Assembly: GCA_024734495.1 (NCBI GenBank)
Contig: JALMQS010000841.1
Span: forward strand, 853,626-917,625
Direction: 5' to 3'
Source of the DNA: Forficula auricularia
Taxonomy: Eukaryota > Arthropoda > Insecta > Dermaptera > Forficulidae
DNA: 64,000 nucleotides
Position numbers and translations under genes: made by a program. Below the pieces are notes generated by a model. That model saw nothing but the letters and a program-made list of their open reading frames with translations, was not told the origin of the DNA and did not search any database. Shown piece after piece: positions 1 to 64,000 of this stretch (its first letter is position 1; each line of letters opens with the position of its first letter).

Positions 1-1420
1 CGGAAAAACGTGCCTTCGTATATTGTCAGAGGAAACATTCCCACACGGTCCTTGATGATATGCAAGTTTTTCCTATACCGTACAATGCTATTGATATTTT
101 TCTGAGCATCTTCACAATTCCAAAGTAGAGCGATACTCTTATTCAAATAAACATCATTTAGAGATGCTTCTTCGTATTCTTTTATAAAATAAATTTCCTT
201 GAAATTCAATTTTATTTCTAAAAAGTTATTTTTCTTTAACATTTTACATAAATAGCGACTTTCGCAAAAGACACTCAAGTTTCGATTGGCTATCTCTTTC
301 AAACTGTTGATGGGAGGAAATTTTCCAGGGTATCGCAAGTTGGAGTATAGTTGAGACTGGAGGAGACCGGAAATGATGACCACGGATACTAGAGACACTG
401 ATCCTGTGAGGAATCTTCTTCGGGTGCTCATTCTTGTGTTGAACCAAGTTGCCGGGTAGGTCGTGAATAGTTGAAGCATATCGGCCAGAGATTTCGACAT
501 ACTCTGCTGTCTTTTGCAGATGATGTACCAGATGAGCCCACAAACCAGCCATGCACCAAAGAGAGCCAGCCAGAGAGTCCAGTGGAAGCACCAGGACAAC
601 GCCTGCCAATCCGGGTGCAATTCCCCTTTATGGACAATACCGCATACAGGTTCCATCCAATACACTGTTCTATTTCTGTTGATAAAATAAAATGGTTTAA
701 CATATATAAAAAATTCGTAAAATTGGTAATCATTTATTGTAAATTGTCTTAGATTGAATTTTGTTATCAAATCGTTATAAATGGATAAAACTGTTTTTCT
801 CTCTCTCTGCTCTTTTGACCAAATATTGACTTTGACGTTGGTAATCAATCCTATAGGCGTTCCTTGAAGATTTGGCTTTCGGTTGAAATACGATGTTCCA
901 GAAATTCGTTTAAGTTGTCTTTTATTCAGTGGCGAGAACACCCACAATTCGGACACGAGTGTCCCATTCGGGGAAGAATATTCACAGACAATCAAATTTG
1001 ATAACGTTTTCAAAATTGATGGCTTATTCTTGTCCAGATGTTTCTGACACAAATTGATACCAATTTTATCATACAAATCATAATAGAATACAATATTCTC
1101 ATATACTTGATCCTCCCATTAAAATTCGATTATATTCTCTTTTTGTAATTGATAATAATTAAATTCTCATCCTTTGTGACCAGCTTTTTACAATTAATTT
1201 CAATTTGTGTTAAATTCTTGGAAACATTTGACACAAACTGATTTATATACCGATATGGTCTCTCTTCAGAATATTGGATACAAGTCGGTAAATCTTTGTG
1301 TAAATAATTCTCGATTCCTTGCCGGATAACAAAGGAGAAATCCCTGTTGGATGAAATCGTTGATAGGATAGCCGTGAGGAGAATAGTCGACGCCATGTTG
1401 TCTACTAACCTTTTAATCAA
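1..1420 (-). pseudogene. Ionotropic-receptor-like (IR) chemoreceptor, 5' part, frame-broken, runs off the left edge
   Basis: The minus strand opens with a likely signal peptide (MASTILLTAILSTISS, Met codon 1396-1394) and reads openly to about 1134. A second frame is open from about 1120 to base 1. The two joined parts form one divergent insect ionotropic receptor: an extracellular N-terminal region, a ligand-binding S1 half, a hydrophobic M1 segment (WCFHWTLWLALFGAWLVCGL, about 575-515), a short pore region, an M3-like segment with SGLLQSQLYSNL, then the start of S2. Such receptors are ligand-gated cation channels of chemosensory neurons. The break at 1105-1140 is a stop (TAA) plus a frame change with no credible intron borders, so I call it a pseudogene or a sequence error. 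M4 and the C-terminus lie outside the window. Family assignment rests on architecture and the M3 pattern. Confidence 0.55.
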
Positions 1421-1785
1421 ATTGTATATACAAAATCAATTGAATTGTTATCGTCTGGATGACTTATGAGTATACATTTTCTAAATATGTAAGAAATTAT
1501 TTAAACTTTCGGGGTTCAAATTGCTTTAATGAGAAAGAAATTTCATCTTGCTAGGTTGAAACTTGATCGCGTACTAAATAAATAATAGAAATGTTCTGTT
1601 TAGCATTTTCTGGTTGCATGTATGGATTTGTAATACGCAATACGCTTATTAGAACTATTGATCTTATCACATTTACTCACATAAATCGTTCCTTCCCTAT
1701 TATAAGTTGCATAATATATCTACTTTGTCTTTTTACCCTATATATATATATAGATCTTCTAATTTTATTTATTTATTTATTTATT
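1421..1785. other. Intergenic, AT-rich, no gene seen
   Basis: Short AT-rich spacer between the receptor start and the LINE tail. I see no conserved coding frame. It ends in a run of ATTT units (about 1763-1786) that is the 3' tail of the LINE on the minus strand. Confidence 0.6.
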
Positions 1786-3690
1786 TAGCTGTTTAGCTAG
1801 TTTTACGGACAAGATGTCCAATATAGAAAAAGAAACATATACAGGATACAATATTAAAACAATATGGATATAATAAAATAACAGATGGGTATCAGAGAGA
1901 AAAACAAACTTATTACACTGAAGTGGTTTTTACAATGTGGCTGATGGTTTTAAGATGATTTTTTTGAGTTGGTGAGGAGTTGTGCTGGAAAGGTCAAGAT
2001 TGGTCGAGTGTTTATTTGCTAGTGTTTGAATTCTGTCAATGGCGTTGGTTTTACCGAAGTTAGTCGAGTGATGTGGAACTACAAACATATCTTGGGATCT
2101 CGTGCTATGTGATGGGATTCTAAAATTTAGCGTAGATAGAATTTTTGGACACACGATTTTCCCGGAAATAAGTTTAAGCAGGAAGGAAATGTCATTGTAA
2201 TCACGTCGTTGTTCCAGTGTGTTGAGTTTCAGGTGTGAAATTAGATAGTCATAATTATGATTATCTATACTTATGCCTAGTTTATAATTAACCGTCCTCA
2301 AAAATTTATGCTGGACTCTTTCTAAGGATGCCTTATGTATCTCATAGTAGGGGTTCCATATTACACTGCAGTATTCAAGTTTACTTCTCAGGAGAGCAGC
2401 GAACAAGAATTTGAGTGCATCTATGTTTCGAAAGGATGAGGTTATCCGCGTGATGAAACCCAAGGTTTTACGAGCTTTACTAACAATGTTATTTATGTGT
2501 GGGACGAATGTCAATTTAGTATCGAAGATCACACCCAAGTCCCTAATATTATCAACACTTAGTAATTTGTGGTTATCTATTGAATATGTAAATTTTAACA
2601 AATTTGTTGCCCTGGAGAAGTTTATGAATTTACACTTGGTTTCGTTAAGTTTGAGACCATTATCAGTGCACCAGGCATTGAAATTATTCAAATTTAATTG
2701 TAGAGTTTGACAATCATTTATAGAATGAATAACTTTAAACATTTTCAAGTCATCAGCCAGGAGGAGGACATTCACATCATTAAAGACAGTCAAAACATCG
2801 TTGAAGAATATTAGAAAAAGCAATGGCCCTAAATGAGATCCTTGAGGAACTCCTGAGTGAGCGACAAATTCATGGGAGAGATTATTTCGAATTTTGACAG
2901 TACATTTTCTATTCATCAGATAACCGGAAAGCCAGAGATGTAGAGTTCCCTCTACCCCGAGGAGATTTAGTTTCTGGAGAAGTAGATTGTGGTTGACTGT
3001 GTCGAATGCTTTGCTGAGATCCGTATAGATAGAGTCAACCTGTAATTTTTGTTCAAGGTAGGTATTGAGAAAATGTTCGTATGTAATTAGATTTGTGAGA
3101 GTTGATTGTCCCTGGGTGAAGCCATGCTGTTCCGTGTGAATTATATTTTTAAAGAGTGGAGTTAATTTATTGGTTATTAAACTATCGAGGATTTTGGGTA
3201 TTGAGGATAGTGTTGATATGGGACGGTAATTAGTTATATTAGATTTATCACCGTCTTTGTAAATGGGAGTTATGAAAGATGTTTTCCATTTCAATGGAAA
3301 TTCACCGATGTTCAATGAATGATTGAAGAGGTTGAGTAAGGGATTCAGAAGATTTTTGGCACAGTTTTTGAGAAAAATAGGGGGATACCATCGGGTCCGC
3401 CGCTCTTGTTTGGGTCTAGGGAGTCTAGTTTTTTCATGAGTTCAGTGGACGTTATGGAGAGTTGAGATATGTTGATGGTGGAAGTATTTTGTAGGATTCT
3501 GGTCTTGCAAGGTAATTTGGAGTAGACACTTGAAAAATATTGTGCGAAGAGATTGCATGTTTCCTTTGGAGTATTCGCAGTTAGATCGTTAAAAAGGGAT
3601 AGTGTTCTTAGGTGTCTAATGAAATATTTAGCGATATACATATAAATTTTGTTAAGCGAGAATGTGTAGGTACGTTCTAGGTAAAACATA
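1786..3690 (-). mobile_element. Non-LTR retrotransposon (Jockey/CR1-like), 5'-truncated, with reverse transcriptase
   Basis: Minus-strand LINE fragment. The reverse transcriptase reads 3315-1930 (461 codons) and continues upstream in another frame at 3689-3345 (NKSGGPDGIP motif); one frame break lies near 3330-3345. RT motifs in order: LITNKLTPLF, EQHGFTQGQST, YTDLSKAFDTVNHNLLL, GVPQGSHLGPLLFLIFFNDV and the catalytic box LLADDLK in place of YADD. A thumb region follows (LGVIFDTKLTF, LRSKLEYCSVIWNPYY). The element lacks its endonuclease and ORF1. The simple-repeat tail (AAAT units at 1763-1786) marks the 3' end. It copied itself by target-primed reverse transcription and is now dead. Confidence 0.85.
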
Positions 3691-3724
3691 TTGAAATAAA
3701 ATAAAGAATATTTAAGAAAAATTA

Positions 3725-4070
3725 TCTACTCTTATTAAACGAGCAAAAATTGTTTATATATATATATTTATTTGTATATATATTTGTATCTTAGTTCTGT
3801 TTTGAAAACGGCTCTACCGATTTTGATAAAACAAAATCTATTAACAAGTTTTCAGGATGAGAAAACGATCTGGCTAGGTCTGGACCTCGACAAAATTCAT
3901 CTTAATTGATATTTTCTTAATTAAAGTAATTATTGATAGATGAAAAACTCAATAAAAAAGTTTATTTACATTTTTTCAATTATCTTTTATTTTTAATTGG
4001 TTTTTTAATTTTAAAACCCACTAATAGGTTATATCAAATATTAATATATTATATTAAAATTAGGAATTTT
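3725..4070 (+). mobile_element. Helitron/Helentron-like repeat, 5' terminus
   Basis: Begins TCTACTCTTATTAAAC and runs into an AT-repeat, then AAACGGCTCTACCGATTTTG. The same order recurs at 59615, 61690, 63303 (plus strand) and on the minus strand ending near 57238 and 23390. A TC start followed by this block is common in insect Helitron-related elements. I see no helicase gene and no clear CTRR end, so the class is inferred. Confidence 0.4.
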
Positions 4071-4099
4071 TTGTTTGTTTCTAATTAACAGGTGTCTAA

Positions 4100-4800
4100 A
4101 TCATAACATTACAGGTGTGTTTACAAAGTATGTACAAAAAAAGAACAAACGAGACAGGAATGCATCAAAATTAACCAAGAAAACCTAGAAGGAGTTAAGG
4201 AATTCCGCTACCTAGGAAGTAAAATAACATGGGATGGGAGGAGCAAAAACGAAATTAAATCAAGAATTGCCCAAGCAAAAATGGGGTTTAATTCAAAAAC
4301 AAAAACTACTATGCTCCTCCTCAATCAGCTTAGCAAACAGGAAGTTGCTATTGAAGACATATGTATGGAGCATAGCCATGTACGGGTGTGAAACCTGGAC
4401 AATTGGAAAAGCGGAGAGAAAGAGATTGGAGGCTTTCGAAATGTGGTGCTACAGAAGAATGATGAATATCAAATGGATGGATAAAATCACAAATGAAGAA
4501 GTTCTTGGAAAAATCGGAGAAAGAAGAACCTTGTGGAAGAGTCTGAAGAAGAGAAGAGGTCAGATGATGGGGCACACACTGAGACATGGGGGACTGCTTA
4601 GGGATATCTTGAGGGGGAGGTGGGAAAGAAAAGGGGAAGGGGAAGACCCAGATTAGAATATTTCAACCAAATAATTGGGGATATGGGATGCCAGACATTT
4701 AGAGAGGTTAAACAGCTGGCGGAGGACAGAGTCGAGTGGAGACGGATTGTTGCATCAAACCAGTCTTAGGACTGTATACTCAATGATGATGGATTACAAA
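4100..4800 (+). mobile_element. LINE fragment: C-terminal part of a reverse transcriptase (I/RTE-like)
   Basis: Plus strand. Reading in three frames gives the familiar 3' end of an insect LINE polymerase: YLGSKITWDGRSKNEIKSRI, then LKTYVWSIAMYGCETWTIGK, RRMMNIKWMDKITNEEVL and MMGHTLRHGGLLRDIL, ending near 4656 with RGRP(R)LEYFNQIIGDMG beyond a frame break. Frame changes at about 4250-4320 and 4640 show that it is dead. The 3' end lies near 4795 (ATTACAAATAAAG). Confidence 0.8.
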
Positions 4801-5009
4801 TAAAGTGGTTGAAGTGGCTTTTTTTTATATAACTTTGAAACAAATATTATTTAATTTTATGTTTTTATTTCAGATCCTATACGATTATTTTTTTTTATTA
4901 TTATTTTCCTATTTATTTTTTTATAATGTTTATCAATATGAACGAATGTGGGCAAATTGGTGTACGAGTAAACAAATATACACATAATATATGGACCATT
5001 AGAAAGCTA

Positions 5010-5165
5010 GAAATGCAAAAACTGGGTGGGGGGTGGGGTGGATATGGGAGGTGGGGTACAGTTGTGGGGGATCCGGGGGTGGGAGACGCGGTTGGGGTGG
5101 GGTTGGGCGAAGTGGGGGTGTAGTGGTGGGGGTCAGGGGTTACCGTGCATCGCTCGGTGCCTCCA
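5010..5165 (+). repeat. G-rich tract (quadruplex-prone) with a CGAGCGATGCTCGG-type hairpin at its end
   Basis: About 130 bases of GGGGTGGG-like sequence in an AT-rich setting, ending in the hairpin TACCGTGCATCGCTCGGTGC and CTCCAGGTAC. The reverse complement of the same family lies at 22575-22880, and the hairpin alone recurs at 55091-55125. It has a long open frame only because stops are rare in G-rich DNA. Confidence 0.6.
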
Positions 5166-5629
5166 GGTACTATTTACTATATATATTATACCGAGTGAGT
5201 TTTTTATCTTGAGACTGTCTTATAACTCAAAAACAGTGCATTATATGAATAAAAGTTTATTTATATCGAAGTGGATAGTTGATAGATTTGCGACCTAGAA
5301 CAAGCTTTTAAGGGTATTTTGAGGTCAAATTCTGTTTTTTAAATAGAACCCTATATTTTTTGTTATGTCTAGTTAATCTACAAAAAAAAAACTGTACAAC
5401 TTTCATTAGAACTATTTTTTTATACGACATCAAATAAACAAAATACATGAATCAATTAGATCTCAAAAAATCTTAATAATTATTTTTAACAATTATTTAA
5501 TTTAATTATCAAATAATAATGATTAAATAATTAATTATTAAATAAATAATTTTCCAAATTGAAGGGTTGTTTTTGTCACAAATATAATAAAACAATAATT
5601 TCAATAACTTTTTGATTTATTTAATTGAT

Positions 5630-5677
5630 AAACTATACAGTTTCGGTCACCACTGGTTGACCATCCTCAGTAGTTCC
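5630..5677 (-). ncRNA. Hammerhead-ribozyme-like motif (HH-a)
   Basis: Minus strand: CTGAGGA box at 5670-5664, one unpaired T, helix II GGTCA/TGACC, GAAA at 5644-5641, a very short helix III, a predicted GUA cleavage triplet, and helix I AACTA/TAGTT (5675-5671 with 5635-5631). Both helices pair perfectly. The extra base after the box departs from the textbook core. Confidence 0.5.
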
Positions 5678-5774
5678 AAAATTGAAATGAAACATTTTAT
5701 TTACATTTTTTTCTTTTTATAGAGAATTATATAACACAATAAAATATACAATAGTTTGAAATCATACATACATC

Positions 5775-6370
5775 TCATTCAATTATATCTCAACAAAAAC
5801 ACTTGTGTAAAAAAAGGCCAAGTTCGATTAATAAAATCCGTTTGCCAAAAAAAGTAGTGAGATCTAATGTGCTGCCAAGTTCAACATCATCAATTTATTA
5901 AATGAGTCGAGAATATATTAGTAACTTCAATTAAAACGCATGTTTTTCATTTCACATGTCCCTCTATATTTTTTATTGATTTCACATTTTTAGTTGAAAT
6001 TATTTTCCTAAAACTTGGCTTTTACGCATTAAATTATTATTATTATTGTTTGATAGGGCCTCCACCACTCCCCTCTTATTAAGATCCCATGATATGGTAA
6101 CTAGTAATTCGTGACATACATAATAATGCGTAAAAGCCAAGTTTTATGAAAATAATTTCAACTAAAAATGTGAAATCAATAAAAAATATAGATGGACATG
6201 TGAAATGAAAAACATGCGTTTTAATTGAAGTTACTAATATATTCTCGACTCATTTAATAAATTGATGATGTTGAACTTGGCAGCACATTAGATCTCACTA
6301 CTTTTTTTGGCAAACGGATTTTATTAATCGAACTTGGCCTTTTTTTTACACAAGTGTTTTTGTTGAGATT
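5775..6370. repeat. Long palindrome
   Basis: About 5800-6055 and 6082-6365 are near-perfect inverted copies around a spacer at about 6060-6110. For example, AAGGCCAAGTTCGATTAATA near 5813 returns as its complement near 6340. It is a hairpin-type non-autonomous element; no gene inside. Confidence 0.75.
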
Positions 6371-6689
6371 TCACTTCTTTTTGTAAGCTGGATTTATACT
6401 ATAAATTTAACCCCTTCATTTCGGGCCCAGAAGAAGGAAAAGTTTCGATTTTTCAATTTCGTCCTTTATTAATGTGTCAAGCTTTACCAGTATGCCAAAT
6501 TTCAGCATTCTAGGTTCATTGAATTTTTAGTTTATGTTAATTAAGCCTATAATTTTCAACCCTTCATTTTAGGTCCTGAAGAAGGGAAAGTTTCTATTTT
6601 TGGATTTTTCCCATTAATTGTACCCCAAACTCTACCTGCCTGCCAAATTTCAGCATTCTAGGGTTAGCGGAAGTACTCTAGAATTTTGA

Positions 6690-6735
6690 TGAGTGAGTGA
6701 GTGAGTGAGTCAGTCAGTCAGTGAGTGAGTGAGTG
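6690..6735. repeat. GAGT/CAGT tetranucleotide microsatellite
   Basis: About 11 tandem tetranucleotides (GAGT, then CAGT, then GAGT). Confidence 0.9.
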
Positions 6736-7097
6736 ACGAAAAAGCCTATCTTTGGCTTCTTGTAACTTGGATGGTATAAACAGTAGAAATATGAAATTTT
6801 GTAATTTAGTTAAGCTTATGGACCAGTATTCTGGGAAAAAATTTCAGCCATGTAGAGGTTTCCATTACGAAGTTACAGAGGCGTCAAAATGGCCTGAGTT
6901 GTTTCCTATAAAGGGTAGTCTGGCAGTGCACACATCCCCGCTCGAATCGAACTTGGCTGGGGCACTGCCCCCCGTGCCCCCAGATTTGTGACAAAAACAA
7001 CCCTTCAATTTAATAAGAAAATTTAAATCAAGTCACTTAAGTTCTGGAAGAATTTTTAATAAATAAATAATTTCATAATAATTAATAATTTAATAGA

Positions 7098-7200
7098 GGG
7101 GTCGGTAGTGCAATCGGGTAAATCACCAACTTTTCTAATCCGATTAGGAGAACATCAACCTAGACTTCATCAGTTCGATCTCAGCAAGAAGCAAAGTGAA
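7098..7200 (+). ncRNA. tRNA-like head with pol III boxes (possible SINE head)
   Basis: Box A-like TAGTGCAATCGG at 7106-7117 and box B-like AGTTCGATCTC at 7172-7182, about 65 bases apart as in a tRNA. It lies directly 5' of a LINE endonuclease start, so it could be a SINE or a chimeric 5' end. No cloverleaf can be drawn with confidence. Confidence 0.35.
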
Positions 7201-7555
7201 TTTATTTGAAAAATAATAAATAACCGGCCCCTCGGCTCCAGAAACTGACAATCTTTGGTTCTACAAAACCTCGCGCATGCGCAGGACAAAATTTCGTAAC
7301 AAGCAACCATGAATCGTGAGAGGCAAAAACAACATTACCCCAGGTGGTAACCAATCCACCCACCCTCGAGTGGCAACCGGGCATTCAGATTCTGGGGGAT
7401 CCGGACCATCACGAAGTCAAGGAAGAAACAATGGAAGAATAACACCAAAAATCCATACATACCTGGGCACCTTTAACATCAATACACTCATCCGGCCAGG
7501 AAAAATTACACGTTCCGGAAAAAGATAGAGGCGTGGAAGGTCCAACCAGAAAGAA
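7200..7555 (+). mobile_element. LINE 5' fragment: start of an AP-endonuclease domain
   Basis: Plus-strand frame with KIHTYLGTFNINTLIRPGKI (7448-7510 area), the usual first strand of LINE APE endonucleases (GTFNVNTL...RPGK), followed after a frame break by KIEAWK. It stops abruptly near 7555, so only the 5' edge was kept. Confidence 0.6.
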
Positions 7556-8099
7556 ACATCAAGCTTTGCGTGATCCCAAGGGTCCAAACGCAACAAATAA
7601 TAATAATAATTTAATAATTTTTTGACACTGTTCTGAGACAATCCAGAGTGTATGAGTGTATCGCAAGTCTCCTGGATGAATTCCAGTTCCAATTTCTTTA
7701 TTTTGGCCTGTTCCAGTTTCTTCATAGGTTTTACATTTTCTGTTTTTTTTTTTTTTTTTTTTTTTAACATATTTTACAACACAATAAAATGAAGCTTGTG
7801 AGGGTGTATTCCTATCAGGAAAACGCTCGGTATCCATTTCAATGGCAGCCCCATAACACTTCTTCCACTATCACCGCATAAATTAAGACGCATTTTAATA
7901 CTGTCTTTAACAAAAAAATGCTCCATTTTTATTATGGTAATACAATATTACTATCTACTGGATTGAGACGAGAAATAAACTTTTTAAACTCAATAATTTT
8001 AACTAGTTTTATTAAGTAGAAAATAATCTCCTAAATTTGAGTATAACGAAGTTTTAATATCATTATAAACACTTATTTTCATTGTTGTGACTTTTCGAT
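7556..8099. other. Interior of family F element, no gene
   Basis: Contains the block TGACACTGTTCTGAGACAAT (7621) and CTGGATGAATTCCAGTTCCA (7671), which recurs near 36715 and 44115 inside other family F copies, plus a poly-T run at 7744-7765. Open frames here are by-products of repeats. Confidence 0.55.
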
Positions 8100-9288
8100 T
8101 TAATGATTATTTATTTAATAATTAATTATTTGATCATTATTATTTGATAATTAAATTAAATAATTGTTAAAAATAATTATTAAGATTTTTTGAGATCTAA
8201 TTGATTCATATATTTTGTTTATTTGATGTCGTATAAAAAATAGTTCTTATGAAAGTTGTTCAGTTTTTTTTTGTAGATTAAGTAGACGTAGAGTAAAATA
8301 CAGGTTTCTATTTAAAAAACATAACTTGACCTTAAAATACCATTGAAAGCTTATTCTACGTCGACAAACAATAGCGTAGTTTAGTTTCCCCCTTGATATA
8401 AATAAACTTTTATTTGAAACTTTTTTCATATAATGCACTGTTTTTGAGTTATAAGACAGTCTTATATCAGTTTAAAAAAACTAAAAAACACGCTAATCCA
8501 TTAAAAAGTACATATTAATGTAATAAACAAAACGCGTGGGCCGGAGAAGCATGTACTTTTAATTAATTTCGACCAAGTGCCCCAGGCCAAAATTTTTAAA
8601 ATATATACAATAATAATATTATTTTTACTTTACCATACAGGGTATGGTCAAGTATTGTAATCGTGCATGAAAAAAGTGTTTTTTCCTTCTTTTTCTAAAT
8701 ATCTCAAAAACGGCTGAAACTATTTTGATGAAAAAATTGAGCGAAACCATGGCATTTCGCTCTACAAAAAAGCTCTTATAAGTAGAACATCGAAAAAATA
8801 ATATTTTTCGAGATAATAATTGTTTTGTCAAAATGTCTGATAGTCTGGTTGTTAGTTAGTCTGTGCGTAAGCTACCAAATTTTGTGGATGAGCTAGCTCA
8901 AAAACTAGTGTGAATATCGAAACCAAATTTCACACGTAGTTTTGGTCCATTGAGATTAAGAGCTGATTAGATTTTGGTGCATATCAACCCATAATTAAGG
9001 GGGGTCGAGGGGGGGGGGGTTAAAAATTAAAAATCTAGGCCATTTGAGCAAACTCAACCAAATTTTTTATTCATAATCAGTGGAACCCCAGAAGTCTAAA
9101 AATGCAAAAACTAACCACCCAAAAATGGGGGGTCATAAGGGTCAAAAAATGAAGGTACCGCGACATTTCAGCCCCCGACAAAATATCCCAAGGACAAAAT
9201 ATCCCCCGACATAATATCTTCTGACAAAATATAACCCAGTATAAGGGAGAATACAAAAGAGATTAAGTGAGAAGCTTATAATTATATA

Positions 9289-10197
9289 GGGTGTTTTTTT
9301 TAGAGGTATAGAACTTCGAATTAATATAAAACACAAGAAAATCGTTTTAATGTCCATCAATTTGGCTTTATTGGAAGGATAATTTTATGCCATTAATGTT
9401 TAAATATGATTTCGGCATGTGGCCGCCGCGGCTGGCTCGAATAAATCCAATTCTACAGGTCCAATTTTCAACCACTTTTTCGAGCATATGGGGCCGTATG
9501 TTGGCAATAACGCCACGAATGTTGGCTTCCAAGTCCCCTAACGTTTCTGGTTTGTTGGCGTAGACGAGCGACTTCACATATCCCCAAAGAAAATAATCCA
9601 ATGGTGTCAAATCACACGATCTTGGTGGCCAATTGACAGGTCCATTCCGCGAAATTATGCGCTCATCGAATGTGACGTGCGCTGTGTGGCATGTAGCGCC
9701 GTCTTGTTGGAACCACAACTCATGCACATTCATGCCATCCAATTCGGGAACAAAATAGTCGGTTATCATGGCTTTATACGGGTCTCCATTAACGGTAACT
9801 GACTCTCCAGCATTATCTTCGGAAGAAGTATGGCCCAATGACTCCACCAGCCCATAGAGCACACCAAACAGTCCAGCTTTTGTGGATGTAATGGCGTCTC
9901 GATGGTCTCATGTGGATTATTTTCAACTCCAAATGCGGCAATTTTGCTTGTTGATCGTAGCCATTCAACCAAAAATGAGCCTCATCACTGAACATAAGTT
10001 CTGCTCGAAAAAGTGGTTGAAAATTGGACCTGTAGAATTGATTTATTCTGAGCCAGCCGCGGCGGCCTACATGCCCGAAATCATATTTAAACATTAATGG
10101 CATAAAATTATCCTTCCAATAAAGCCAAATTGATGGACATTAAAACGATTTTCTTGTGTTTTATTTCAATTCGAAGTTCTATAATTAAAAAACACCC
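9289..10197 (-). mobile_element. Tc1/mariner-type element with 194-bp TIRs, N-terminal half replaced by an inverted copy of its own 3' end
   Basis: Begins GGGTGTTTTTTTT and ends AAAAAACACCC. The two ends are inverted copies over about 9289-9483 and 10004-10197. Because the left end includes the transposase 3' coding region, its last ~38 codons are repeated, inverted, where the N-terminal half should be. Only the catalytic half survives, so it is a dead, hairpin-forming derivative. Confidence 0.8.
9368..10005 (-). pseudogene. Tc1/mariner-like transposase, catalytic half
   Basis: Minus strand. Two adjoining frames give the DDE core of an insect Tc/mariner (IS630 superfamily) transposase: FSDEAHFWLNGY (first D, about 9990-9960), a frame break, TVWCALWAGGVIGPYFF, then ELWFQQDGATCHTAH (second D), NGPVNWPPRSCDLTPLDYFL (third acidic position) and LWGYVKSLVYANKPETL, with stop at 9368. 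The DNA-binding N-terminus is absent. At least two frame breaks (about 9850 and 9930). Confidence 0.8.
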
Positions 10198-10199
10198 AT

Positions 10200-10500
10200 T
10201 AGTTATCTCACGATGATTGGGTGTTCGGTTTTCAATGTGTGTTTGATTAGGAAAAAGGAGCCCGGACGGCTGGTTCGGTTTTTATTCTATGTTTGATTAG
10301 GAAAAAATGGGAGCCCCAAACACACCCCGCCAGGACTAAACTTTCGGAGGTTCGGTTAATATATATTCAGTTCGGCTCGCCAGCCGAACAGTCTAAAAAC
10401 CAGCCCGAAAATGAGCTATACGAACCCAACCGAGCCGAACTGAATATATATTAACTGAACCGGAGTCGATTTGCATTACTCATAAGATTCACGAGGGGAA
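10200..10500. repeat. Repeat with GGTTCGGTT blocks and an internal palindrome
   Basis: AGGTTCGGTTAATATATATT near 10350 is repeated as its complement near 10440-10465. Related sequence lies at 29040-29270 and 47150-47300. No coding frame. Confidence 0.5.
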
Positions 10501-10789
10501 GGGTTATTTTGTCATGAGATATTTTGTCCTTGGGATATTTTGTCGGGGGCTGAAATGTCGCGGAATCAAAAATGAAAATCTTGCCCATTTGACCAAACTC
10601 AACCAAATTTTGTATACATAATCAGTGGGACCCCAGAAGTCTAAAAATGCAAAAACTTACAGTCCAAAATGGGGGGAGGGGGGTAGAGTCAACAAAATGA
10701 AAATCTTGCCCATTTACCAAACTCAACCAAATTTTGTATACATAATCATTGGGACCCCAGAAGTATAAAAATGCAAAAACTAACTCCCC

Positions 10790-11245
10790 CTACATGATTA
10801 TAAATAATTTTAGGGGCCAGGTTGCATGGTAAAGTTCAGTGGATGGCCACATCAGAACACGTCAGATTATTAATTCAAGTTAAAAGATCAGAATTAAATA
10901 TAATAAAATTGAAATAAATTTTAATTGAGAAGTGATGGAAAGGCAGCCCAAGGATAGTGGAAAAACATTTCTTTTAAATTTTTATATGAATTTTTTTTTT
11001 TTTTACCTCACTTAAAAACCAACTATTTTATTCTGGCTGCAAATAAAAATCGATCTTTGTACTTGAATTAAAAATAAATATTATTAATATATATTTAAAA
11101 AAAAATTTCAATAGAATTTATTTTAAGACTGTATTAAAATGAAAAATAAGCTGACGTGTTCTGATGTGGCCATCCACTTGACTTTACCATACAACCTGGC
11201 CCCTCACTTACATTAATATTTAATAAAATTATTTATAATCATGCA
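10790..11245. mobile_element. Hairpin MITE with ~90-bp arms
   Basis: CATGATTATAAATAATTTTA at the left returns as its complement at 11223-11242, and GTGGATGGCCACATCAGAAC near 10840 returns near 11160. The middle is AT-rich without a gene. It sits inside one minisatellite unit of foldback 3. Confidence 0.7.
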
Positions 11246-11640
11246 GGGGAGAGGGGGTTAGTTTTTGCATTTTTAGACTCCTAGGGGTCCACTGATTATG
11301 TATACAAAATTTGGTTGTGTTTGGTAAAAGGCCAAGATTTTTAATTTTTGACCCTCCACCCCTCCTCCACCCATTTTGGGCGGTTAGTTTTTGCATTTTT
11401 AGACTTCTGGGGTCCACTGATTATGTATACAAAATTTGGTTGAGTCTTGTAAATGGCCAAGATTTTCATTTTTTGACCCTCCACCCCTCCTCCACCCATT
11501 TTGGGCGGTTAGTTTTTGCATTTTTAGACTTCTGGGGGTCCACTGATTATGTATACAAAATTTGGTTGAGTTTGCTCAAACGACCTAGATTTTTAATTTT
11601 TAACCCCCCCCCCCCCTCCTCGACCCCCTTAATTTTGGGT
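11230..11640 (+). repeat. ~105-bp minisatellite, three or more units (inverted units at 9005-9150 and 10560-10800)
   Basis: Each unit contains TTAGTTTTTGCATTTTTAGA, GGTCCACTGATTATGTATAC and AAAATTTGGTTGAG. Units start near 11258, 11385 and 11508. Inverted units lie in the other arm. Long open frames on both strands here are repeat shadows. Confidence 0.75.
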
Positions 11641-11970
11641 CGATATGCACCAAAATCTAATCAGCTCTTAATCTCAATGGACCAAAACTACGTGTGAAAC
11701 TTGGTTTCAATATTCACACTAGTTTTTGAGCTAGCTCGTCCACAAAAATTTGGTAACGCACAGACTAGCTAACAGACATTTTGACAAAACAATTATTATC
11801 TCGAAAAATATAATTTTTTTGATGTTCACTTATTAGAGCTTTTTTGTAGAGCGAAATGCCATGGTTTCGCTCAATTTTTTTAATCGAAATAGTTTAAGCC
11901 GTTTTTGAGATATTTAAAAAAAAAAAAAGAAAAAAAACACTTTTTTCATGCACGATTACAATACTTGACC

Positions 11971-12330
11971 TGAGTATTTCAGATATTAAATGAAAATACT
12001 ATATTTTGTATCTGTATTTCAAATACTTAGTTGTATCTATAATAAGTCCGATTTCTGCGTGTAGGGCACCCCTCCTCTGTCCCCTGATCTCCCCCCTCCA
12101 AGGCCCCTTCCGTATTTATTCCATTGCAGAGAGTCAGTCCATCGAGAAGAAGAACAAGTTCCTCACTCTTGACTTGTGGTCTCAATTGCCTTCCATATAA
12201 GCCACGAGACATTCTGCTTACCTGCCCTTCTGCCCTTCTAGCCATCAAATAGAACACTCTCTCTGCTCCTCATAATTATGTAAGTTATATTTAATTATAA
12301 TATTATTTTATTTATAAATATATATATATA
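11971..12330. other. Unassigned segment with a G+C-richer core
   Basis: 12050-12260 is clearly less AT-rich than its surroundings and is not repeated elsewhere in the window. Plus strand has CATTGCAG followed by an open stretch (ESQSIEKKNKFLTLDLWSQL) ending at 12200. I do not recognise it; it could be an exon fragment of a neighbouring gene or chance. Confidence 0.25.
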
Positions 12331-13410
12331 CAGGGTGTCCCGTATCACCAACGAACAGCGAATAGGACCAATTTACGACGGTCCAGAAGGTAAACAATTT
12401 TTTTTAATAAAAGTCTCATAGTTTTCGAGTTATAGGCATTTTTTTGAAAATAGTGAAAATCGCCACACTGCTCTAAATATCAAGATGCTGTGGCTTCAAA
12501 TTTACATATTTTATTATTCTAATTTTTGTTACCCAATCCTTAATAATCCTGCTATTGACCAAAATTCAAAATAAAACCATAAGTACTATACTTTTGGAGA
12601 AAAAAATATTTTTGCCGGACTTATGCTTTCATCATCTAACTTTGAATCATTTTTAATGTAAAAAAACGTCTAGTAAACAAGCATGGCAAGTTATTTAAAA
12701 AATTGGCCCATTTAGTCGAGATTTCAAAATGGTATAGCACTTCCCAGGCAGCAAAAGTATATTCTATATATCGATGGTTAACAAGTGATACCTCGTATCT
12801 GCAAAAAACCAATTTTTCAGGAGCAAGAAAAACTTCTTAAAAACTGCACTTTTTCTTAGAAAAAACTTTTTGCTTTTTTGTTTGCATTCTTTTAAAACTA
12901 ATTATCGAATTTATAAGTTTGCCCTTCAAATTTCACTTACGTTGGGAAAAGCAGGTAGTTACGAGTTGTCTCTTACTCTTCTTTTGAAAAATTTAGTAGT
13001 TACACGAGTAATCACTTCGCATAATAATATAAGATAAAATAATGTTTATTATTGTATTTTATTTCATTTTTGAGGAAATCTCAGCGGTATAATGCTGTAA
13101 AAGTAATATCAGAAATCAGTTCCATAGATTTTATTTTACTATTATAGTCTCTTTATTTGACATTTTGGGTAAAAAACATAATATTAATAAAACATTGAAC
13201 AAGAAAAATATTTATTTATTAAATCTTATAGTTATACAACAAACCTAACAATCTATTTAAAAAAAAAAAAAAATTATATATATAGGCAATAATTGAAATT
13301 CTTTCAATATCTTTTCCGGATATCCCGATGTAGTCCTATAAATCTACGTAGATATTCTAAGAATATGCTTAGAAAAACAAAATGTCCTCCTAAAAATCTT
13401 CTAGCGGATA

Positions 13411-13625
13411 TCCTGTGAATATCCCGAAGAATGTTCTAACAATCTTCTACAGATATCCTGTGAATATCCCGAAGAATGTTCTAACAATCTTCTACAGATA
13501 TCCTCTGAATATCCCGAAGAATGTTCTAACAATCTTCTACAGATATCCTGTGAATATCCCGAAGAATGTTCTAACAATCTTCTACAGATATCCTGTGAAT
13601 ATCCCGAAGAATTTTCTAACAATAC
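13411..13625 (+). repeat. 45-bp tandem repeat, about five copies
   Basis: Unit starts (TCCTGTGAATATCCCGAAGA) at 13411, 13456, 13501, 13546 and 13591, exactly 45 bases apart. As 45 is a multiple of three, both strands stay open, producing meaningless repeated peptides. The last copy is cut by the palindrome at 13625; a further copy of the motif resumes after it, near 13940. Confidence 0.95.
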
Positions 13626-13711
13626 AACTGGATGTTGATGAAGGCAGTCCAAGGTGGTTGTAAAAAATAAGACTATATCAATTTTACTATTTTACATTTA
13701 TTCGATAACCG

Positions 13712-13750
13712 ACGTTTCGGAGATTTACTCTCTCCTTCTTCAGGGTAACG
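13712..13750 (-). ncRNA. Hammerhead-ribozyme-like motif (HH-b)
   Basis: Minus strand: CTGAAGA at 13743-13737, one unpaired A, helix II GGAGA/TCTCC, GAAAC, GTC cleavage triplet. Helix I is weak (GTTACC with GGTTAT, about 3 bp). Confidence 0.4.
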
Positions 13751-13785
13751 AAAAGTCAATGAAAGTATATAATTGATATACTTTT

Positions 13786-13832
13786 CGTTATCCTGAAGAA
13801 GGAGAGAGTAAATCTCCGAAACGTCGGTTATC
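13786..13832 (+). ncRNA. Hammerhead-ribozyme-like motif (HH-c)
   Basis: Plus strand, the other arm of the same palindrome: CTGAAGA at 13793-13799, helix II GGAGA/TCTCC, GAAA at 13818-13821, then CGTC and GGTTATCG. Helix I is imperfect. Confidence 0.4.
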
Positions 13833-13925
13833 GAATAAATGTAAAATAGTAAAACTGATAAAGTCTTATTTTTTTACAACCACCTTGGACTGTCTTCATC
13901 AACATCCAATTGTATATTTATACCA

Positions 13926-14594
13926 GTCCGTCTCCTAAAGTTCTAACAATCTTCTACAGATATCCTCGGAATGTATATAACCAGGGATGATCGAAATTTG
14001 AATATTTGTGTAGGACATTAAATTCCCTTTCCCGGAATATTCCTTCTTGGAATATTGGGAAAAGAATATTCTCAGAAGATTAACGCCCATACAAATATTC
14101 TGTGAATCTCCTGGGGATAACTGGAATATATATGTCCTTTAAATAACTTCTTGGAAACTTCTGGGGATATTGTGTGTTACCTGGGTTTGTACTTGCTTCT
14201 TTAAAAAAAAAATATTTGTATTTTTTTGACAAAATAAGCTAATTTAAAAACATATTTTGATTGTATTTTATTTTTTTATTTAATTTGTTAATCAATTATG
14301 TCGCATCTTAATTTATCTAATATTTGCCTATTATAGACATTATTAATTAGCTATTATAGTATTAATGTCTACAATAGCCAAAGATTAATTCAATTAAGAT
14401 GCGACATAATTGATTAACAAATTAAATAAAAAACACCATCAAAATATGTTTTTAAATTAGCTAATTTTGTCAAATAAATACAAATATTTTTTTTTCCTAA
14501 AGAAGCAAGTACAAAGTGCTCTACCATTTTGAAATCTTGACTAAATGGGCCAATTTTTTAAATAACTTACCATGCTTGTTTATTAGACTTTTTT
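13926..14594. other. Interior of foldback 2 with inverted AT-rich arms, no gene
   Basis: 13940-14190 is CCTTAGAATATT-like sequence ending GTTACCTGGG, related to the CCCAGG MITEs. 14190-14510 is an inverted repeat around the centre near 14345 (TGTCGCATCTTAATT at 14299 and its complement near 14395). Confidence 0.6.
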
Positions 14595-15095
14595 ACTTTA
14601 TCCAATGCGAAGCATGGGTAAAGTATTGTAATCGGTCTGGCGGCAAGCGCGACTTCAAAGGGTCCTCAGGTAAAGACTACTGACCCCATGGACTCAATTA
14701 AGGTCACAAATTGTAGTATTCAATTAGATTGAATTTTAGCACGTGACGATTTTGACATAAATTACATGGAGTCTCGTCGAGAGGCCAAAAAGTGCCATTT
14801 TTTTTGGAAGTGCGTGGGGATGGATGTATGTTATCGTTTTTTTCGTCCACGATTTTTTCCACACCGTTGCACCAATTGAAATCAAAATGAAAGCCTAACA
14901 TTATTTTAACAAAATGAAGCGCTGATTAGTTTTTGGTACATATTGGCCCACAAACATTAGTACTTTATTTCGGTACTTTTTTAGTTTTTTTGTAATTGAG
15001 TACCTTGAGGACCAAAAAAATGGTCATATAAATTTTTTTGTAAAATTATATTTTAAAGTACTTTACCCTAGACTACGATAGTTCATTGGATAAAG
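14595..15095. mobile_element. TIR element (ACTTTATCCAATG ends), inserted in the arm of foldback 2
   Basis: Begins ACTTTATCCAATG and ends with the complement CATTGGATAAAGT. The body contains GGTAAAGTATTGTAATCGGT, GGTCCTCAGGTAAAGACTAC and CCACGATTTTTTCCACACCG. A second copy, without its right end, is at 35418-35990. No protein of recognisable family. Confidence 0.6.
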
Positions 15096-15471
15096 TTTAG
15101 CAACGATCCGTTGCAGTTTATTTTACATTAAAAATGATTCAAAGTTAGATGATTAAAATTTTTTAAAACATAATTCTGACAAAAATATTTTTTTCTCCAA
15201 AAGTATAATACTTAGGGTTTTATTTTGAATTCTGGTCAATAGCAGGATTATTCAGGATTGCGTAACAAAAATTAGAATAATAAAATATCTAAATTTTTAG
15301 CCACAGTATCTTGATATTTAGAGCAGTGTGGCGATTTTCACCATTTTCAAAAAATGCCTATAACTCGAAAACTATGAGACTTTTATTAAAAAAAATTGGT
15401 TTACCTTCTGGACCGTCGTAAATTGCCTTTATCCCCTGTTCACGGTTTATCGTTGCGATACTGGACACCCT

Positions 15472-15567
15472 CCCAGGTAACACACAATATCCTAAGAATA
15501 TTCTAAGAAGATTTAAATGTCCTTAGAATATCCTTAGAATATTCTGAGGATATTGTGGTTACCTGGG
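15472..15567. mobile_element. 96-bp MITE, CCCAGGTAACACA family
   Basis: Perfect ends CCCAGG...CCTGGG with inner AATATTCT/AGAATATT palindromes. It sits within the last bases of foldback 2, splitting GGACACCCT and CTG, so the duplicated target is CT (2 bp). Other copies: 51151-51246 and the longer 52541-52847. Confidence 0.85.
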
Positions 15568-15659
15568 CTGTATATATGAATTTTCAATTATATGCAGTAA
15601 ATACCTATAATAATATATTGTTTGGTGAATCGTATCCATAATTTAATAAGTTTATAGGA

Positions 15660-15760
15660 TCTTAGGAAATTGGATACATTAATTGAATTGAGAGTTTTAT
15701 ATTGAATAAAACGAACGTTTCGTCACTATATTGGCGACTTCTTCAGGGACTTCCTCCACT
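15660..15760 (-). ncRNA. Penelope-type fragment with a hammerhead-like motif (HH-d)
   Basis: Minus strand: CTGAAGA at 15746-15740, one unpaired A, helix II GTCGC/GTGAC (one G-U), GAAAC (15721-15718 and on), GTT. Helix I does not pair, so this copy is probably decayed. Confidence 0.35.
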
Positions 15761-15836
15761 CATTTGTCTGATATTATTATACGAAACACATTCTATCTTA
15801 TTTTTGATTTATCTTATTCTTAAACACATTAATTTT

Positions 15837-15976
15837 CGAGTGGTGAACTGCGATTGGAATTAGGTGTACACCGTCTTTGGAATTACATTGGAATTCATTA
15901 GATAATCTATTGTCTTCCACTTGGAAATGAAAGTGGAATTAGGTGTACACGATTTTAGGTCGCGGTTCACCCCTCG
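15837..15976. mobile_element. 140-bp hAT-like MITE
   Basis: Ends CGAGTGGTGAACTGCGA and TCGCGGTTCACCCCTCG, flanked by an 8-bp target duplication TTAATTTT (15829-15836 and 15977-15984). A relative is at 51800-51964. Confidence 0.85.
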
Positions 15977-16669
15977 TTAATTTTTCATTACAGTTAAAAC
16001 AAAGAACCACAGAATGCACAATCAGATCTATTTATATAATTAAATAAATTTGAGCGACTCTAGGAAAATTCATCGACGATAATTTACGAAAATGTCGATA
16101 ATTGCCGTCGACCAATAGGGCGTCGGTCTATTGCCTATTCGTCAATTGTCTAGTCGATTAATTTCCCGGATCCCAAATTTAGCTGTAATTTAATATCTTT
16201 TATCTTGAAAACAGTCTTCTAACTCAGAAACATTGCATTATCTGAAAAAGTTTTAAATTAGTTTTAAATCAAGAGAGAAAACAAAATAACTATATTATTT
16301 GTCGACATATTATTATAATTATTTATTGAAAACGAATAAATAATACAATAAAACTAAGACGTTTCGATCAATTTATTCAGCAATCGTTCTCAAGTATGAG
16401 CATTAGAGTGGACCTTGTTTTGGGTATTTTCGAATTTTTACTCTGACAGAGGCTCATATAATTTGAAATAAATTAAAAAATAAAATATCCCCCAAGTTTC
16501 AAGTCCTATCTTAATTTTAACCTGTGATTTAAGGTTCCCATCTAAATAACATGGGGTTTTTGGAATTGAACGATCAATATTTTATTCCGGCCAAAGTAAT
16601 AGCTCAAAAATTTGAAACTCTGTAGACTTTATCCTTATAATAGTAGACATACTTCAGAATTTTTTACAG

Positions 16670-18785
16670 ATTTTTAGCTATTATAATTTTGAAGTTACTG
16701 CTAGATAAAATACTGCTGTATCTTAGTGTAAATAAGTTATGAGACTCCAAAATTATAATAGCTAAAAATCTGTAAAAATTCCGAAGGATAGCTACTATTA
16801 TAAGGATAAAGCCTACAGAGTGTTAAATTTTTTGAACCATTACTTTGGCCGGAATAAAAATTAAGAGTCCTATAACTTATTAACACTATGATATAGCAGT
16901 ATTTTATCTAGCTGTAACTCCAAAATTGTAATAGCTAAAAATCTGTCAAAATTCTGAACGATAGCTATTATAATAAGGTTAAAGCCTACAGAGTGTTAAA
17001 TTTTTTGAACCATTACTTTGGCCGGAATAAAAATTAAGAGTCCTATAACTTATTAACACTAAGATATACCAGTAATTTATCTAGCTGTAACTCCAAAATT
17101 ATAATAGCTAAAAATTTGTAAAAATTCTGAAGGATAGCTATTATTATAAGGATAAAGATTACAGAGTGTTAAATTTTTTGAACCATTACTTTGGCCGGAA
17201 TAAAAATTAAGAGTCCTATAACTTATTAACACTAAGATATACCAGTAATTTATCTAGCTGTAACTCCAAAATTATAATAGCTAAAAATTTGTAAAAATTC
17301 TGAAGGATAGCTATTATTATAAGGATAAAGATTACAGAGTGTTAAATTTTTTTGAACCATTACTTTGGCCGGAATAAAAATTAAGAGTCCTATAACTTAT
17401 TAACACTATGATATAGCAGTATTTTATCTAGCTGTAACTCCAAAATTGTAATAGCTAAAAATCTGTCAAAATTCTGAACGATAGCTATTATAATAAGGTT
17501 AAAGCCTACAGAGTGTTAAATTTTTTGAACCATTACTTTGGCCGGAATAAAAATTAAGAGTCCTATAACTTATTAACACTAAGATATACCAGTAATTTAT
17601 CTAGCTGTAACTCCAAAATTATAATAGCTAAAAATTTGTAAAAATTCTGAAGGATAGCTATTATTATAAGGATAAAGATTACAGAGTGTTAAATTTTTTG
17701 AACCATTACTTTGGCCGGAATAAAAATTAAGAGTCCTATAACTTATTAACACTAAGATATACCAGTAATTTATCTAGCTGTAACTCCAAAATTATAATAG
17801 CTAAAAATTTGTAAAAATTCTGAAGGATAGCTATTATTATAAGGATAAAGATTACAGAGTGTTAAATTTTTTGAACCATTACTTTGGCCGGAATAAAAAT
17901 TAAGAGTCCTATAACTTATTAACACTAAGATATACCAGTAATTTATCTAGCTGTAACTCCAAAATTGTAATAGCTAAAAATCTGTCAAAATTCTGAAGAA
18001 TAGCTACTATTATAAAGATAAAGTATACAGAGTGTTAAATTTTTGAAACATTACTTTGGCCGGAATAAAAATTAAGAGTGCTTATAACTTATTAACACTA
18101 AGATATAGCATTAATTTATCTAGCTGTAACTCCAAAATTGTAATAGCTAAAAATCTGTCAAAATTCTGAACGATAGCTATTATAATAAGGATAAAGCCTA
18201 CAGAGTGTTAAATTTTTTGAACCATTACTTTGACCGGAATAAAAATTAAGAGTCCTATAACCTTATTAACACTAAGATATACCAGTAATTTATCTAGCTG
18301 TAACTCCAAAATTATAATAGCTAAAAATTTGTAAAAATTCTGAAGGATAGCTATTATTATAAGGATAAAGCCTACAGAGTGTTAAATCTTTTGAACCATT
18401 ACTTTGGCCGGAATAAAAATTAAGAGTCTTATAACTTATTAACACTAGGATATACCAGTAATTTATCTAGCTGTAACTCCAAAATTGTAATAGCTAAAAA
18501 TCTGTCAAAATTCTGAACGATAGCTATTATAATAAGGATAAAGCCTACAGAGTGTTAAATTTTTTGAACCATTACTTTGACCGGAATAAAAATTAAGAGT
18601 CCTATAACTTATTAACACTAAGATATACCAGTAATTTATCTAGCTGTAACTCCAAAATTATAATAGCTAAAAATTTGTAAAAATTCTGAAGGATAGCTAT
18701 TATTATAAGGATAAACTGTACAGAATTTCAAATTTTTTGAATCATCACTTTGGCCAGAATAAAATATTGATCGTTCAATGTCAAA
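16670..18785 (+). repeat. 173-bp satellite array, 12 units
   Basis: TTGGCCGG (or a one-base variant) occurs at 16845, 17018, 17191, 17365, 17538, 17711, 17884, 18056, 18230, 18404, 18577 and 18750, i.e. every 172-174 bases. Units share CCATTACTTTGGCCGGAATA and TTATCTAGCTGTAACTCC. Two alternating unit types (GAACGATAGC and GAAGGATAGC) suggest higher-order duplication. No open frame persists. Confidence 0.97.
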
Positions 18786-18892
18786 GACCCCATGTTATTT
18801 AGATGGGAAACTTAAATCACAGGTTAAAATTAAGATAGAAACTTGGGGATATTTTTTTTTTAATTTATTTCGAATCATATGACCCTCTAGGG

Positions 18893-19378
18893 CATTGGTT
18901 CCCAACCGGTGGTCCGTGGACCGATGCCGGTCCGCGAAAATTTTCTAGCGGTCCGTGGGAAATTAAGTGAAATACAAATTATTAATGGCTATATTCATTG
19001 ACGATTTTTTTTATTTTTTAACACTACTAAACAACTAATAAAAATATTAATTAGGTTTATCTTTGCGTCAAAGTGAAAACCTCCTAAGTTCATTTAACAA
19101 GAGAAAGATAAAACTGAATAATTGCCTTTGAATTGTATATTTGCATAATATATTAACAATGAAGATTCATTTTGTTATGATATATCATGTCAAATGATCA
19201 TTTAAGTCTAATTTTGTAGTTTTCATTAATTAGCAGATTTTTTTTTTTTTTTGTTGAAAAACTCGAGTTAAGGAGGTTTTCACATGGGCACGACCTTATG
19301 TTTTAAGAGTTCGCCGGTCCGCAACATAATTCCCTTATTTTTCCTGGTCCCCGAGTGAGAAAAAGTTGGGAACCACTG
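18893..19378. mobile_element. 486-bp hAT MITE
   Basis: Ends CATTGGTTCCCAACC and GTTGGGAACCACTG, flanked by the 8-bp duplication CTCTAGGG/CTCTAGGA (18885-18892, 19379-19386). It interrupts the right arm of foldback 4. Confidence 0.9.
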
Positions 19379-19500
19379 CTCTAGGAGTATAAAAATTCAA
19401 AAATACCCAAAATAACGAACACCCTAATGCTTATACTTGAGAACGATCGCAGAATAAATCGATCGAAAGGTCGTTTTCAATAAATAATAATTATAATCAA

Positions 19501-21599
19501 TTATGTGTGATTTTGCTAAAAATTTCAAAAACTTAATTTTTGAATTATTTAATTTTTCGGTGACCACGGAGAAAATCCACTTGGAAATCTTCATTTATCT
19601 TAATTGACTATTTGTTAATTAAATTAGAGGTTTACTTAGAGAAAGTGGTGCTGAATTTCAAATGATTCACTGTGAAACTACACACCCTTTACTTGATTAA
19701 TTAATTAAATTAATTATTGGCAAGTGGGTGTGTCAATAAAAATGTATAATTACATTTTTTCAATTTTCTTTTATTAATTAATTAGTTTTTTTTTTAATTT
19801 TAAAACCCATTGATAATTTATTACAAATATTAATATAAATTGAAATTAGAAAAATTTAATTAATTGAAAGAGACCGGATTGGAATAATTATCGGAAAAGA
19901 GGTTTTTTTATTTAATTAGTTTTTTCCTCTTATTATAAACAAGGACTAAAAAGATGATCAAGGATGGTGGAGAAGTAATCTCCGGAGTCGAAGCTCAAAT
20001 ACAATGTATACATTAATTAATGCAAAGTAATTGGTTTAATTAATTAATTCAAGTCTAAATTATTAATATCATTTTTAACTAATGCAAAATAATATCGAGC
20101 AATGTTTTATGAATAAAATTTGGTTTTTAACACATATTCTTTAAAAACGAATTTTAAATAATACGTGTTTCAAACACTTGTTAAAAATATAATTGTTTTA
20201 AACTTGGCAACGCTGCGCTATGTTCTATAATCTATAGGGCAAAGAATTTTTCCATTTTTGTCTAGTTTTTTTTGTATTTATTAAGAAAATGTTTTATTTC
20301 TAATTATTATTTAAAATAATATATATTTAAAAATAATAAAATTGAATTATTTCTAGAACTTTATTATAATATCCAAAAAAAAAAAACTTATATAGGATTA
20401 TTTTTAATAATAAATTATTTTAAAATAAAATTTATAATTTTTTCCAATTAAACTATTTAAATTTTAATATTAAATTTTTTTTTAAAATATAACATTTTGC
20501 AATTATTTTAAGACATTTTCCTAGATAATTGTATAAATATAGAGAAAAAAAAATAGTATTTCCAGATATTTATTTGAATATTTTGTATTTCATTTAAATG
20601 AAAAAATAATAATAATAATTAGATTCAATAATTATTTAACAATATAAATATAAATAAAATTAAAATTACTAATTAATTATTTAATCAACAATGTAAATAA
20701 ACAAATATTTATTAATTTAAAAATTCAATAATTGAAATTTTATAAATTAAATTATTTTATATCTTGATGTAGTGATATTTTTACACTAAGTACTTGTTTA
20801 GCTATTAGCTAGCTTGCTAGCTATGTAAAGAGATTTTCAATATACACTCGAATTGACCCCATGAGAATTATAAATAAAAAGACTGATAATGAATTAAGTA
20901 AATATAAAATTATTTGAAATATTAATCACTTCTTATATATGATTAATTTTAATAATAAATTATTTAAAAATAAAAAATATAATTTTTTTCCAATTAAACT
21001 ATGTATTTAAATTTTATTAATAAAAAAGTTTAATAAAAAAATATATAACATTTTGAAATTATTTTAAGATCATCTTTCTGAAAATAAATAAATAATTTGA
21101 CAATTATTTTGACTGTGAACAATTTAATATAATAGAAAGCTGAAACTTGGCATTACTACATGTTCAATAGAAAATACCCCTAATTAATTAAATTTTCTAA
21201 TTATAATAAAATTTATTTCATTAAATATTTGCAATGAACCATTAGGGGGTTTTAAAATCAAAAAAATAAATAAAACAATTAATTAATAAATTGAAATTGA
21301 AAAAAAATATATTATTAATTAATGACACACTCGCTCTGTGAATAATTAATTTAATTAAGAAAAAAAACAATGAAATTTAAATTAGCCGAAAGATGAAACC
21401 CTGACAGATCGATTTATCGACCCAAAAAACCTCTAATCCAGTGATTTTTATCGAAATCGTTAGAGGCATTTTCAAGAAACCGATTCTAGGTATATATTAT
21501 TCACAAAGAGAAACAAAGAGATTGTCTTCTGCTTGATGCAAATAAACATATACACATATATATCAAGATGATATATCTGTATATATATATATTATTTAT
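19501..21599. other. AT-rich region, no gene; one dispersed repeat
   Basis: 19870-20050 (AATAATTATCGGAAAAGAGG ... GAAGTAATCTCCGGAGTCGA) recurs at 62090-62130 and 63715-63870 and goes with the Helitron-like family. 20800-20825 has repeated TAGCTAG. The rest is AT-rich sequence with tandem TTAATTAA-type words. No coding evidence. Confidence 0.6.
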
Positions 21600-22212
21600 T
21601 TGTTTGAGACTATAGTTTCGAAGACTTGGTCTTCATCATCAGTCTTTCTTCAATTATAAATGTTTTTCATGGAGTCAATATCATATGGATACTGAAAACT
21701 TGGTGTTCCTTCGTCACTGGAAAGCTAGCAACTAACAAAGACATTCTCTCCGGGCTCACACTCAAATATAACCATATGTTTCCCTTTCTTTTTTCTCTCC
21801 TTAGAAAGGAGGAATTTTTTCCTTTTATCTTTTGTTAGCAAACATCTTAAGTAGATTACTATTGGATAATTCAATTTGATTGTTTAAACAGAGTTCTGAA
21901 TTTCTATTGAATGACTTCAAAATTTCTAAAGATTCGATTGCGCTAATCAATTTTGGGTCCCTTTCTCCTTTTATTAATCTAATACCTTCTGGGAAGGAGT
22001 GATTGTTTGAATTTAAATGTTCTGCAAAAGAATTTTCGTACTTTTATTTTTATAATCTCTTATGTGTTCATTTAGTCGAATTTTCAGATTTCTCTCGGTC
22101 TTCCCTACATATATTGCTTCGCAATCTTTGCATTTCAAACTATAAACCCCTTCTTTTTCTATATTTGGTAATTTGTCTTTTTTATTTGAACCTAAATCTT
22201 TTCCTAGAGTAG
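21600..22212 (-). mobile_element. Penelope-like element, 3' end with GIY-YIG endonuclease domain
   Basis: Minus strand from about 22165: GVYSLKCKDCEAIYVGKTER, then NLKIRLNEHIRDYKNKS, a frame break, then AEHLNSNNHSFPEGIRLIKG and ...ISAIESLEILKSFN. This is the GIY-YIG nuclease of Penelope-like retroelements with its Cys motif (CKDC) and YVGKTER...RLNEH. A one-base frame break and truncation make it dead. Downstream of the coding end lies a hammerhead-like motif (21610-21650), as expected for these elements. Confidence 0.8.
21610..21650 (-). ncRNA. Hammerhead-ribozyme-like motif (HH-e) beside the GIY-YIG domain
   Basis: Minus strand: canonical CTGATGA at 21642-21636, one unpaired T, helix II GAAGAC/GTCTTC with a 3-base loop, GAAAC, then TATAGTCTC. 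Helix I pairs only after skipping one base (AGA with TCT). Confidence 0.45.
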
Positions 22213-22574
22213 TATATATTATTATTTTTTTTTATTTTTTTTAATTTATTTAACTTTAAAATAACGAAATAGAGAAATTCATAAAATGGACGTTTTTATT
22301 GCCTCTTTTTATTGCCAGCCCAATCCAAAAGAATAAAAAAATAATACATAGAACAAATATATAGTACATCCAAATGTAAATGAATTCAATTTATTCGATT
22401 TCAATTATTGAATTTATTAATAAATAAATATTTGTTTATTTACATTGTTGATTAAATAATTAGTTAGTAATTTTAATTTGTTTTTATTTATATTCTAAGA
22501 TTCTTCTAAAACTTAAGTGACTTGTAGAATTTAATTTGATAAATTAAAGGGTTTGTTCAGTCACATAAAATAAA
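22213..22574. other. AT-rich spacer, no gene
   Basis: AT-rich; contains TAATAAATATTTGTTTATTTAC (2-base-shifted forms recur near 20700, 36485, 38440, 39885 and 45045). No coding evidence. Confidence 0.5.
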
Positions 22575-22880
22575 GTACCTGGAGCCACCAAGCGATGCTC
22601 GGCAAATTTTTGCTTCAGTTAAAAGTTATATATTAATATTTTTTAATTTAAAATTCTGATAAAAACCACCCCTTCACTGCACACCATCCCGGCACTCCAC
22701 CCCCTGGACCCCACCCCATACCAACCCCGATACGCCCCTGGACCCCCCGCCTCATAACGCACCCAAACACCCACACCCCCTGGACAACTACCCACTTACC
22801 CGTCCCCGCGCACCCGCACCCCCGCTATGCCCCTTGGACCCCGAACCCGCCACTCAACCCACCCCCCACCCCCAGTTTTT
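22575..22880 (-). repeat. C-rich tract, reverse copy of the G-rich family at 5010
   Basis: Starts with TACCTGGAGCCACCAAGCG, a variant of the hairpin at 5140-5165, and runs through CCCCACCCC-like sequence to CCAGTTTTTGCATTTC. The G-rich strand is quadruplex-prone. No coding evidence. Confidence 0.6.
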
Positions 22881-22979
22881 GCATTTCTAATTTTCTAGTG
22901 GCCCACAGATTATGTATATATATAGGTATATAAATAAATTCCGTATAATTTTAATTAAATAACAATTTATCGAGTTTTA

Positions 22980-23392
22980 TATAATAATAAATTAAATTGG
23001 CAAATTCTAATATAAAATCATGTTTCTTATTAACTCATTGTGGGATTTAATACTTGAATGTATAATCAATTAAATTGTTTAATTTTAATATAATATATTA
23101 ATATTTGCTATAACCTATTAGTGGGTTTTAAAATTAAAAAACCAATTAATAAATAAAAGATAATTGAAAAAAATGTAAGCAAACTTTTTTATTGAAATTT
23201 TCATCTATCAATAATTACTTTAATAACAAAAAAGTCAATTAAGATGAATTTTGATGAGGTCCAGACCTAGCCAGATCGCTTTCTCATCCTCAAAACTTGT
23301 TAATAGAGTTGGTTTCATCAAAATCGGTAGAGCCGTTTTCAAAATAGAATCTTAGTTATAAATATATATATACAATTTTAAAAAGAGTAGTT
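22980..23392 (-). mobile_element. Helitron/Helentron-like copy, reverse orientation
   Basis: Reverse complement of the sequence at 3725-4060: CAAAATCGGTAGAGCCGTTT near 23322, GACCTAGCCAGATCGCTT near 23264, CCTATTAGTGGGTTTTAAAA near 23113. It ends about 65 bases before the Elongin-B-like exon. Confidence 0.5.
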
Positions 23393-23483
23393 AATAATAT
23401 AAGATACATATAAGTGAAGTGTTGTATTTTTAATTTTATTTATTTATTTATTTCTAGATCGTATCGCTCTTTTCTAATTGACA

Positions 23484-23819
23484 ATGCAGCAGACGTATTA
23501 TATGGTCCGAAGGAAGATGCGCACGATGTTTCTGGAAGTGCACCAGAGTACTTCTGTCAAGGAATTGAAACGGATGATAAACGGAATTATCGAAGTGCCT
23601 ACTGAAAATATGAAACTGTTTGTAGGGTCATTGGAGATGAGCGATACCCGCTCGCCCTCTTATTATGGACTGGATTTGAAAAAGGCGCTTCCGCATCAGC
23701 CGCAAGAACTGGGGCTGGCGCTGCGACTCGAAGAAGGCGGCGAATTTGAAAACCTCGATTTAACACCCTACTCACTGCCGCCAGAATTGCCGCCCTTTAT
23801 GCTTATACAGACCTCCTAA
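23484..23819 (+). CDS. Elongin-B-like protein (ubiquitin-like fold), diverged
   Basis: A 111-residue frame starting at ATG 23484 and ending TAA 23817-23819. Elongin B is the ubiquitin-like partner of Elongin C in the RNA polymerase II elongation factor and in Cullin2/5-VHL/SOCS ubiquitin ligases. Diagnostic order seen: MVRRKMRTMF (family MIRRxKTTIF), VKELKRMINGII, MKLF, a mid segment, LGLALRLEEGGEFENLDLTP and YSLPPELPPFM (family PxSxPPELPDVM). Length is near the family's ~118 residues, with a shorter tail. The central 45-70 region (family LYxDDQLLDD...L) is much altered, which is unusual for such a conserved protein. A good 3' splice site (TTTATTTCTAG, to 23457) precedes it, so an upstream 5' exon is likely. 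A TTG codon 6 bases upstream is not a start. It may be a diverged paralogue; function not shown. Confidence 0.75.
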   Translation: MQQTYYMVRRKMRTMFLEVHQSTSVKELKRMINGIIEVPTENMKLFVGSLEMSDTRSPSYYGLDLKKALPHQPQELGLALRLEEGGEFENLDLTPYSLPPELPPFMLIQTS

Positions 23820-24391
23820 AATACCTACAATTATTATGTATATATGTGCATACCGAAATTAATCAAATATAAAACATTTCCATATATATAATATTTATTA
23901 AAAAAATAGTATTTCAAGATTTTTATATTATGTAGTATATTTTGTAGTTAAAAAAAATCAAAAATTAAAATATTTTTTCTACTTATAAAGGATTATTAAT
24001 TAATTACGTTATCAAATTTGAATCCTCAATATATTTAGCGTATATGGCAAATATTTATTTATTTATTTTAAATACTAAATTAATTATTATAAGACATTTT
24101 CCTAGATAATTATAGATATAAAAAAAAATGGTATTTCAAAATTTTTATATTAGGAATATTTTGTAATTAATTTAAATAAAAAAATAAATAGATATATATA
24201 ATAATATAATAATATATATATAATAAATAAATAAAATTAATTGTCACGCAAATGTTTTTTAATTTTTTTTTACCTATCCTTTCCTATTGTGTTGTATCAT
24301 CTTTTCGAACTTTGGCTAATTTTAATTAAAACAAGTATTTTTGTATTAAATTAAATTATAGAATATAAAAAAATATATTGTATATTATAGA

Positions 24392-24475
24392 CAAAAGGAC
24401 CTAGCGGGATTCGAACCTGGAACATCTACATAACGGACGCATTGTTCTAGTTTAGCAATGCGCCCGTCACGCTGA
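24392..24475 (-). tRNA. Inverted tRNA-like partner on the minus strand
   Basis: Reading minus, a second box B GGTTCGAATCC (24417-24407) is followed by CGCTAGGTCC and TTTT (24396-24393). The flanks (AATATATTGTATATTATAG and its complement after 24510) are also inverted, so the whole 24370-24530 block is a palindrome with two convergent tRNA-like halves. T-stem pairing is damaged on this strand. Confidence 0.4.
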
Positions 24476-24507
24476 GGTCCCGGGTTCGAATCCCGCTAGG
24501 TCCTTTT
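24435..24507 (+). tRNA. tRNA-like sequence (possibly Asp-derived, anticodon GTC), degenerate
   Basis: Sixty-nine bases ending GGTTCGAATCC (box B, 24483-24493) and CTAGGTCC, followed directly by TTTT, a pol III terminator. Acceptor GGAC pairs with GTCC. A loop CCGTCAC would place GTC as anticodon, but stems contain mismatches and U33 is C. Probably a pseudo-tRNA. Confidence 0.4.
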
Positions 24508-25207
24508 CTCTATAATATTATACAATATATTTTTTTTTATTCTAAAAATTTAATTTAATTTATAAATTGTCTTTGGATGAGACCTCGTGATAATTACGTA
24601 ACTACAAGGCTTATAAAAAAATAATTTTCATGTTTCATATGATATAATATAGTTTAATTAATTTTTTCTTAATTTTTACAAATATGTAGCAAATTAATAA
24701 TAGTAATAATATAATTTTTTTATTTTATAATTCACTTTTTGCTAGCATTGCCAATAGATATAAATAAAATCAAAATATTTTTTTTCGACTTATAAGGGAT
24801 TATTCATTAATTACGTCATCAAATTTGAATACTAAATAAATTTAGCGTATATGGCAAATATTTATTTATTTTAAATACTAAATTATTATAAGACATCTTA
24901 CTAGATAATTATAGATATAAAAAAAAAAAATGTTATTTCAAAAATTTTTATATTATAAATATTTTGTAATTAATTTGAATAAAAAAATAGATATATATAA
25001 AATAAATAAATTAATTGTCACGCATATTTTTTAATTTTTATTCAACTCTCCTTCCCTATTGTGATGTATCATCTTTTCGAACTTTTGCTAATTTTAATTA
25101 AAACAACATTACGCTTAGTATTTTTGTATTAAATTAAATTATAGAAAATAAAAAAAATATATATTGTATATTATAGACAAAAGAACCTAGCGGGATTCGA
25201 ACCTGGA

Positions 25208-25433
25208 ACATCATCATCATCATCAGCCTGTCGAATGGGACAATCCACTGCTGAATATAGGCCTCTTCCATCAAATGGAAGGGGTTGGCATTAAGTCAAC
25301 ACGCTTGCCAGACGGATTGGTGACTAGGAATCAGATTATAGCCGGTCAAATATCAATGCAGGGACTCGGACTCGAACCCGGGACTCCTGCTTAGAAGGCT
25401 AGTGTCTTTAAGCTCTCGGCTAATCCGATTCCT
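25208..25433 (-). mobile_element. tRNA-derived SINE with LINE-type tail, copy 1
   Basis: Minus strand: box A-like TTAGCCGAGAGCTTAAAG, box B GGTTCGAGTCC, body, then GAGGCCTATATTCAGCAGTG and a (GATGAT)n tail. The tail is like that of insect LINEs that supply the reverse transcriptase. The copy lies in the second tRNA-like duplicate. Second copy: 60585-60819. Confidence 0.85.
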
Positions 25434-25502
25434 AAAGGGGGCGATAGGTGTTAGTAAACCTCCAGAAAGGGGCGATGGGCCATTGAGGTTGGGAACCACT
25501 GA
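25434..25502 (-). mobile_element. hAT MITE terminal fragment
   Basis: Reverse complement of the left end of the hAT MITE at 53506: GGCGATAGGTGTTAGTAAAC ... GGTTGGGAACCACTG. Only about 70 bases remain. Confidence 0.75.
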
Positions 25503-25596
25503 CTTAAGCAATTACAAAGATAATTTAGCATTAAGTGGATATTGATGAGGCAGTCCAAAAAAAGAAGAAGATAATTTACACTATCTTTTTATTCGT

Positions 25597-25640
25597 AAAA
25601 CCGACGTTTCGGAGGCTATTCCCTCCTTCTTCAGGGTTTT
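25597..25640 (-). ncRNA. Hammerhead-ribozyme-like motif (HH-f)
   Basis: Minus strand: CTGAAGA at 25634-25628, one unpaired A, helix II GGAGG/CCTCC, GAAACGTC, helix I AAAACC/GGTTTT (perfect). Confidence 0.55.
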
Positions 25641-26262
25641 GAAAAGTCAGTGAAGGAAATCCAATGCGGCATTCCCTCTGTCTCCTCTTTCAGTGGCAGT
25701 AACAATAATATCTTGTATTTCATTCTCAGCAGAATTATAATGTAATAATCATTATTACATTATATAATGTATTATACCATTATTACATTATCATTATTAC
25801 ATTATATAATGTAATAATGATTATTACATTATATAATCGTAATAATGATTATTACATTATATAATGCAATAATGATTATTACATTATATAATGTAATAAT
25901 GATATAATACATTATATAATGTAATAATGATTATTACATTATATAATGTAATAATGATATAATACATTATATAATGTAATAATGATTAGGTATTACATTA
26001 TATAATGCAATAATGATTATTACATTATATAATGTAATAATGATATAATACATTATATAATGCAATAATGATTATTACATTATATAATGTAATAATGATT
26101 ATTATATTATATAATGTAATAATGGTATAATACATTATATAATGTAATAATGATTATTACATTATAATTCTGCTGAGAATGAAATACAAGATATTATTGT
26201 TGCTGCCACTGAAAGAGGAGACAGAGGGGAATGCCGCATTGGATTTCCTTCACTGACTTTTC

Positions 26263-26306
26263 AAAACCCTGAAGAAGGAGGGAATAGCCTCCGAAACGTC
26301 GGTTTT
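26263..26306 (+). ncRNA. Hammerhead-ribozyme-like motif (HH-g)
   Basis: Plus strand: helix I AAAACC (26263-26268) with GGTTTT (26301-26306), CTGAAGA at 26269-26275, one unpaired A, helix II GGAGG/CCTCC, GAAAC at 26293-26297. The predicted GUC cleavage is after 26300. Confidence 0.55.
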
Positions 26307-26595
26307 ACGAATAAAAAGATACTGTAAATTATCTTCTTCTTTTTTTGGACTGCCTCATCAATATCCACTTAATTCAATTATCAGTCCGTCTCCAAAAATT
26401 ACTCCAATTTTAATAATTTAGCATTTAAAATTGTCTGATTTGGAGGTAAGTTAAATGCTTTCAATGTCGTAAGTTGAGGAAAGACATTATTTTTGATTTT
26501 ACTTATGGAACGTGGTGTAGGTTTTAGGTGAAACATGATGTTAATTAATAGAGTAAAGGGTGTGTAGTTTCAGTATTGTGTGTAGTTTCAGTATT

Positions 26596-26636
26596 AACTC
26601 CTGATGATGGACTAATAATCCGAAATATATTGAGTT
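26596..26636 (+). ncRNA. Hammerhead-ribozyme-like motif (HH-h), canonical CUGAUGA box
   Basis: Plus strand: helix I AACTC (26596-26600) with GAGTT (26632-26636), CTGATGA at 26601-26607, one unpaired T, helix II GGA/TCC, GAAA at 26622-26625, then TATAT and T. Predicted cleavage after 26631. Lies in a short repeat flanked by GTGTGTAGTTTC copies, outside the palindrome. Confidence 0.55.
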
Positions 26637-26759
26637 TGTATAAACCTCTTTGAGTTTTATTTCATTCACTGTGAAACTACACACCCTTTACTCTATTAAT
26701 TATTTTTGATGTTTTACAGTTGAATTAGCTCCTATCCTATTATTTTGATCCTAAACAGG

Positions 26760-27465
26760 GGGTGACAATCACTACAATGGCAATGGTTGACAGTGTTAGT
26801 TATTGACATGGGTGTCAATAAATGGCTTTTTGGCTTTTTGTTAGAATTCGATCTAAAAACGTTCTTGAGGCTAAGATTAACACGTTTATGATTGTTTTAT
26901 ATGAGAAATTTACTTTTTATCAGTGGTACATTTTATACTATCTACTGGATTGACAGGAGAAATAAACTTTTTTAAACTCAAGAATTTTAATTAATTAAGT
27001 AGAAAATAATTTATTAAATCTGAGTATAACGAAGTTTTAAGATCATTATAAACACTTATTTTCATTGTTATGACTTTTCAATTATATAATTATTTAGTTA
27101 ATAATTAATTATTTAATCATTATTATTTGATAATTAAGTTGAATAATTGTTATAAATAATTATTACGATTTTTTTTAGATCTAATTGATTCATGTATTGT
27201 GTTTATTTGATGTCTAATAAAAAAAGTTTTTATAAAAGTTGTTCAGTTTTTTTTTTTTTTGTAGATTAAATAAACGTATAGATAAATATAGTGTTCAATT
27301 TAAAAAACAGAACTTGACCTTGAAATACCTTTGAAAGCTTGTTCTAGGTTGACAAACAATAACGTGTAGTTTAGTTTCCCCCTCGATATAAATAAACTTT
27401 TTTTCATATAATGCACTGTTTTTGAGTTATAAGACTGTCTCAAGATAAACAAACTTACTCGGTAT
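26760..27465. mobile_element. Family F element, right part
   Basis: From about 26930 (TATCTACTGGATTGACAGG) to TATAAGACTGTCTCAAGATA (27440-27460), matching 7950-8470 and 37340-38010. The left arm is absent. No gene. Confidence 0.55.
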
Positions 27466-28053
27466 ATTAATATTATTTTTAATTTAAAATTCAGTTAAAA
27501 AGGTCGATTTTTATTTCGATTAAGAATTAAATAATAAAAAAAAAAATCAGCCATCGAAAAAAGTGGAACTTTTTCTATTGATACCTATAATATGTACTTT
27601 TTATCCTCCGCCCAGATTAAAATTTGTAGACCTCCACCCATTATGGTTGGTTTGAATTTCAGGAAGATTTTATATCTCCCTAAATTCTAGTGTGTAATTT
27701 TTTTATAATAATTAATTTTTTTGAAAATATAAAAACTCCATTTAATTATATAAAAATATATAAGAAAAAAAAAAACACAGAAAAAAATAACAATCCTTAA
27801 AATATATAGTCTGTTACGGAAACGTAATTAAATTACTTATTTAAAATTCAGTATTTGTATAAAAAATAACATTAAAATATAAATAAAAAAAATAAATAAA
27901 TAAAAAACAATAAATGAACAATTATTGTAAACGCACTTATAGATCATGAGTAGAAAAAGTATATTGGGATATACCTAAGTATAAATAAATACAAATCAAT
28001 TTGTATTTAGTTGTATTTATAAAATAATCCATAAATTTTTTTCAATATAGGGG

Positions 28054-28106
<53 letters not shown>

Positions 28107-28429
28107 TGTATATTAGGTCAAGAAAAAAGTTCGTGGCGTTTTTCCAAATAGATGGTTTTAGAGCCGCGTAACTATAGATATAAATAAATACCACAGCTTA
28201 CAAAGGTGGATTTATGCCATAATTTTGCTATAGCAATTAATTATTTTAACAAATATATAATTCCATTTATTTAAATTTTTGTTTTATATATTATGTGGAG
28301 TTGATCAAATTTGGCAGATGTTGAGCGACTAAAATAGTAGGTGTATAGGTGTATAGGTATTATATATCTAAAACAATAATTATGTAAATCTGTAATTAAT
28401 AAAAAAATAAAGTCATAAAATAAATATAA
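27466..28429. other. AT-rich region with TA microsatellite, no gene
   Basis: Contains a run of about 22 TA units (28057-28100) and a short stretch AGGTCAAGAAAAAAGTTCGTGGCG (28110) that resembles a mariner end. No coding evidence. Confidence 0.5.
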
Positions 28430-28935
28430 TTATTATTAATTTTTATTTTACTATTTATTAATTCATATAATAAAATTTAATTACCTTTTATTTTGTATTA
28501 ATTAATGGATCAAATAAAATTTAATTATCTTTTATTTTTTATTAATTAATAAAATAAAATTTAATTAACCTTTACTTTTGATTAATTAATAGACAAAATA
28601 AAATTTAATTATCTTTTATTTTTTATTAATAAAATAAAATTTAATTAACCTTTACTTTTAATTAATTAATAGACCAAATAAAATTTAATTATCTTTTATT
28701 TTTTATTAATAAAATAAAATTTAATTAACCTTTACTTTTGATTAATTAATAGACCAAATAAAATTTAATTATATTTTATTTTTTATTAATAAAATAAAAT
28801 TTAATTAACCTTTACTTTTGATTAATTAATAGACCAAATAAAATTTAATTATCTTTTATTTTTTATTAATTAATAAAATAAAATTTAATTAACCTTTACT
28901 TTTAATTAATTAATAGACCAAATAAAATTTAATTA
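28430..28935 (+). repeat. AT-rich tandem array (TTTAATTATCTTTTATTTT units), block 1
   Basis: Repeated AATAAAATTTAATTATCTTT and TTACTTTTGATTAATTAATAG units in higher-order pairs of about 85 bases. Blocks 2 and 3 are 30215-30730 and 32690-33650, so insertions have split one array. Confidence 0.85.
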
Positions 28936-29275
28936 TTTTTGGGTGAAATGTAGTGTCCGGACCATGACGTCAGATGTGAAATTTATTCTTTTACCCATGC
29001 TGACTGGCTGTCAAATTTCAGTCAGTGACTGAACTTTTTACAGATTTGGTTCATGATCTATAGGTTCTATTAAATAAAAAAAGATGCGTTCCCAAACAAG
29101 GCCTATGAGGTTAAGTTCGGTTCTTCGGTTCGTATACCTTGATTTCTGGCTGTGGTTTTTAGGCGGTTAGGATGGTAACCGAGAAACCAAAACGGTAAAT
29201 ACTTTCGGCTGCTCTTGGTTCTAGATCGTGTTTTCCATGTAACGTCACTGTCCGAATACTAGATTTTTACCATAT
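28936..29275. repeat. Dispersed repeat (GGGTGAAATGTAGTGTCC ... family)
   Basis: TTTTTGGGTGAAATGTAGTG, CCATGACGTCAGATGTGAAA and GGTTCGGTT-type blocks. The first part is repeated at 33650-33740; the second resembles 10200-10470 and 47150-47300. No coding frame. Confidence 0.55.
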
Positions 29276-29799
29276 TTTTTTTATTAATTAATATAATAAA
29301 ATTTAATTATAAGACATTTAATTATTTTTATTTTGTTTTTATTCTTTAATTATTATAGGTATTATTTATCTTTTGAAAAAAATTCAAATATAAATTCTTA
29401 TATATGTATAATATAATATTGTTAAATTGATTTATTTATATTTAATCACAATATTTATATAAATCGTAAAACAATTAAAAAAAAAAAAAATCAAAATTTA
29501 TAGGTAAAAAGATCAAAAAAGATCAAAGCTTATGATGGAAATAGAATGATAGATAATAAAAAAACACAGAGAACACAGTGTGTCCGATTGAGAGCAGGTG
29601 GGTTTCGAATTAGTAGTCTAAAAAAATAAAACAATTGATTTATTCAGACCCGGAAATTTGTTTCCAAGTATTTTGCTTACACAAAGACAAAAAATGCTCT
29701 TTATTTATATATTCCAAGGAGATTAATAGAATATTTATATAGGAAAAATTTTAAAAAGAATATTTCTGTAATAATCTAAGAATATTCTTGTAATACAGT

Positions 29800-30205
29800 G
29801 TGGCCCACAAGTCAAAACACCATTTTAAAATGAAGTAACTTTTTCATTTTTTAATAATTCACATTTATTTTTTCATAAACAAAAAACACACTTCTTGGAA
29901 ATAAATTTTATTTAGTTTTGAAAATTATATCCTTTAAATAACCACCATTTTACTTTTCACACGAGGCCCACTTTCACTTAAACGGATTTGTTAACAAATT
30001 GGGGGATAGGAAATCCAAGAATAGTCCTCCAGCGTAATCTGTATCCCGTAAATATAACGGTTTGGGGTGTCGTGTAACTGCATGATGGGTTTTTGGACCT
30101 TAATTCTTTGAAGCTGAGGCTGAAAACTCACTAACCATCACTAGGGAAAGGTAGAGAGAATTTCGTGAGTCCTACAGTCTTGGACACCCCAGATGTATCA
30201 AGATA
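29800..30205 (+). pseudogene. Tc1/mariner transposase remnant
   Basis: Starts with a terminal-like TGGCCCACAAGTCAAAACAC. Plus-strand frames from 29950 give DEAHFHLNGFVNKLG, ITVWGVV and RERYREF, which line up with FSDEAHFWLNGY, TVWCALWAGGV and the following part of the element at 9289. Multiple stops. Confidence 0.6.
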
Positions 30206-30214
30206 GTGCCTTTT

Positions 30215-30730
30215 TTTTACTATTTATTAATTAATATAATAAAATTTAATTATCTTTTATTTTGTATTAATTAAAAGACCTAATAAAATTTAATTATCTT
30301 TTATTTTCTATTAATTAATAGAATCTTTTATTTTGTATTAATCAATATGAATAATTAAATTTAATTATCTTTTTATTTTGTATTAATTAATAGAATCATT
30401 TATTTTGTATTAATTAATTACATATTATTACATTAAATTTAATTATCTTTTATTTTCTATTAATTAATAGAATCTTTTATTTTGTATTAATCAATATGAA
30501 TAATTAAATTTAATTATCTTTTATTTTGTATTAATTAATAGAATCATTTATTTTGTATTAATTAATTACATATTATTACATTAAATTTAATTATCTTTTA
30601 TTTTGTATTAATTAATAGAATCTTTTATTTTGTATTAATCAATATAATAAAATTTAATTATCTTTTATTTTGTATTAATTAATAGACCTAATAAAATTTA
30701 ATTATCTTTTATTTTGTATTAATTAATAAT
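30215..30730 (+). repeat. AT-rich tandem array, block 2
   Basis: TTAATTATCTTTTATTTTGT with ATTAATTAATA units, about 35 bases each, same family as 28430. Confidence 0.85.
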
Positions 30731-31560
30731 GTGTATTCTCAAGCAAACAATAGGGACCGTGCGTCCTGACTTTAGCGTCAACTGGCGACCAAAATATAAA
30801 CATAATAGGGGTATTTATTAAATGTTTATATTATATGTGATTTTTTTCTTTCCTATTATATTATTATTATTATTTCCAGGATAAATAAATAAAAACAAAA
30901 CAATTTATGTATTTCCCACTATTATTTGAATAAATAAACACAAGAGAGCACTACCTTCGGTAATAGTGCTGCCTCTCATGTTTAACACACGATCCCTATA
31001 CTTACAAGTACAATACTGTATTTTCTGAGGAAATACTTTTTTAACCATATTCCCGATAACCCGGCATTTTCACAAACTGGGCCACCCTTCGGTTAACATT
31101 AGGCCGAGTTTTCGGTATTCTACTGGTAATTATTTTATTTTTAGACTAAGTTATATTCAAAAACAAAATCTACCTGCTCTCATTTGGACTCGCTTTACAA
31201 ACACGACTAAAGTAGGATAATATGAGAGACTCGTATTAAGATCGATTTCAATGAATTTTTAAGATAATAGGATCATGAAAATATATAACATATATAAGGT
31301 AGCCGTTTTTCAGATAGAAAATTCTTATTTTGAATAAATTAACACTCTCTTAGGCTGTTAATATTCTTCAAAAAGAAATTAAAAAAAAAAAACAACATAT
31401 AAATGATTCAGTAGTTTGCGAAGTTCGTGAAGCGATCGGGTAGTTTGTTGCTGAAGTTTGAATTACGTTCAACTGTGATTCAACTATAACTTTTAAGGAG
31501 GTGGTGGTTCTAGGTGAAACATTTTAATATAATATTTCATTTTTCGTGTCCATGATTAAT
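30731..31560. other. Mixed repeat debris, no gene
   Basis: 30745-30790 (AGGGACCGTGCGTCCTGACT) resembles sequence near 59780. 31385-31520 (GCGAAGTTCGTGAAGCGATC) recurs at 32370-32440. No coding frame. Confidence 0.4.
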
Positions 31561-31625
31561 AATTAAAGGAATCGTAGGAGTTGGACATGAGTTTAAATTA
31601 AATACAAAGTTTTTTATTTAAATAC

Positions 31626-31668
31626 GAAAACATTTCGTTGCTAGTTTGCAACTTCTTCAGTGGCTGAA
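31626..31668 (-). ncRNA. Hammerhead-ribozyme-like motif (HH-i)
   Basis: Minus strand: CTGAAGA at 31660-31654, one unpaired A, helix II GTTGC/GCAAC, GAAAT. Helix I is decayed in this arm. Confidence 0.4.
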
Positions 31669-31997
31669 ATAGCGAAACAAAGCCGTTAGACATCTTTTTA
31701 TTAATCAATTATTTCATTTTTACAAAAGTACAATTGTAAGTAAGGTTAGTTTTTCTCACCTCATTTATTAAACTTATTTGTCTGGAGTTTTAACTAAAAG
31801 AAAAACCATTTTCAAACAGTATCCTTACAAATCACTCAATTACTGTTTGAAAATGGTTTTTCTTTTAGTTAAAACTCCAGACAAATAAGTTTAATAAATG
31901 AGGTGAGAAAAACTAACCTTACTTACAATTGTACTTTTGTAAAAATGAAATAATTGATTAATAAAAAGATGTCTAACGGCTTTGTTTCGCTATTTCA

Positions 31998-32038
31998 GCC
32001 ACCGAAGAAGTTGCAAACTAGCAACGAAACGTTTGGCG
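31998..32038 (+). ncRNA. Hammerhead-ribozyme-like motif (HH-j)
   Basis: Plus strand: helix I GCCA/TGGC, box CCGAAGA at 32002-32008 (U4 changed to C), one unpaired A, helix II GTTGC/GCAAC, GAAAC at 32026-32030, GTT. The helices are intact but one core base is mutated. Confidence 0.4.
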
Positions 32039-32596
32039 TATTTAAATAAAAAACTTTGTATTTAATTTAAACTCATGTCCAACTCCCTACGATTCCTTTA
32101 ATTTTAATATAATAATAAAAAAAAACCACAATTTTTGTTATTATATGTGATTCAGCTAATTATAATTACTCGTATCAGGTGGTAATGTTTCATTAAATAA
32201 TGAAAAGATATCACTCAAAATACCCTAGATTAATTTATTTAAAAATATATATATATTTTATTTATAATAAGATTGAACATGTTGTTTTTAATGTAAAAAA
32301 ATCCTTTATTTGAAAAAATTAACAGTGTCTTAGGCAGCAGCTAATATTCTGCAAAAAGTAATACACGCTGAAGTTCGTGAAGCGATCCAGTGGATTGTTG
32401 GCGAAGTTCGTGAGACTATCAACTGTGATTCATGGTAATTATAATTACTCGTATGCCGGGGAAACCTTCATTGAAGAATGAAAGCCTATCACTCAGAATA
32501 CCCTGATATTAATTAATTAATTCTAATTAGGTTGCCATGGCAACTTGTCAACAACCATGTATTTATTATTATTGAGATAGAAAATAAACAAACATG

Positions 32597-32636
32597 TTGT
32601 CATTGAAAAAGGGAGAAATTCTCCCGAAACGTTTGA
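32597..32636 (+). ncRNA. Hammerhead-like relic (HH-k)
   Basis: Helix I GTCA/TGAC and helix II GGGAG/CTCCC pair, followed by GAAACGTT, but the first box is TTGAAAA (32603-32609), so catalysis is unlikely. Confidence 0.3.
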
Positions 32637-32689
32637 CTTTGAATAAACGTGTTTTTTGGATTGTTTTTTATGAAAGATTTGTATTTTTT

Positions 32690-33650
32690 TACTTATATAT
32701 TATTTTAAATAAAAAACCAAATAAAATTTAATCATCTTTTATTTTGTATTAATTAATATAATTATCTTTTATTTTATATTAATTAATAGACTTAATAAAA
32801 TTTAATTATCTTTTGTGTTGTATTAATTAATATATATACCTATATATAATTAAATTTAATCATCTTTTATTTTGTATTAATTAATATATATAAATTTAAT
32901 TATCTTTTATTTTGTATTAATTAATATAATTATCTTTTATTTTATATTAATTAATAGACTTAATAAAATTTAATTATCTTTTATTTTGTATTAATTAATA
33001 TGTATCTATAATTAAATTTAATTATCTTTTGTGTTGTATTAATTAATATATATATATATATACCTATATATAATTAAATTTAATCATCTTTTATTTTGTA
33101 TTAATTAATATGTATGAATAAATTTAATATTTTATTTTGTATTAATTAATATATATAAATTTAATCATCTTTTATTTTGTATTAATTAATAGACTTAATA
33201 AAATTTAATTATCTTTTATTTTATATTAATTAATAGACTTAATAAAATTTAATTATCTTTTATTTTGTATTAATTAATATATATAAATTTAATTATCTTT
33301 TATTTTGTATTAATTAAATATAATTATCTTTTATTTTATATTAATTAATAGACTTAATAAAATTTAATTATCTTTTATTTTGTATTAATTAATATGTATC
33401 TATAATTAAATTTAATTATCTTTTGTGTTGTATTAATTAATATATATATATATATACCTATATATAATTAAATTTAATCATCTTTTATTTTGTATTAATT
33501 AATATGTATGAATAAATTTAATATTTTATTTTGTATTAATTAATATATATAAATTTAATTATCTTTTATTTTATATTAATTAATAGACCTAATAAAATTT
33601 TAATTATCTTTTATTTTATATTAATTAATGGACCTAATAAAATGTAACTA
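32690..33650 (+). repeat. AT-rich tandem array, block 3, with higher-order repetition
   Basis: ATCTTTTATTTTGTATTAAT units. Larger blocks of several hundred bases repeat (for example 32930-33160 and 33330-33560, both with ATATATATATACCTATATAT). Confidence 0.85.
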
Positions 33651-33892
33651 TTTTTGGGTGAAATGTAGTGTCCAGGCCATGACGTCAGATGTGAAATCTA
33701 TTCTTCCCAAACAAGCCCTCTATGAGGTTTGGTTAGGATATATGGCAATTTCCTGTCTAGTTATTTATTGATCTGTTTTTTAAATTATTTATTTTTACTT
33801 AATTTAACAACAATTTCTTCAAACCCAGTGACATATTTTAACTATTTGTCTTTTATTTTTTTCATTTATTTATTTATTTTTCCCAGTTGTAT

Positions 33893-34170
33893 TTATTTAT
33901 TTATTTGTTTTTATTATTTGAACGACATGCGGTATTCCTTTTTGTTTTTACTTTATTTATTATTTTATTGTTGGCCCGAGCATACTAAGGTTTTACACAG
34001 TTCTGCTGTTGCCACACTATGATCCACTCAACTTATTTGTTTTTATTATTTGGATGACATGCGGTTTTCCTTTTTGTTTTTACTTTATTTATTATTATCT
34101 TCTTGGCCGGAGCATACTAAGGTTTCACACCGTTCTGCTGTGGCCACACCCTGACCCACTCAACAGGATC
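33893..34170 (+). repeat. Tandem duplication, two ~135-bp units
   Basis: TTTGTTTTTATTATTTG, GACATGCGGT, TTCCTTTTTGTTTTTACTTT, GAGCATACTAAGGTTT, CACAC(A/C)GTTCTGCTG and CCCACTCAAC occur in the same order at about 33898 and 34031. No gene recognised. Confidence 0.8.
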
Positions 34171-34670
34171 CTGATTGGGAGGATTGGAGGGCTATAAGGG
34201 GAGATGTGAAGGCCCTTAAAAAAAATATTGTTGTAATGACTCATCTTGTGTGTATGCCATACGCTAAATAATAATAATTACTCGTATATCGGACAAAGTT
34301 TCAAAAAAAATGAAAAACTATCACTCATAAGACCCTGTTAATTTATCCAAAAAAAGTGAGGCTTATCTTAATATATTTTTTATGACACAATAAGGCTATC
34401 TTATATATTTTATAAAAATTCTTCCATGTTTCTATTATCTTAAAACAAAAAATTGGTTCTTATAGGTTACCTTGAATTATGCACATAGTTTGTGACTTCT
34501 TTTGGTATTCTAATTAATAAAAAAAAACAATCTCAAAAATGTGATTTAGTAGTTAAGAATAACCCTTAAGTACAGAAAAAAAAAATAAAAATAAAAAATA
34601 AACATATAGCCATTTCTAGGAGTTTTTAAAAAGACAATTAGAAAATAAAATTGAGAACAAGAATTAATCG

Positions 34671-34941
34671 TTATTTACGGCCGCTGATTTTTGAAAGAAT
34701 AAGAGCGACGCCGGATGTGATAATTGAAAGCATCAAAATTGGCGCCGAGACATGATGGTGAATTAGCCGGAATCGATCCAGTATAAATTTGGCGCCCGGA
34801 TGGACGGGGGCGGGCTTCGCGTGACCCTCTGGCTCCAAAATACGCAAGTTTTTCAAATAATCAATCAATGGAGAATGATCTTTCGAGAATATTGGAAAAT
34901 ATTCACTAACATGTTCACGGGTCCACTGTTCATGGGTGAAT
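34671..34941 (-). CDS. LMF2-like: LMF last exon
   Basis: Acceptor TTTTTTTTCAG. Encodes FTHEQWTREHVSEYFPIFSK, then HVSAPILMLSIITSGVALIL (a last membrane segment) and KISGRK followed by TAA at 34671. No canonical AATAAA is obvious just downstream. Confidence 0.94.
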
Positions 34942-37900
34942 CTGAAAAAAAATTATATATTTATTTATACACTGAAAAAACGATATATTAATAGTTAAGA
35001 TGCCGCTATTTGAACCAAGCGCCAATAGGTTAATTATGAAGATATTGTTATTTGAGTAAAATAGAGGAATAGTTAAATTTAATAGTTGGGTATTTAAATG
35101 GAATAATACGTAATTACGACAAGAAATTATATAAACTTGAATATTTTTTATTTATTTATACACTGAAAAAACGATATATTTGATATGAATAGATGGTGAA
35201 GTTAATTATGGTGATATCGATATCTGTTCAATATGAATAAATGATTTACATATTTTAAGTATTCTCATATTTTTTGAGAATCTCTAGATATAGTAATAGT
35301 TAAGATGCAGCTATTCGAGTCTATTTTATTTTTTTAGATCGGTGAAAATGTCCAAAAAAAACCTTGAAAAGTCCCCTTTTTTGCGTACTCTACTCATAAG
35401 ATTATACCGGGTGAGTTTTTACTTTATCCAATTCAAAGCATGGGTAAAGTATTGTAATCGCTCTCGGGGCAAGCGTGGCTTCCAAAGGGTCCTCAGGTAA
35501 AGACTACGGAACCCATGGACTCAATTAAAGTCACAAATTGTAGTATTCAATTAGGTTGAATATTAGCACGTGACGGTTTTGCCAAAAATTACATGGGGTC
35601 TCGTCGAGAGGCCAAAAAGTGCGATTTTTTCATTTAGTGCGTGCGGATGGATGGATGTATGTATGTATGTATGGATGGATGGATGGATGGATGTTATCGC
35701 TTTTTTGGCCCACGATTTTTTCCACACCGTTGCACCGATTGAAATGAAATTGAAAACCTACCATTAGTTTAACAAAATGAAGCGCTGATTAGTTTTTGGT
35801 ACATATCGGCCCACAAACATTAGTACTTTATTTCAGTACTTTTTTAGTTTTTTCTAAATATCTTTAAAATGACTTAACCAATTTTGATGAAATTTAATAT
35901 CCTAATTAAGTACCTTGGGGACCACAAAAAAGATTAAATAAAGTTTTTAGTAAAATTATATTTTAAAAGTACTTTACTCTAGAGTAAGATGGTACTTTTT
36001 TTAATTTTTTAAATTCTTTAAAATTTATTCATTTGAAAGTTTTAATATAGCTCATTTAGCCTTGCTTAAGTAAGAATGGATAGGCTTCTCTCTGTGAAAT
36101 GCTAAAAATTTGAGAGGAATTTTTATGAGTAACCATAGCAACTGCGTTGTTTTCTTATCCGTTACCTTTGCTGAAGACAGAGAAATCGATTTTAAACCAA
36201 AAATAGCTATTGATTCTCATCTAGTACTTGAGGAATAATCATTCTATATTGGATTTTTGACGTTTCGGTTTTTATTAGTAACCATTGCTGAAGACATAGA
36301 GAAATCGACTTTAAACCAAAAATAGCGATTGATTCTCATCTAGTACTTGAGGAATAATCATTCTATATTAGATTTTTGACGTTTCGGTTTTATTTTATCT
36401 TGAGACAGTCTTATAACTCAAAAAAAGTGGATTATATGAAAAAAAATTTCAAATAAGAGTTTATTTATATCAAGAATTTCTTAATTAATAAATATTTGTT
36501 TATTTACATTGTTGATTAAATAATTAATTAGTAATTTTAATTTGTTTATATTTATATTGTTAAATAATCACATATCATAATAAAAAATATTATATCAATT
36601 ATTAATTTTATCTCAAAAAAAATTATAATTATTTTTAACAATCATTCAAACTTAATTTATAAAATAATAATTATCAAATATTTAATTATTGAATAAATAA
36701 TTTAATAATTTTGCGGCACTGTTCTGAGATATTCAAGAGTGTTATCGGAAGTTTTCTGGATGAATTCCAGTTCCAATTTCGTTATTTTAGTCTTTAAAGT
36801 TCTTAAAATTATTGGATAAAAATACTTGGTAGGTTTCACATTAAGATATAAAAAAATAAAACGAATTTATTTTTGGAGAATCTTAAATCTCGATATATAT
36901 ATTTCGGGTGACTAACCCATCTTCAGGAGAAACAGTTACTTTCTGTTTCTCCTGAAGATAGGTTAGTCATGAAATATATATATCGAGATTTAAGATTCTC
37001 CAAAAATAAATTCGTTTTATTTTTTATATCTTAATGTGAAACCTACCAAGTATTTTTATCCAATAATTTAAAAAATGTTTCACCAAGTACCAACACCAAA
37101 TTCCTTAAAAACTATTAAAAAACTTTTAAAGTTCTTCGTAGCCTTTACATTTCTTGTTTTTTTTTTTTTAAATAGATTTACAATACGATAAGATGAAGCA
37201 TGTGAGGGTGTATTCCTATCAGGAAAACGCTCGGCATTAATTTCAATGGCAGCCCCATAACACTTCTTCCACATTTAATGCATAAATTAAGATCATTTTA
37301 ATTCTGTCTTCAACAAAAAATGCTCCATTTTTATTATGGTAATACAATAATATAACTATCTACTGGATTGACACGAGAAATTAACTTTTGTAAAGTCAAG
37401 AATTTTAACTAGTTCTTTTAAGTAGAAAATAATCTCTTAAATCTGTGTATAATGAAGTTTTAAGATCATTATAAACACTTATTTCATTGTTGTGACTTTT
37501 CAATTTAATAATTATTTATTTAATAATTAATTATTTAATGATTATTATTTGATAATTAAGTTTAATAATTGTTAAAAATAATTATTAGGGGTTTTGAGAT
37601 CTAATTGATTCATGTATTTTGTTTATTTGATGTCGTATAAAAAAATAGTTCTTATGAAAGTTGTTCAGTTATTTTTGTAAATTAAGTACACGTATAGAAA
37701 AATATAGGATTCCATTTAAAAAACAGAATTTGACATTGAAATACCATTGAAAGCTTTTTTTATTTGATGTCATATAAAAAAATAATTCTAATAAAAGTTA
37801 TTCACTTTTTTTTGTAGATTCAGAATATGTACAGAAACATATAGGTTTCTATTTAAAAAACATAACTTGACCTCGAAATACACTTGAAAGCTTGTTCTTC

Positions 37901-40900
37901 GACAAATAACAATAGCGTAGTTTAGTTTCCCCCTCGATATAAATAAACTTTTATTTGAAACTTTATTTCATATAATTCACTGATTTTGAGTTATAAGACT
38001 GTCTCAAGATAAAAAACTCACCCGGTATATTAAAAAGCATAGCCAAGTGTAAAAGAAAACTGACCTTTTGTCCCAGCCTGTGTAATGATAGTGATAGAGG
38101 GTGGCTTTCAAATATTTGGGCGGCTTGGTAGGATTTCGTGTGACATCAAGAAGATCGAGCACCTCCGGCTGGCCTGTCAGGATTCGATATGCGAGGCTCA
38201 TCAGCCACGGATTCTGATGGTAGGTGCCCAATGCAGCAAACCACATTTGCCAGTCCAGGCGCGGCTGATGGGGAGCTTCAAAAAAAACAAAAAACAAACA
38301 GATTAAGTTTAAAGTAGAAAATTTGTTGCTCTCAATCAATAAAACAACTCTTAATCAATAAAAAAAAAATAATAAAAAAACATGCATCCAGTTGTAAAAT
38401 AATACAATTTATAAAATTTCAATTATTGAATTTATTAATTAATAAATATTTGTTTATTTACATTGTTGATAAATAAATTATTTATCAACAATATAAATAA
38501 TTTATTTTTTATAATTTAATTAGTAATTTTAATTTGTTTATATTTACAGTGGCGAAGCTAGAAAATTTCCATGGGGGGGGGGGTAATCCACAAAATGCAA
38601 AATATTTATTGGGAATTTTTTTTATTAAAACAAATAGCCCAGTTAAATTGTGTTTTTAGTGTTTTTTACTCGGAAAGTTTTGGGGTTGTTTTAATTTCTT
38701 CGACTCTTTATGTTTTTGCGTGTGCTAAACCCGAATCTGAGGTTTGCTAACAAAACTTCATCACGGAACATTGTCAAAAATGCAACAAAAAAAAGGTAAA
38801 AAAATCTCATTTTTTTGGCGGTTTATGCTTATAACTCGAAAACTATCAATTTTTCATAAATAACTTTCCTATTCAAAATGAAAGTACATAAAATTTCCTA
38901 CAAATTTCATCATTTATGTTTTTTCTCCAATCAAGCGTTCGGGCTCAAGACCTAGTCGAAAATTGGCGTATTTTTTCTGTTTCCGCAAATCCCAAAAACT
39001 CGAACTTTTTTCGATTTTTTCCCCATTATGACCATGAAGGAGCAGGTTTTCAACAAAGACTACTCTATACATTTTTAAACTAGATTAAATTTGCTACAAT
39101 TTAAATAAAGTTTCATCTTAAATGGATAATAGTAACCCATGCTGAAATCAGGTTGAAGTTTTGAAAAACTGCAATTTTTTGCAAAAAATCGCCGTTTTTC
39201 CTTCATAAAATGAAAACTACTTATCCTAGAAACTTAATTTCGATCTCATTCTCTAGAAAATTTTGTTGAATTAAATGATTACTTGAACCACTTTTTTGTT
39301 AAAACTCTTAGATTTATAGATATTCAGCATTTTCCATTACATTTTTGAGGATTAGGATCATATCCAGTCATGAAAAATGCTAGATATAAAGGATATGATC
39401 CGAATCGTCAGAAAAAACCTAAATGATAAAAATTTGTAGGAAATTTTATGAACTTTCATTTGAAAATCAAGGTTATTTAGGAAAAGTTGATAGTTTACCA
39501 GTTATAAAACAAAACCGCCAAAAAATTAGATTTTTTTACATTTTTGACAATATTCTGTAACGAAATTTTGTTAGCAAATCTCAGATTCGGATTCAGCACA
39601 CCAAAAAACAAATAGGATCAAGAGATCAAAACTACCGCAAAAATTTCCCGCGAGGTGCCTCTTTAGAGAACAATTTAACTGGACAAAAAAAGGTACTTTA
39701 AGAAATTAAAAAAAGAACATAATTCTTGATTAAATATATGAAATATATTTAATTACGGTTAGTTTGACATAAGAAACGGTTTGTCGTTGCCGTTACTCAT
39801 TCCTTGAGAAGGTTCTGCCCCCCCTACCCCGCCGTGGCTACGCCTATAAAAATGTCAATTATTGAATTTATTAATTAATAATTATTTGTTTATTTACATT
39901 TTTGATAAATAATTAATTAGTCATTTTAATTTGTTTATATTTATATTGTTGTTAAATAATAATTAGTGAATCTAATTTAATTTTTTGAATTGTTTCAAGT
40001 CTGGTACACATAATCATCAATCAAGGCCTTAAATTAAAATCCTGGAAAAATACTTGAAATTAGTTCATAAACTTTTTCAACTATAATTTTTTTTTCTGTT
40101 TATCGATTCAGAACTAGTCGTAGAAAGCTCGTTCTTGTGCTAAAATGTTTGTATTTCCAAAATGCAAAGAACTGATTAGAATTTCGACTTTCTAGCTCAT
40201 TGGCCAGCCAGCAAGACAGGCTATTAAAAATAAATAATCGATCACTTACCCACATAGGGTAAGGTGCCATTGACATCGGTTGGCTTGTAGACGAAATGGT
40301 ATTCCCGCCAGGGGCCTTGGATATGATCGCTGCCCTCGATGACGATTTCAGGCCGCCCTCCGACACCTGTCATCCGTCTGAACAGGCCATAGGAACTGGT
40401 CAATTGCAGGTGGTTTAGCCTGTCATGCCACAGTCGGAATTCCGGCAATACAGTGGTATTCCCAGTCGGATGCAAAGTAGAAAACGGCACCTGAATATGA
40501 TATATAATGTTACAGATAAAGTATAAAGTCCAGTTCCTGTATACTTATATATATTAACTAATTAATTATTCTAATTAGGTTGCTATGGCAACAACAATGT
40601 ATTTATTATTATTGAGATAAAATTATTATTCTAATTAGGTTGCCATGGCAACAACAATGTATCTATGGTGTATCGGAAAATTATTATTCCGGTTAGTTTG
40701 CCATGGCAACAACAACGTAATTTATTATGAAAATGAGATAAAATTATTTATTCTAATTAGTGCTGGCCATTTGATTCTATACATCTTGCCCATCTTTCTG
40801 GCAATTATGGATGCAATCCCAAAACAATGTATTGTCACTTTGAGCAAAACCATTCATTCGAGCCATGTCATAACAATTCTTACTATATTCGGCGAAGTGC

Positions 40901-43900
40901 TGCTCTATAAGCGTTGCCATGGCATACAACAATGTATTATTATCGATGAGATAAAGTCTGGAGAGTACGGCGGGTGCGATAATATCGTCCACCCGAGTGC
41001 TTTCAACGCTTCCTTGACCGGTTTTGCTTTATGAGACGGCGCGTTATCGTGTTGTAAAATCACTTTACCGTGTCTTCGGGCCCATTCTGGACGTTTTCGA
41101 TCAATGCGTGGTTCAAATTGATCATTTGTTGTCGGTGTATTGTTTTTTCAATTGTTTTTGAGTTTGGGCTGTGTCTTCATCCAATAACTCCTGTAGTTTC
41201 GCATCTTCAAACTTTTTTGGTCTACCAGAACGTTCTTTATCTTGCACATCGAAATCACCACTTTGAATTTTCGAAACCACACCTCACATTGGTATGACAA
41301 CAACAATGGATTTATTATTATTATTGAGATAAAATTATTGTTTTAATTAGGTTGGCATGACAACAACACGTATTAGTATTATACTGAGACAAAAGTATTG
41401 TTTAATTAGGTTCGATGACAACAACAATGGCTTTATTCTTTTGATTGAAATAAGAATTATAGTTTTATTTAGTTGGCGTGCCGCAAATGCATTCGTTATT
41501 ACATGAGTATGAAACTTGACTATTTTCAATTAGGTTGGTATAAATCTATGAAGGTGTTACTATTAGCAAAATATAACATGTATAGCTTTGATTAGCTTGG
41601 CATGTCAGTAAGAATAAATTTATGATTATTATTGTGATCAAATCATATTTATTCAGGTTGGCATGACTTACAGCACTAGATCGATCATTACTGTTGAGAT
41701 AAAATCGGTAATGACTTTCCGGCATGACAACAACAATGGATATATTATTATTATTGAGATAAAATTATTGTTTTAATTAGGTTGGCATGACAACAACAAT
41801 GGATTTATTATTATTATTGAGATAGAAAATAAATAAACATGTTCTTCGTTCTAACTAATAATATGTTTACTTTATAATTTATTTATACAGGGTGACAATA
41901 AAAAACCCGGTTAAACCTTTTGTAGTATAATTTTATTATATAAAAGAAATTTAATAAATTAACAATTAATAACAATAACATAGACCTTTAGTAATAATAT
42001 ATTAAGCCGGTTTCGAAGTGGCCTCCCTTCGGGGGAATACAGAGCCCTAAACGCGTTTTGAAATTTTCGGCGATGGGCCGTAGCTCTTCTGATGACAATC
42101 AGTCCCACTAACGGCGCACCGAGTTCTCCAGAGCCTTCAAACTTTTGTGGGTCTTAGCACAGGTACTGGCCTCCAAAATGGATCAGACGCTGTAGTCCAT
42201 CGGGTTGAGGCCACTCCACTGATGTGATCAAGCCTAGAAAATGGGCCTTCCACCACCCTGAGTGGTTTTCGCTTTGTGAGCAGGCGCGGAGTCCTTTTAG
42301 AACGTCCAAAAGTGCTGCTGTACCCACGGCTCCACATTTTCCAAAACCTGCCCCCGATACTCCTCTTTGTTGATTTTGACCCCTAATCAAGGTAAATCAA
42401 AGTGGTTTTGCCGCTAGCGCAAATTCCGCCCTTATCCATGACTGTTAGGGAGTTTTGGAGGTGTTCGACGATGCCAGATGGTTCGGGAGGCTCTGAGGAC
42501 CACCTTAGACCGTCGCGAGACAGGTTAGTTTTACCCTACTGATGACATGTTTTTGCGATAGTAAACCTGCTCAGTACGAGAGGAACCGCAGGTTTGGACA
42601 TTTGGTTCACGCACTCGGTCGATCGGCCGTTGGTGCGAAGCTACCATCCGTGGGATTAAGCCTGAACGCCTCTAAGGCCGAATCCCTTCTAGACAATTTG
42701 TATTGAGCAATAATAAAACTCGGGAGACCCGTTGTGTCGAAAGGCACTATAACTATGTAACTTTCTTAGATGAATACGTTCAATCGTGTTTATCGTATAA
42801 GCCTTTTTTGCCGTTACTTGTAAACTATGTTATAGACGAAATTCTTTTCGATTCTATAATTTTACTTGAAGCGGTCAACTATGGGTATATATTCAGGAAT
42901 CGTTTGTAAACGCTTATGCGCTGGTTCCTCGATGAACAGCGATGAACAAAATCGTTTCCCAGGCCTCACCTGCGGCCCCCTGCTTGAGTTGGCGGCATCT
43001 TTGCACCCCCCAAGTGCTTGTTTTCGTTCATAATCAGTTGTACCTTCTGGAGCTTGTACGGCTTGAAGTTCACCTCCTCTTTGGCTATTTGGTGGACAGA
43101 TTCTCGTTTGATTCCGATCTCACCAGCGATTTCCCTCATGGAGACCCTCGAATTTGGCTGTACCCTCTTCTTGATGATTTTCCGTTTGCCAGGAGAGTTA
43201 ACGGTGAGATTCTGCCGTTCCCGGGACGCTGACCGGTCGGTATGGTCAAGCTCATTGAAACGAAGGATGTCGGAAACGGTTTGTTGAAGCACATTGAGCA
43301 AACGGAAAATCTCACACTGACGTTTCCCTACACAAAAAAGCTCCACAATTGCATCAGGAATGTTTGATATTCCACAAAACACAATTAATTTAAGCAATAT
43401 TAAATTGAAAAATGCATACTCTTAAGACACAAAAGTGTGGAGAATCGGATAAAACAAAAATTAATTAGATACGGTAATATACAATCGTGTTAGGTCGTAT
43501 GAAACTTTAACCGGGTTTTTTTTTGTCACCCTGTAATACTATATATTGAATATTAAAAGTTACATCAATCAACGAAAAAAAAGATTAAAAAGAAATATTT
43601 TCATAGAACTTGCAACTTATATTTTATACGAGTAAGTATATTAAATACATTTATAAAGAAAATCTTACCGTGGATATTCCAAAAAAGAATACAGCTATCA
43701 CTGCATAGCAAATAGTAACAATTATCGAACGAATTTTAGCAAATTGACTGCTTTGTTCGGTAATATTTTTCGAAATTGCTTGAATAATAGTCCACAACAA
43801 TGATGCAAATGCGCCGATAACAATCCATGGTAAAACTAATCCTAAATTTTCATGAAACTCTTTTTTGCTAAAAGCTAAAAAAAAAAAAGAAAGAATTATA

Positions 43901-46900
43901 TGATTAAAAGATCAAGTTGATTTATTAATTACTATTCATACACCTCAATATTCTTAATTAACATATTTATCATAATATAAAAATATTAAATCAATTAGAT
44001 CTCAAAAAAATCATATAGATTATTTTTAACAATCATTCAATTTAATTGTCAAATAATAATGATCAAATATTTAATTATTAAATACATAATTTAATAATAA
44101 TTTAATAATTTTGCGCCACTGTTCTGTGACATTCCAGAGTCCTTCGCAAGTCTTTTGGATGAATTCCAGTTCTAATTTCGGTATTTTTTTTTAATAGATT
44201 TACAACACGATAAAATGAAGGTTATTTAATAATTAAATTTTGATCATTATTATTTGATAATTAAGTTGAATGATTGTTAAAAATAATTATTAAGATTTTT
44301 TTGAGATCTAATTGATTTAATATTTTTTTTATTTGATGTCGTATTAAAAAATACTTCTAATAAAAGTTGTTTACTTTTTTTTGTAGATTAAGAATATGTA
44401 CAGAAACATATAGGTTTCCATTTAAAAAAGAGAACTTGACCTCGAAATACCCTTGAAAGCTTGTTCTAGGTCGACAAACAATAGCGTATTTTAGTTTCCC
44501 CTTTGATATAAATAAACTTTTATTTGAAACTTTTTTTCATATAATGGACTGTTTTTGAGATATATAAGACTGTCTCAAGTTAAAAAACCCACCCGGTATA
44601 TATTAGAGAACAAATATTTTGATAGGTTTTCTAATTAGACTAATTATTAACAAGTGGTTGAATCAAAACAAAACATGTGGTTGTTTAAATAAACAATAAT
44701 TAAAATAAAAAAATTACTTTTTTCTCATATATAATTTTCAAAATTATCATCTGACTATTTATATATATATATGTATATATGGGATAAGAATTTTGAAAAA
44801 AGGAAATATATGGACACGGAATGAGAATGCCAATAACTAGCCTCTTCTTTAAAATATCGAGCCAAATCTACTATTAATATTTAATGGATAACCTTCGATT
44901 TATTTAACTTTAAACTGACGAAATAGAGAAATTTGGAAAATGGTTGTTTATATGCTACTAAGCAAATTTATTACCAATCCAATCCAAATGTAAAACAATT
45001 CAATTAATAAAATTTCAATTATTGAATTTAAAAATTAATAAATATTTGTTTATTTACATTGTTGATAAATAATAATTAATTAGTAATTTTAATTTGTTTA
45101 TATTTATATATTGTTGCTAAATAATAATAATAATTAGTGAATTTAATTTAATTTTTTAAATTGTTTTAAGTCTACTGGTACATTAGTCATCATCAATCAA
45201 TGGACTTGAATTAAAATTCTGGAAACACACTTGAAATTAATTCATAATCTTGACACATGAATAACAAATAAGAATGAATTTGATATTTCAAGTATTATTT
45301 GAAGATTTTAATTCACGGAGCGACAAGTCATTATATATGTATATAATATCGTCGGTCCTAAGGCAAAACCAAGAATGTGAAAAAAAGTGGAATTTCACTT
45401 ATGTGCGTGGTTAAATTCAGTTTTATAATAAGTTTCCTATTACAAAACCACTAATTTGAAAAATAAACCTCTATAGGTCATTTGTGTTACTGAAAAATCG
45501 CGAATGTGATTTTTTTTTTAATTTTACAATATCAAATCACGAATGTGCCAAATTCGTGTTTTTAAAGTTGTAGGATTTTATCCTCCCCCCCTCCCTACTA
45601 CTCGCTTCGTGTGATGAATTCCGACCTCGAAGCTGTCCTAAATACGCCAAAAACATCTACTGGACAAGTTTTCTACTTGCACAAGTTAGCAGTCTACAAC
45701 TCAACAGTATTCAATTTGACCAATAAAGAGGGAAATTGTTTTTGTTGGATGAGACTCAGGGAAGAAAGGGGGGGGGGCAATGAAATCGCTTCATGCTTGT
45801 ACTAATACACCATGGAACAAACAAATAAAAAAATCAGTGCACATGTTGTCAGATTCCTGTGGTGGCCAAAACAAGAATAGCAAATTTGCAGCTATGTGCT
45901 TGCATCTACTACAAAAGAATCATCTTCTTCTTCTCCTGGCCTTTTCCCATTTCCTTTTATTTGGGCTCGGCTCTCCTGATCATTTTCCTCCAGAGGCATC
46001 TATTCTGGGTCGTTAATGGGTTTATTTCGCTATTGGCTAGGTCGTTCTTTACTGCAGACATCCATGTAAGGCGAGGTCTTTTGCGTTTTCTCGGTCTAGT
46101 ATTATTAAGGTCCAGCACCTTCCTGGCCATGTGATCTTCTGTGATTACGTGGCCGTACCATCGCATTCGCGTTTCTGCGAGTTTTTCTTGAATAGGTCGA
46201 ACTTTAAATGTACCTCGTATGCACCTGTTTGGTGTTTGTCTATGAGGCTAACTCCCGCAGACCATCTGAGCATTCTCATTTCGGCAACGTGTAGTGTTCT
46301 CTTGTTGCTTTTTCAGTGGCCAGCACTCGGAGCCGTACAGCATCGCCGGCCTCACCGCAGTTTTGTAGATTTTTCCCTTGATACGGATAGGAATCATTGA
46401 ATCGCATAGCACTCCGGCAAGTTGCCTCCATTTCTGCCAGCCTGTGTTCTTGCGACGTCAGCATCAATGGCTCCATCGTTGGTTATCACACTTCCCAGGT
46501 ATTTGAAGCTTTCTACAGATTTCAGCGGGGTATACAGAATTATAGATATAATGTGGTGTGCTGGGTGTTAGTGTCGAATTTGCAATGCATATACTCGGTT
46601 TTCTGTCTACTGATTCTTAGTCCCGCTGATTCCAGTGCTTTTCTCCATTTTTCTAAAGTTTCTTGTAAAGCCATTGGGTCTTCGTCGATAAAGACAACGT
46701 CATCAGCGTAGAGAATATTCCAAGGAGTTGGTTTTTGAACGTTTGATGTTAGGTAGTTCATTACAAGGTTGAATAGCAGGGGGCTTAGTGCTGATCCCTG
46801 ATGTACTCCTACTCTCACTTGAAATTCATTGCTGATACCTGCTAATACAAAAGAATCCGAGAGCAGAAAAAATCAGGCACTCAATTTTCGAGTCTGGACA

Positions 46901-49900
46901 CAGTGAAATGGAGTGTGATTCTATTCACTCCAAAATTGAGGGAAAAATCTAAACATGTGCCGGTATACTTGCCAGAAGAATGGGCTCAGATTACCAAGAC
47001 GACTAGACACAACCCATTTCCCTTTGTAGTGAAGAAAATGACTTACAACCACAAACTACAAATTTGAACTGAAATTGAGTTTATAGACCGTGATGTCTCA
47101 AATTGTCTCAAGTGATCGCCAGTGGGCGTTGGCAATTTTCACTTTTAGAACTTTTCATAGGTTCGGTTCTATTAATCATCTCGGTTCATTTAGATAAAAA
47201 AATGGGTTCCCTAACAAACTTTGAAAGGTTCGGTTAAGATATATTCAGTTCAGCTCGTATATCTTCATTTCGGGCTGGTTTTTAGACGATTAGGTTGGCG
47301 TTAGCATTTACTAATTATTTTTTCATTAATATTCATTTTCTATAAAAATTTTTAAGAAAAAAATAAAAACCGACTTCAAAAAATTAAATGCAACAAATAA
47401 AATACACTAAAAGGTATAAAATAATTATTATCTTATTTAGTTACAACTAAACGACGAAATATTAACACGAAATTACTTTTTAAAGTCGGTGCCAAACAAA
47501 CTATACCTATAAGCGAGCGTACCCCGCCAAACGTACTAAGTGGCCGGTTGTATGTCGCAAAGTAAATGCTTTTACCACTAACAAACGGTAGATGGTAAAT
47601 GAAGGACTTGGAATGGCCAATCAGATGACAGGCACTGAAAGTTCCTGTCATCTGATTGGCCATCCTAGCCCCTCCATTTACCATCTACCGTTTGTTAGTG
47701 GTAAAAAGCATTTACTTTGCGACATACAACCGACCCTAAGTACAGATCCGTCGAGTGCGATTCATAAAAGGTATATGTTTGGCACCAACTTCAAAAAGTA
47801 ATTTCATGTTAATATTTCGTCGTTTAGTTGTAACTAAATAAGATAATAATTATTTTATACCTTTTAGTGTATTTTATTTGTTGCATTTAATTTTTTGAAG
47901 TCGGTTTTTACTTTTTCCTTAAAAATTTTTATTTTTCTCTTTTTAGTGATGTTATTAATAGTGATCATATCATCAGAACTTGACCAAATTAATATGACAC
48001 CATCCCTAAGACACCCCTTTCGGATAAAAAAAGAAACATCGAAATCGGTTCATAAACAAAGAGGTTAGGTCTAAACAAACCTAATAAAAAAGGTCTAATA
48101 CCTATGAAAAAAATCGAAAAAAATGGGACCAATCGGAAGCTAGACTGGACCCAATGAAAAATATTTTTTCAAAATCGGTTTACAATTGGCGGAGATATGA
48201 GGTAACATAGGCACAAACAAAAAAATTCAGTCGAATAGAGAACCTCCTCCTTTTTTGAAGTCGGTTAAAAAGAATCGGTCGTCACTAGTGCGCCACACGG
48301 AACCCGTGATACTACGGTTTCCATGGATTTTATAAATAAACAATTAAAAAATAAATACAAAAAACAGTATATTTTAAACTCGATATCTTGAGAACTAAGG
48401 GAAATCTCGAAAAATGGTATTCTTCATTTTCGTCTTATTTTGGTGAGTACTATAAGAATCCATCGCCAGATCGCGGCGCCACAGTTACCGTAGAATTGCC
48501 GAAACTTCAAACCTCGTTTTCTCAAAACTAGGAATTTTACACATTCGTGGTTTTCTCTTAGGACTGACGATTATATTAGACAAAACCCTCGGTATACAAG
48601 TCTTACCCGGCTTTTATAGCAATTAAATAAGATTTTTTTTTTTTAATGCAATCGAATGCAAGAAGGGGTGTACCAGTAAAGATGCAGCCCCTATGGATCT
48701 CGAAAGACCCTTGCATTACCGAAGAGAAGGGAAAGTTGATTAAGTGAGAGGGTGTAGACGTAGGTGTCTATGTACTCCGGTTTTGAAGGTTTGAAGATTA
48801 TAAGTGCTGGGAAAGATGGAGGCTGGGAGAGAGTTCCAGTTCCTTGAAGTCATGGGGATATATGAATTGGCGAATGAAGTGGTCCGGCACTTTTCCAATT
48901 TGACCGCGAAAGAGTGTTGGGAGTCGGCAAAACGCGTGCTACGTGCAAAGCATGCTTTGGGGGGAATTATTGATTTTATCTCATCAGAGCACCTGCCGTG
49001 ATAGTATCTATAGAAAAGGGAAAGGGCAGAGACGTTTCTTCGATGAGCCAGCGAGTCGAGGAGTCGGTGAGGGTAGAATCGTCAATTAGCCTGACGGCTC
49101 GTTTCTGAATTGCATCAAGGGTAGCAAGAGAATATTTTGAGGCTCCTCTCCACAGATGAGAGCCGTATTCGAGACAGGGGCGGATTTGGGCCTTGTAGAT
49201 GGTGAGAAGTTGTGGGGGTTTGTAAAATCGCTTGGACCTGAATAAGAGGCCAATCTTCCTTGCTGTAGATTTCGCTACAGAGAACAAGATTAAACTAATT
49301 TGTTTATATGGGCTGGATTGAAGAATAATAAAAAATGTGTATTTTGAATAATAATAATAGTATATTACTTATGTTTGATTCGAGTGAATTTGCTGGTGTT
49401 AATTTCAATCCAAACAAATTCCAGATAATATAAGCAAGGCCGCCGTAAATAGCAACTGTGACGAGTGAAGTCAGGGTGTGGGTTCCAAAAAAACGCTCTG
49501 AAACATAAATAATTTATCTTATTAAATTAAAACGAAACACCCGTTATAATAATAATAATGTTTATTCACAATAATAAAAATACATAATAAATGAAAAAAT
49601 AATAATACAAATATATACTGAGTACAAATATATAGTGAGTTTTTTTTTATCTTGAGACAGTCTTATAACTCAAAAACAGTGCATTATATGAAAAAAACTT
49701 TCAAATAAAAGTTTATTTATATCGAGAGGAAACTAAACTACGATACTGTTTGTTGACCTACAACAAGCTTTCAAGGGTATTTCGAGGTAGAGTTCTGTTT
49801 TTTGAAATAGAAACCTAAATGTTTCTGTACATATTCTGAATCTACAAAAAAAAAAACTGAACAACTTTTATTAGAACTATTTTTTTATACGACGATAAAA

Positions 49901-52900
49901 ATATTAAATCAATTAGATCTAAAAAAAAATCCTAATAATTATTTTCAACAATCATTCAACTTAATTATCAAATAATAATAATCAAATATTTAATTATTAA
50001 ATAAATAATTTAATAATTTTGCATTCCAGAGTGTATTCACCGCATAAATTAAGACTATTTCAATTCTTTCTTCAACAAAAAAAATGCTCCATTTTTATTA
50101 TTATTATGCTAGCTAATACAATATAACTATCTACTGGATTGACAGGAGAAATAAACTTTTTTAAGCTCAAGAATTTTAAATAGTTCAATTAAGTAGAAAA
50201 TAATATTTTAAATCTGTGTATAATGAAGTTTTAAGATCATTATAAACACTTATTTTCATTGTTGTGACTTCTTGATTTAATAATTATTTATTTAATAATT
50301 AATTATTTAATCATTATTATTTGATAATTAAATTGAATAATTGTTAAAAATAATAAATAGAATTTTTTTGAGATCTTAATTGATTTAATATTTTTTTTAT
50401 TTGATGTCGTATAAAAAAATAGTTCCAATGAAAGTTGTTCAGTTGTTTTTATAGATTATGAATTTGTAAAGAAACATATAGGTTAATGGCAGGCACCTAA
50501 CATACGTGCTAATAGATCGGGGCGCCCTGGACTGGGAGATTGAATATATAACATCTTAGATTTCAAATTCATTTGGTGATCCATCCAAGTGCGGACTAAA
50601 CGCGAAATGGTGCTGGATTTATAGCTAAATGGATCATATCTTTTTCTCTCTTGGTCCAGACTTAAGACACAGCAGACTCCAATAGCTTCAACCGCAGTAG
50701 TATCGGGCGATATATATCTTATTTTAAAAAAGCTAAAATAATTCTCGTTAATATGTTAATTATTCTTTGATATATTAATGAGAAAATTATAAATTTATAT
50801 AGGTTTCCAATTAAAAAACAAAACTTGACCTCGAAACACCCTTGAAAGCCTGTTCTAGGTCGACAAACAATAGCATAGTTTCGTTTCCCCTCTGATAAAA
50901 ATAAACTTTTATTTGACTTTTTTTCATATAATGCACTGTTTTTGAGATATAAGAATGTCTCAGGACAAAAATCTCACCGGGTATATTATAATATATTAGA
51001 TTCTTTATGTATCCTTTTTTAAAGCAACAATTTTTCCATAAAATTATTGGATAAAAAATACTTGGTAGGTTTCACATTAAGATATAAAAAATAAAACGAA
51101 TTTATTTTTGGAGAATCTTTAATCTCGATATATATATTTCGGGTGACTAACCCAGGTAACACACAATATCCTCAGAATATTCTAAGAACATTTAAATGTC
51201 CTTAGAATATCCTTAGAATATTCTTAGGATGTTGTGGTTACCTGGGAACCCATCTTCAGGAGAAACAGAAAGTAACTGACCTCGATAAGTCGAAATTGAA
51301 TACAAGTCAATGGTAAAATTTATTTTTAAGATAACAAAAGGGTAAATATTTAAAATTAGTGGAGGGAGAAAGGTAGGAAGTCTATTTTGTTTAATTTTGA
51401 ATGGCGAGATGCTTGCTACCTTTCTCCCTCCACTAATTTTAAATATTTACCCTTTTGTTATCTTAAAAATAAATTTTACCATTGACTTGTATTCAATTTC
51501 GACTTATTCAGGTCAGTTAGTCACCCGAAATATATTTATCGAGATTAAAGATTCTCCAAAAATAAATTCGTTTTATTTTTTATATCTTAATGTGAAACCT
51601 ACCAATAATTTTAAAAAATGTTTCACCAAGTACCAACACCAAATTCCTTAAAAACAAATTTTTCCATATTTTCATTCATAAATGCGGATGTTTTGATATT
51701 TAATGAACGTTTTGAGATTATTTTTTAATGAAAGAAATTGTATTTATTTGATATAGACACACATTGAGAGGATAATAATCGTTTAGCTTAATAATAAATC
51801 AAGGGGTGAACCGCGACCTAATATAGTGTACACCTACTTTCACTTCCACTTTCATTTTCAAGTAAAAGACAATAGATGAAGGGGCATTCTTTAATGAATT
51901 CCAAAATAATTCCACATATTTCCAAATAGGTGTACACCTAATTCCAATCGCGGTTCACCCCTCGTAATAAAATAATAATTAAAATACTCACTTTTCTGTC
52001 CTCTGCTAATGAAAAAGAAGTTGTCGTCTAACAGGGAGAGGCAGAGGACGATGGTCAGCATATTGAAGAAATTATAATTGCCAGTAATCATGATTGCGAT
52101 TTGTAAGAAAACCTACAAAATTACAAAATAATCAAATACATATATATACAATTTTATTTATATATAAAAAATATTCAAAAACCCCGAAAACCGTTTATGA
52201 AAGGCCGTTTTAGAAACTCCATGTCACAAGTCAACGTTTCGTTTCATATGACTTTTTTAACTTTTTTTTTTTCAAAAAACATCGTTTTTATAGATGGTTC
52301 AGATGGTTTTTGACCATTTTCTCAAAAAGTATTTAATCAATTATTAAATGTTTTATAATATTTATTAATTTCAAATATATAAAAAAAAATTTCAACTCAA
52401 TTAGTGTTTTTTTCAAATTGCACTTCAAATAAAGTACCCTTTAAAATGCAAATTTATTAATAATAATAATTTGATATATAAGATTAATGAAAATAATATA
52501 CAAATATTAAATTCTATAGATTTGATTAAATATGTAAATACCCAGGTAACACACAATATCCCCAGAATATTCTAAGAAGTTATTTAAAGGACATATATAT
52601 TCCAATTATCTCCAGGAGATCCACAGAATATTTGGCTGGTTAATAATCTTATGAGAATATTCTTTTCTGAATATTCCAACAATGCGCAACTAGGAATATT
52701 CCGGGAAAAATTTAATGTCCTACAGGAATATTTTAGTTCTAAGAAAATTCCCAGAATATCTACGAAGATTGAAAGATTATTCACAGGATATTCCAATGTC
52801 CAGAGAAGATATCAGAATATTTATGGATTATTCTTGTGCTACCTGGGTAAATAATAATGTAGCGGCCCTTGTTGCTTTGGCTACGAGCTTTTAGAGACGG

Positions 52901-55900
52901 CCGCTAGATGACTCAGTCAGATCGTTGCGACACTTTGCATGACTGATAATATTTCAGTCATGTATTAAGTAAGGCAATTCGATCTCGACTGATCATCCAA
53001 CGAGGAGCCATCCAACAACAAGGGGCTCCTCACCGGCTCTTTACCAGGGACGAACATAGCCCTGTCCAAATCATTGTTAGGTCCCCACCAACTAGGTGGG
53101 CAGAGCGGACACGCACCACGCAACGCAACGGCCTTAACAAATAATAAATCGTGTAGTATAGTATGTTTTCTTACCTCTAAATAGAATCCCACGACGCGTA
53201 CAGAACGGATTGGAATAAAAAATAATAATGGGATTGGTATGAGAATAGTGTAGGTGCCAACGACTGCAAGTTTTAATAACCAGGGGGGTAAATGGTGGGC
53301 GTACCAAGAGGCAGGCGTCGGCAAACATTGCGATTCAAAATGAACAGACAGAGCTGAAAAACAAACAAACAAACACACACACAAATTAATTTAATTATGT
53401 AAAATGGCAAGGTCTACCATGGCCTGTCTGACGCACTCTGAATAGACTGCGGGTTGGGGGGAGGGGGAGGAGAAGGAAAGAAAATTTGTTCAGATGGGTC
53501 TATACCAGTGGTTCCCAACCTTTTGTGGCTCATCGCCCCTTTCTGGAGGTTGACTAACACCTATCGCCCCCTTTTCATTTTCATTGTATGCCTAATTTTA
53601 ATTTGAAGTAAAGTGTAAATAATAATGTTTTGTGAGGAGCTGGAAAATGTTCAGGGGGGGGGGGGTCAATCCACAAATCAAAATATTTAGTGGGAATTTT
53701 TTTTTTTATTAAAACAAATACTTAGTCCAGTTAAATTGTCTTTTTACTCGGAAGATTTTGGGCTAGTTGTAATTTCTTCGACCCTTCATGTTTTTTGGTA
53801 TGCTGAATCCCAATCTTATGTTTGCTAACAAAATTTCGTGACGAAACATTGTCAAAAATGCCAAAAAAAAAAAAAGGAGAAAAATCTCATTTTTTGGCGG
53901 TTTTTTGCTTATAACTGGAAAACTATCAACTTTTTGTAAATAATTTTCCTATGCAAAATTAAAGTTCATAAAATTTCCTATAAATTTCATCATTTCGGTT
54001 TTTTTCTCCGACGTTCGGGCTCAAGCGCTAGTTGAAAATTGGAGTATTTTTTTCCGAAAATCCCAAAAACCCCCATTTTGACCATGAAAGAGCACATTTT
54101 CGCCAAAGACCACTCTATATATTACACATACTCTATATACACGTGAGTGTATTTTAATTTTTCCCCTTTGGATACTCATCGCCCCCAATCGCCCCCTTCT
54201 TATTTATCGCCCCAGATAACCCAAATCGCCCCTTGGGGAGCGATCGCCCCCAGGTTGGGAACCACTGGTCTATACCAACTACACGTCTTGCTCGTATGCA
54301 CTCCCAGAGAAAATGTGCCACCTCCCCTAAAAAAGCGTGGTTCGTCCCAGTGTCGCCTGCAAGTCGAATTCATTTTAAGATAATATAATATATATTTCAC
54401 TATATATGTTACGCAACGGTAGCGCTTTTGACTCCAGATCAGAAGGTTGCGTGTTCAAATCACGTCGGGGTCACCAGATTGTTAGGGCCTCGGTTGAGTG
54501 CGTGGTGCGTGTCCGCGCTCCCCTCCTAGTTGGAGAGGCCCTAACAGTGGTCTTTGTCGAAAACGTGCTCCTTCATGGTCAAAATGGCAAAAAACCAATT
54601 TTTCGTCTGTATTCAATGCAGAGGCAAATTTGCCAAATTCAACCGCCTACAGCGCTGCGGTCGTTTCGCTTATCCCCTCCAATGTACAGCACCCAGCGAA
54701 TAGCGTTATTTTCTTGAGTTATTGAAGATAAATGCATATCAAACATATTTTTCTCGAGACTGTTTTAAACTCTATTAAAAATTCAAATAGTTGGATTTGT
54801 TTGTAATAATAAATACCAGATAAATTCCACCATGTGGGACACCCGCTGTTAAGTTTAACGATGCCTGACGAGAAGAGTAGCCGGAAAAGAAGCCAGCGCA
54901 CCAGCCAAAAGGGAATGACGTCAAAGGCCTGGGTTCGAGATCGGCGCCAATACCGAACGGGGGCGACGAGGACGCACAGGGCACCCGCCTCCAGCAGAAG
55001 ACTATCCCTGAACACACACACACACACACAATATTATTAGTCTAGCGCTAAGTTCAATATTAACAAGAAATTTAGCAGTTAAATAGTTAGTACCCTGGAG
55101 ACACCGAGCGATGCTCGGTATCTTCTTCCTTCAGTTAAAAGCTTTATTTTAATATTATTTTTAATTTAAAATTCTGATAAAAAGGTCGATTATTTATTAA
55201 TTAAATTAATCTTAAGAAATTCAAAGATGTTTTTATAAAGCGAAATTTAGAGAATACTTAGCGAGACTACCGTTTTATAAGAACCATTGAGGTCCAGCTG
55301 ATTCTCCATCCTGAACCAAGAGAGCGAAAAAAGATATGGTCCATCTAGATGTTACCCGGTGTAGCGGCCCGTTCTTACTCATGTGCCTCGAGCCTTGAGA
55401 CACGGCCGCTAGATGACTCAGTCGGATCGTTGTGTCGTTTAGCATGAGTGAAATATTATCACCCATGCTATATTAAAGCGACTCGATTCGATTGGGAGGA
55501 GAACGGATTCGAACATTCGAATCTGGAGGGGCCAAACGCCAACCAGCAGCCCCTCCCCTGCACCACACCTATATGAACACGCAACCTACAACTCTGCACA
55601 CTCAACAGATTGTTAGGACCCCATCGACTTGATGGGGGGCGCACAAAGCACCACACAGCACTCACCTCACGAGAGCCCTAACAATAACTGGTGACCCCGA
55701 CGTGATTGCAAAGCAAGCAGCCTCTTGACCCGCCAGCTAGGTGGATAGAGCCTTGCCCGGCTGACTTAGTCGGTAATCGGCAATCACCCAAGAAACAGGT
55801 ATCAATCCGCGTATAGCCCGCATGATACCCCACCCCGGACCACCCAGAGGGACATGGCATCTCAAGTTCTTATATATTACTCTCTCGATTCAGACGCCTT

Positions 55901-58900
55901 TTACAAGTCTATTCTTACATAGAGAGATGATACAAATTAATTTAGAATTCCGCGGAGTAAACTCGCGAGCAAATCCACTCAACGGAATTTTTAACAAATT
56001 ATAAGTAAATTTGTTTTTCTAGTATATTTATACAAATATAGAAAATTATCAAATTAATTAAATTAATCTTAAGAAATTCAAAGAGAAATTCAAAGATGTT
56101 TTTATAAAGCGAAATTTAGACTTGTAAAAGGCGTCTGAATCGAGAGAGTAATATATAAGAACTTGAGATGCCATGTCCCTCTGGGTGGTCCGGGGTGGGG
56201 TATCATGCGGGCTATACGCGGATTGATACCGGGTAACATCTAGATGGACCATATCTTTTTCGCTCTCTTGGTTCAGGATGGAGAATCAGCTGGACCTCAA
56301 TGGTTCTTATAAAACGGTAGTCTCGCTAAGTATTCTCTAAATTTCGCTTTATAAAAACATCTTTGAATTTCTCTTTGAATTTCTTAAGATTAATTTAATT
56401 AATTTGATAATTTTCTATATTTGTATAAATATACTAGAAAAACAAATTTACTTATAATTTGTTAAAAATTCCGTTGAGTGGATTTGCTCGCGAGTTTACT
56501 CCGCGGAATTCTAAATTAATTCGATTATTTATTATTTATTTGAGAGCCGCTTTCAAATTAAAAAAATATATAATATTCGCAAATGCACACCCCCCCCCTC
56601 CACTCCGGCTCGACCCTACCCTCGAAACCTCGCCCTATCCCACTGCGCCCCACCTTCTACACCTGTTTTGATTCAACCATATGATTCATTTTTATTCATC
56701 CAATTGTTAATAAATAAAACCTATCAAAATGTGATGTTTTTTCACAAAATTGAGACCTGCTTATGCGAAATATATTTTTAAATAAATTCTTGATTATTTT
56801 TTATTCTATTAAATAAATAAAGTTCTTTATAAAAACAATTATAAAACGTTTATTAATATTTCTAACGTTTAGGGAGAACAAAATATGTTAAAATCCACAA
56901 TCACAATACTTCTTCAAGGCCTTTTAGAACAATGAAACAAACAACCCATTGTCTGCCTGGGTATAAAAGGAAAAGGAAACCCTTTTTAAAACCCTAAGAA
57001 TGGGATTTGTCTACCTGAGAATAATTAATTTGATTATGAAAAAACCCATCAAAAACAATTTTGTCGAAGATGAGACCGTGACAGATCGAATTGTCACCCC
57101 CAAAACCCCCTAACCCGTGAATTTCATCAAAATCGGTAGAGTCGTTTTCAAAATAGAACCAAGATATAAATATATAAATAAATAAATATATATATAAATA
57201 AATAAATATACAATTTTTGATCGTTTAATAAGAGTAGATTTGGCTTTAAATTTATATGGAGAAAATTGTTTTTGCTGGTTATTGGGAAACTCTGCTTTAA
57301 CTGATGCCTCGTCGTCAATGTATATGTTGCAGTAAAAACCGGTTTTTAGAAAGATTCACTGAATACCTTTGTGACAACTAGTTTTTACTGATGTCAAAAA
57401 TCAATTTCAGTGAAAACTGATTATAACTAGATAAAACCCATTTTGGGTGGTTAGTTTTTGTATTTCTAGCCCACAGAATATTTATACACAATTTGGCTGA
57501 GTTTGGTCCAAATGGCTAGAATCTTCATTTTTGACCCCCCCCCCTCCTCATTTTGGGTGTTAATTCAAAAAAAAATTTTATACGAAAACGTCAAAAATTA
57601 CATACTATACAACTTTGCTTCTAATGGAATTTGACGTAGAGTAAGCAGTTTAGAGGTTATTTGATTCGAATTGGTCACATATAATCTAAATTAACATTGA
57701 TGAGGATTTTTACTGAGTCGTTTTGCCAAGATGAGTTTTATCTAGTTTGCACTGAAATTCATTTTTGACATCGCTAAAAGCTAGTTGCCACAATCACAAA
57801 AGTATTCAGTGAAACGCGTTTTAGCTAGTAACATATATTATATTAACTAGATATAGCGTGCATTTTATTATTGAATTAATACTTTGTCTAAAAATATTCA
57901 CTAGTCAATGTATATGATATACGAGCCCTGTCCCATCTCAATTGGCCCACCAATATTTTTTCTTTTTAAATAAAACTATGCTAATTCACGGTAAATTTAA
58001 TTTAAATATTTATTTTTATTATCATTTGGAACAACATTTTAAACAATTTAAAACATTTTATTGTAACATTTAACTTAAAATTATTTTTTAATTGTTAAAA
58101 ACAAGGAAAACATACAAAATCCAAAACCTTTACCACTGTGTGACGTCGCCTTTATTTTTAATTACGGCTTGAATTCTTTTGGGCAACGTACTTATTAAGT
58201 TTTGACACTCATCTTGAGTGAAAGTATCACAAATATTTTGAAGTTTGTGTTTTAATTCGACTACGTTTCTAGCTGGTTGTATTCGTAATAGCTTTTTCAT
58301 TGTGTGCCAAAGAGTTTCTATTGGTGACAAGTCGGGACTGTTTGCCACCCACTCCAAAAGTGGAACATTATGATCAGAAAGCCATTTTAAAGATTTTCTT
58401 GATGTATGGCAGGCCGCCCCGTCTTGTTGGAACACAAAATTATTATTATTCTGCAATGCATCTGCCATTGTTGGAAGTAACGATTTTTTTTAAATCTCTA
58501 AATATTTATTGGTGTTTACAATTCCATCAATGAAGTGAAGATTTCCAACACCTCTAGCAGACATTGAACCCCATACCATAACTGAAGCAGGAAATTTTAC
58601 TTTCTTTTTTAAACAATCTGAATTGAAAGCTTCATTTTTCTGACGAATAACTCTGCTTCGATTGTCCCCAACACAAACTTCAAAACGAGACTCATCACTC
58701 CAATGGACACTATTCCATTTATCATCACTCGTCCAATTAATGTGACTTTTAGCCCATTTAAGCCGGTTTTTCTTTTGTTTTAATGTCAAGAGTGGCTTTT
58801 CTTTCGCCTAAAAAAATTAGTAAAATACCAAAAAAAATTTGGAATAAGTTGCAATAGAATTACCTTGTAAGTTTTAAAACCTAACTTAAGGGCTTCTCTA

Positions 58901-60190
58901 TGGCACGTGGATCTTGAAACACTTCGCCCCACAGCATCGCTCCAAAGAACAGATAATTCACCATAGTTCAAACCCCTGTTTTTTCTAATAATCTTCTTCA
59001 ATGCCCGTCTATCAGCATCTGATATTTTGGATTTCGACGCATACGGAGGTTTTGTAGCTATTGTATCCGTTGTTTTATAAACTCGAATAATATTTCTGAC
59101 CATAAACTTTGATAAATTAACTAGATCGCCAATTTCCGCGTTTGATTTTCCCTTTTTAAATAAATTGATAATAATTGAGCGAATTTTTTCATCAACAACC
59201 TTTCCACGAGTCATTTTTACTAATAATAAACAAAATTTGTGATACTTTCACTCAAGATGAGTGTCAAAACTTAATAAGTACGTTGCCCAAAAGAATTCAA
59301 GCCGTAATTAAAAATAAAGGCGACGTCACACAGTGGTAAAGGTTTTGGAATTTTGTATGTTTTCCTTTGTTTTTAACAATTAAAAAATAATTTTAAATTA
59401 AATGTTACAATAAAATGTTTTAAATTGTTTAAAATGTTGTTCCAAATGATAATAAAAATAAATATTTAAATTAAATTTACCGTGAATTAGCATAATTTTA
59501 TTTAAAAAGAAAAAATATTGGTGGGCCAATTGAGATGGGACGGGGCACGTATAGTCGTATTAACTAATTCATTCATTCTAATTAGGTTGCTATGGCAACA
59601 AACAAATGTTTTTATCTACTCTTATTAAACGAACAAAAATTGTATATATATATTTATTTATATATTTGTTTGTATATTTGTATCTAGCCTAGGGGGCCGT
59701 GAACAAGTTTCTTTGTCTTGGACGTTTAAAAATCATCCCCCAAAGTTTACATTTTTGTCGCCATTTGGCGCTAAAGTCGTGAGGCACGGTCCCTATTCAG
59801 AACCTCAAAAATGGTGAGACAACAGATTTTTCGGCGCCTTAGTATACAAATTACTATTATTATGTATAAAAAAGAAATCTACAAATTCATTCATGTTTAA
59901 TTACGAATTGAAAATAACTATTTAATTAGAATAATATTTTTTTTTCATTTAAGCTGATTCATTTGATTAGAGGAGAAGTGAAGTCGTTTTGTGGCAAATT
60001 ATTATTTATTTATGCAAAGGATAATAAATAGAATGGCTGACAATTTCCATTATAATGTTTATTTAGTAAACAACAAACACACACTCACCATTGGAACCAC
60101 ATAAATGTCTGGCCGACTTCTTTTAGCGAGAAATAAAGAGACCATAACGCTCCGAATGTAGGCGCTGTGCAAAACTTTTGCGTGATAAAT
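34671..60190 (-). CDS. LMF2-like: Lipase maturation factor (LMF2-type), nine 3' exons; gene spans more than 25 kb
   Basis: A polytopic ER membrane protein family needed for folding and release of dimeric lipases (LMF1), with LMF2 as paralogue. Nine exons join in phase into about 549 codons plus stop: 60190-60089, 55007-54817, 53353-53175, 52112-51992, 49497-49369, 43874-43669, 40490-40250, 38275-38065, 34941-34671. All introns have GT-AG borders. Diagnostic order: [107 protein letters not shown]. The family is about 670-700 residues, so roughly 120 N-terminal residues are missing and must lie upstream of 60190. Introns run from 1.06 to 5.5 kb and are almost entirely transposon derived. No frame break is seen, so the gene is likely functional. 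Confidence 0.95.
35160..35417. other. Intronic repeat with CACTGAAAAAACGATATATT
   Basis: ACACTGAAAAAACGATATAT at 34969 and 35160 are direct copies, each followed by related TTAAGATGCNGCTATT sequence. No gene. Confidence 0.5.
35418..35990. mobile_element. Second copy of the ACTTTATCCAAT element
   Basis: Left end ACTTTATCCAATTCAAAGCA matches 14595 and is alignable to 35960, including GGTCCTCAGGTAAAGACTAC. A GGAT/GTAT microsatellite (35646-35693) lies inside. The right terminus is lost. Confidence 0.65.
36806..37070. mobile_element. Penelope-type palindrome, second sequence class
   Basis: AAATTATTGGATAAAAATACTT at the left in shifted form returns as its complement by 37070; centre near 36938. 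A sister copy is at 51041-51612. Confidence 0.75.
36898..36932 (-). ncRNA. Hammerhead-ribozyme-like motif (HH-l)
   Basis: Minus strand: CTGAAGA at 36926-36920, one unpaired T, helix II GGGT/ACCC, GAAA at 36905-36902, an AT-only helix III, helix I TCTC/GAGA. The plus-strand partner (box at 36952-36958) has a decayed helix II. Confidence 0.45.
38065..38275 (-). CDS. LMF2-like: LMF exon H
   Basis: Acceptor TTTTTTGAAG, donor GTCAGTTT. Encodes [40 protein letters not shown] and KATLYHYHYTGWDK. The first motif is the hallmark of the family. Confidence 0.97.
38547..39846. mobile_element. TIR element (CAGTGGCGAAGC ... GTGGCTACGCC) with foldback interior
   Basis: Ends CAGTGGCGAAGC and GTGGCTACGCCTA. 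Inner arms pair: AACTCGAAAACTATCAATTT (38833) and its relative in complement near 39490. G-run at 38571-38584. A stretch is shared with the hAT MITE at 53650-54100. No transposase. Superfamily uncertain, hAT-like by analogy. Confidence 0.6.
40250..40490 (-). CDS. LMF2-like: LMF exon G
   Basis: Acceptor CATATTCAG, donor GTAAGTGA. Encodes [40 protein letters not shown] and GPWREYHFVYKPTDVNGTLP. This is the conserved lumenal domain of the family. Confidence 0.97.
40555..41850 (+). repeat. ~60-70-bp minisatellite with RFX-type X-box motifs, split by a mariner remnant
   Basis: Units contain TTCTAATTAGGTTG, C(C/T)ATGGCAACAACAATG and TTATTATTGAGATAAAAT. X-box palindromes GTTGC(C/T)ATGGCAAC at 40579-40592, 40639-40652 and (one mismatch) 40697-40710. 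Later units (41290-41850) have TTGGCATGACAAC instead. Isolated units are at 32523-32590 and 59576-59605. Confidence 0.8.
40762..41290 (-). pseudogene. mariner transposase remnant with internal deletion
   Basis: Minus strand, frames mixed: an N-terminal region (FDVQDKER, then a fragment resembling RPKKFED..LQELLDED), a jump, INLNHALIE, TRRLIKQNRSRKR-like SHKAKPVKE region, TLIEQHFAEYSK, NGFAQSDNTLFWDCIHN and LPERWARCIESNGQH. This order is that of mariner (DD34D) transposases. Frameshifts and an internal deletion kill it. Confidence 0.75.
42005..42504 (-). pseudogene. Transposase C-terminal half
   Basis: Minus strand from 42504: WSSEPPEPSGIVEHLQNSLT, then GGICASGKTTLIYLD, VKINKEEYRGQVLENVEPWV, the DSAPAHKAKTTQ box (second Asp), LNPMDYSVWSILEA (third acidic position) and SLKALENSVRR, ending LGLCIPPKGGHFE. 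Reading requires several frame changes. Confidence 0.8.
42505..42915 (+). rRNA. 28S rRNA 3'-terminal fragment (pseudogene) inside the transposase
   Basis: Starts TTAGACCGTCGCGAGACAGG and contains CTGCTCAGTACGAGAGGAAC, GACATTTGGTTCACGCACTC, TACCATCCGTGGGATTAAGC and CTGAACGCCTCTAAGGCCGA, then AT-rich insect 28S 3'-end sequence (CTATAACTATGTAACTTTC, GACGAAATTCTTTTCGATTC). A few differences from the conserved consensus (GTTTTTGCGATAGTAAACC for the usual wording) suggest age. About 410 bases, in plus orientation. Confidence 0.92.
42925..43397 (-). pseudogene. Transposase N-terminal half
   Basis: Minus strand: two helix-turn-helix regions (CEIFRLLNVLQQTVSDILRF; VSMREIAGEIGIKRESVHQI) separated by a basic linker (KRKIIKKRVQPNSR), then LMNENKHLG, a frame break, QLKQGA and WETILF, where the first catalytic Asp should follow. 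The frame then runs into the rRNA insert. Confidence 0.8.
43669..43874 (-). CDS. LMF2-like: LMF exon F
   Basis: Poly-T acceptor ending TTTTAG, donor GTAAGATT. Encodes FSKKEFHENLGLVLPWIVIG, SLLWTIIQAISKNITEQSSQ (one NIT glycosylation-type sequon) and RSIIVTICYAVIAVFFFGIS. Confidence 0.9.
43970..44605. mobile_element. Family F element copy
   Basis: TTAGATCTCAAAAAAATCAT (43997) and inverted sequence TTTTTTGAGATCTAATTGAT (44294); ends CTCAAGTTAAAAAACCCACC (44574). The CTGGATGAATTCCAGTTC block is at 44157. No gene. Confidence 0.6.
44606..45345. other. AT-rich intronic DNA, no gene
   Basis: Contains the TAAATATTTGTTTATTTACA block (45045) seen at several places and a short TATA microsatellite (44760-44780). 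No coding frame. Confidence 0.5.
45611..47064 (+). pseudogene. Unclassified transposon-type protein (SDSCGGQN ... ESGHSEMECDS), interrupted
   Basis: Plus strand before the LINE: LNTPKTSTGQVFYLHKLAVY, VFNLTNKEGNCFCW, a frame break, CTNTPWNKQIKKSVHMLSDS, CGGQNKNSKFAAMCLHLLQK. After the LINE: FESGHSEMECDSIHSKIEGK, a frame break, VYLPEEWAQITKT, FPFVVKKMTYN. Uncharacterised proteins of this pattern are numerous in insect and other invertebrate genomes. Asp-Ser-Cys-Gly-Gly-Gln-Asn and His...Glu-Cys-Asp could be metal-binding or catalytic, which is a guess. Confidence 0.6.
45916..46848 (-). mobile_element. RTE-like LINE, 5'-truncated, with 11-bp target duplication
   Basis: Minus strand: VGVHQGSALSPLLFNLVMNY, the catalytic ILYADDVVFIDED, LEKWRKALESAGLRISRQKT, a frame break, MRWYGHVITEDHMARKVLDL and RPRLTWMSAVKNDL, then a GAAGAAGAA tail. 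ACAAAAGAATC flanks both sides (45907-45917 area and about 46847-46858). It interrupts the protein of the surrounding TIR element. Confidence 0.88.
47320..47960. mobile_element. Hairpin element with ~310-bp arms
   Basis: Centre near 47648. TAAATGGAGGGGCTAGGATGG-type sequence and ACAAACGGTAGATGGTAAAT occur on both arms; outer ends contain AACCGACTTCAAAAAATTAA and its complement. No transposase. Open frames here are symmetrical shadows. Confidence 0.8.
48632..49287 (-). mobile_element. LINE 3' fragment (RT C-terminus) with poly-A
   Basis: Minus strand: RKIGLLFRSKRFYKPPQLLT, IYKAQIRPCLEYGSHLWRGA, LDAIQKRAVRLIDD, then in shifted frames IPPKHAL, FIPMTSR(N)WNSLP, VHRHL..LSLNQLSLLFGNAR. It ends in an A-run (T-run at 48632-48643 on plus). 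Confidence 0.82.
49369..49497 (-). CDS. LMF2-like: LMF exon E
   Basis: Acceptor TTATGTTTCAG, donor GTAATATA. Encodes RFFGTHTLTSLVTVAIYGGL and AYIIWNLFGLKLTPANSLES, a membrane segment plus lumenal loop. Phase 1 at both ends. Confidence 0.88.
49628..50993. mobile_element. Family F foldback copy with a captured fragment
   Basis: Left arm AGTGAGTTTTTTTTATCTTG (49637), right arm complement ending CTCACCGGGTATATT (50985). Interior as in other copies. Right arm split by a 313-bp non-repeat insert (50485-50797). Confidence 0.7.
50485..50797 (-). pseudogene. Captured exon-like fragment, protein unknown
   Basis: Minus strand: an intron-like end (...AATTATTTTAG, to 50733) then 248 open bases: FFKIRYISPDTTAVEAIGVC, CVLSLDQERKRYDPFSYKSS, TISRLVRTWMDHQMNLKSKM, LYIQSPSPGRPDLLARMLGA, CH. 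The stop is formed across the insertion border. TATAGGTT flanks both sides (50477-50484, 50798-50805), and neighbouring family F copies lack this segment. I do not recognise the protein. Its normal codon use and even composition suggest a real host exon carried in as DNA. Confidence 0.5.
51041..51612. mobile_element. Penelope-type palindrome, sister of 36806-37070, with extra palindrome and MITE inside
   Basis: Outer arms match 36806-37070. A 96-bp MITE (51151-51246) splits helix II of the left hammerhead-like motif (box at 51259-51253, minus). A second inverted repeat (about 51280-51385 and 51405-51510) fills the centre. Confidence 0.75.
51151..51246. mobile_element. 96-bp MITE, CCCAGGTAACACA family, copy 2
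   Basis: CCCAGGTAACACACAATATC ... GTGGTTACCTGGG. Flanks GACTAA and AACCCATC compared with the uninterrupted sister GACTAACCCATC (36910-36921) show a 2-bp AA duplication. Confidence 0.9.
51800..51964. mobile_element. 165-bp hAT-like MITE
   Basis: Ends CAAGGGGTGAACCGCGA and TCGCGGTTCACCCCTCG; near-perfect 8-bp duplication TAATAAAT/TAATAAAA. Related to 15837-15976. Confidence 0.85.
51992..52112 (-). CDS. LMF2-like: LMF exon D
   Basis: Acceptor TTTTGTAG, donor GTGAGTAT. Encodes [40 protein letters not shown]. A hAT-like MITE (51800-51964) lies 28 bases past the donor. Confidence 0.95.
52541..52847. mobile_element. 307-bp member of the CCCAGG family
   Basis: CCCAGGTAACACACAATATC at the left, GTGCTACCTGGG at the right. 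Interior is many GAATATTC-type words. Flanked by TA (AAATA and TAAATA). Confidence 0.75.
52858..53139 (+). mobile_element. Solo LTR, 282 bp
   Basis: TGTAGCGGCC ... CCTTAACA, flanked by AATAA on both sides (52853-52857, 53140-53144). Resembles the LTR at 55360-55683 (GGCCGCTAGATGACTCAGTC in both). It stands 36 bases from LMF exon C, in the intron. Confidence 0.85.
53175..53353 (-). CDS. LMF2-like: LMF exon C
   Basis: Acceptor TTTGTTTTTCAG, donor GTAAGAAA. Encodes [40 protein letters not shown] and PLLFFIPIRSVRVVGFYLE. A solo LTR ends 36 bases downstream of the donor. Confidence 0.96.
53506..54267. mobile_element. 762-bp hAT MITE
   Basis: CAGTGGTTCCCAACC ... GGTTGGGAACCACTG with the perfect 8-bp duplication GTCTATAC (53498-53505, 54268-54275). 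Internal sequence is shared with 38571-39040. No transposase. Confidence 0.93.
54408..54476 (+). tRNA. tRNA-Trp(CCA)-derived sequence lacking its 5' acceptor strand, joined to an LTR end
   Basis: ACGCAACGGTAGCGC, TGACTCCAGATCAGAAGG (anticodon CCA), GTGTTCAAATC and ACGTCGGGGTCA are the D arm, anticodon arm, T arm and 3' acceptor of tRNA-Trp, followed by CCA (54474-54476). The 5' acceptor strand is missing. The added CCA and the LTR end directly beyond it show that this is a retroelement copy of a primer tRNA, not a tRNA gene. Confidence 0.85.
54480..54570 (-). mobile_element. LTR 3'-end fragment next to the tRNA-Trp copy
   Basis: Minus strand ends CCTAACA at 54480, then ATC, then the tRNA complement. 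GTGCGTGGTGCGTGTCCGC matches the solo LTR near 53115 (complement). The rest of the LTR is lost. Confidence 0.75.
54571..54816. other. Intronic spacer, no gene
   Basis: 54575-54700 is moderately G+C-rich, unique in the window and open in two frames but without a family I recognise. The rest is AT-rich up to LMF exon B. Confidence 0.35.
54817..55007 (-). CDS. LMF2-like: LMF exon B
   Basis: Acceptor follows a (TG)n tract and TTCAG; donor GTATTT. Encodes [20 protein letters not shown] through [20 protein letters not shown] to CPTWWNLS. The internal RRSRTQAFDV loop is basic. Confidence 0.95.
55360..55797 (+). mobile_element. LTR (324 bp) plus primer-binding site and short leader of an LTR retrotransposon
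   Basis: LTR TGTAGCGGCC ... CCCTAACA at 55360-55683, spacer ATAAC, then the primer-binding site, then about 90 bases of leader. The uninterrupted right arm (GTTACCCGGTATCAATC in complement) shows the insert ends near 55797; no gag or pol follows. An element cut down to its 5' end. Confidence 0.75.
55689..55706 (+). other. Primer-binding site for tRNA-Trp
   Basis: TGGTGACCCCGACGTGAT is complementary to the 3' 18 bases of tRNA-Trp with CCA, the usual length, stopping where the methylated A58 halts copying. Confidence 0.9.
56411..57030. other. Intronic region with a C-rich patch, no gene
   Basis: 56586-56660 is C-rich (CACCCCCCCCCTCCACTCCG...), like the tract at 22680. The rest is AT-rich. No coding evidence. 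Confidence 0.45.
57040..57238 (-). mobile_element. Helitron/Helentron-like terminus, reverse
   Basis: Complement of TCTACTCTTATTAAACGATC ends at 57238; GTAGAGTCGTTTTCAAAATA (57147) and GACCGTGACAGATCG precede it. Related to 3725, 59615 and 63303. Confidence 0.5.
57239..57919. repeat. Inverted repeats with TTTTTACTGATGTCAAAAAT and a minisatellite unit
   Basis: 57370-57440 (ACTAGTTTTTACTGATGTCA, AACTGATTATAACTAGATAA) is matched in complement at 57730-57800. A unit of the 105-bp minisatellite (TTTTGGGTGGTTAGTTTTTG) is at 57442. No gene. Confidence 0.6.
57920..59551 (-). mobile_element. Tc1-like element with ~318-bp TIRs, nearly intact
   Basis: TACGAGCCCTGTCCCATCTC at the left and the complement of TACGTGCCCCGTCCCATCTC at the right, flanked by TA (57918-57919, 59552-59553). 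TIRs 57920-58238 and 59234-59551. The left TIR contains the last 36 transposase codons. High TIR identity suggests a recent insertion into the LMF intron. Confidence 0.93.
58130..59214 (-). pseudogene. Tc1 transposase (DD34E) with one intron and one nonsense codon
   Basis: Start ATG at 59214. Paired-like HTH region (MTRGKVVDEKIRSIIINLFK, GKSNAEIGDLVNLSKFMVRN), second HTH (LNYGELSVLWSDAVGRSVSR), then KLGFKTYK. A 56-bp intron (58863-58808, GTAATT...TTTTAG) restores AKEKPLLTLKQ. Catalytic core: HWSDESRFEV, VMVWGSMSARGVG, FQQDGAACHTS and WVANSPDLSPIETLWHTMKK, ending GDVTQW at 58130. An in-frame TAA near 58487 (where the family has Leu, before KKSLLPTM) is the only clear lesion. Confidence 0.9.
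59586..59599. promoter_or_regulatory. X-box-like palindrome (RFX consensus) in a single repeat unit
   Basis: GTTGCTATGGCAAC within TCTAATTAGG...AACAAA, a lone unit of the 40555 minisatellite. It matches the RFX consensus; binding is inference. Confidence 0.3.
59615..60088. other. Helitron-like terminus and intronic spacer, no gene
   Basis: TCTACTCTTATTAAACGAAC at 59615. 59690-59830 has a G+C-richer stretch (GGTCCCTATTCAGAACCTC) unlike its surroundings, with a related piece near 30750. No coding frame. Confidence 0.4.
60089..60190 (-). CDS. LMF2-like: LMF exon A (first one visible)
   Basis: Acceptor TTTGTTTCCAG before 60190, donor GTGAGTGT after 60089. In phase with the next exon it reads FITQKFCTAP, FGALWSLYFSLKEVGQTFMW and FQW (split Trp codon TG|G). 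Another frame is open and looks like a different protein, but the phase and the [12 protein letters not shown] junction settle the choice. Confidence 0.92.
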
Positions 60191-60237
60191 CTGGAAACAA
60201 AACAAAAATAAATTGTTAGAATTTTGTTCATTTTTTA

Positions 60238-60376
60238 CTTTTACCATACAGGGTATGGTCAAATATTGTAATCGTGNNNNNNNNNNNNNNNNNNNNNNNN
60301 NNNNNNNNNNNNNNNNNNNNNNNNNNNNNNNNNNNNNNNNNNNNNNNNNNNNNNNNNNNNNNNNNNNNNNNNNNNN
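60238..60376. mobile_element. Foldback 3-family left end, then a 100-N assembly gap
   Basis: TTACCATACAGGGTATGGTC and AAATATTGTAATCGTG (60241-60276) match the start of foldback 3, and then 100 Ns follow (60277-60376). Gaps of exactly 100 Ns usually mean unknown length. A collapsed hairpin is the likely cause. Confidence 0.7.
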
Positions 60377-60584
60377 TATTTCAAATAATCATACAAATTT
60401 TCTTCACTTTAATGTTGAGGAAACCGGGAAAAAAGTGCCAAAATCTTTCAAGTAAACATGTACTTCCTGTTCTTCGATAAACTTCTGGTACTTATAACCA
60501 TAGGCAAGATATGAACGATTAAAATATGTATTTTGCGACATGACTCATTTAATTCCTCTTCCTTTATTACAATCGGATTAAAAT

Positions 60585-60819
60585 ATCATCATCATCATCA
60601 TCATGAGCCTGTCGATATCGACAATCCACTGCTGAATATAGGCCTCTTCCATCAAATGGAAGGGGGTTGGCATTAAGTGAGTGACCACGCTTTCCAGACG
60701 GATTGGTGACTAGGAATCAGATTATAGCCGGTCAAATATCAATGCAGGGACTCGGACTCGAACCCGGGACTCCTGCTTAGAAGGCTAGTGTCTTTAAGCT
60801 CTCGGCTAATCCGATTCCT
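60585..60819 (-). mobile_element. tRNA-derived SINE, copy 2, with target duplication
   Basis: Nearly identical to 25208-25433. Box B GGTTCGAGTCC on minus, (GATGAT)n tail at 60585-60605. Flanked by ATTAAAATAT (60577-60586 and 60824-60833), a 10-bp target duplication. Confidence 0.9.
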
Positions 60820-60839
60820 TATTATTAAAATATATTCAG

Positions 60840-61680
60840 GACTAATAATAACTTCCCTATTAGCAGACCTGGTCTAGAAAATGTTTTCTAGACACTATGA
60901 GATCTTCTAGACATCTTAAAGACGAGAGTGCTATCTTGATAAGTACTAAACCAATTTAAAAACAAAATCGTAGTAAAAATGTTTTTTTCGACAAAGAAAT
61001 CTATATCTATATCTATTCTATAATTAATAATAAGAGGCTTGTGTGTTTATTAATTTTAAACCCCGCTAATAGTTCATGACAAATAAAAATTGATTAAAAT
61101 TATGAAATTTAAATTATTAATTTAAAATTCACTGCAGATTACAGGGGACATAGTCCGCAGAAGGTGGGCTTAGTAGTTGGTTTTAATTGCCCATTAGAGT
61201 TTCAATATATATATCTTCAAAGAAATAGTTTATTATCGCTATTTTATGGCTCCTGCCGATGCAATCCGCAATACACAAAGTTCGATTTGAATGCATATCT
61301 GACCCCCAAGGCGGCGCTCACTCATTCAACGAGTACAGTAATTAATACCTCTCAAACTTACGCGATATATAGGACCTACCTATCATTATTTAAGTCAAAT
61401 TCGTGTAAGTCTGGGTACATTTTTGCCAATAAATTCTCTACATACAATTATAAAGTAATTTGAAGCCGTGAAAGTTAAAAAATGTTATCAAATATTTCAG
61501 ATGTTAATTCTACACATTTAGAAAATTATTTTATTATTTTTTTCTAAATATGTATGGTAGAATTAACATAAGAAATTATTGATTACATTATTTAACATTC
61601 ACGGCTCAAATTGCTTTAAGAAAAATTAAAACTAACGTTTAAAAGTTAAATGTGTCTACATACAAATCTTATCTTATCAT
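60840..61680. other. No gene recognised
   Basis: 60870-60945 contains a TCTAGA-rich short inverted repeat (GTCTAGAAAATGTTTTCTAG-type). 61140-61460 is open on the plus strand for 99 codons after a possible acceptor, but it has no family features I recognise and no start context. 61460-61620 has GTGAAAGTTAAAAAATG-like inverted words. Confidence 0.35.
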
Positions 61681-61689
61681 ATCTTATTT

Positions 61690-62135
61690 TATTATATTAA
61701 ACGAACAATTCTTGTATATATATATACATGTACATACTTGTTTTCAAAACAGCTCTAAACGATTTATGAAATTCATGGTTAGAGGGTTTTTGTGTTGGAC
61801 ATTCGATCTGTCACGGTGTCATCTTTCGGGTAAATTGCTTTGATGGGTTTTTCGTTATTTGAAATAATATCTCATGTGGTTGTTTGATAAAAATGTTTAT
61901 TTACATTTATTCAATTTCTCTTTAATAAAGTAATTGGTTTTTTAATTTTATATCCCACAATAAGATCATTATAATTATTATTTTATATTAACAATTGGGC
62001 AATTTTATTGATTGGAGGATTGGAAAGAGGGATTGATGAGGAGATATGGAGATTACCAATCGACTTGATTGGGGAATAATGGAATTGAAATAATTATCGG
62101 AAAGAGGTTTTTCTTACTCCTTTTTTATTCAAAAA
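61690..62135 (+). mobile_element. Helitron-like repeat, copy
   Basis: ATTAAACGAACAATTCTTGT (61697), ACATTCGATCTGTCACGGTG (61799), CCCACAATAAGATCATTATA (61951), GAGATATGGAGATTACCAAT (62040). Parallel to 63303-63740. Confidence 0.55.
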
Positions 62136-62237
62136 TTTAATTTTAAAAAAATATTGATATAGGAATCAATATTTAATTCGCAATACTTTAATTTTAAACT
62201 CAAAAAAACGACATCCAAGTAACCTCACGCTTGGAAA

Positions 62238-62640
62238 ATTCCAAAACCTGCCGTAAAAAGCAAAATATTTAATATTTATTAAATATTTTTGCATTGCGAG
62301 CAGCAGAAAATTATTCTGCATCTTTATTAAACTCACCCCTGGCTTAAAAACATCGTATTATATTTAAATTAATTAATAATTGATTGAAGCAGGTGCTTTG
62401 TTCAAATTTCCGTTTATAACCACCCACCTTTTCTCCGAAAATTCCAAAACTTGCCGTAAAAAGCAAAATATTTAATACTTATTAAATATTTTTGCATTAC
62501 GATGCAGCAGAAAATTATTCTGCATTTTATTCAAACTCATCCCCGGTTTAAAAAACGTTTTACGACACTTAATTTAATTAATAATTAATTGAATCACGTG
62601 ATCCGTTCCGTTTTGTAAACACCCACCTTTTCCGAAAATT
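62238..62640 (+). repeat. ~205-bp tandem duplication
   Basis: AAAATTCCAAAACCTGCCGT, AAAAGCAAAATATTTAATA, GCAGCAGAAAATTATTCTGC and ACCCACCTTTTC occur in the same order from 62235 and from 62437. No coding frame. Confidence 0.85.
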
Positions 62641-63302
62641 CCGTGGAGTGGGGGGTGTTAGGTTTATTTTCGTTACGGAATTTCTTGGCTCGGTCGCTGC
62701 GCTCAAAGCCCGCGATAAAAGCTATGCAATAGCTTAAAAAAATATTATAATTTTAGGTAAATAATAAATTCAAATGCAAACATTTTTTTTAAACTAAGTA
62801 TTAGAAATTTATTGAATTTAGAGTTTTGATATTCAGGCAGCTATAATAGTATTGTCATAAAAGTTTAATGATTTATTATTTATTCATTATTATTATTTAT
62901 TTATTTATTTAGTTTTATTTTAAAATGGATATTTTTCATCCTAAAATGTTTAATTATTATTTATTTTGCCCTGTTATTTCTATTCGAGTAAAAAAACTGG
63001 CGATTCTATTTAATTGGCATAATTAAGAGTTAACAAACAATCGACATTTTGTCCAAAGTTTAATCTAATTATAATTTTCACCAGTTAGTAAAGAGAGAGA
63101 GAGATGTTGTGAGAGTGTGAACAACCAACGGCCATTATTTTCATTTTGTCTAATCTTTATTTTTTATTTTTTTTTTTCATTGGGGGAGAATTTGAAATTA
63201 AAAAGAAAAATAATATACACACCTATATATAACATTATAATTGAGTAAAAATTAAATTGTACAGAGACATCAAATGTTTAATATTTAAATCTATATTTTG
63301 TA
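62641..63302. other. No gene seen
   Basis: 62690-62730 is a G+C-rich patch (CTCGGTCGCTGCGCTCAAAG). The rest is AT-rich with short TTTA and GA runs (63090-63105). Confidence 0.5.
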
Positions 63303-63900
63303 TCTACTTTTATTAAACGAGCAAAAATTATATATAGGTATATATATATATCCGATCGGGTTCTCGAAAACAGCTCTAACGATTTGGATTAAATTCACGG
63401 GTTAGGAGGGTTTTGTGTTGGACATTCGATCTGTCACGGTCTCATCTTCGGCTAAGTTGTTTTTGATGGGTTTTTTGTTGATTGAAATAATTATTCACAG
63501 GTGGTTGTCTCGATAAAAATGTTTATTTAAATTTTTATTCAATTTCCTTTTAATAAATAATTGGTTTTTTAATTTTATATCCCACAATAAGATCATTATA
63601 ATTATTATTTTATATTAACAATTGGGCAATTTTATTGATTGGAGGATTGGACAGAGGGATTGATGAGGAGATATGGAGATTACCAATCGACTTGATTGGG
63701 GAATAATGGAATTGAAATAATTATCGGAAAAGAGGTTTTTTATCTAATTAGATTTTTCCTCTTATTAAAAATAAGGACTAAAGATGAATAAGGACACTCG
63801 ATGGCAGAGAAGTAATCTCCGGAATCGAAGCAAAAAATACAATGTATACATTAATTAATGTAAAATAATTTGTTTAATAAAATTTATAAAAAAAAAAAAA
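63303..63900 (+). mobile_element. Helitron-like repeat, most complete copy
   Basis: TCTACTTTTATTAAACGAGC start, GAAAACAGCTCTAACGATTT, ACATTCGATCTGTCACGGTC, CCCACAATAAGATCATTATA, then AATAATTATCGGAAAAGAGG and GAAGTAATCTCCGGAATCGA as at 19870. The 3' end is not defined in the window. Confidence 0.5.
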
Positions 63901-64000
63901 AAATTATTGATTGATTGATTGGGATTGAGGATTGAATAATGAAATTGAAATTGTAAATGGGCGGGCGGTGCACCAGCCCTTAGATATATGGCCAATTAGC

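Follow-up and report, generated by a model that had tools for sequence, protein, structure and literature searches.

The window analyzed here, a stretch of 64,000 nucleotides from Forficula auricularia, carries repeated hammerhead-ribozyme-like motifs, which raises the question of what these motifs are, what kind of element brought them there, and whether they cleave. As to their identity and the anatomy of the insertions, we are confident that they are pseudo-LTR hammerheads of Penelope-like retroelements (PLEs), located on coding PLEs and on far more short insertions derived from a similar 3' region.

A sequence-only reading of the window had claimed about ten such loci and listed 11, and all 11 are present with a core, one extra base, a hairpin, and GAAA. 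The CTGANGA core is intact in 10 of them, the exception being 32002(+) with CCGAAGA; helix II of the 26601(+) motif has three pairs. The features required of a hammerhead, namely the CUGANGA core, helix II, GAA(A), and a non-G at position 17 before helix I, can be recognized in these motifs. The loci had been assigned to different elements, which holds only in part: three pairs of loci are the two arms of one insertion, so the 11 motif loci represent 8 insertions.

A strict scan admitted only motifs with a perfect core, four or more helix II pairs, and GAAA. In the window, nine matches carried a single extra base between core and helix II, none lacked it, and two carried two; the corresponding means over 300 dinucleotide shuffles were 0.10, 0.08, and 0.11. 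For two extra bases the shuffle maximum was likewise two. We take these two matches, 44915(+) and 46706(-), to be chance matches; the 46706(-) match falls inside a reverse-transcriptase frame. If all of the motifs were chance matches in AT-rich DNA, this would fit a core of only six fixed letters and a lax scan (one core mismatch) of unselected genome stretches, which gave 14, 7, 10, and 3 matches for 0, 1, 2, and 3 extra bases. This explanation is already refuted by the excess of strict matches in the window (nine against 0.10 expected), by the 15 strict motifs of the unselected stretches, every one with a single extra base, and by a pattern search of the 1.06-Gb genome, in which 58,029 matches had one extra base and 537 had none, against 10 matches for the same pattern read backwards; we give it virtually no credence.

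A search model derived from the window motifs added two loci. One is a decayed 12th motif outside the earlier list (32596-32642(+), 25.7 bits, E 0.0018) with core TTGAAAA, helix II GGGAG/CTCCC, ACGT, and helix I GTCA/TGAC; the other, at 36945-36987(+), is weaker (18.1 bits, E 0.074). The check by hammerhead covariance models that the sequence-only reading proposed was unsuccessful with Rfam, which gave no match in the window at gathering or at E ≤ 10. A genome search with RF00008 gave no match either, and its controls were equally silent; motifs this short may score below the Rfam hammerhead models.

The extra unpaired base, described earlier as present in every copy, occurs in 11 of 11 listed loci, and it is A or T in 98 of the 100 genome-wide matches listed. 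An extra A or T after the core is a near-fixed feature of this motif class in this genome. The consensus hammerhead has zero nucleotides separating A9 from helix II, and in this respect the motifs depart from it. Chrysanthemum chlorotic mottle viroid has an extra A between A9 and G10.1, its hammerhead being reportedly the subject of De la Pena and Flores (2001). The term "variant class" is fair as a description and is used here with no claim on the novelty of the extra base. PLE hammerheads could be a structural class of their own, with an obligatory unpaired A/T after A9 that is coupled with a self-complementary helix III and acts as a hinge base tuned to dimeric action, but this seems to us quite unlikely. 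One locus in this genome bears on it: a palindromic insertion of like build (L077), with a 12-bp duplication, carries a motif without the extra base and, read by eye, with what may be a hairpin helix III, as though exchange of the extra base had gone hand in hand with exchange of the dimeric helix III.

The covariation that had been claimed for the helices is confirmed for helix II. In nine aligned motifs, 97.7% of helix II cells are paired, compared with 58.0% after shuffling (0 of 500 shuffles as high), for loci that were chosen partly by helix II, but the number of pairs with both sides changed was reached in 158 of 500 shuffles. Helices I and III, which were not selection criteria, pair above chance at eight loci when the better-preserved arm is used for insertions A and C (Fisher combined p ~3e-9). 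Genome-wide, helix II pairs 3, 4, and 5, left free by the search pattern, are paired in 93/100, 58/99, and 79/95 of the matches listed (shuffled means 67.5, 35.0, and 41.8), and in 43/50, 26/49, and 36/46 of the 50 distinct strings among them; pair 4 is unpaired in 41 of 99. Because families and copies have common descent, these counts of covariation cannot be treated as independent.

Helix I pairs in several families, as had been proposed, but is absent or weak in some copies: there are 0, 1, and 2 Watson–Crick pairs at 15746(-), 31660(-), and 21642(-), respectively, and 1 and 3 in the 13.7-kb pair. The tiny helix III of the sequence-only reading is correct insofar as there is no hairpin helix III, but the segment is more than tiny. 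Directly after GAA, 23 of 27 distinct motif strings have a self-complementary word of at least 4 nt (ACGT, ATATAT, and ACTATAGT among them), compared with 14% expected from a background of 3,702 GAAA sites; among strings with helix II of at least 4 pairs the count is 20 of 22. On visual inspection, at least one of the 23 could be a chance match. Such a self-complementary segment in place of a hairpin helix III is what defines minimal dimeric hammerheads, and it suits motifs working as dimers. Neither this property nor the inverted repeats described below appeared in the earlier reading.

The Penelope-like origin that had been suggested is supported directly for the 21642(-) motif and anatomically for the other loci. 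This motif (H; 21603-21649(-), 37.3 bits) has core CTGATGA, an extra T, helix II GAAGAC/GTCTTC, helix III ACTATAGT, and a helix I of only 2 pairs. It lies downstream of the endonuclease end of a 5'-truncated PLE at 21499-22211(-), comprising the endonuclease C-terminus, the 3' region, and the hammerhead; a GIY-YIG fragment (22043-22210(-), E 4.7e-7) is split from the next piece by a frame change at ~22043. The truncated PLE is 92–94% identical in DNA, over the endonuclease end and 3' region, to a tandem PLE elsewhere in the genome (L075), whose motif is letter-for-letter identical to H. L075 consists of two 2,909-bp tandem units, 99.8% identical, which form pseudo-LTRs; each has one motif and a single 858-codon stop-to-stop frame with both RVT_1 (E 1.5e-16) and GIY-YIG (7.6e-6) domains, the motif standing before and after each frame and the first ATG 231 nt past the motif core. 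The L075 protein matches the window only within 21828-22210, and among 20 window frames scanned, two encode RVT_1 without GIY-YIG. Of 7,992 candidate proteins scored for homology, 245 reached E ≤ 0.001; where the 120 homologues listed name an organism, it is an insect, a tick, a fluke, a rotifer, or a sea spider.

The association of motif and endonuclease is repeated elsewhere. Twenty GIY-YIG loci were excised from the 150 scored, and at 14 of them a same-strand motif with perfect core and one extra base lies 307–759 nt downstream of the endonuclease match; L061 and L062 read alike, so the loci are not fully independent. The remaining six have no motif or a core-changed motif only. Across 11 copies of family H, mismatches in the core and its extra base number 0/88. 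Helix II, at 6.1%, and GAA with helix III, at 6.8%, do not exceed the flanks (5.1% and 9.4%) in conservation; only the core does. The near-identity of the tandem units suggests that family H was recently active.

What connects families A–G with PLEs is their anatomy and not an attached PLE gene. Many of the insertions are two outward-facing inverted arms, and an inverted partner lies upstream of 17 of 26 motifs (8/11 in the window, 9/15 in unselected stretches), a count that leaves out short matches in simple sequence. Insertion A (13614-13950) has head-to-head arms 13622-13756 and 13780-13915, with hammerheads at 13702-13750(-) (41.1 bits) and 13786-13834(+) (40.8 bits), a tail on the right arm only, and a 10-bp target duplication, TTCTAACAAT, at 13614-13623 and 13941-13950. 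It adjoins a 45-bp tandem repeat whose units display the empty site; a longer 13-base match was also found and belongs to this repeat. Like A, insertions B, C, and D have their inverted arms head to head. In insertion B (25520-26425), the arms flank an AT-rich palindromic array; the hammerheads at 25594-25641(-) and 26262-26309(+) both score 47.9 bits, the tail is on the right arm, and the 13-bp duplication ATAATTTAGCATT lies at 25520-25532 and 26413-26425. Insertion C (31521-32114; arms 31555-31821 and 31841-32108) has its tail on the left arm and a 14-bp duplication, ATTTTAATATAATA, at 31521-31534 and 32101-32114; its left motif, 31621-31667(-), has a decayed 3' side (45.1 bits), and its right motif, 31995-32042(+), is the CCGAAGA copy (46.3 bits). 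Insertion D (36793-37136; arms 36800-36935 and 36943-37075) has a right-arm tail, a 12-bp duplication, TTTAAAGTTCTT, at 36793-36804 and 37125-37136, a left-arm hammerhead at 36889-36933(-) with helix III ATATATATAT (33.6 bits), and, in the right arm, the 36945-36987 partner motif with a broken helix II. A second family-D insertion, the 51-kb copy (51029-51668; 12-bp duplication AATTTTTCCATA), has a left-arm motif interrupted in helix II by another repeat (51151-51246) and a right-arm motif without its 5' half.

Insertion E (26542-26702(+)) is an asymmetric inverted repeat, its 31-bp left arm being the reverse complement of the right arm's 3' end, with a motif at 26594-26638(+) (helix III ATATAT, helix I AACTC/GAGTT, 36.6 bits); no target duplication of at least 8 bp was found for it. 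Motif F (5628-5677(-), 36.6 bits) has CTGAGGA, an extra T, helix II GGTCA/TGACC, helix III ACTGT, and helix I AACTA/TAGTT, and motif G (15705-15753(-), 44.6 bits) is solitary and without helix I; for F, G, and H no inverted partner arm of PLE type was found. Outside the window, candidate target duplications are 14, 11, and 12 bp at L042, L049, and L077, short or ambiguous at L043 and L052, and not found at 8 bp or more at L054.

The inverted pLTR, optional tail of 30–40 nt, and short target duplication of PLEs are recognizable in A, B, C, D, and the 51-kb copy, where duplications of 10–14 bp are combined with a one-arm tail of ~25–50 nt, matching known PLE anatomy. The same structures could be read as ordinary fold-back DNA transposons (MITEs) with the motif in their arms by accident, given near-perfect inverted repeats, short target duplications, and other window inverted repeats in which no motif was seen (e.g., 5787-6369, 14186-14515, 47342-47932). 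We regard this as very improbable, since the extra tail on one arm only is a PLE signature, the 3' ends agree in position with the coding PLE family, both arms face outward, and a partial inverted copy also lies beside the coding PLE in L075. Nor do the insertions resemble retrozymes: within 2.5 kb of 13 window positions queried there was no direct second motif copy, and the partners are inverted. When family H copies are aligned to the tandem unit, the alignments end at recurrent points ~135–139 and 179–185 nt from the core; the motif is located upstream of two places where insertions end.

On the PLE reading, a transcript of tandem units would cut itself at each motif and yield unit-length RNA, most likely when two motifs pair via their self-complementary helix III segments and possibly only in a complex with PLE protein. 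The GIY-YIG enzyme would cut both target strands at the start of insertion, each target end could prime synthesis on RNA at one of two internal sites, ~100–140 or 125–185 nt downstream of the motif, and two copies might join via short complementary stretches into a mirror-image insertion.

With modest confidence, and judging from sequence, we consider that intact copies probably cleave. The cleavage sites predicted earlier, after 26300 in the right arm of B and after 26631 in E, are consistent in position with the sequence. Minimum-energy folds of monomers and dimers mostly did not recover the hammerhead, helices I and II appearing together in the right-arm motif of C and, in the centroid, in B; the dimer folding energies are uninformative on the predicted dimer action. 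In an Anolis PLE, the corresponding motif did not cleave without PLE protein (PMC11167929). Because inserted copies include an entire motif upstream of the site of priming, their template RNA was uncut at that point; this speaks against insertion requiring cleavage.

These uncut motifs also favor the view that the motif persists because it serves the PLE protein as a structured signal for binding or priming, its hairpin, GAAA, and self-complementary segment positioning the enzyme upstream of the reverse-transcription starts, and not because it cuts RNA. The weak helix I of the autonomous family H points the same way, as do the Anolis PLE, whose ribozyme-dead mutants insert normally in vitro, and the lack of RNA-seq reads starting or ending at its cleavage site (PMC11167929). 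However, family H preserves the hammerhead core with its extra base and not the hairpin, helix I pairs in several families, and cleavage of RNA with protein present depends on the core (PMC11167929); we consider this view unlikely. It is possible, if doubtful, that the window copies are dead fossils of a once active parent, almost none of which can cut now. The changed core at 32002, the missing 3' side at 31660, the broken core at 32596, the broken helix II in the right arm of D, and the interrupted 51-kb copy fit such decay, whereas both B motifs, E, the left arm of D, F, and H retain core, extra base, and helix II, and the tandem PLE units speak for recent family H activity.

The role of hammerheads in Penelope elements is called unknown in the available part of one review (PMC7761336). 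The tens of thousands of motif copies in many families of this genome provide natural sequence variation for asking which positions matter. This variation could address the need for the extra base and whether selection acts on cleavage or on binding only. The mirror-image insertions with a one-arm tail fit as genomic traces of the priming on both strands that was observed in vitro with the Anolis element.

Among known systems, the minimal type I hammerhead ribozymes of Penelope-like elements, reportedly described by Cervera and De la Pena (2014) and Lunse, Weinberg and Breaker (2017), are the same in kind. According to review summaries, PLE hammerheads are without helix III and may cleave as dimers; the likeness extends to the core, the lack of a proper helix III, the location in PLE pseudo-LTRs, thousands of copies per genome, many of them dispersed in non-coding DNA, and likely dimeric action (PMC6155905, PMC7761336, PMC7229834). 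Compared through those same summaries, the present motifs differ in the A/T after the core in >99% of one pattern's matches and in a helix III of self-complementary words of several lengths. The chrysanthemum chlorotic mottle viroid plus-strand hammerhead is like ours in its extra core A (PMC3705267, in the excerpt available); there the feature concerns one viroid, while here it is class-wide, A or T, and without a hairpin helix III. Metazoan retrozymes, as excerpted, also carry type I hammerheads in small non-autonomous repeats, which PLEs may mobilize, as their authors suggest (PMC7229834), but those are short tandem repeats, and ours are head-to-head inverted arms with minimal hammerheads.

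In the Anolis Poseidon PLE PAc, the hammerhead likewise lies upstream of two reverse-transcription starts, the interval between them equaling the tail, and both strands of AT-rich targets are cut and extended (PMC11167929); its frame starts in helix II, in contrast to the first ATG of L075 well after the core. The Penelope of Adineta vaga, in the part of its description available, shares head-to-head inverted pLTRs with an optional 31-bp tail on one of them, target duplications of 8–10 bp, junction palindromes, and solo pLTRs; self-priming is its authors' inference (PMC3846280). Relative to that account, in Forficula auricularia the gene-less short palindromic form is common, the copy number is far higher, and the hammerhead is placed relative to both ends of the insertion.

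All 11 hammerhead-like loci proposed by the sequence-only reading were found in the window, and the CTGANGA box ascribed to them is intact in 10, the locus at 32002(+) reading CCGAAGA. A strict scan (perfect core, helix II of at least four pairs and GAAA) with one extra base between the core and helix II gave nine matches against 0.10 expected from 300 dinucleotide shuffles, and the same scan without an extra base gave none against 0.08; two of the proposed loci, 26601(+) with a three-pair helix II and 32002(+) with its core change, lie outside it. With two extra bases there were two matches (0.11 expected; largest shuffle count also two), which we take for chance.

The proposed covariation of helix II is seen in the window motifs, although helix II had served in choosing the loci; helices I and III had not, and they were therefore tested against random pairings of window sequence. 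Their pairing gave a combined p of about 3 × 10−9 over eight loci, the better arm being used for insertions A (13614–13950) and C (31521–32114). The signal comes from motifs F (5628–5677) and H (21603–21649), from insertions B (25520–26425), E (26542–26702) and D (36793–37136), and from the plus-strand motif of C, with no contribution from motif G (15705–15753) or from decayed arms and a p of 0.06 for A. The covariance-model search that had been suggested as a check was silent: the Rfam hammerhead models had no match in the window, in ten viral contigs or in locus L077, described below, and the many matches to miRNA precursors are taken for artefacts of the inverted repeats. Energy folding of motif monomers and dimers mostly did not give the hammerhead fold.

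The claim that every copy carries one extra base is borne out in the window and in unselected stretches, and very largely in genome-wide pattern counts. Fifteen stretches picked regardless of motif (149,123 bases; five of 20 chosen contigs were too short) contained 15 strict motifs, each of them with a single extra base, and no strict motif with zero, two or three; when one core mismatch was allowed, there were 14, 7, 10 and 3 matches for zero to three extra bases, which looks like background. Genome-wide, the one-base pattern CTGANGANGGN{3,15}CCGAAA had 29,217 + 28,812 matches against 10 for the reversed-pattern control, and the pattern without the extra base had 291 + 246 against 7, the latter being, by eye among 100 listed, mostly point mutants or one-base deletions of common families. 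In 297,725 bases, made up of the window and 38 other loci, of which many had been selected on the basis of the endonuclease, the strict scan counted 49 motifs with one extra base, two with none (both in L077) and two with two (both in the window); with three-pair helices allowed, the counts were 54 with one, three with zero, four with two, two with three and two with four.

Among 100 one-base matches listed, the extra base is T in 52, A in 46, C in one and G in one. The idea that the T serves a start codon (A9-U-G) was dropped, since the first ATG of the tandem-element frame lies 231 nt downstream and the four window motifs that have T lead, by eye, into stop codons. Pairs 3, 4 and 5 of helix II, the positions left free by the genome-wide pattern, are formed in 93/100, 58/99 and 79/95 of the listed matches, above the shuffled means of 67.5, 35.0 and 41.8; pair 4 is thus often open.

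One recurrent motif without an extra base is found in L077 (G000:C25:490001–491700), where a palindromic insertion at 383–1207 with a 12-bp duplication carries the motif CTGAAGAGGGTTGCCACGAACCCGAAA as an outward-facing pair; this string recurs about 11 times among the 100 zero-base matches listed. A hairpin helix III could form on the 3' side of this motif; folding does not favour it.

In the intact window motifs, the AT/ACGT segment already noted is a self-complementary helix III, a property that had gone unnoticed: the word directly 3' of GAA is ACGT in A, B and C, ATATAT in E, ATATATATAT in D and ACTATAGT in H, with the nearly self-complementary ACTGT in F, and a non-G base and then helix I follow the self-complementary word. 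A self-complementary word of at least four bases stands right after GAA in 23 of the 27 distinct one-extra-base strings from the window and 38 loci, a set in which some strings look like chance matches and those within one family are related, and in 20 of the 22 with at least four pairs in helix II; the same-genome background is 14% of 3,702 GAAA sites. Such words are unable to form a hairpin within one molecule, but pairing of two motifs with each other is possible, in line with hammerheads that act as dimers, a behaviour for which excerpts of PMC7761336 cite Lunse et al. 2017.

The proposed link to Penelope-like retroelements (PLEs) is supported. A GIY-YIG search of the genome (1,061,512,967 bases) gave 150 scored places, including the window stretch 22034–22153(−), and in 14 of 20 loci cut out, near-duplicates included, a perfect-core motif lies on the same strand 307–759 nt downstream of the endonuclease match. 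Locus L075 is a tandem PLE whose 2,909-bp units are 99.8% identical; a stop-to-stop frame of 858 codons in each contains reverse transcriptase and GIY-YIG domains, and a motif identical to H stands before and after each frame. A truncated element of this type accounts for the window segment 21499–22211(−), which retains the 3' end and shows a frame change within the endonuclease part. Elsewhere in the window, RVT_1 frames without GIY-YIG at 1933–3441(−) and 46543–46872(−) are probably other retroelements, a match to the Lipase maturation factor C-terminal domain at 40245–40544(−) (E = 5.4 × 10−15) is probably a host-gene exon, and 16744–18764 holds roughly eleven tandem copies of a repeat whose period is about 173 bp.

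The sequence-only reading listed the motifs correctly and overlooked the inverted-repeat surroundings of A–E. Each of the insertions A–D is an almost perfect inverted repeat whose two motifs face outward, and a further D-family copy lies at 51029–51668; exact target duplications measure 10, 13, 14 and 12 bp for A–D and 12 bp for the further copy. Insertion A adjoins a 45-bp tandem repeat, and the unoccupied target site can be read from the units of that repeat. The left arm of E is only 31 bp, and no target duplication of at least 8 bp was found there; an inverted partner was looked for and not found for F, G and H. Among listed one-base matches, neighbours within 400 bp formed, by eye, 15 outward, one inward and one same-strand pair. 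A tail of about 25–50 nt is present on one arm and absent from the other, and in A–D the arms, as read from coordinates, end about +98 to +122 (short) or +125 to +172 (long) from the core; alignments of seven family-H sources to the tandem unit end repeatedly at about +135–139 or +179–185 nt.

Other repeats were seen in the window. An AT-rich array with a 27/55-bp self-complementary unit (25740–26170) lies at the centre of B; a family of small inverted repeats, edged by CCCAGGTAACAC, occurs at 15471–15567 and 51151–51246, with relatives near 14138 and 52540, and one copy interrupts helix II of a hammerhead motif. Inverted repeats in which no motif was seen lie at 5787–6369, 14186–14515, 24337–24567, 43979–44327, 47342–47932 and 61451–61618.

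We infer from this anatomy that both target strands would prime synthesis on PLE RNA at one of two sites, and that the two resulting copies would be joined head to head. A comparison of D with the 51-kb copy places the junction at a 3-base match whose 7-nt loop is part of the right-arm template, an arrangement consistent with one copy having been primed on the other or with self-priming. Both priming sites lie downstream of the motif, and the inserted arms contain it complete. The RNA that templated these insertions had therefore escaped cutting at the motif, and cleavage seems unnecessary for insertion. The predicted cleavage may instead free unit-length RNA from tandem transcripts or, alternatively, act at a late stage together with protein. 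Across 11 family-H copies, shorter and identical ones being left out, the core and extra base show 0/88 mismatches against 5.1% and 9.4% in the flanks, 6.1% in helix II and 6.8% in GAA plus helix III. The core is kept, while conservation of the helices does not visibly exceed that of the flank, so the core matters; that it cuts is not implied.

Outside this genome, the CTGAAGA pattern found three viral and 28 prokaryote stretches, by eye mostly unpaired chance matches, and CTGATGA found eight stretches in viral collections. The IMG/VR contigs L005, L006, L008, L009, L010 and L011 contain CCTGATGATGG...CCGAAACGTC motifs with a paired helix II, and GTCGCGGG, further on in flanks of the L005, L006, L008, L010 and L011 type, could by eye close helix I. 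These motifs appear hammerhead-like with one extra base, which the search pattern imposed; no PLE protein was confirmed in the viral contigs, and L005, L006, L009, L010 and L011 gave no match to Rfam at the gathering threshold.

In the Anolis PLE, reverse transcription begins at two sites, the interval between them being the tail; cutting and extension take place on both target strands, the common start lies 111–118 nt inside a reading frame starting at helix II, and cleavage is reported as not needed for insertion in vitro (PMC11167929), as seems to hold here. The rotifer Penelope insertions, so far as excerpts of PMC3846280 describe them, have the anatomy of those in the window, and self-priming is proposed there. 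An extra hammerhead nucleotide is known from a viroid (PMC3705267, in part), and its deletion raised cleavage (PMC11014351, in part); the portions of the literature searched held no statement of an extra base for PLE hammerheads, and we do not claim its absence from print. Hammerheads without helix III, in thousands of copies and possibly acting as dimers, are described for PLEs in parts of PMC6155905, PMC7761336 and PMC7229834, and the window motifs are further members of this kind, possibly set apart by a class-wide extra base together with a self-complementary helix III.
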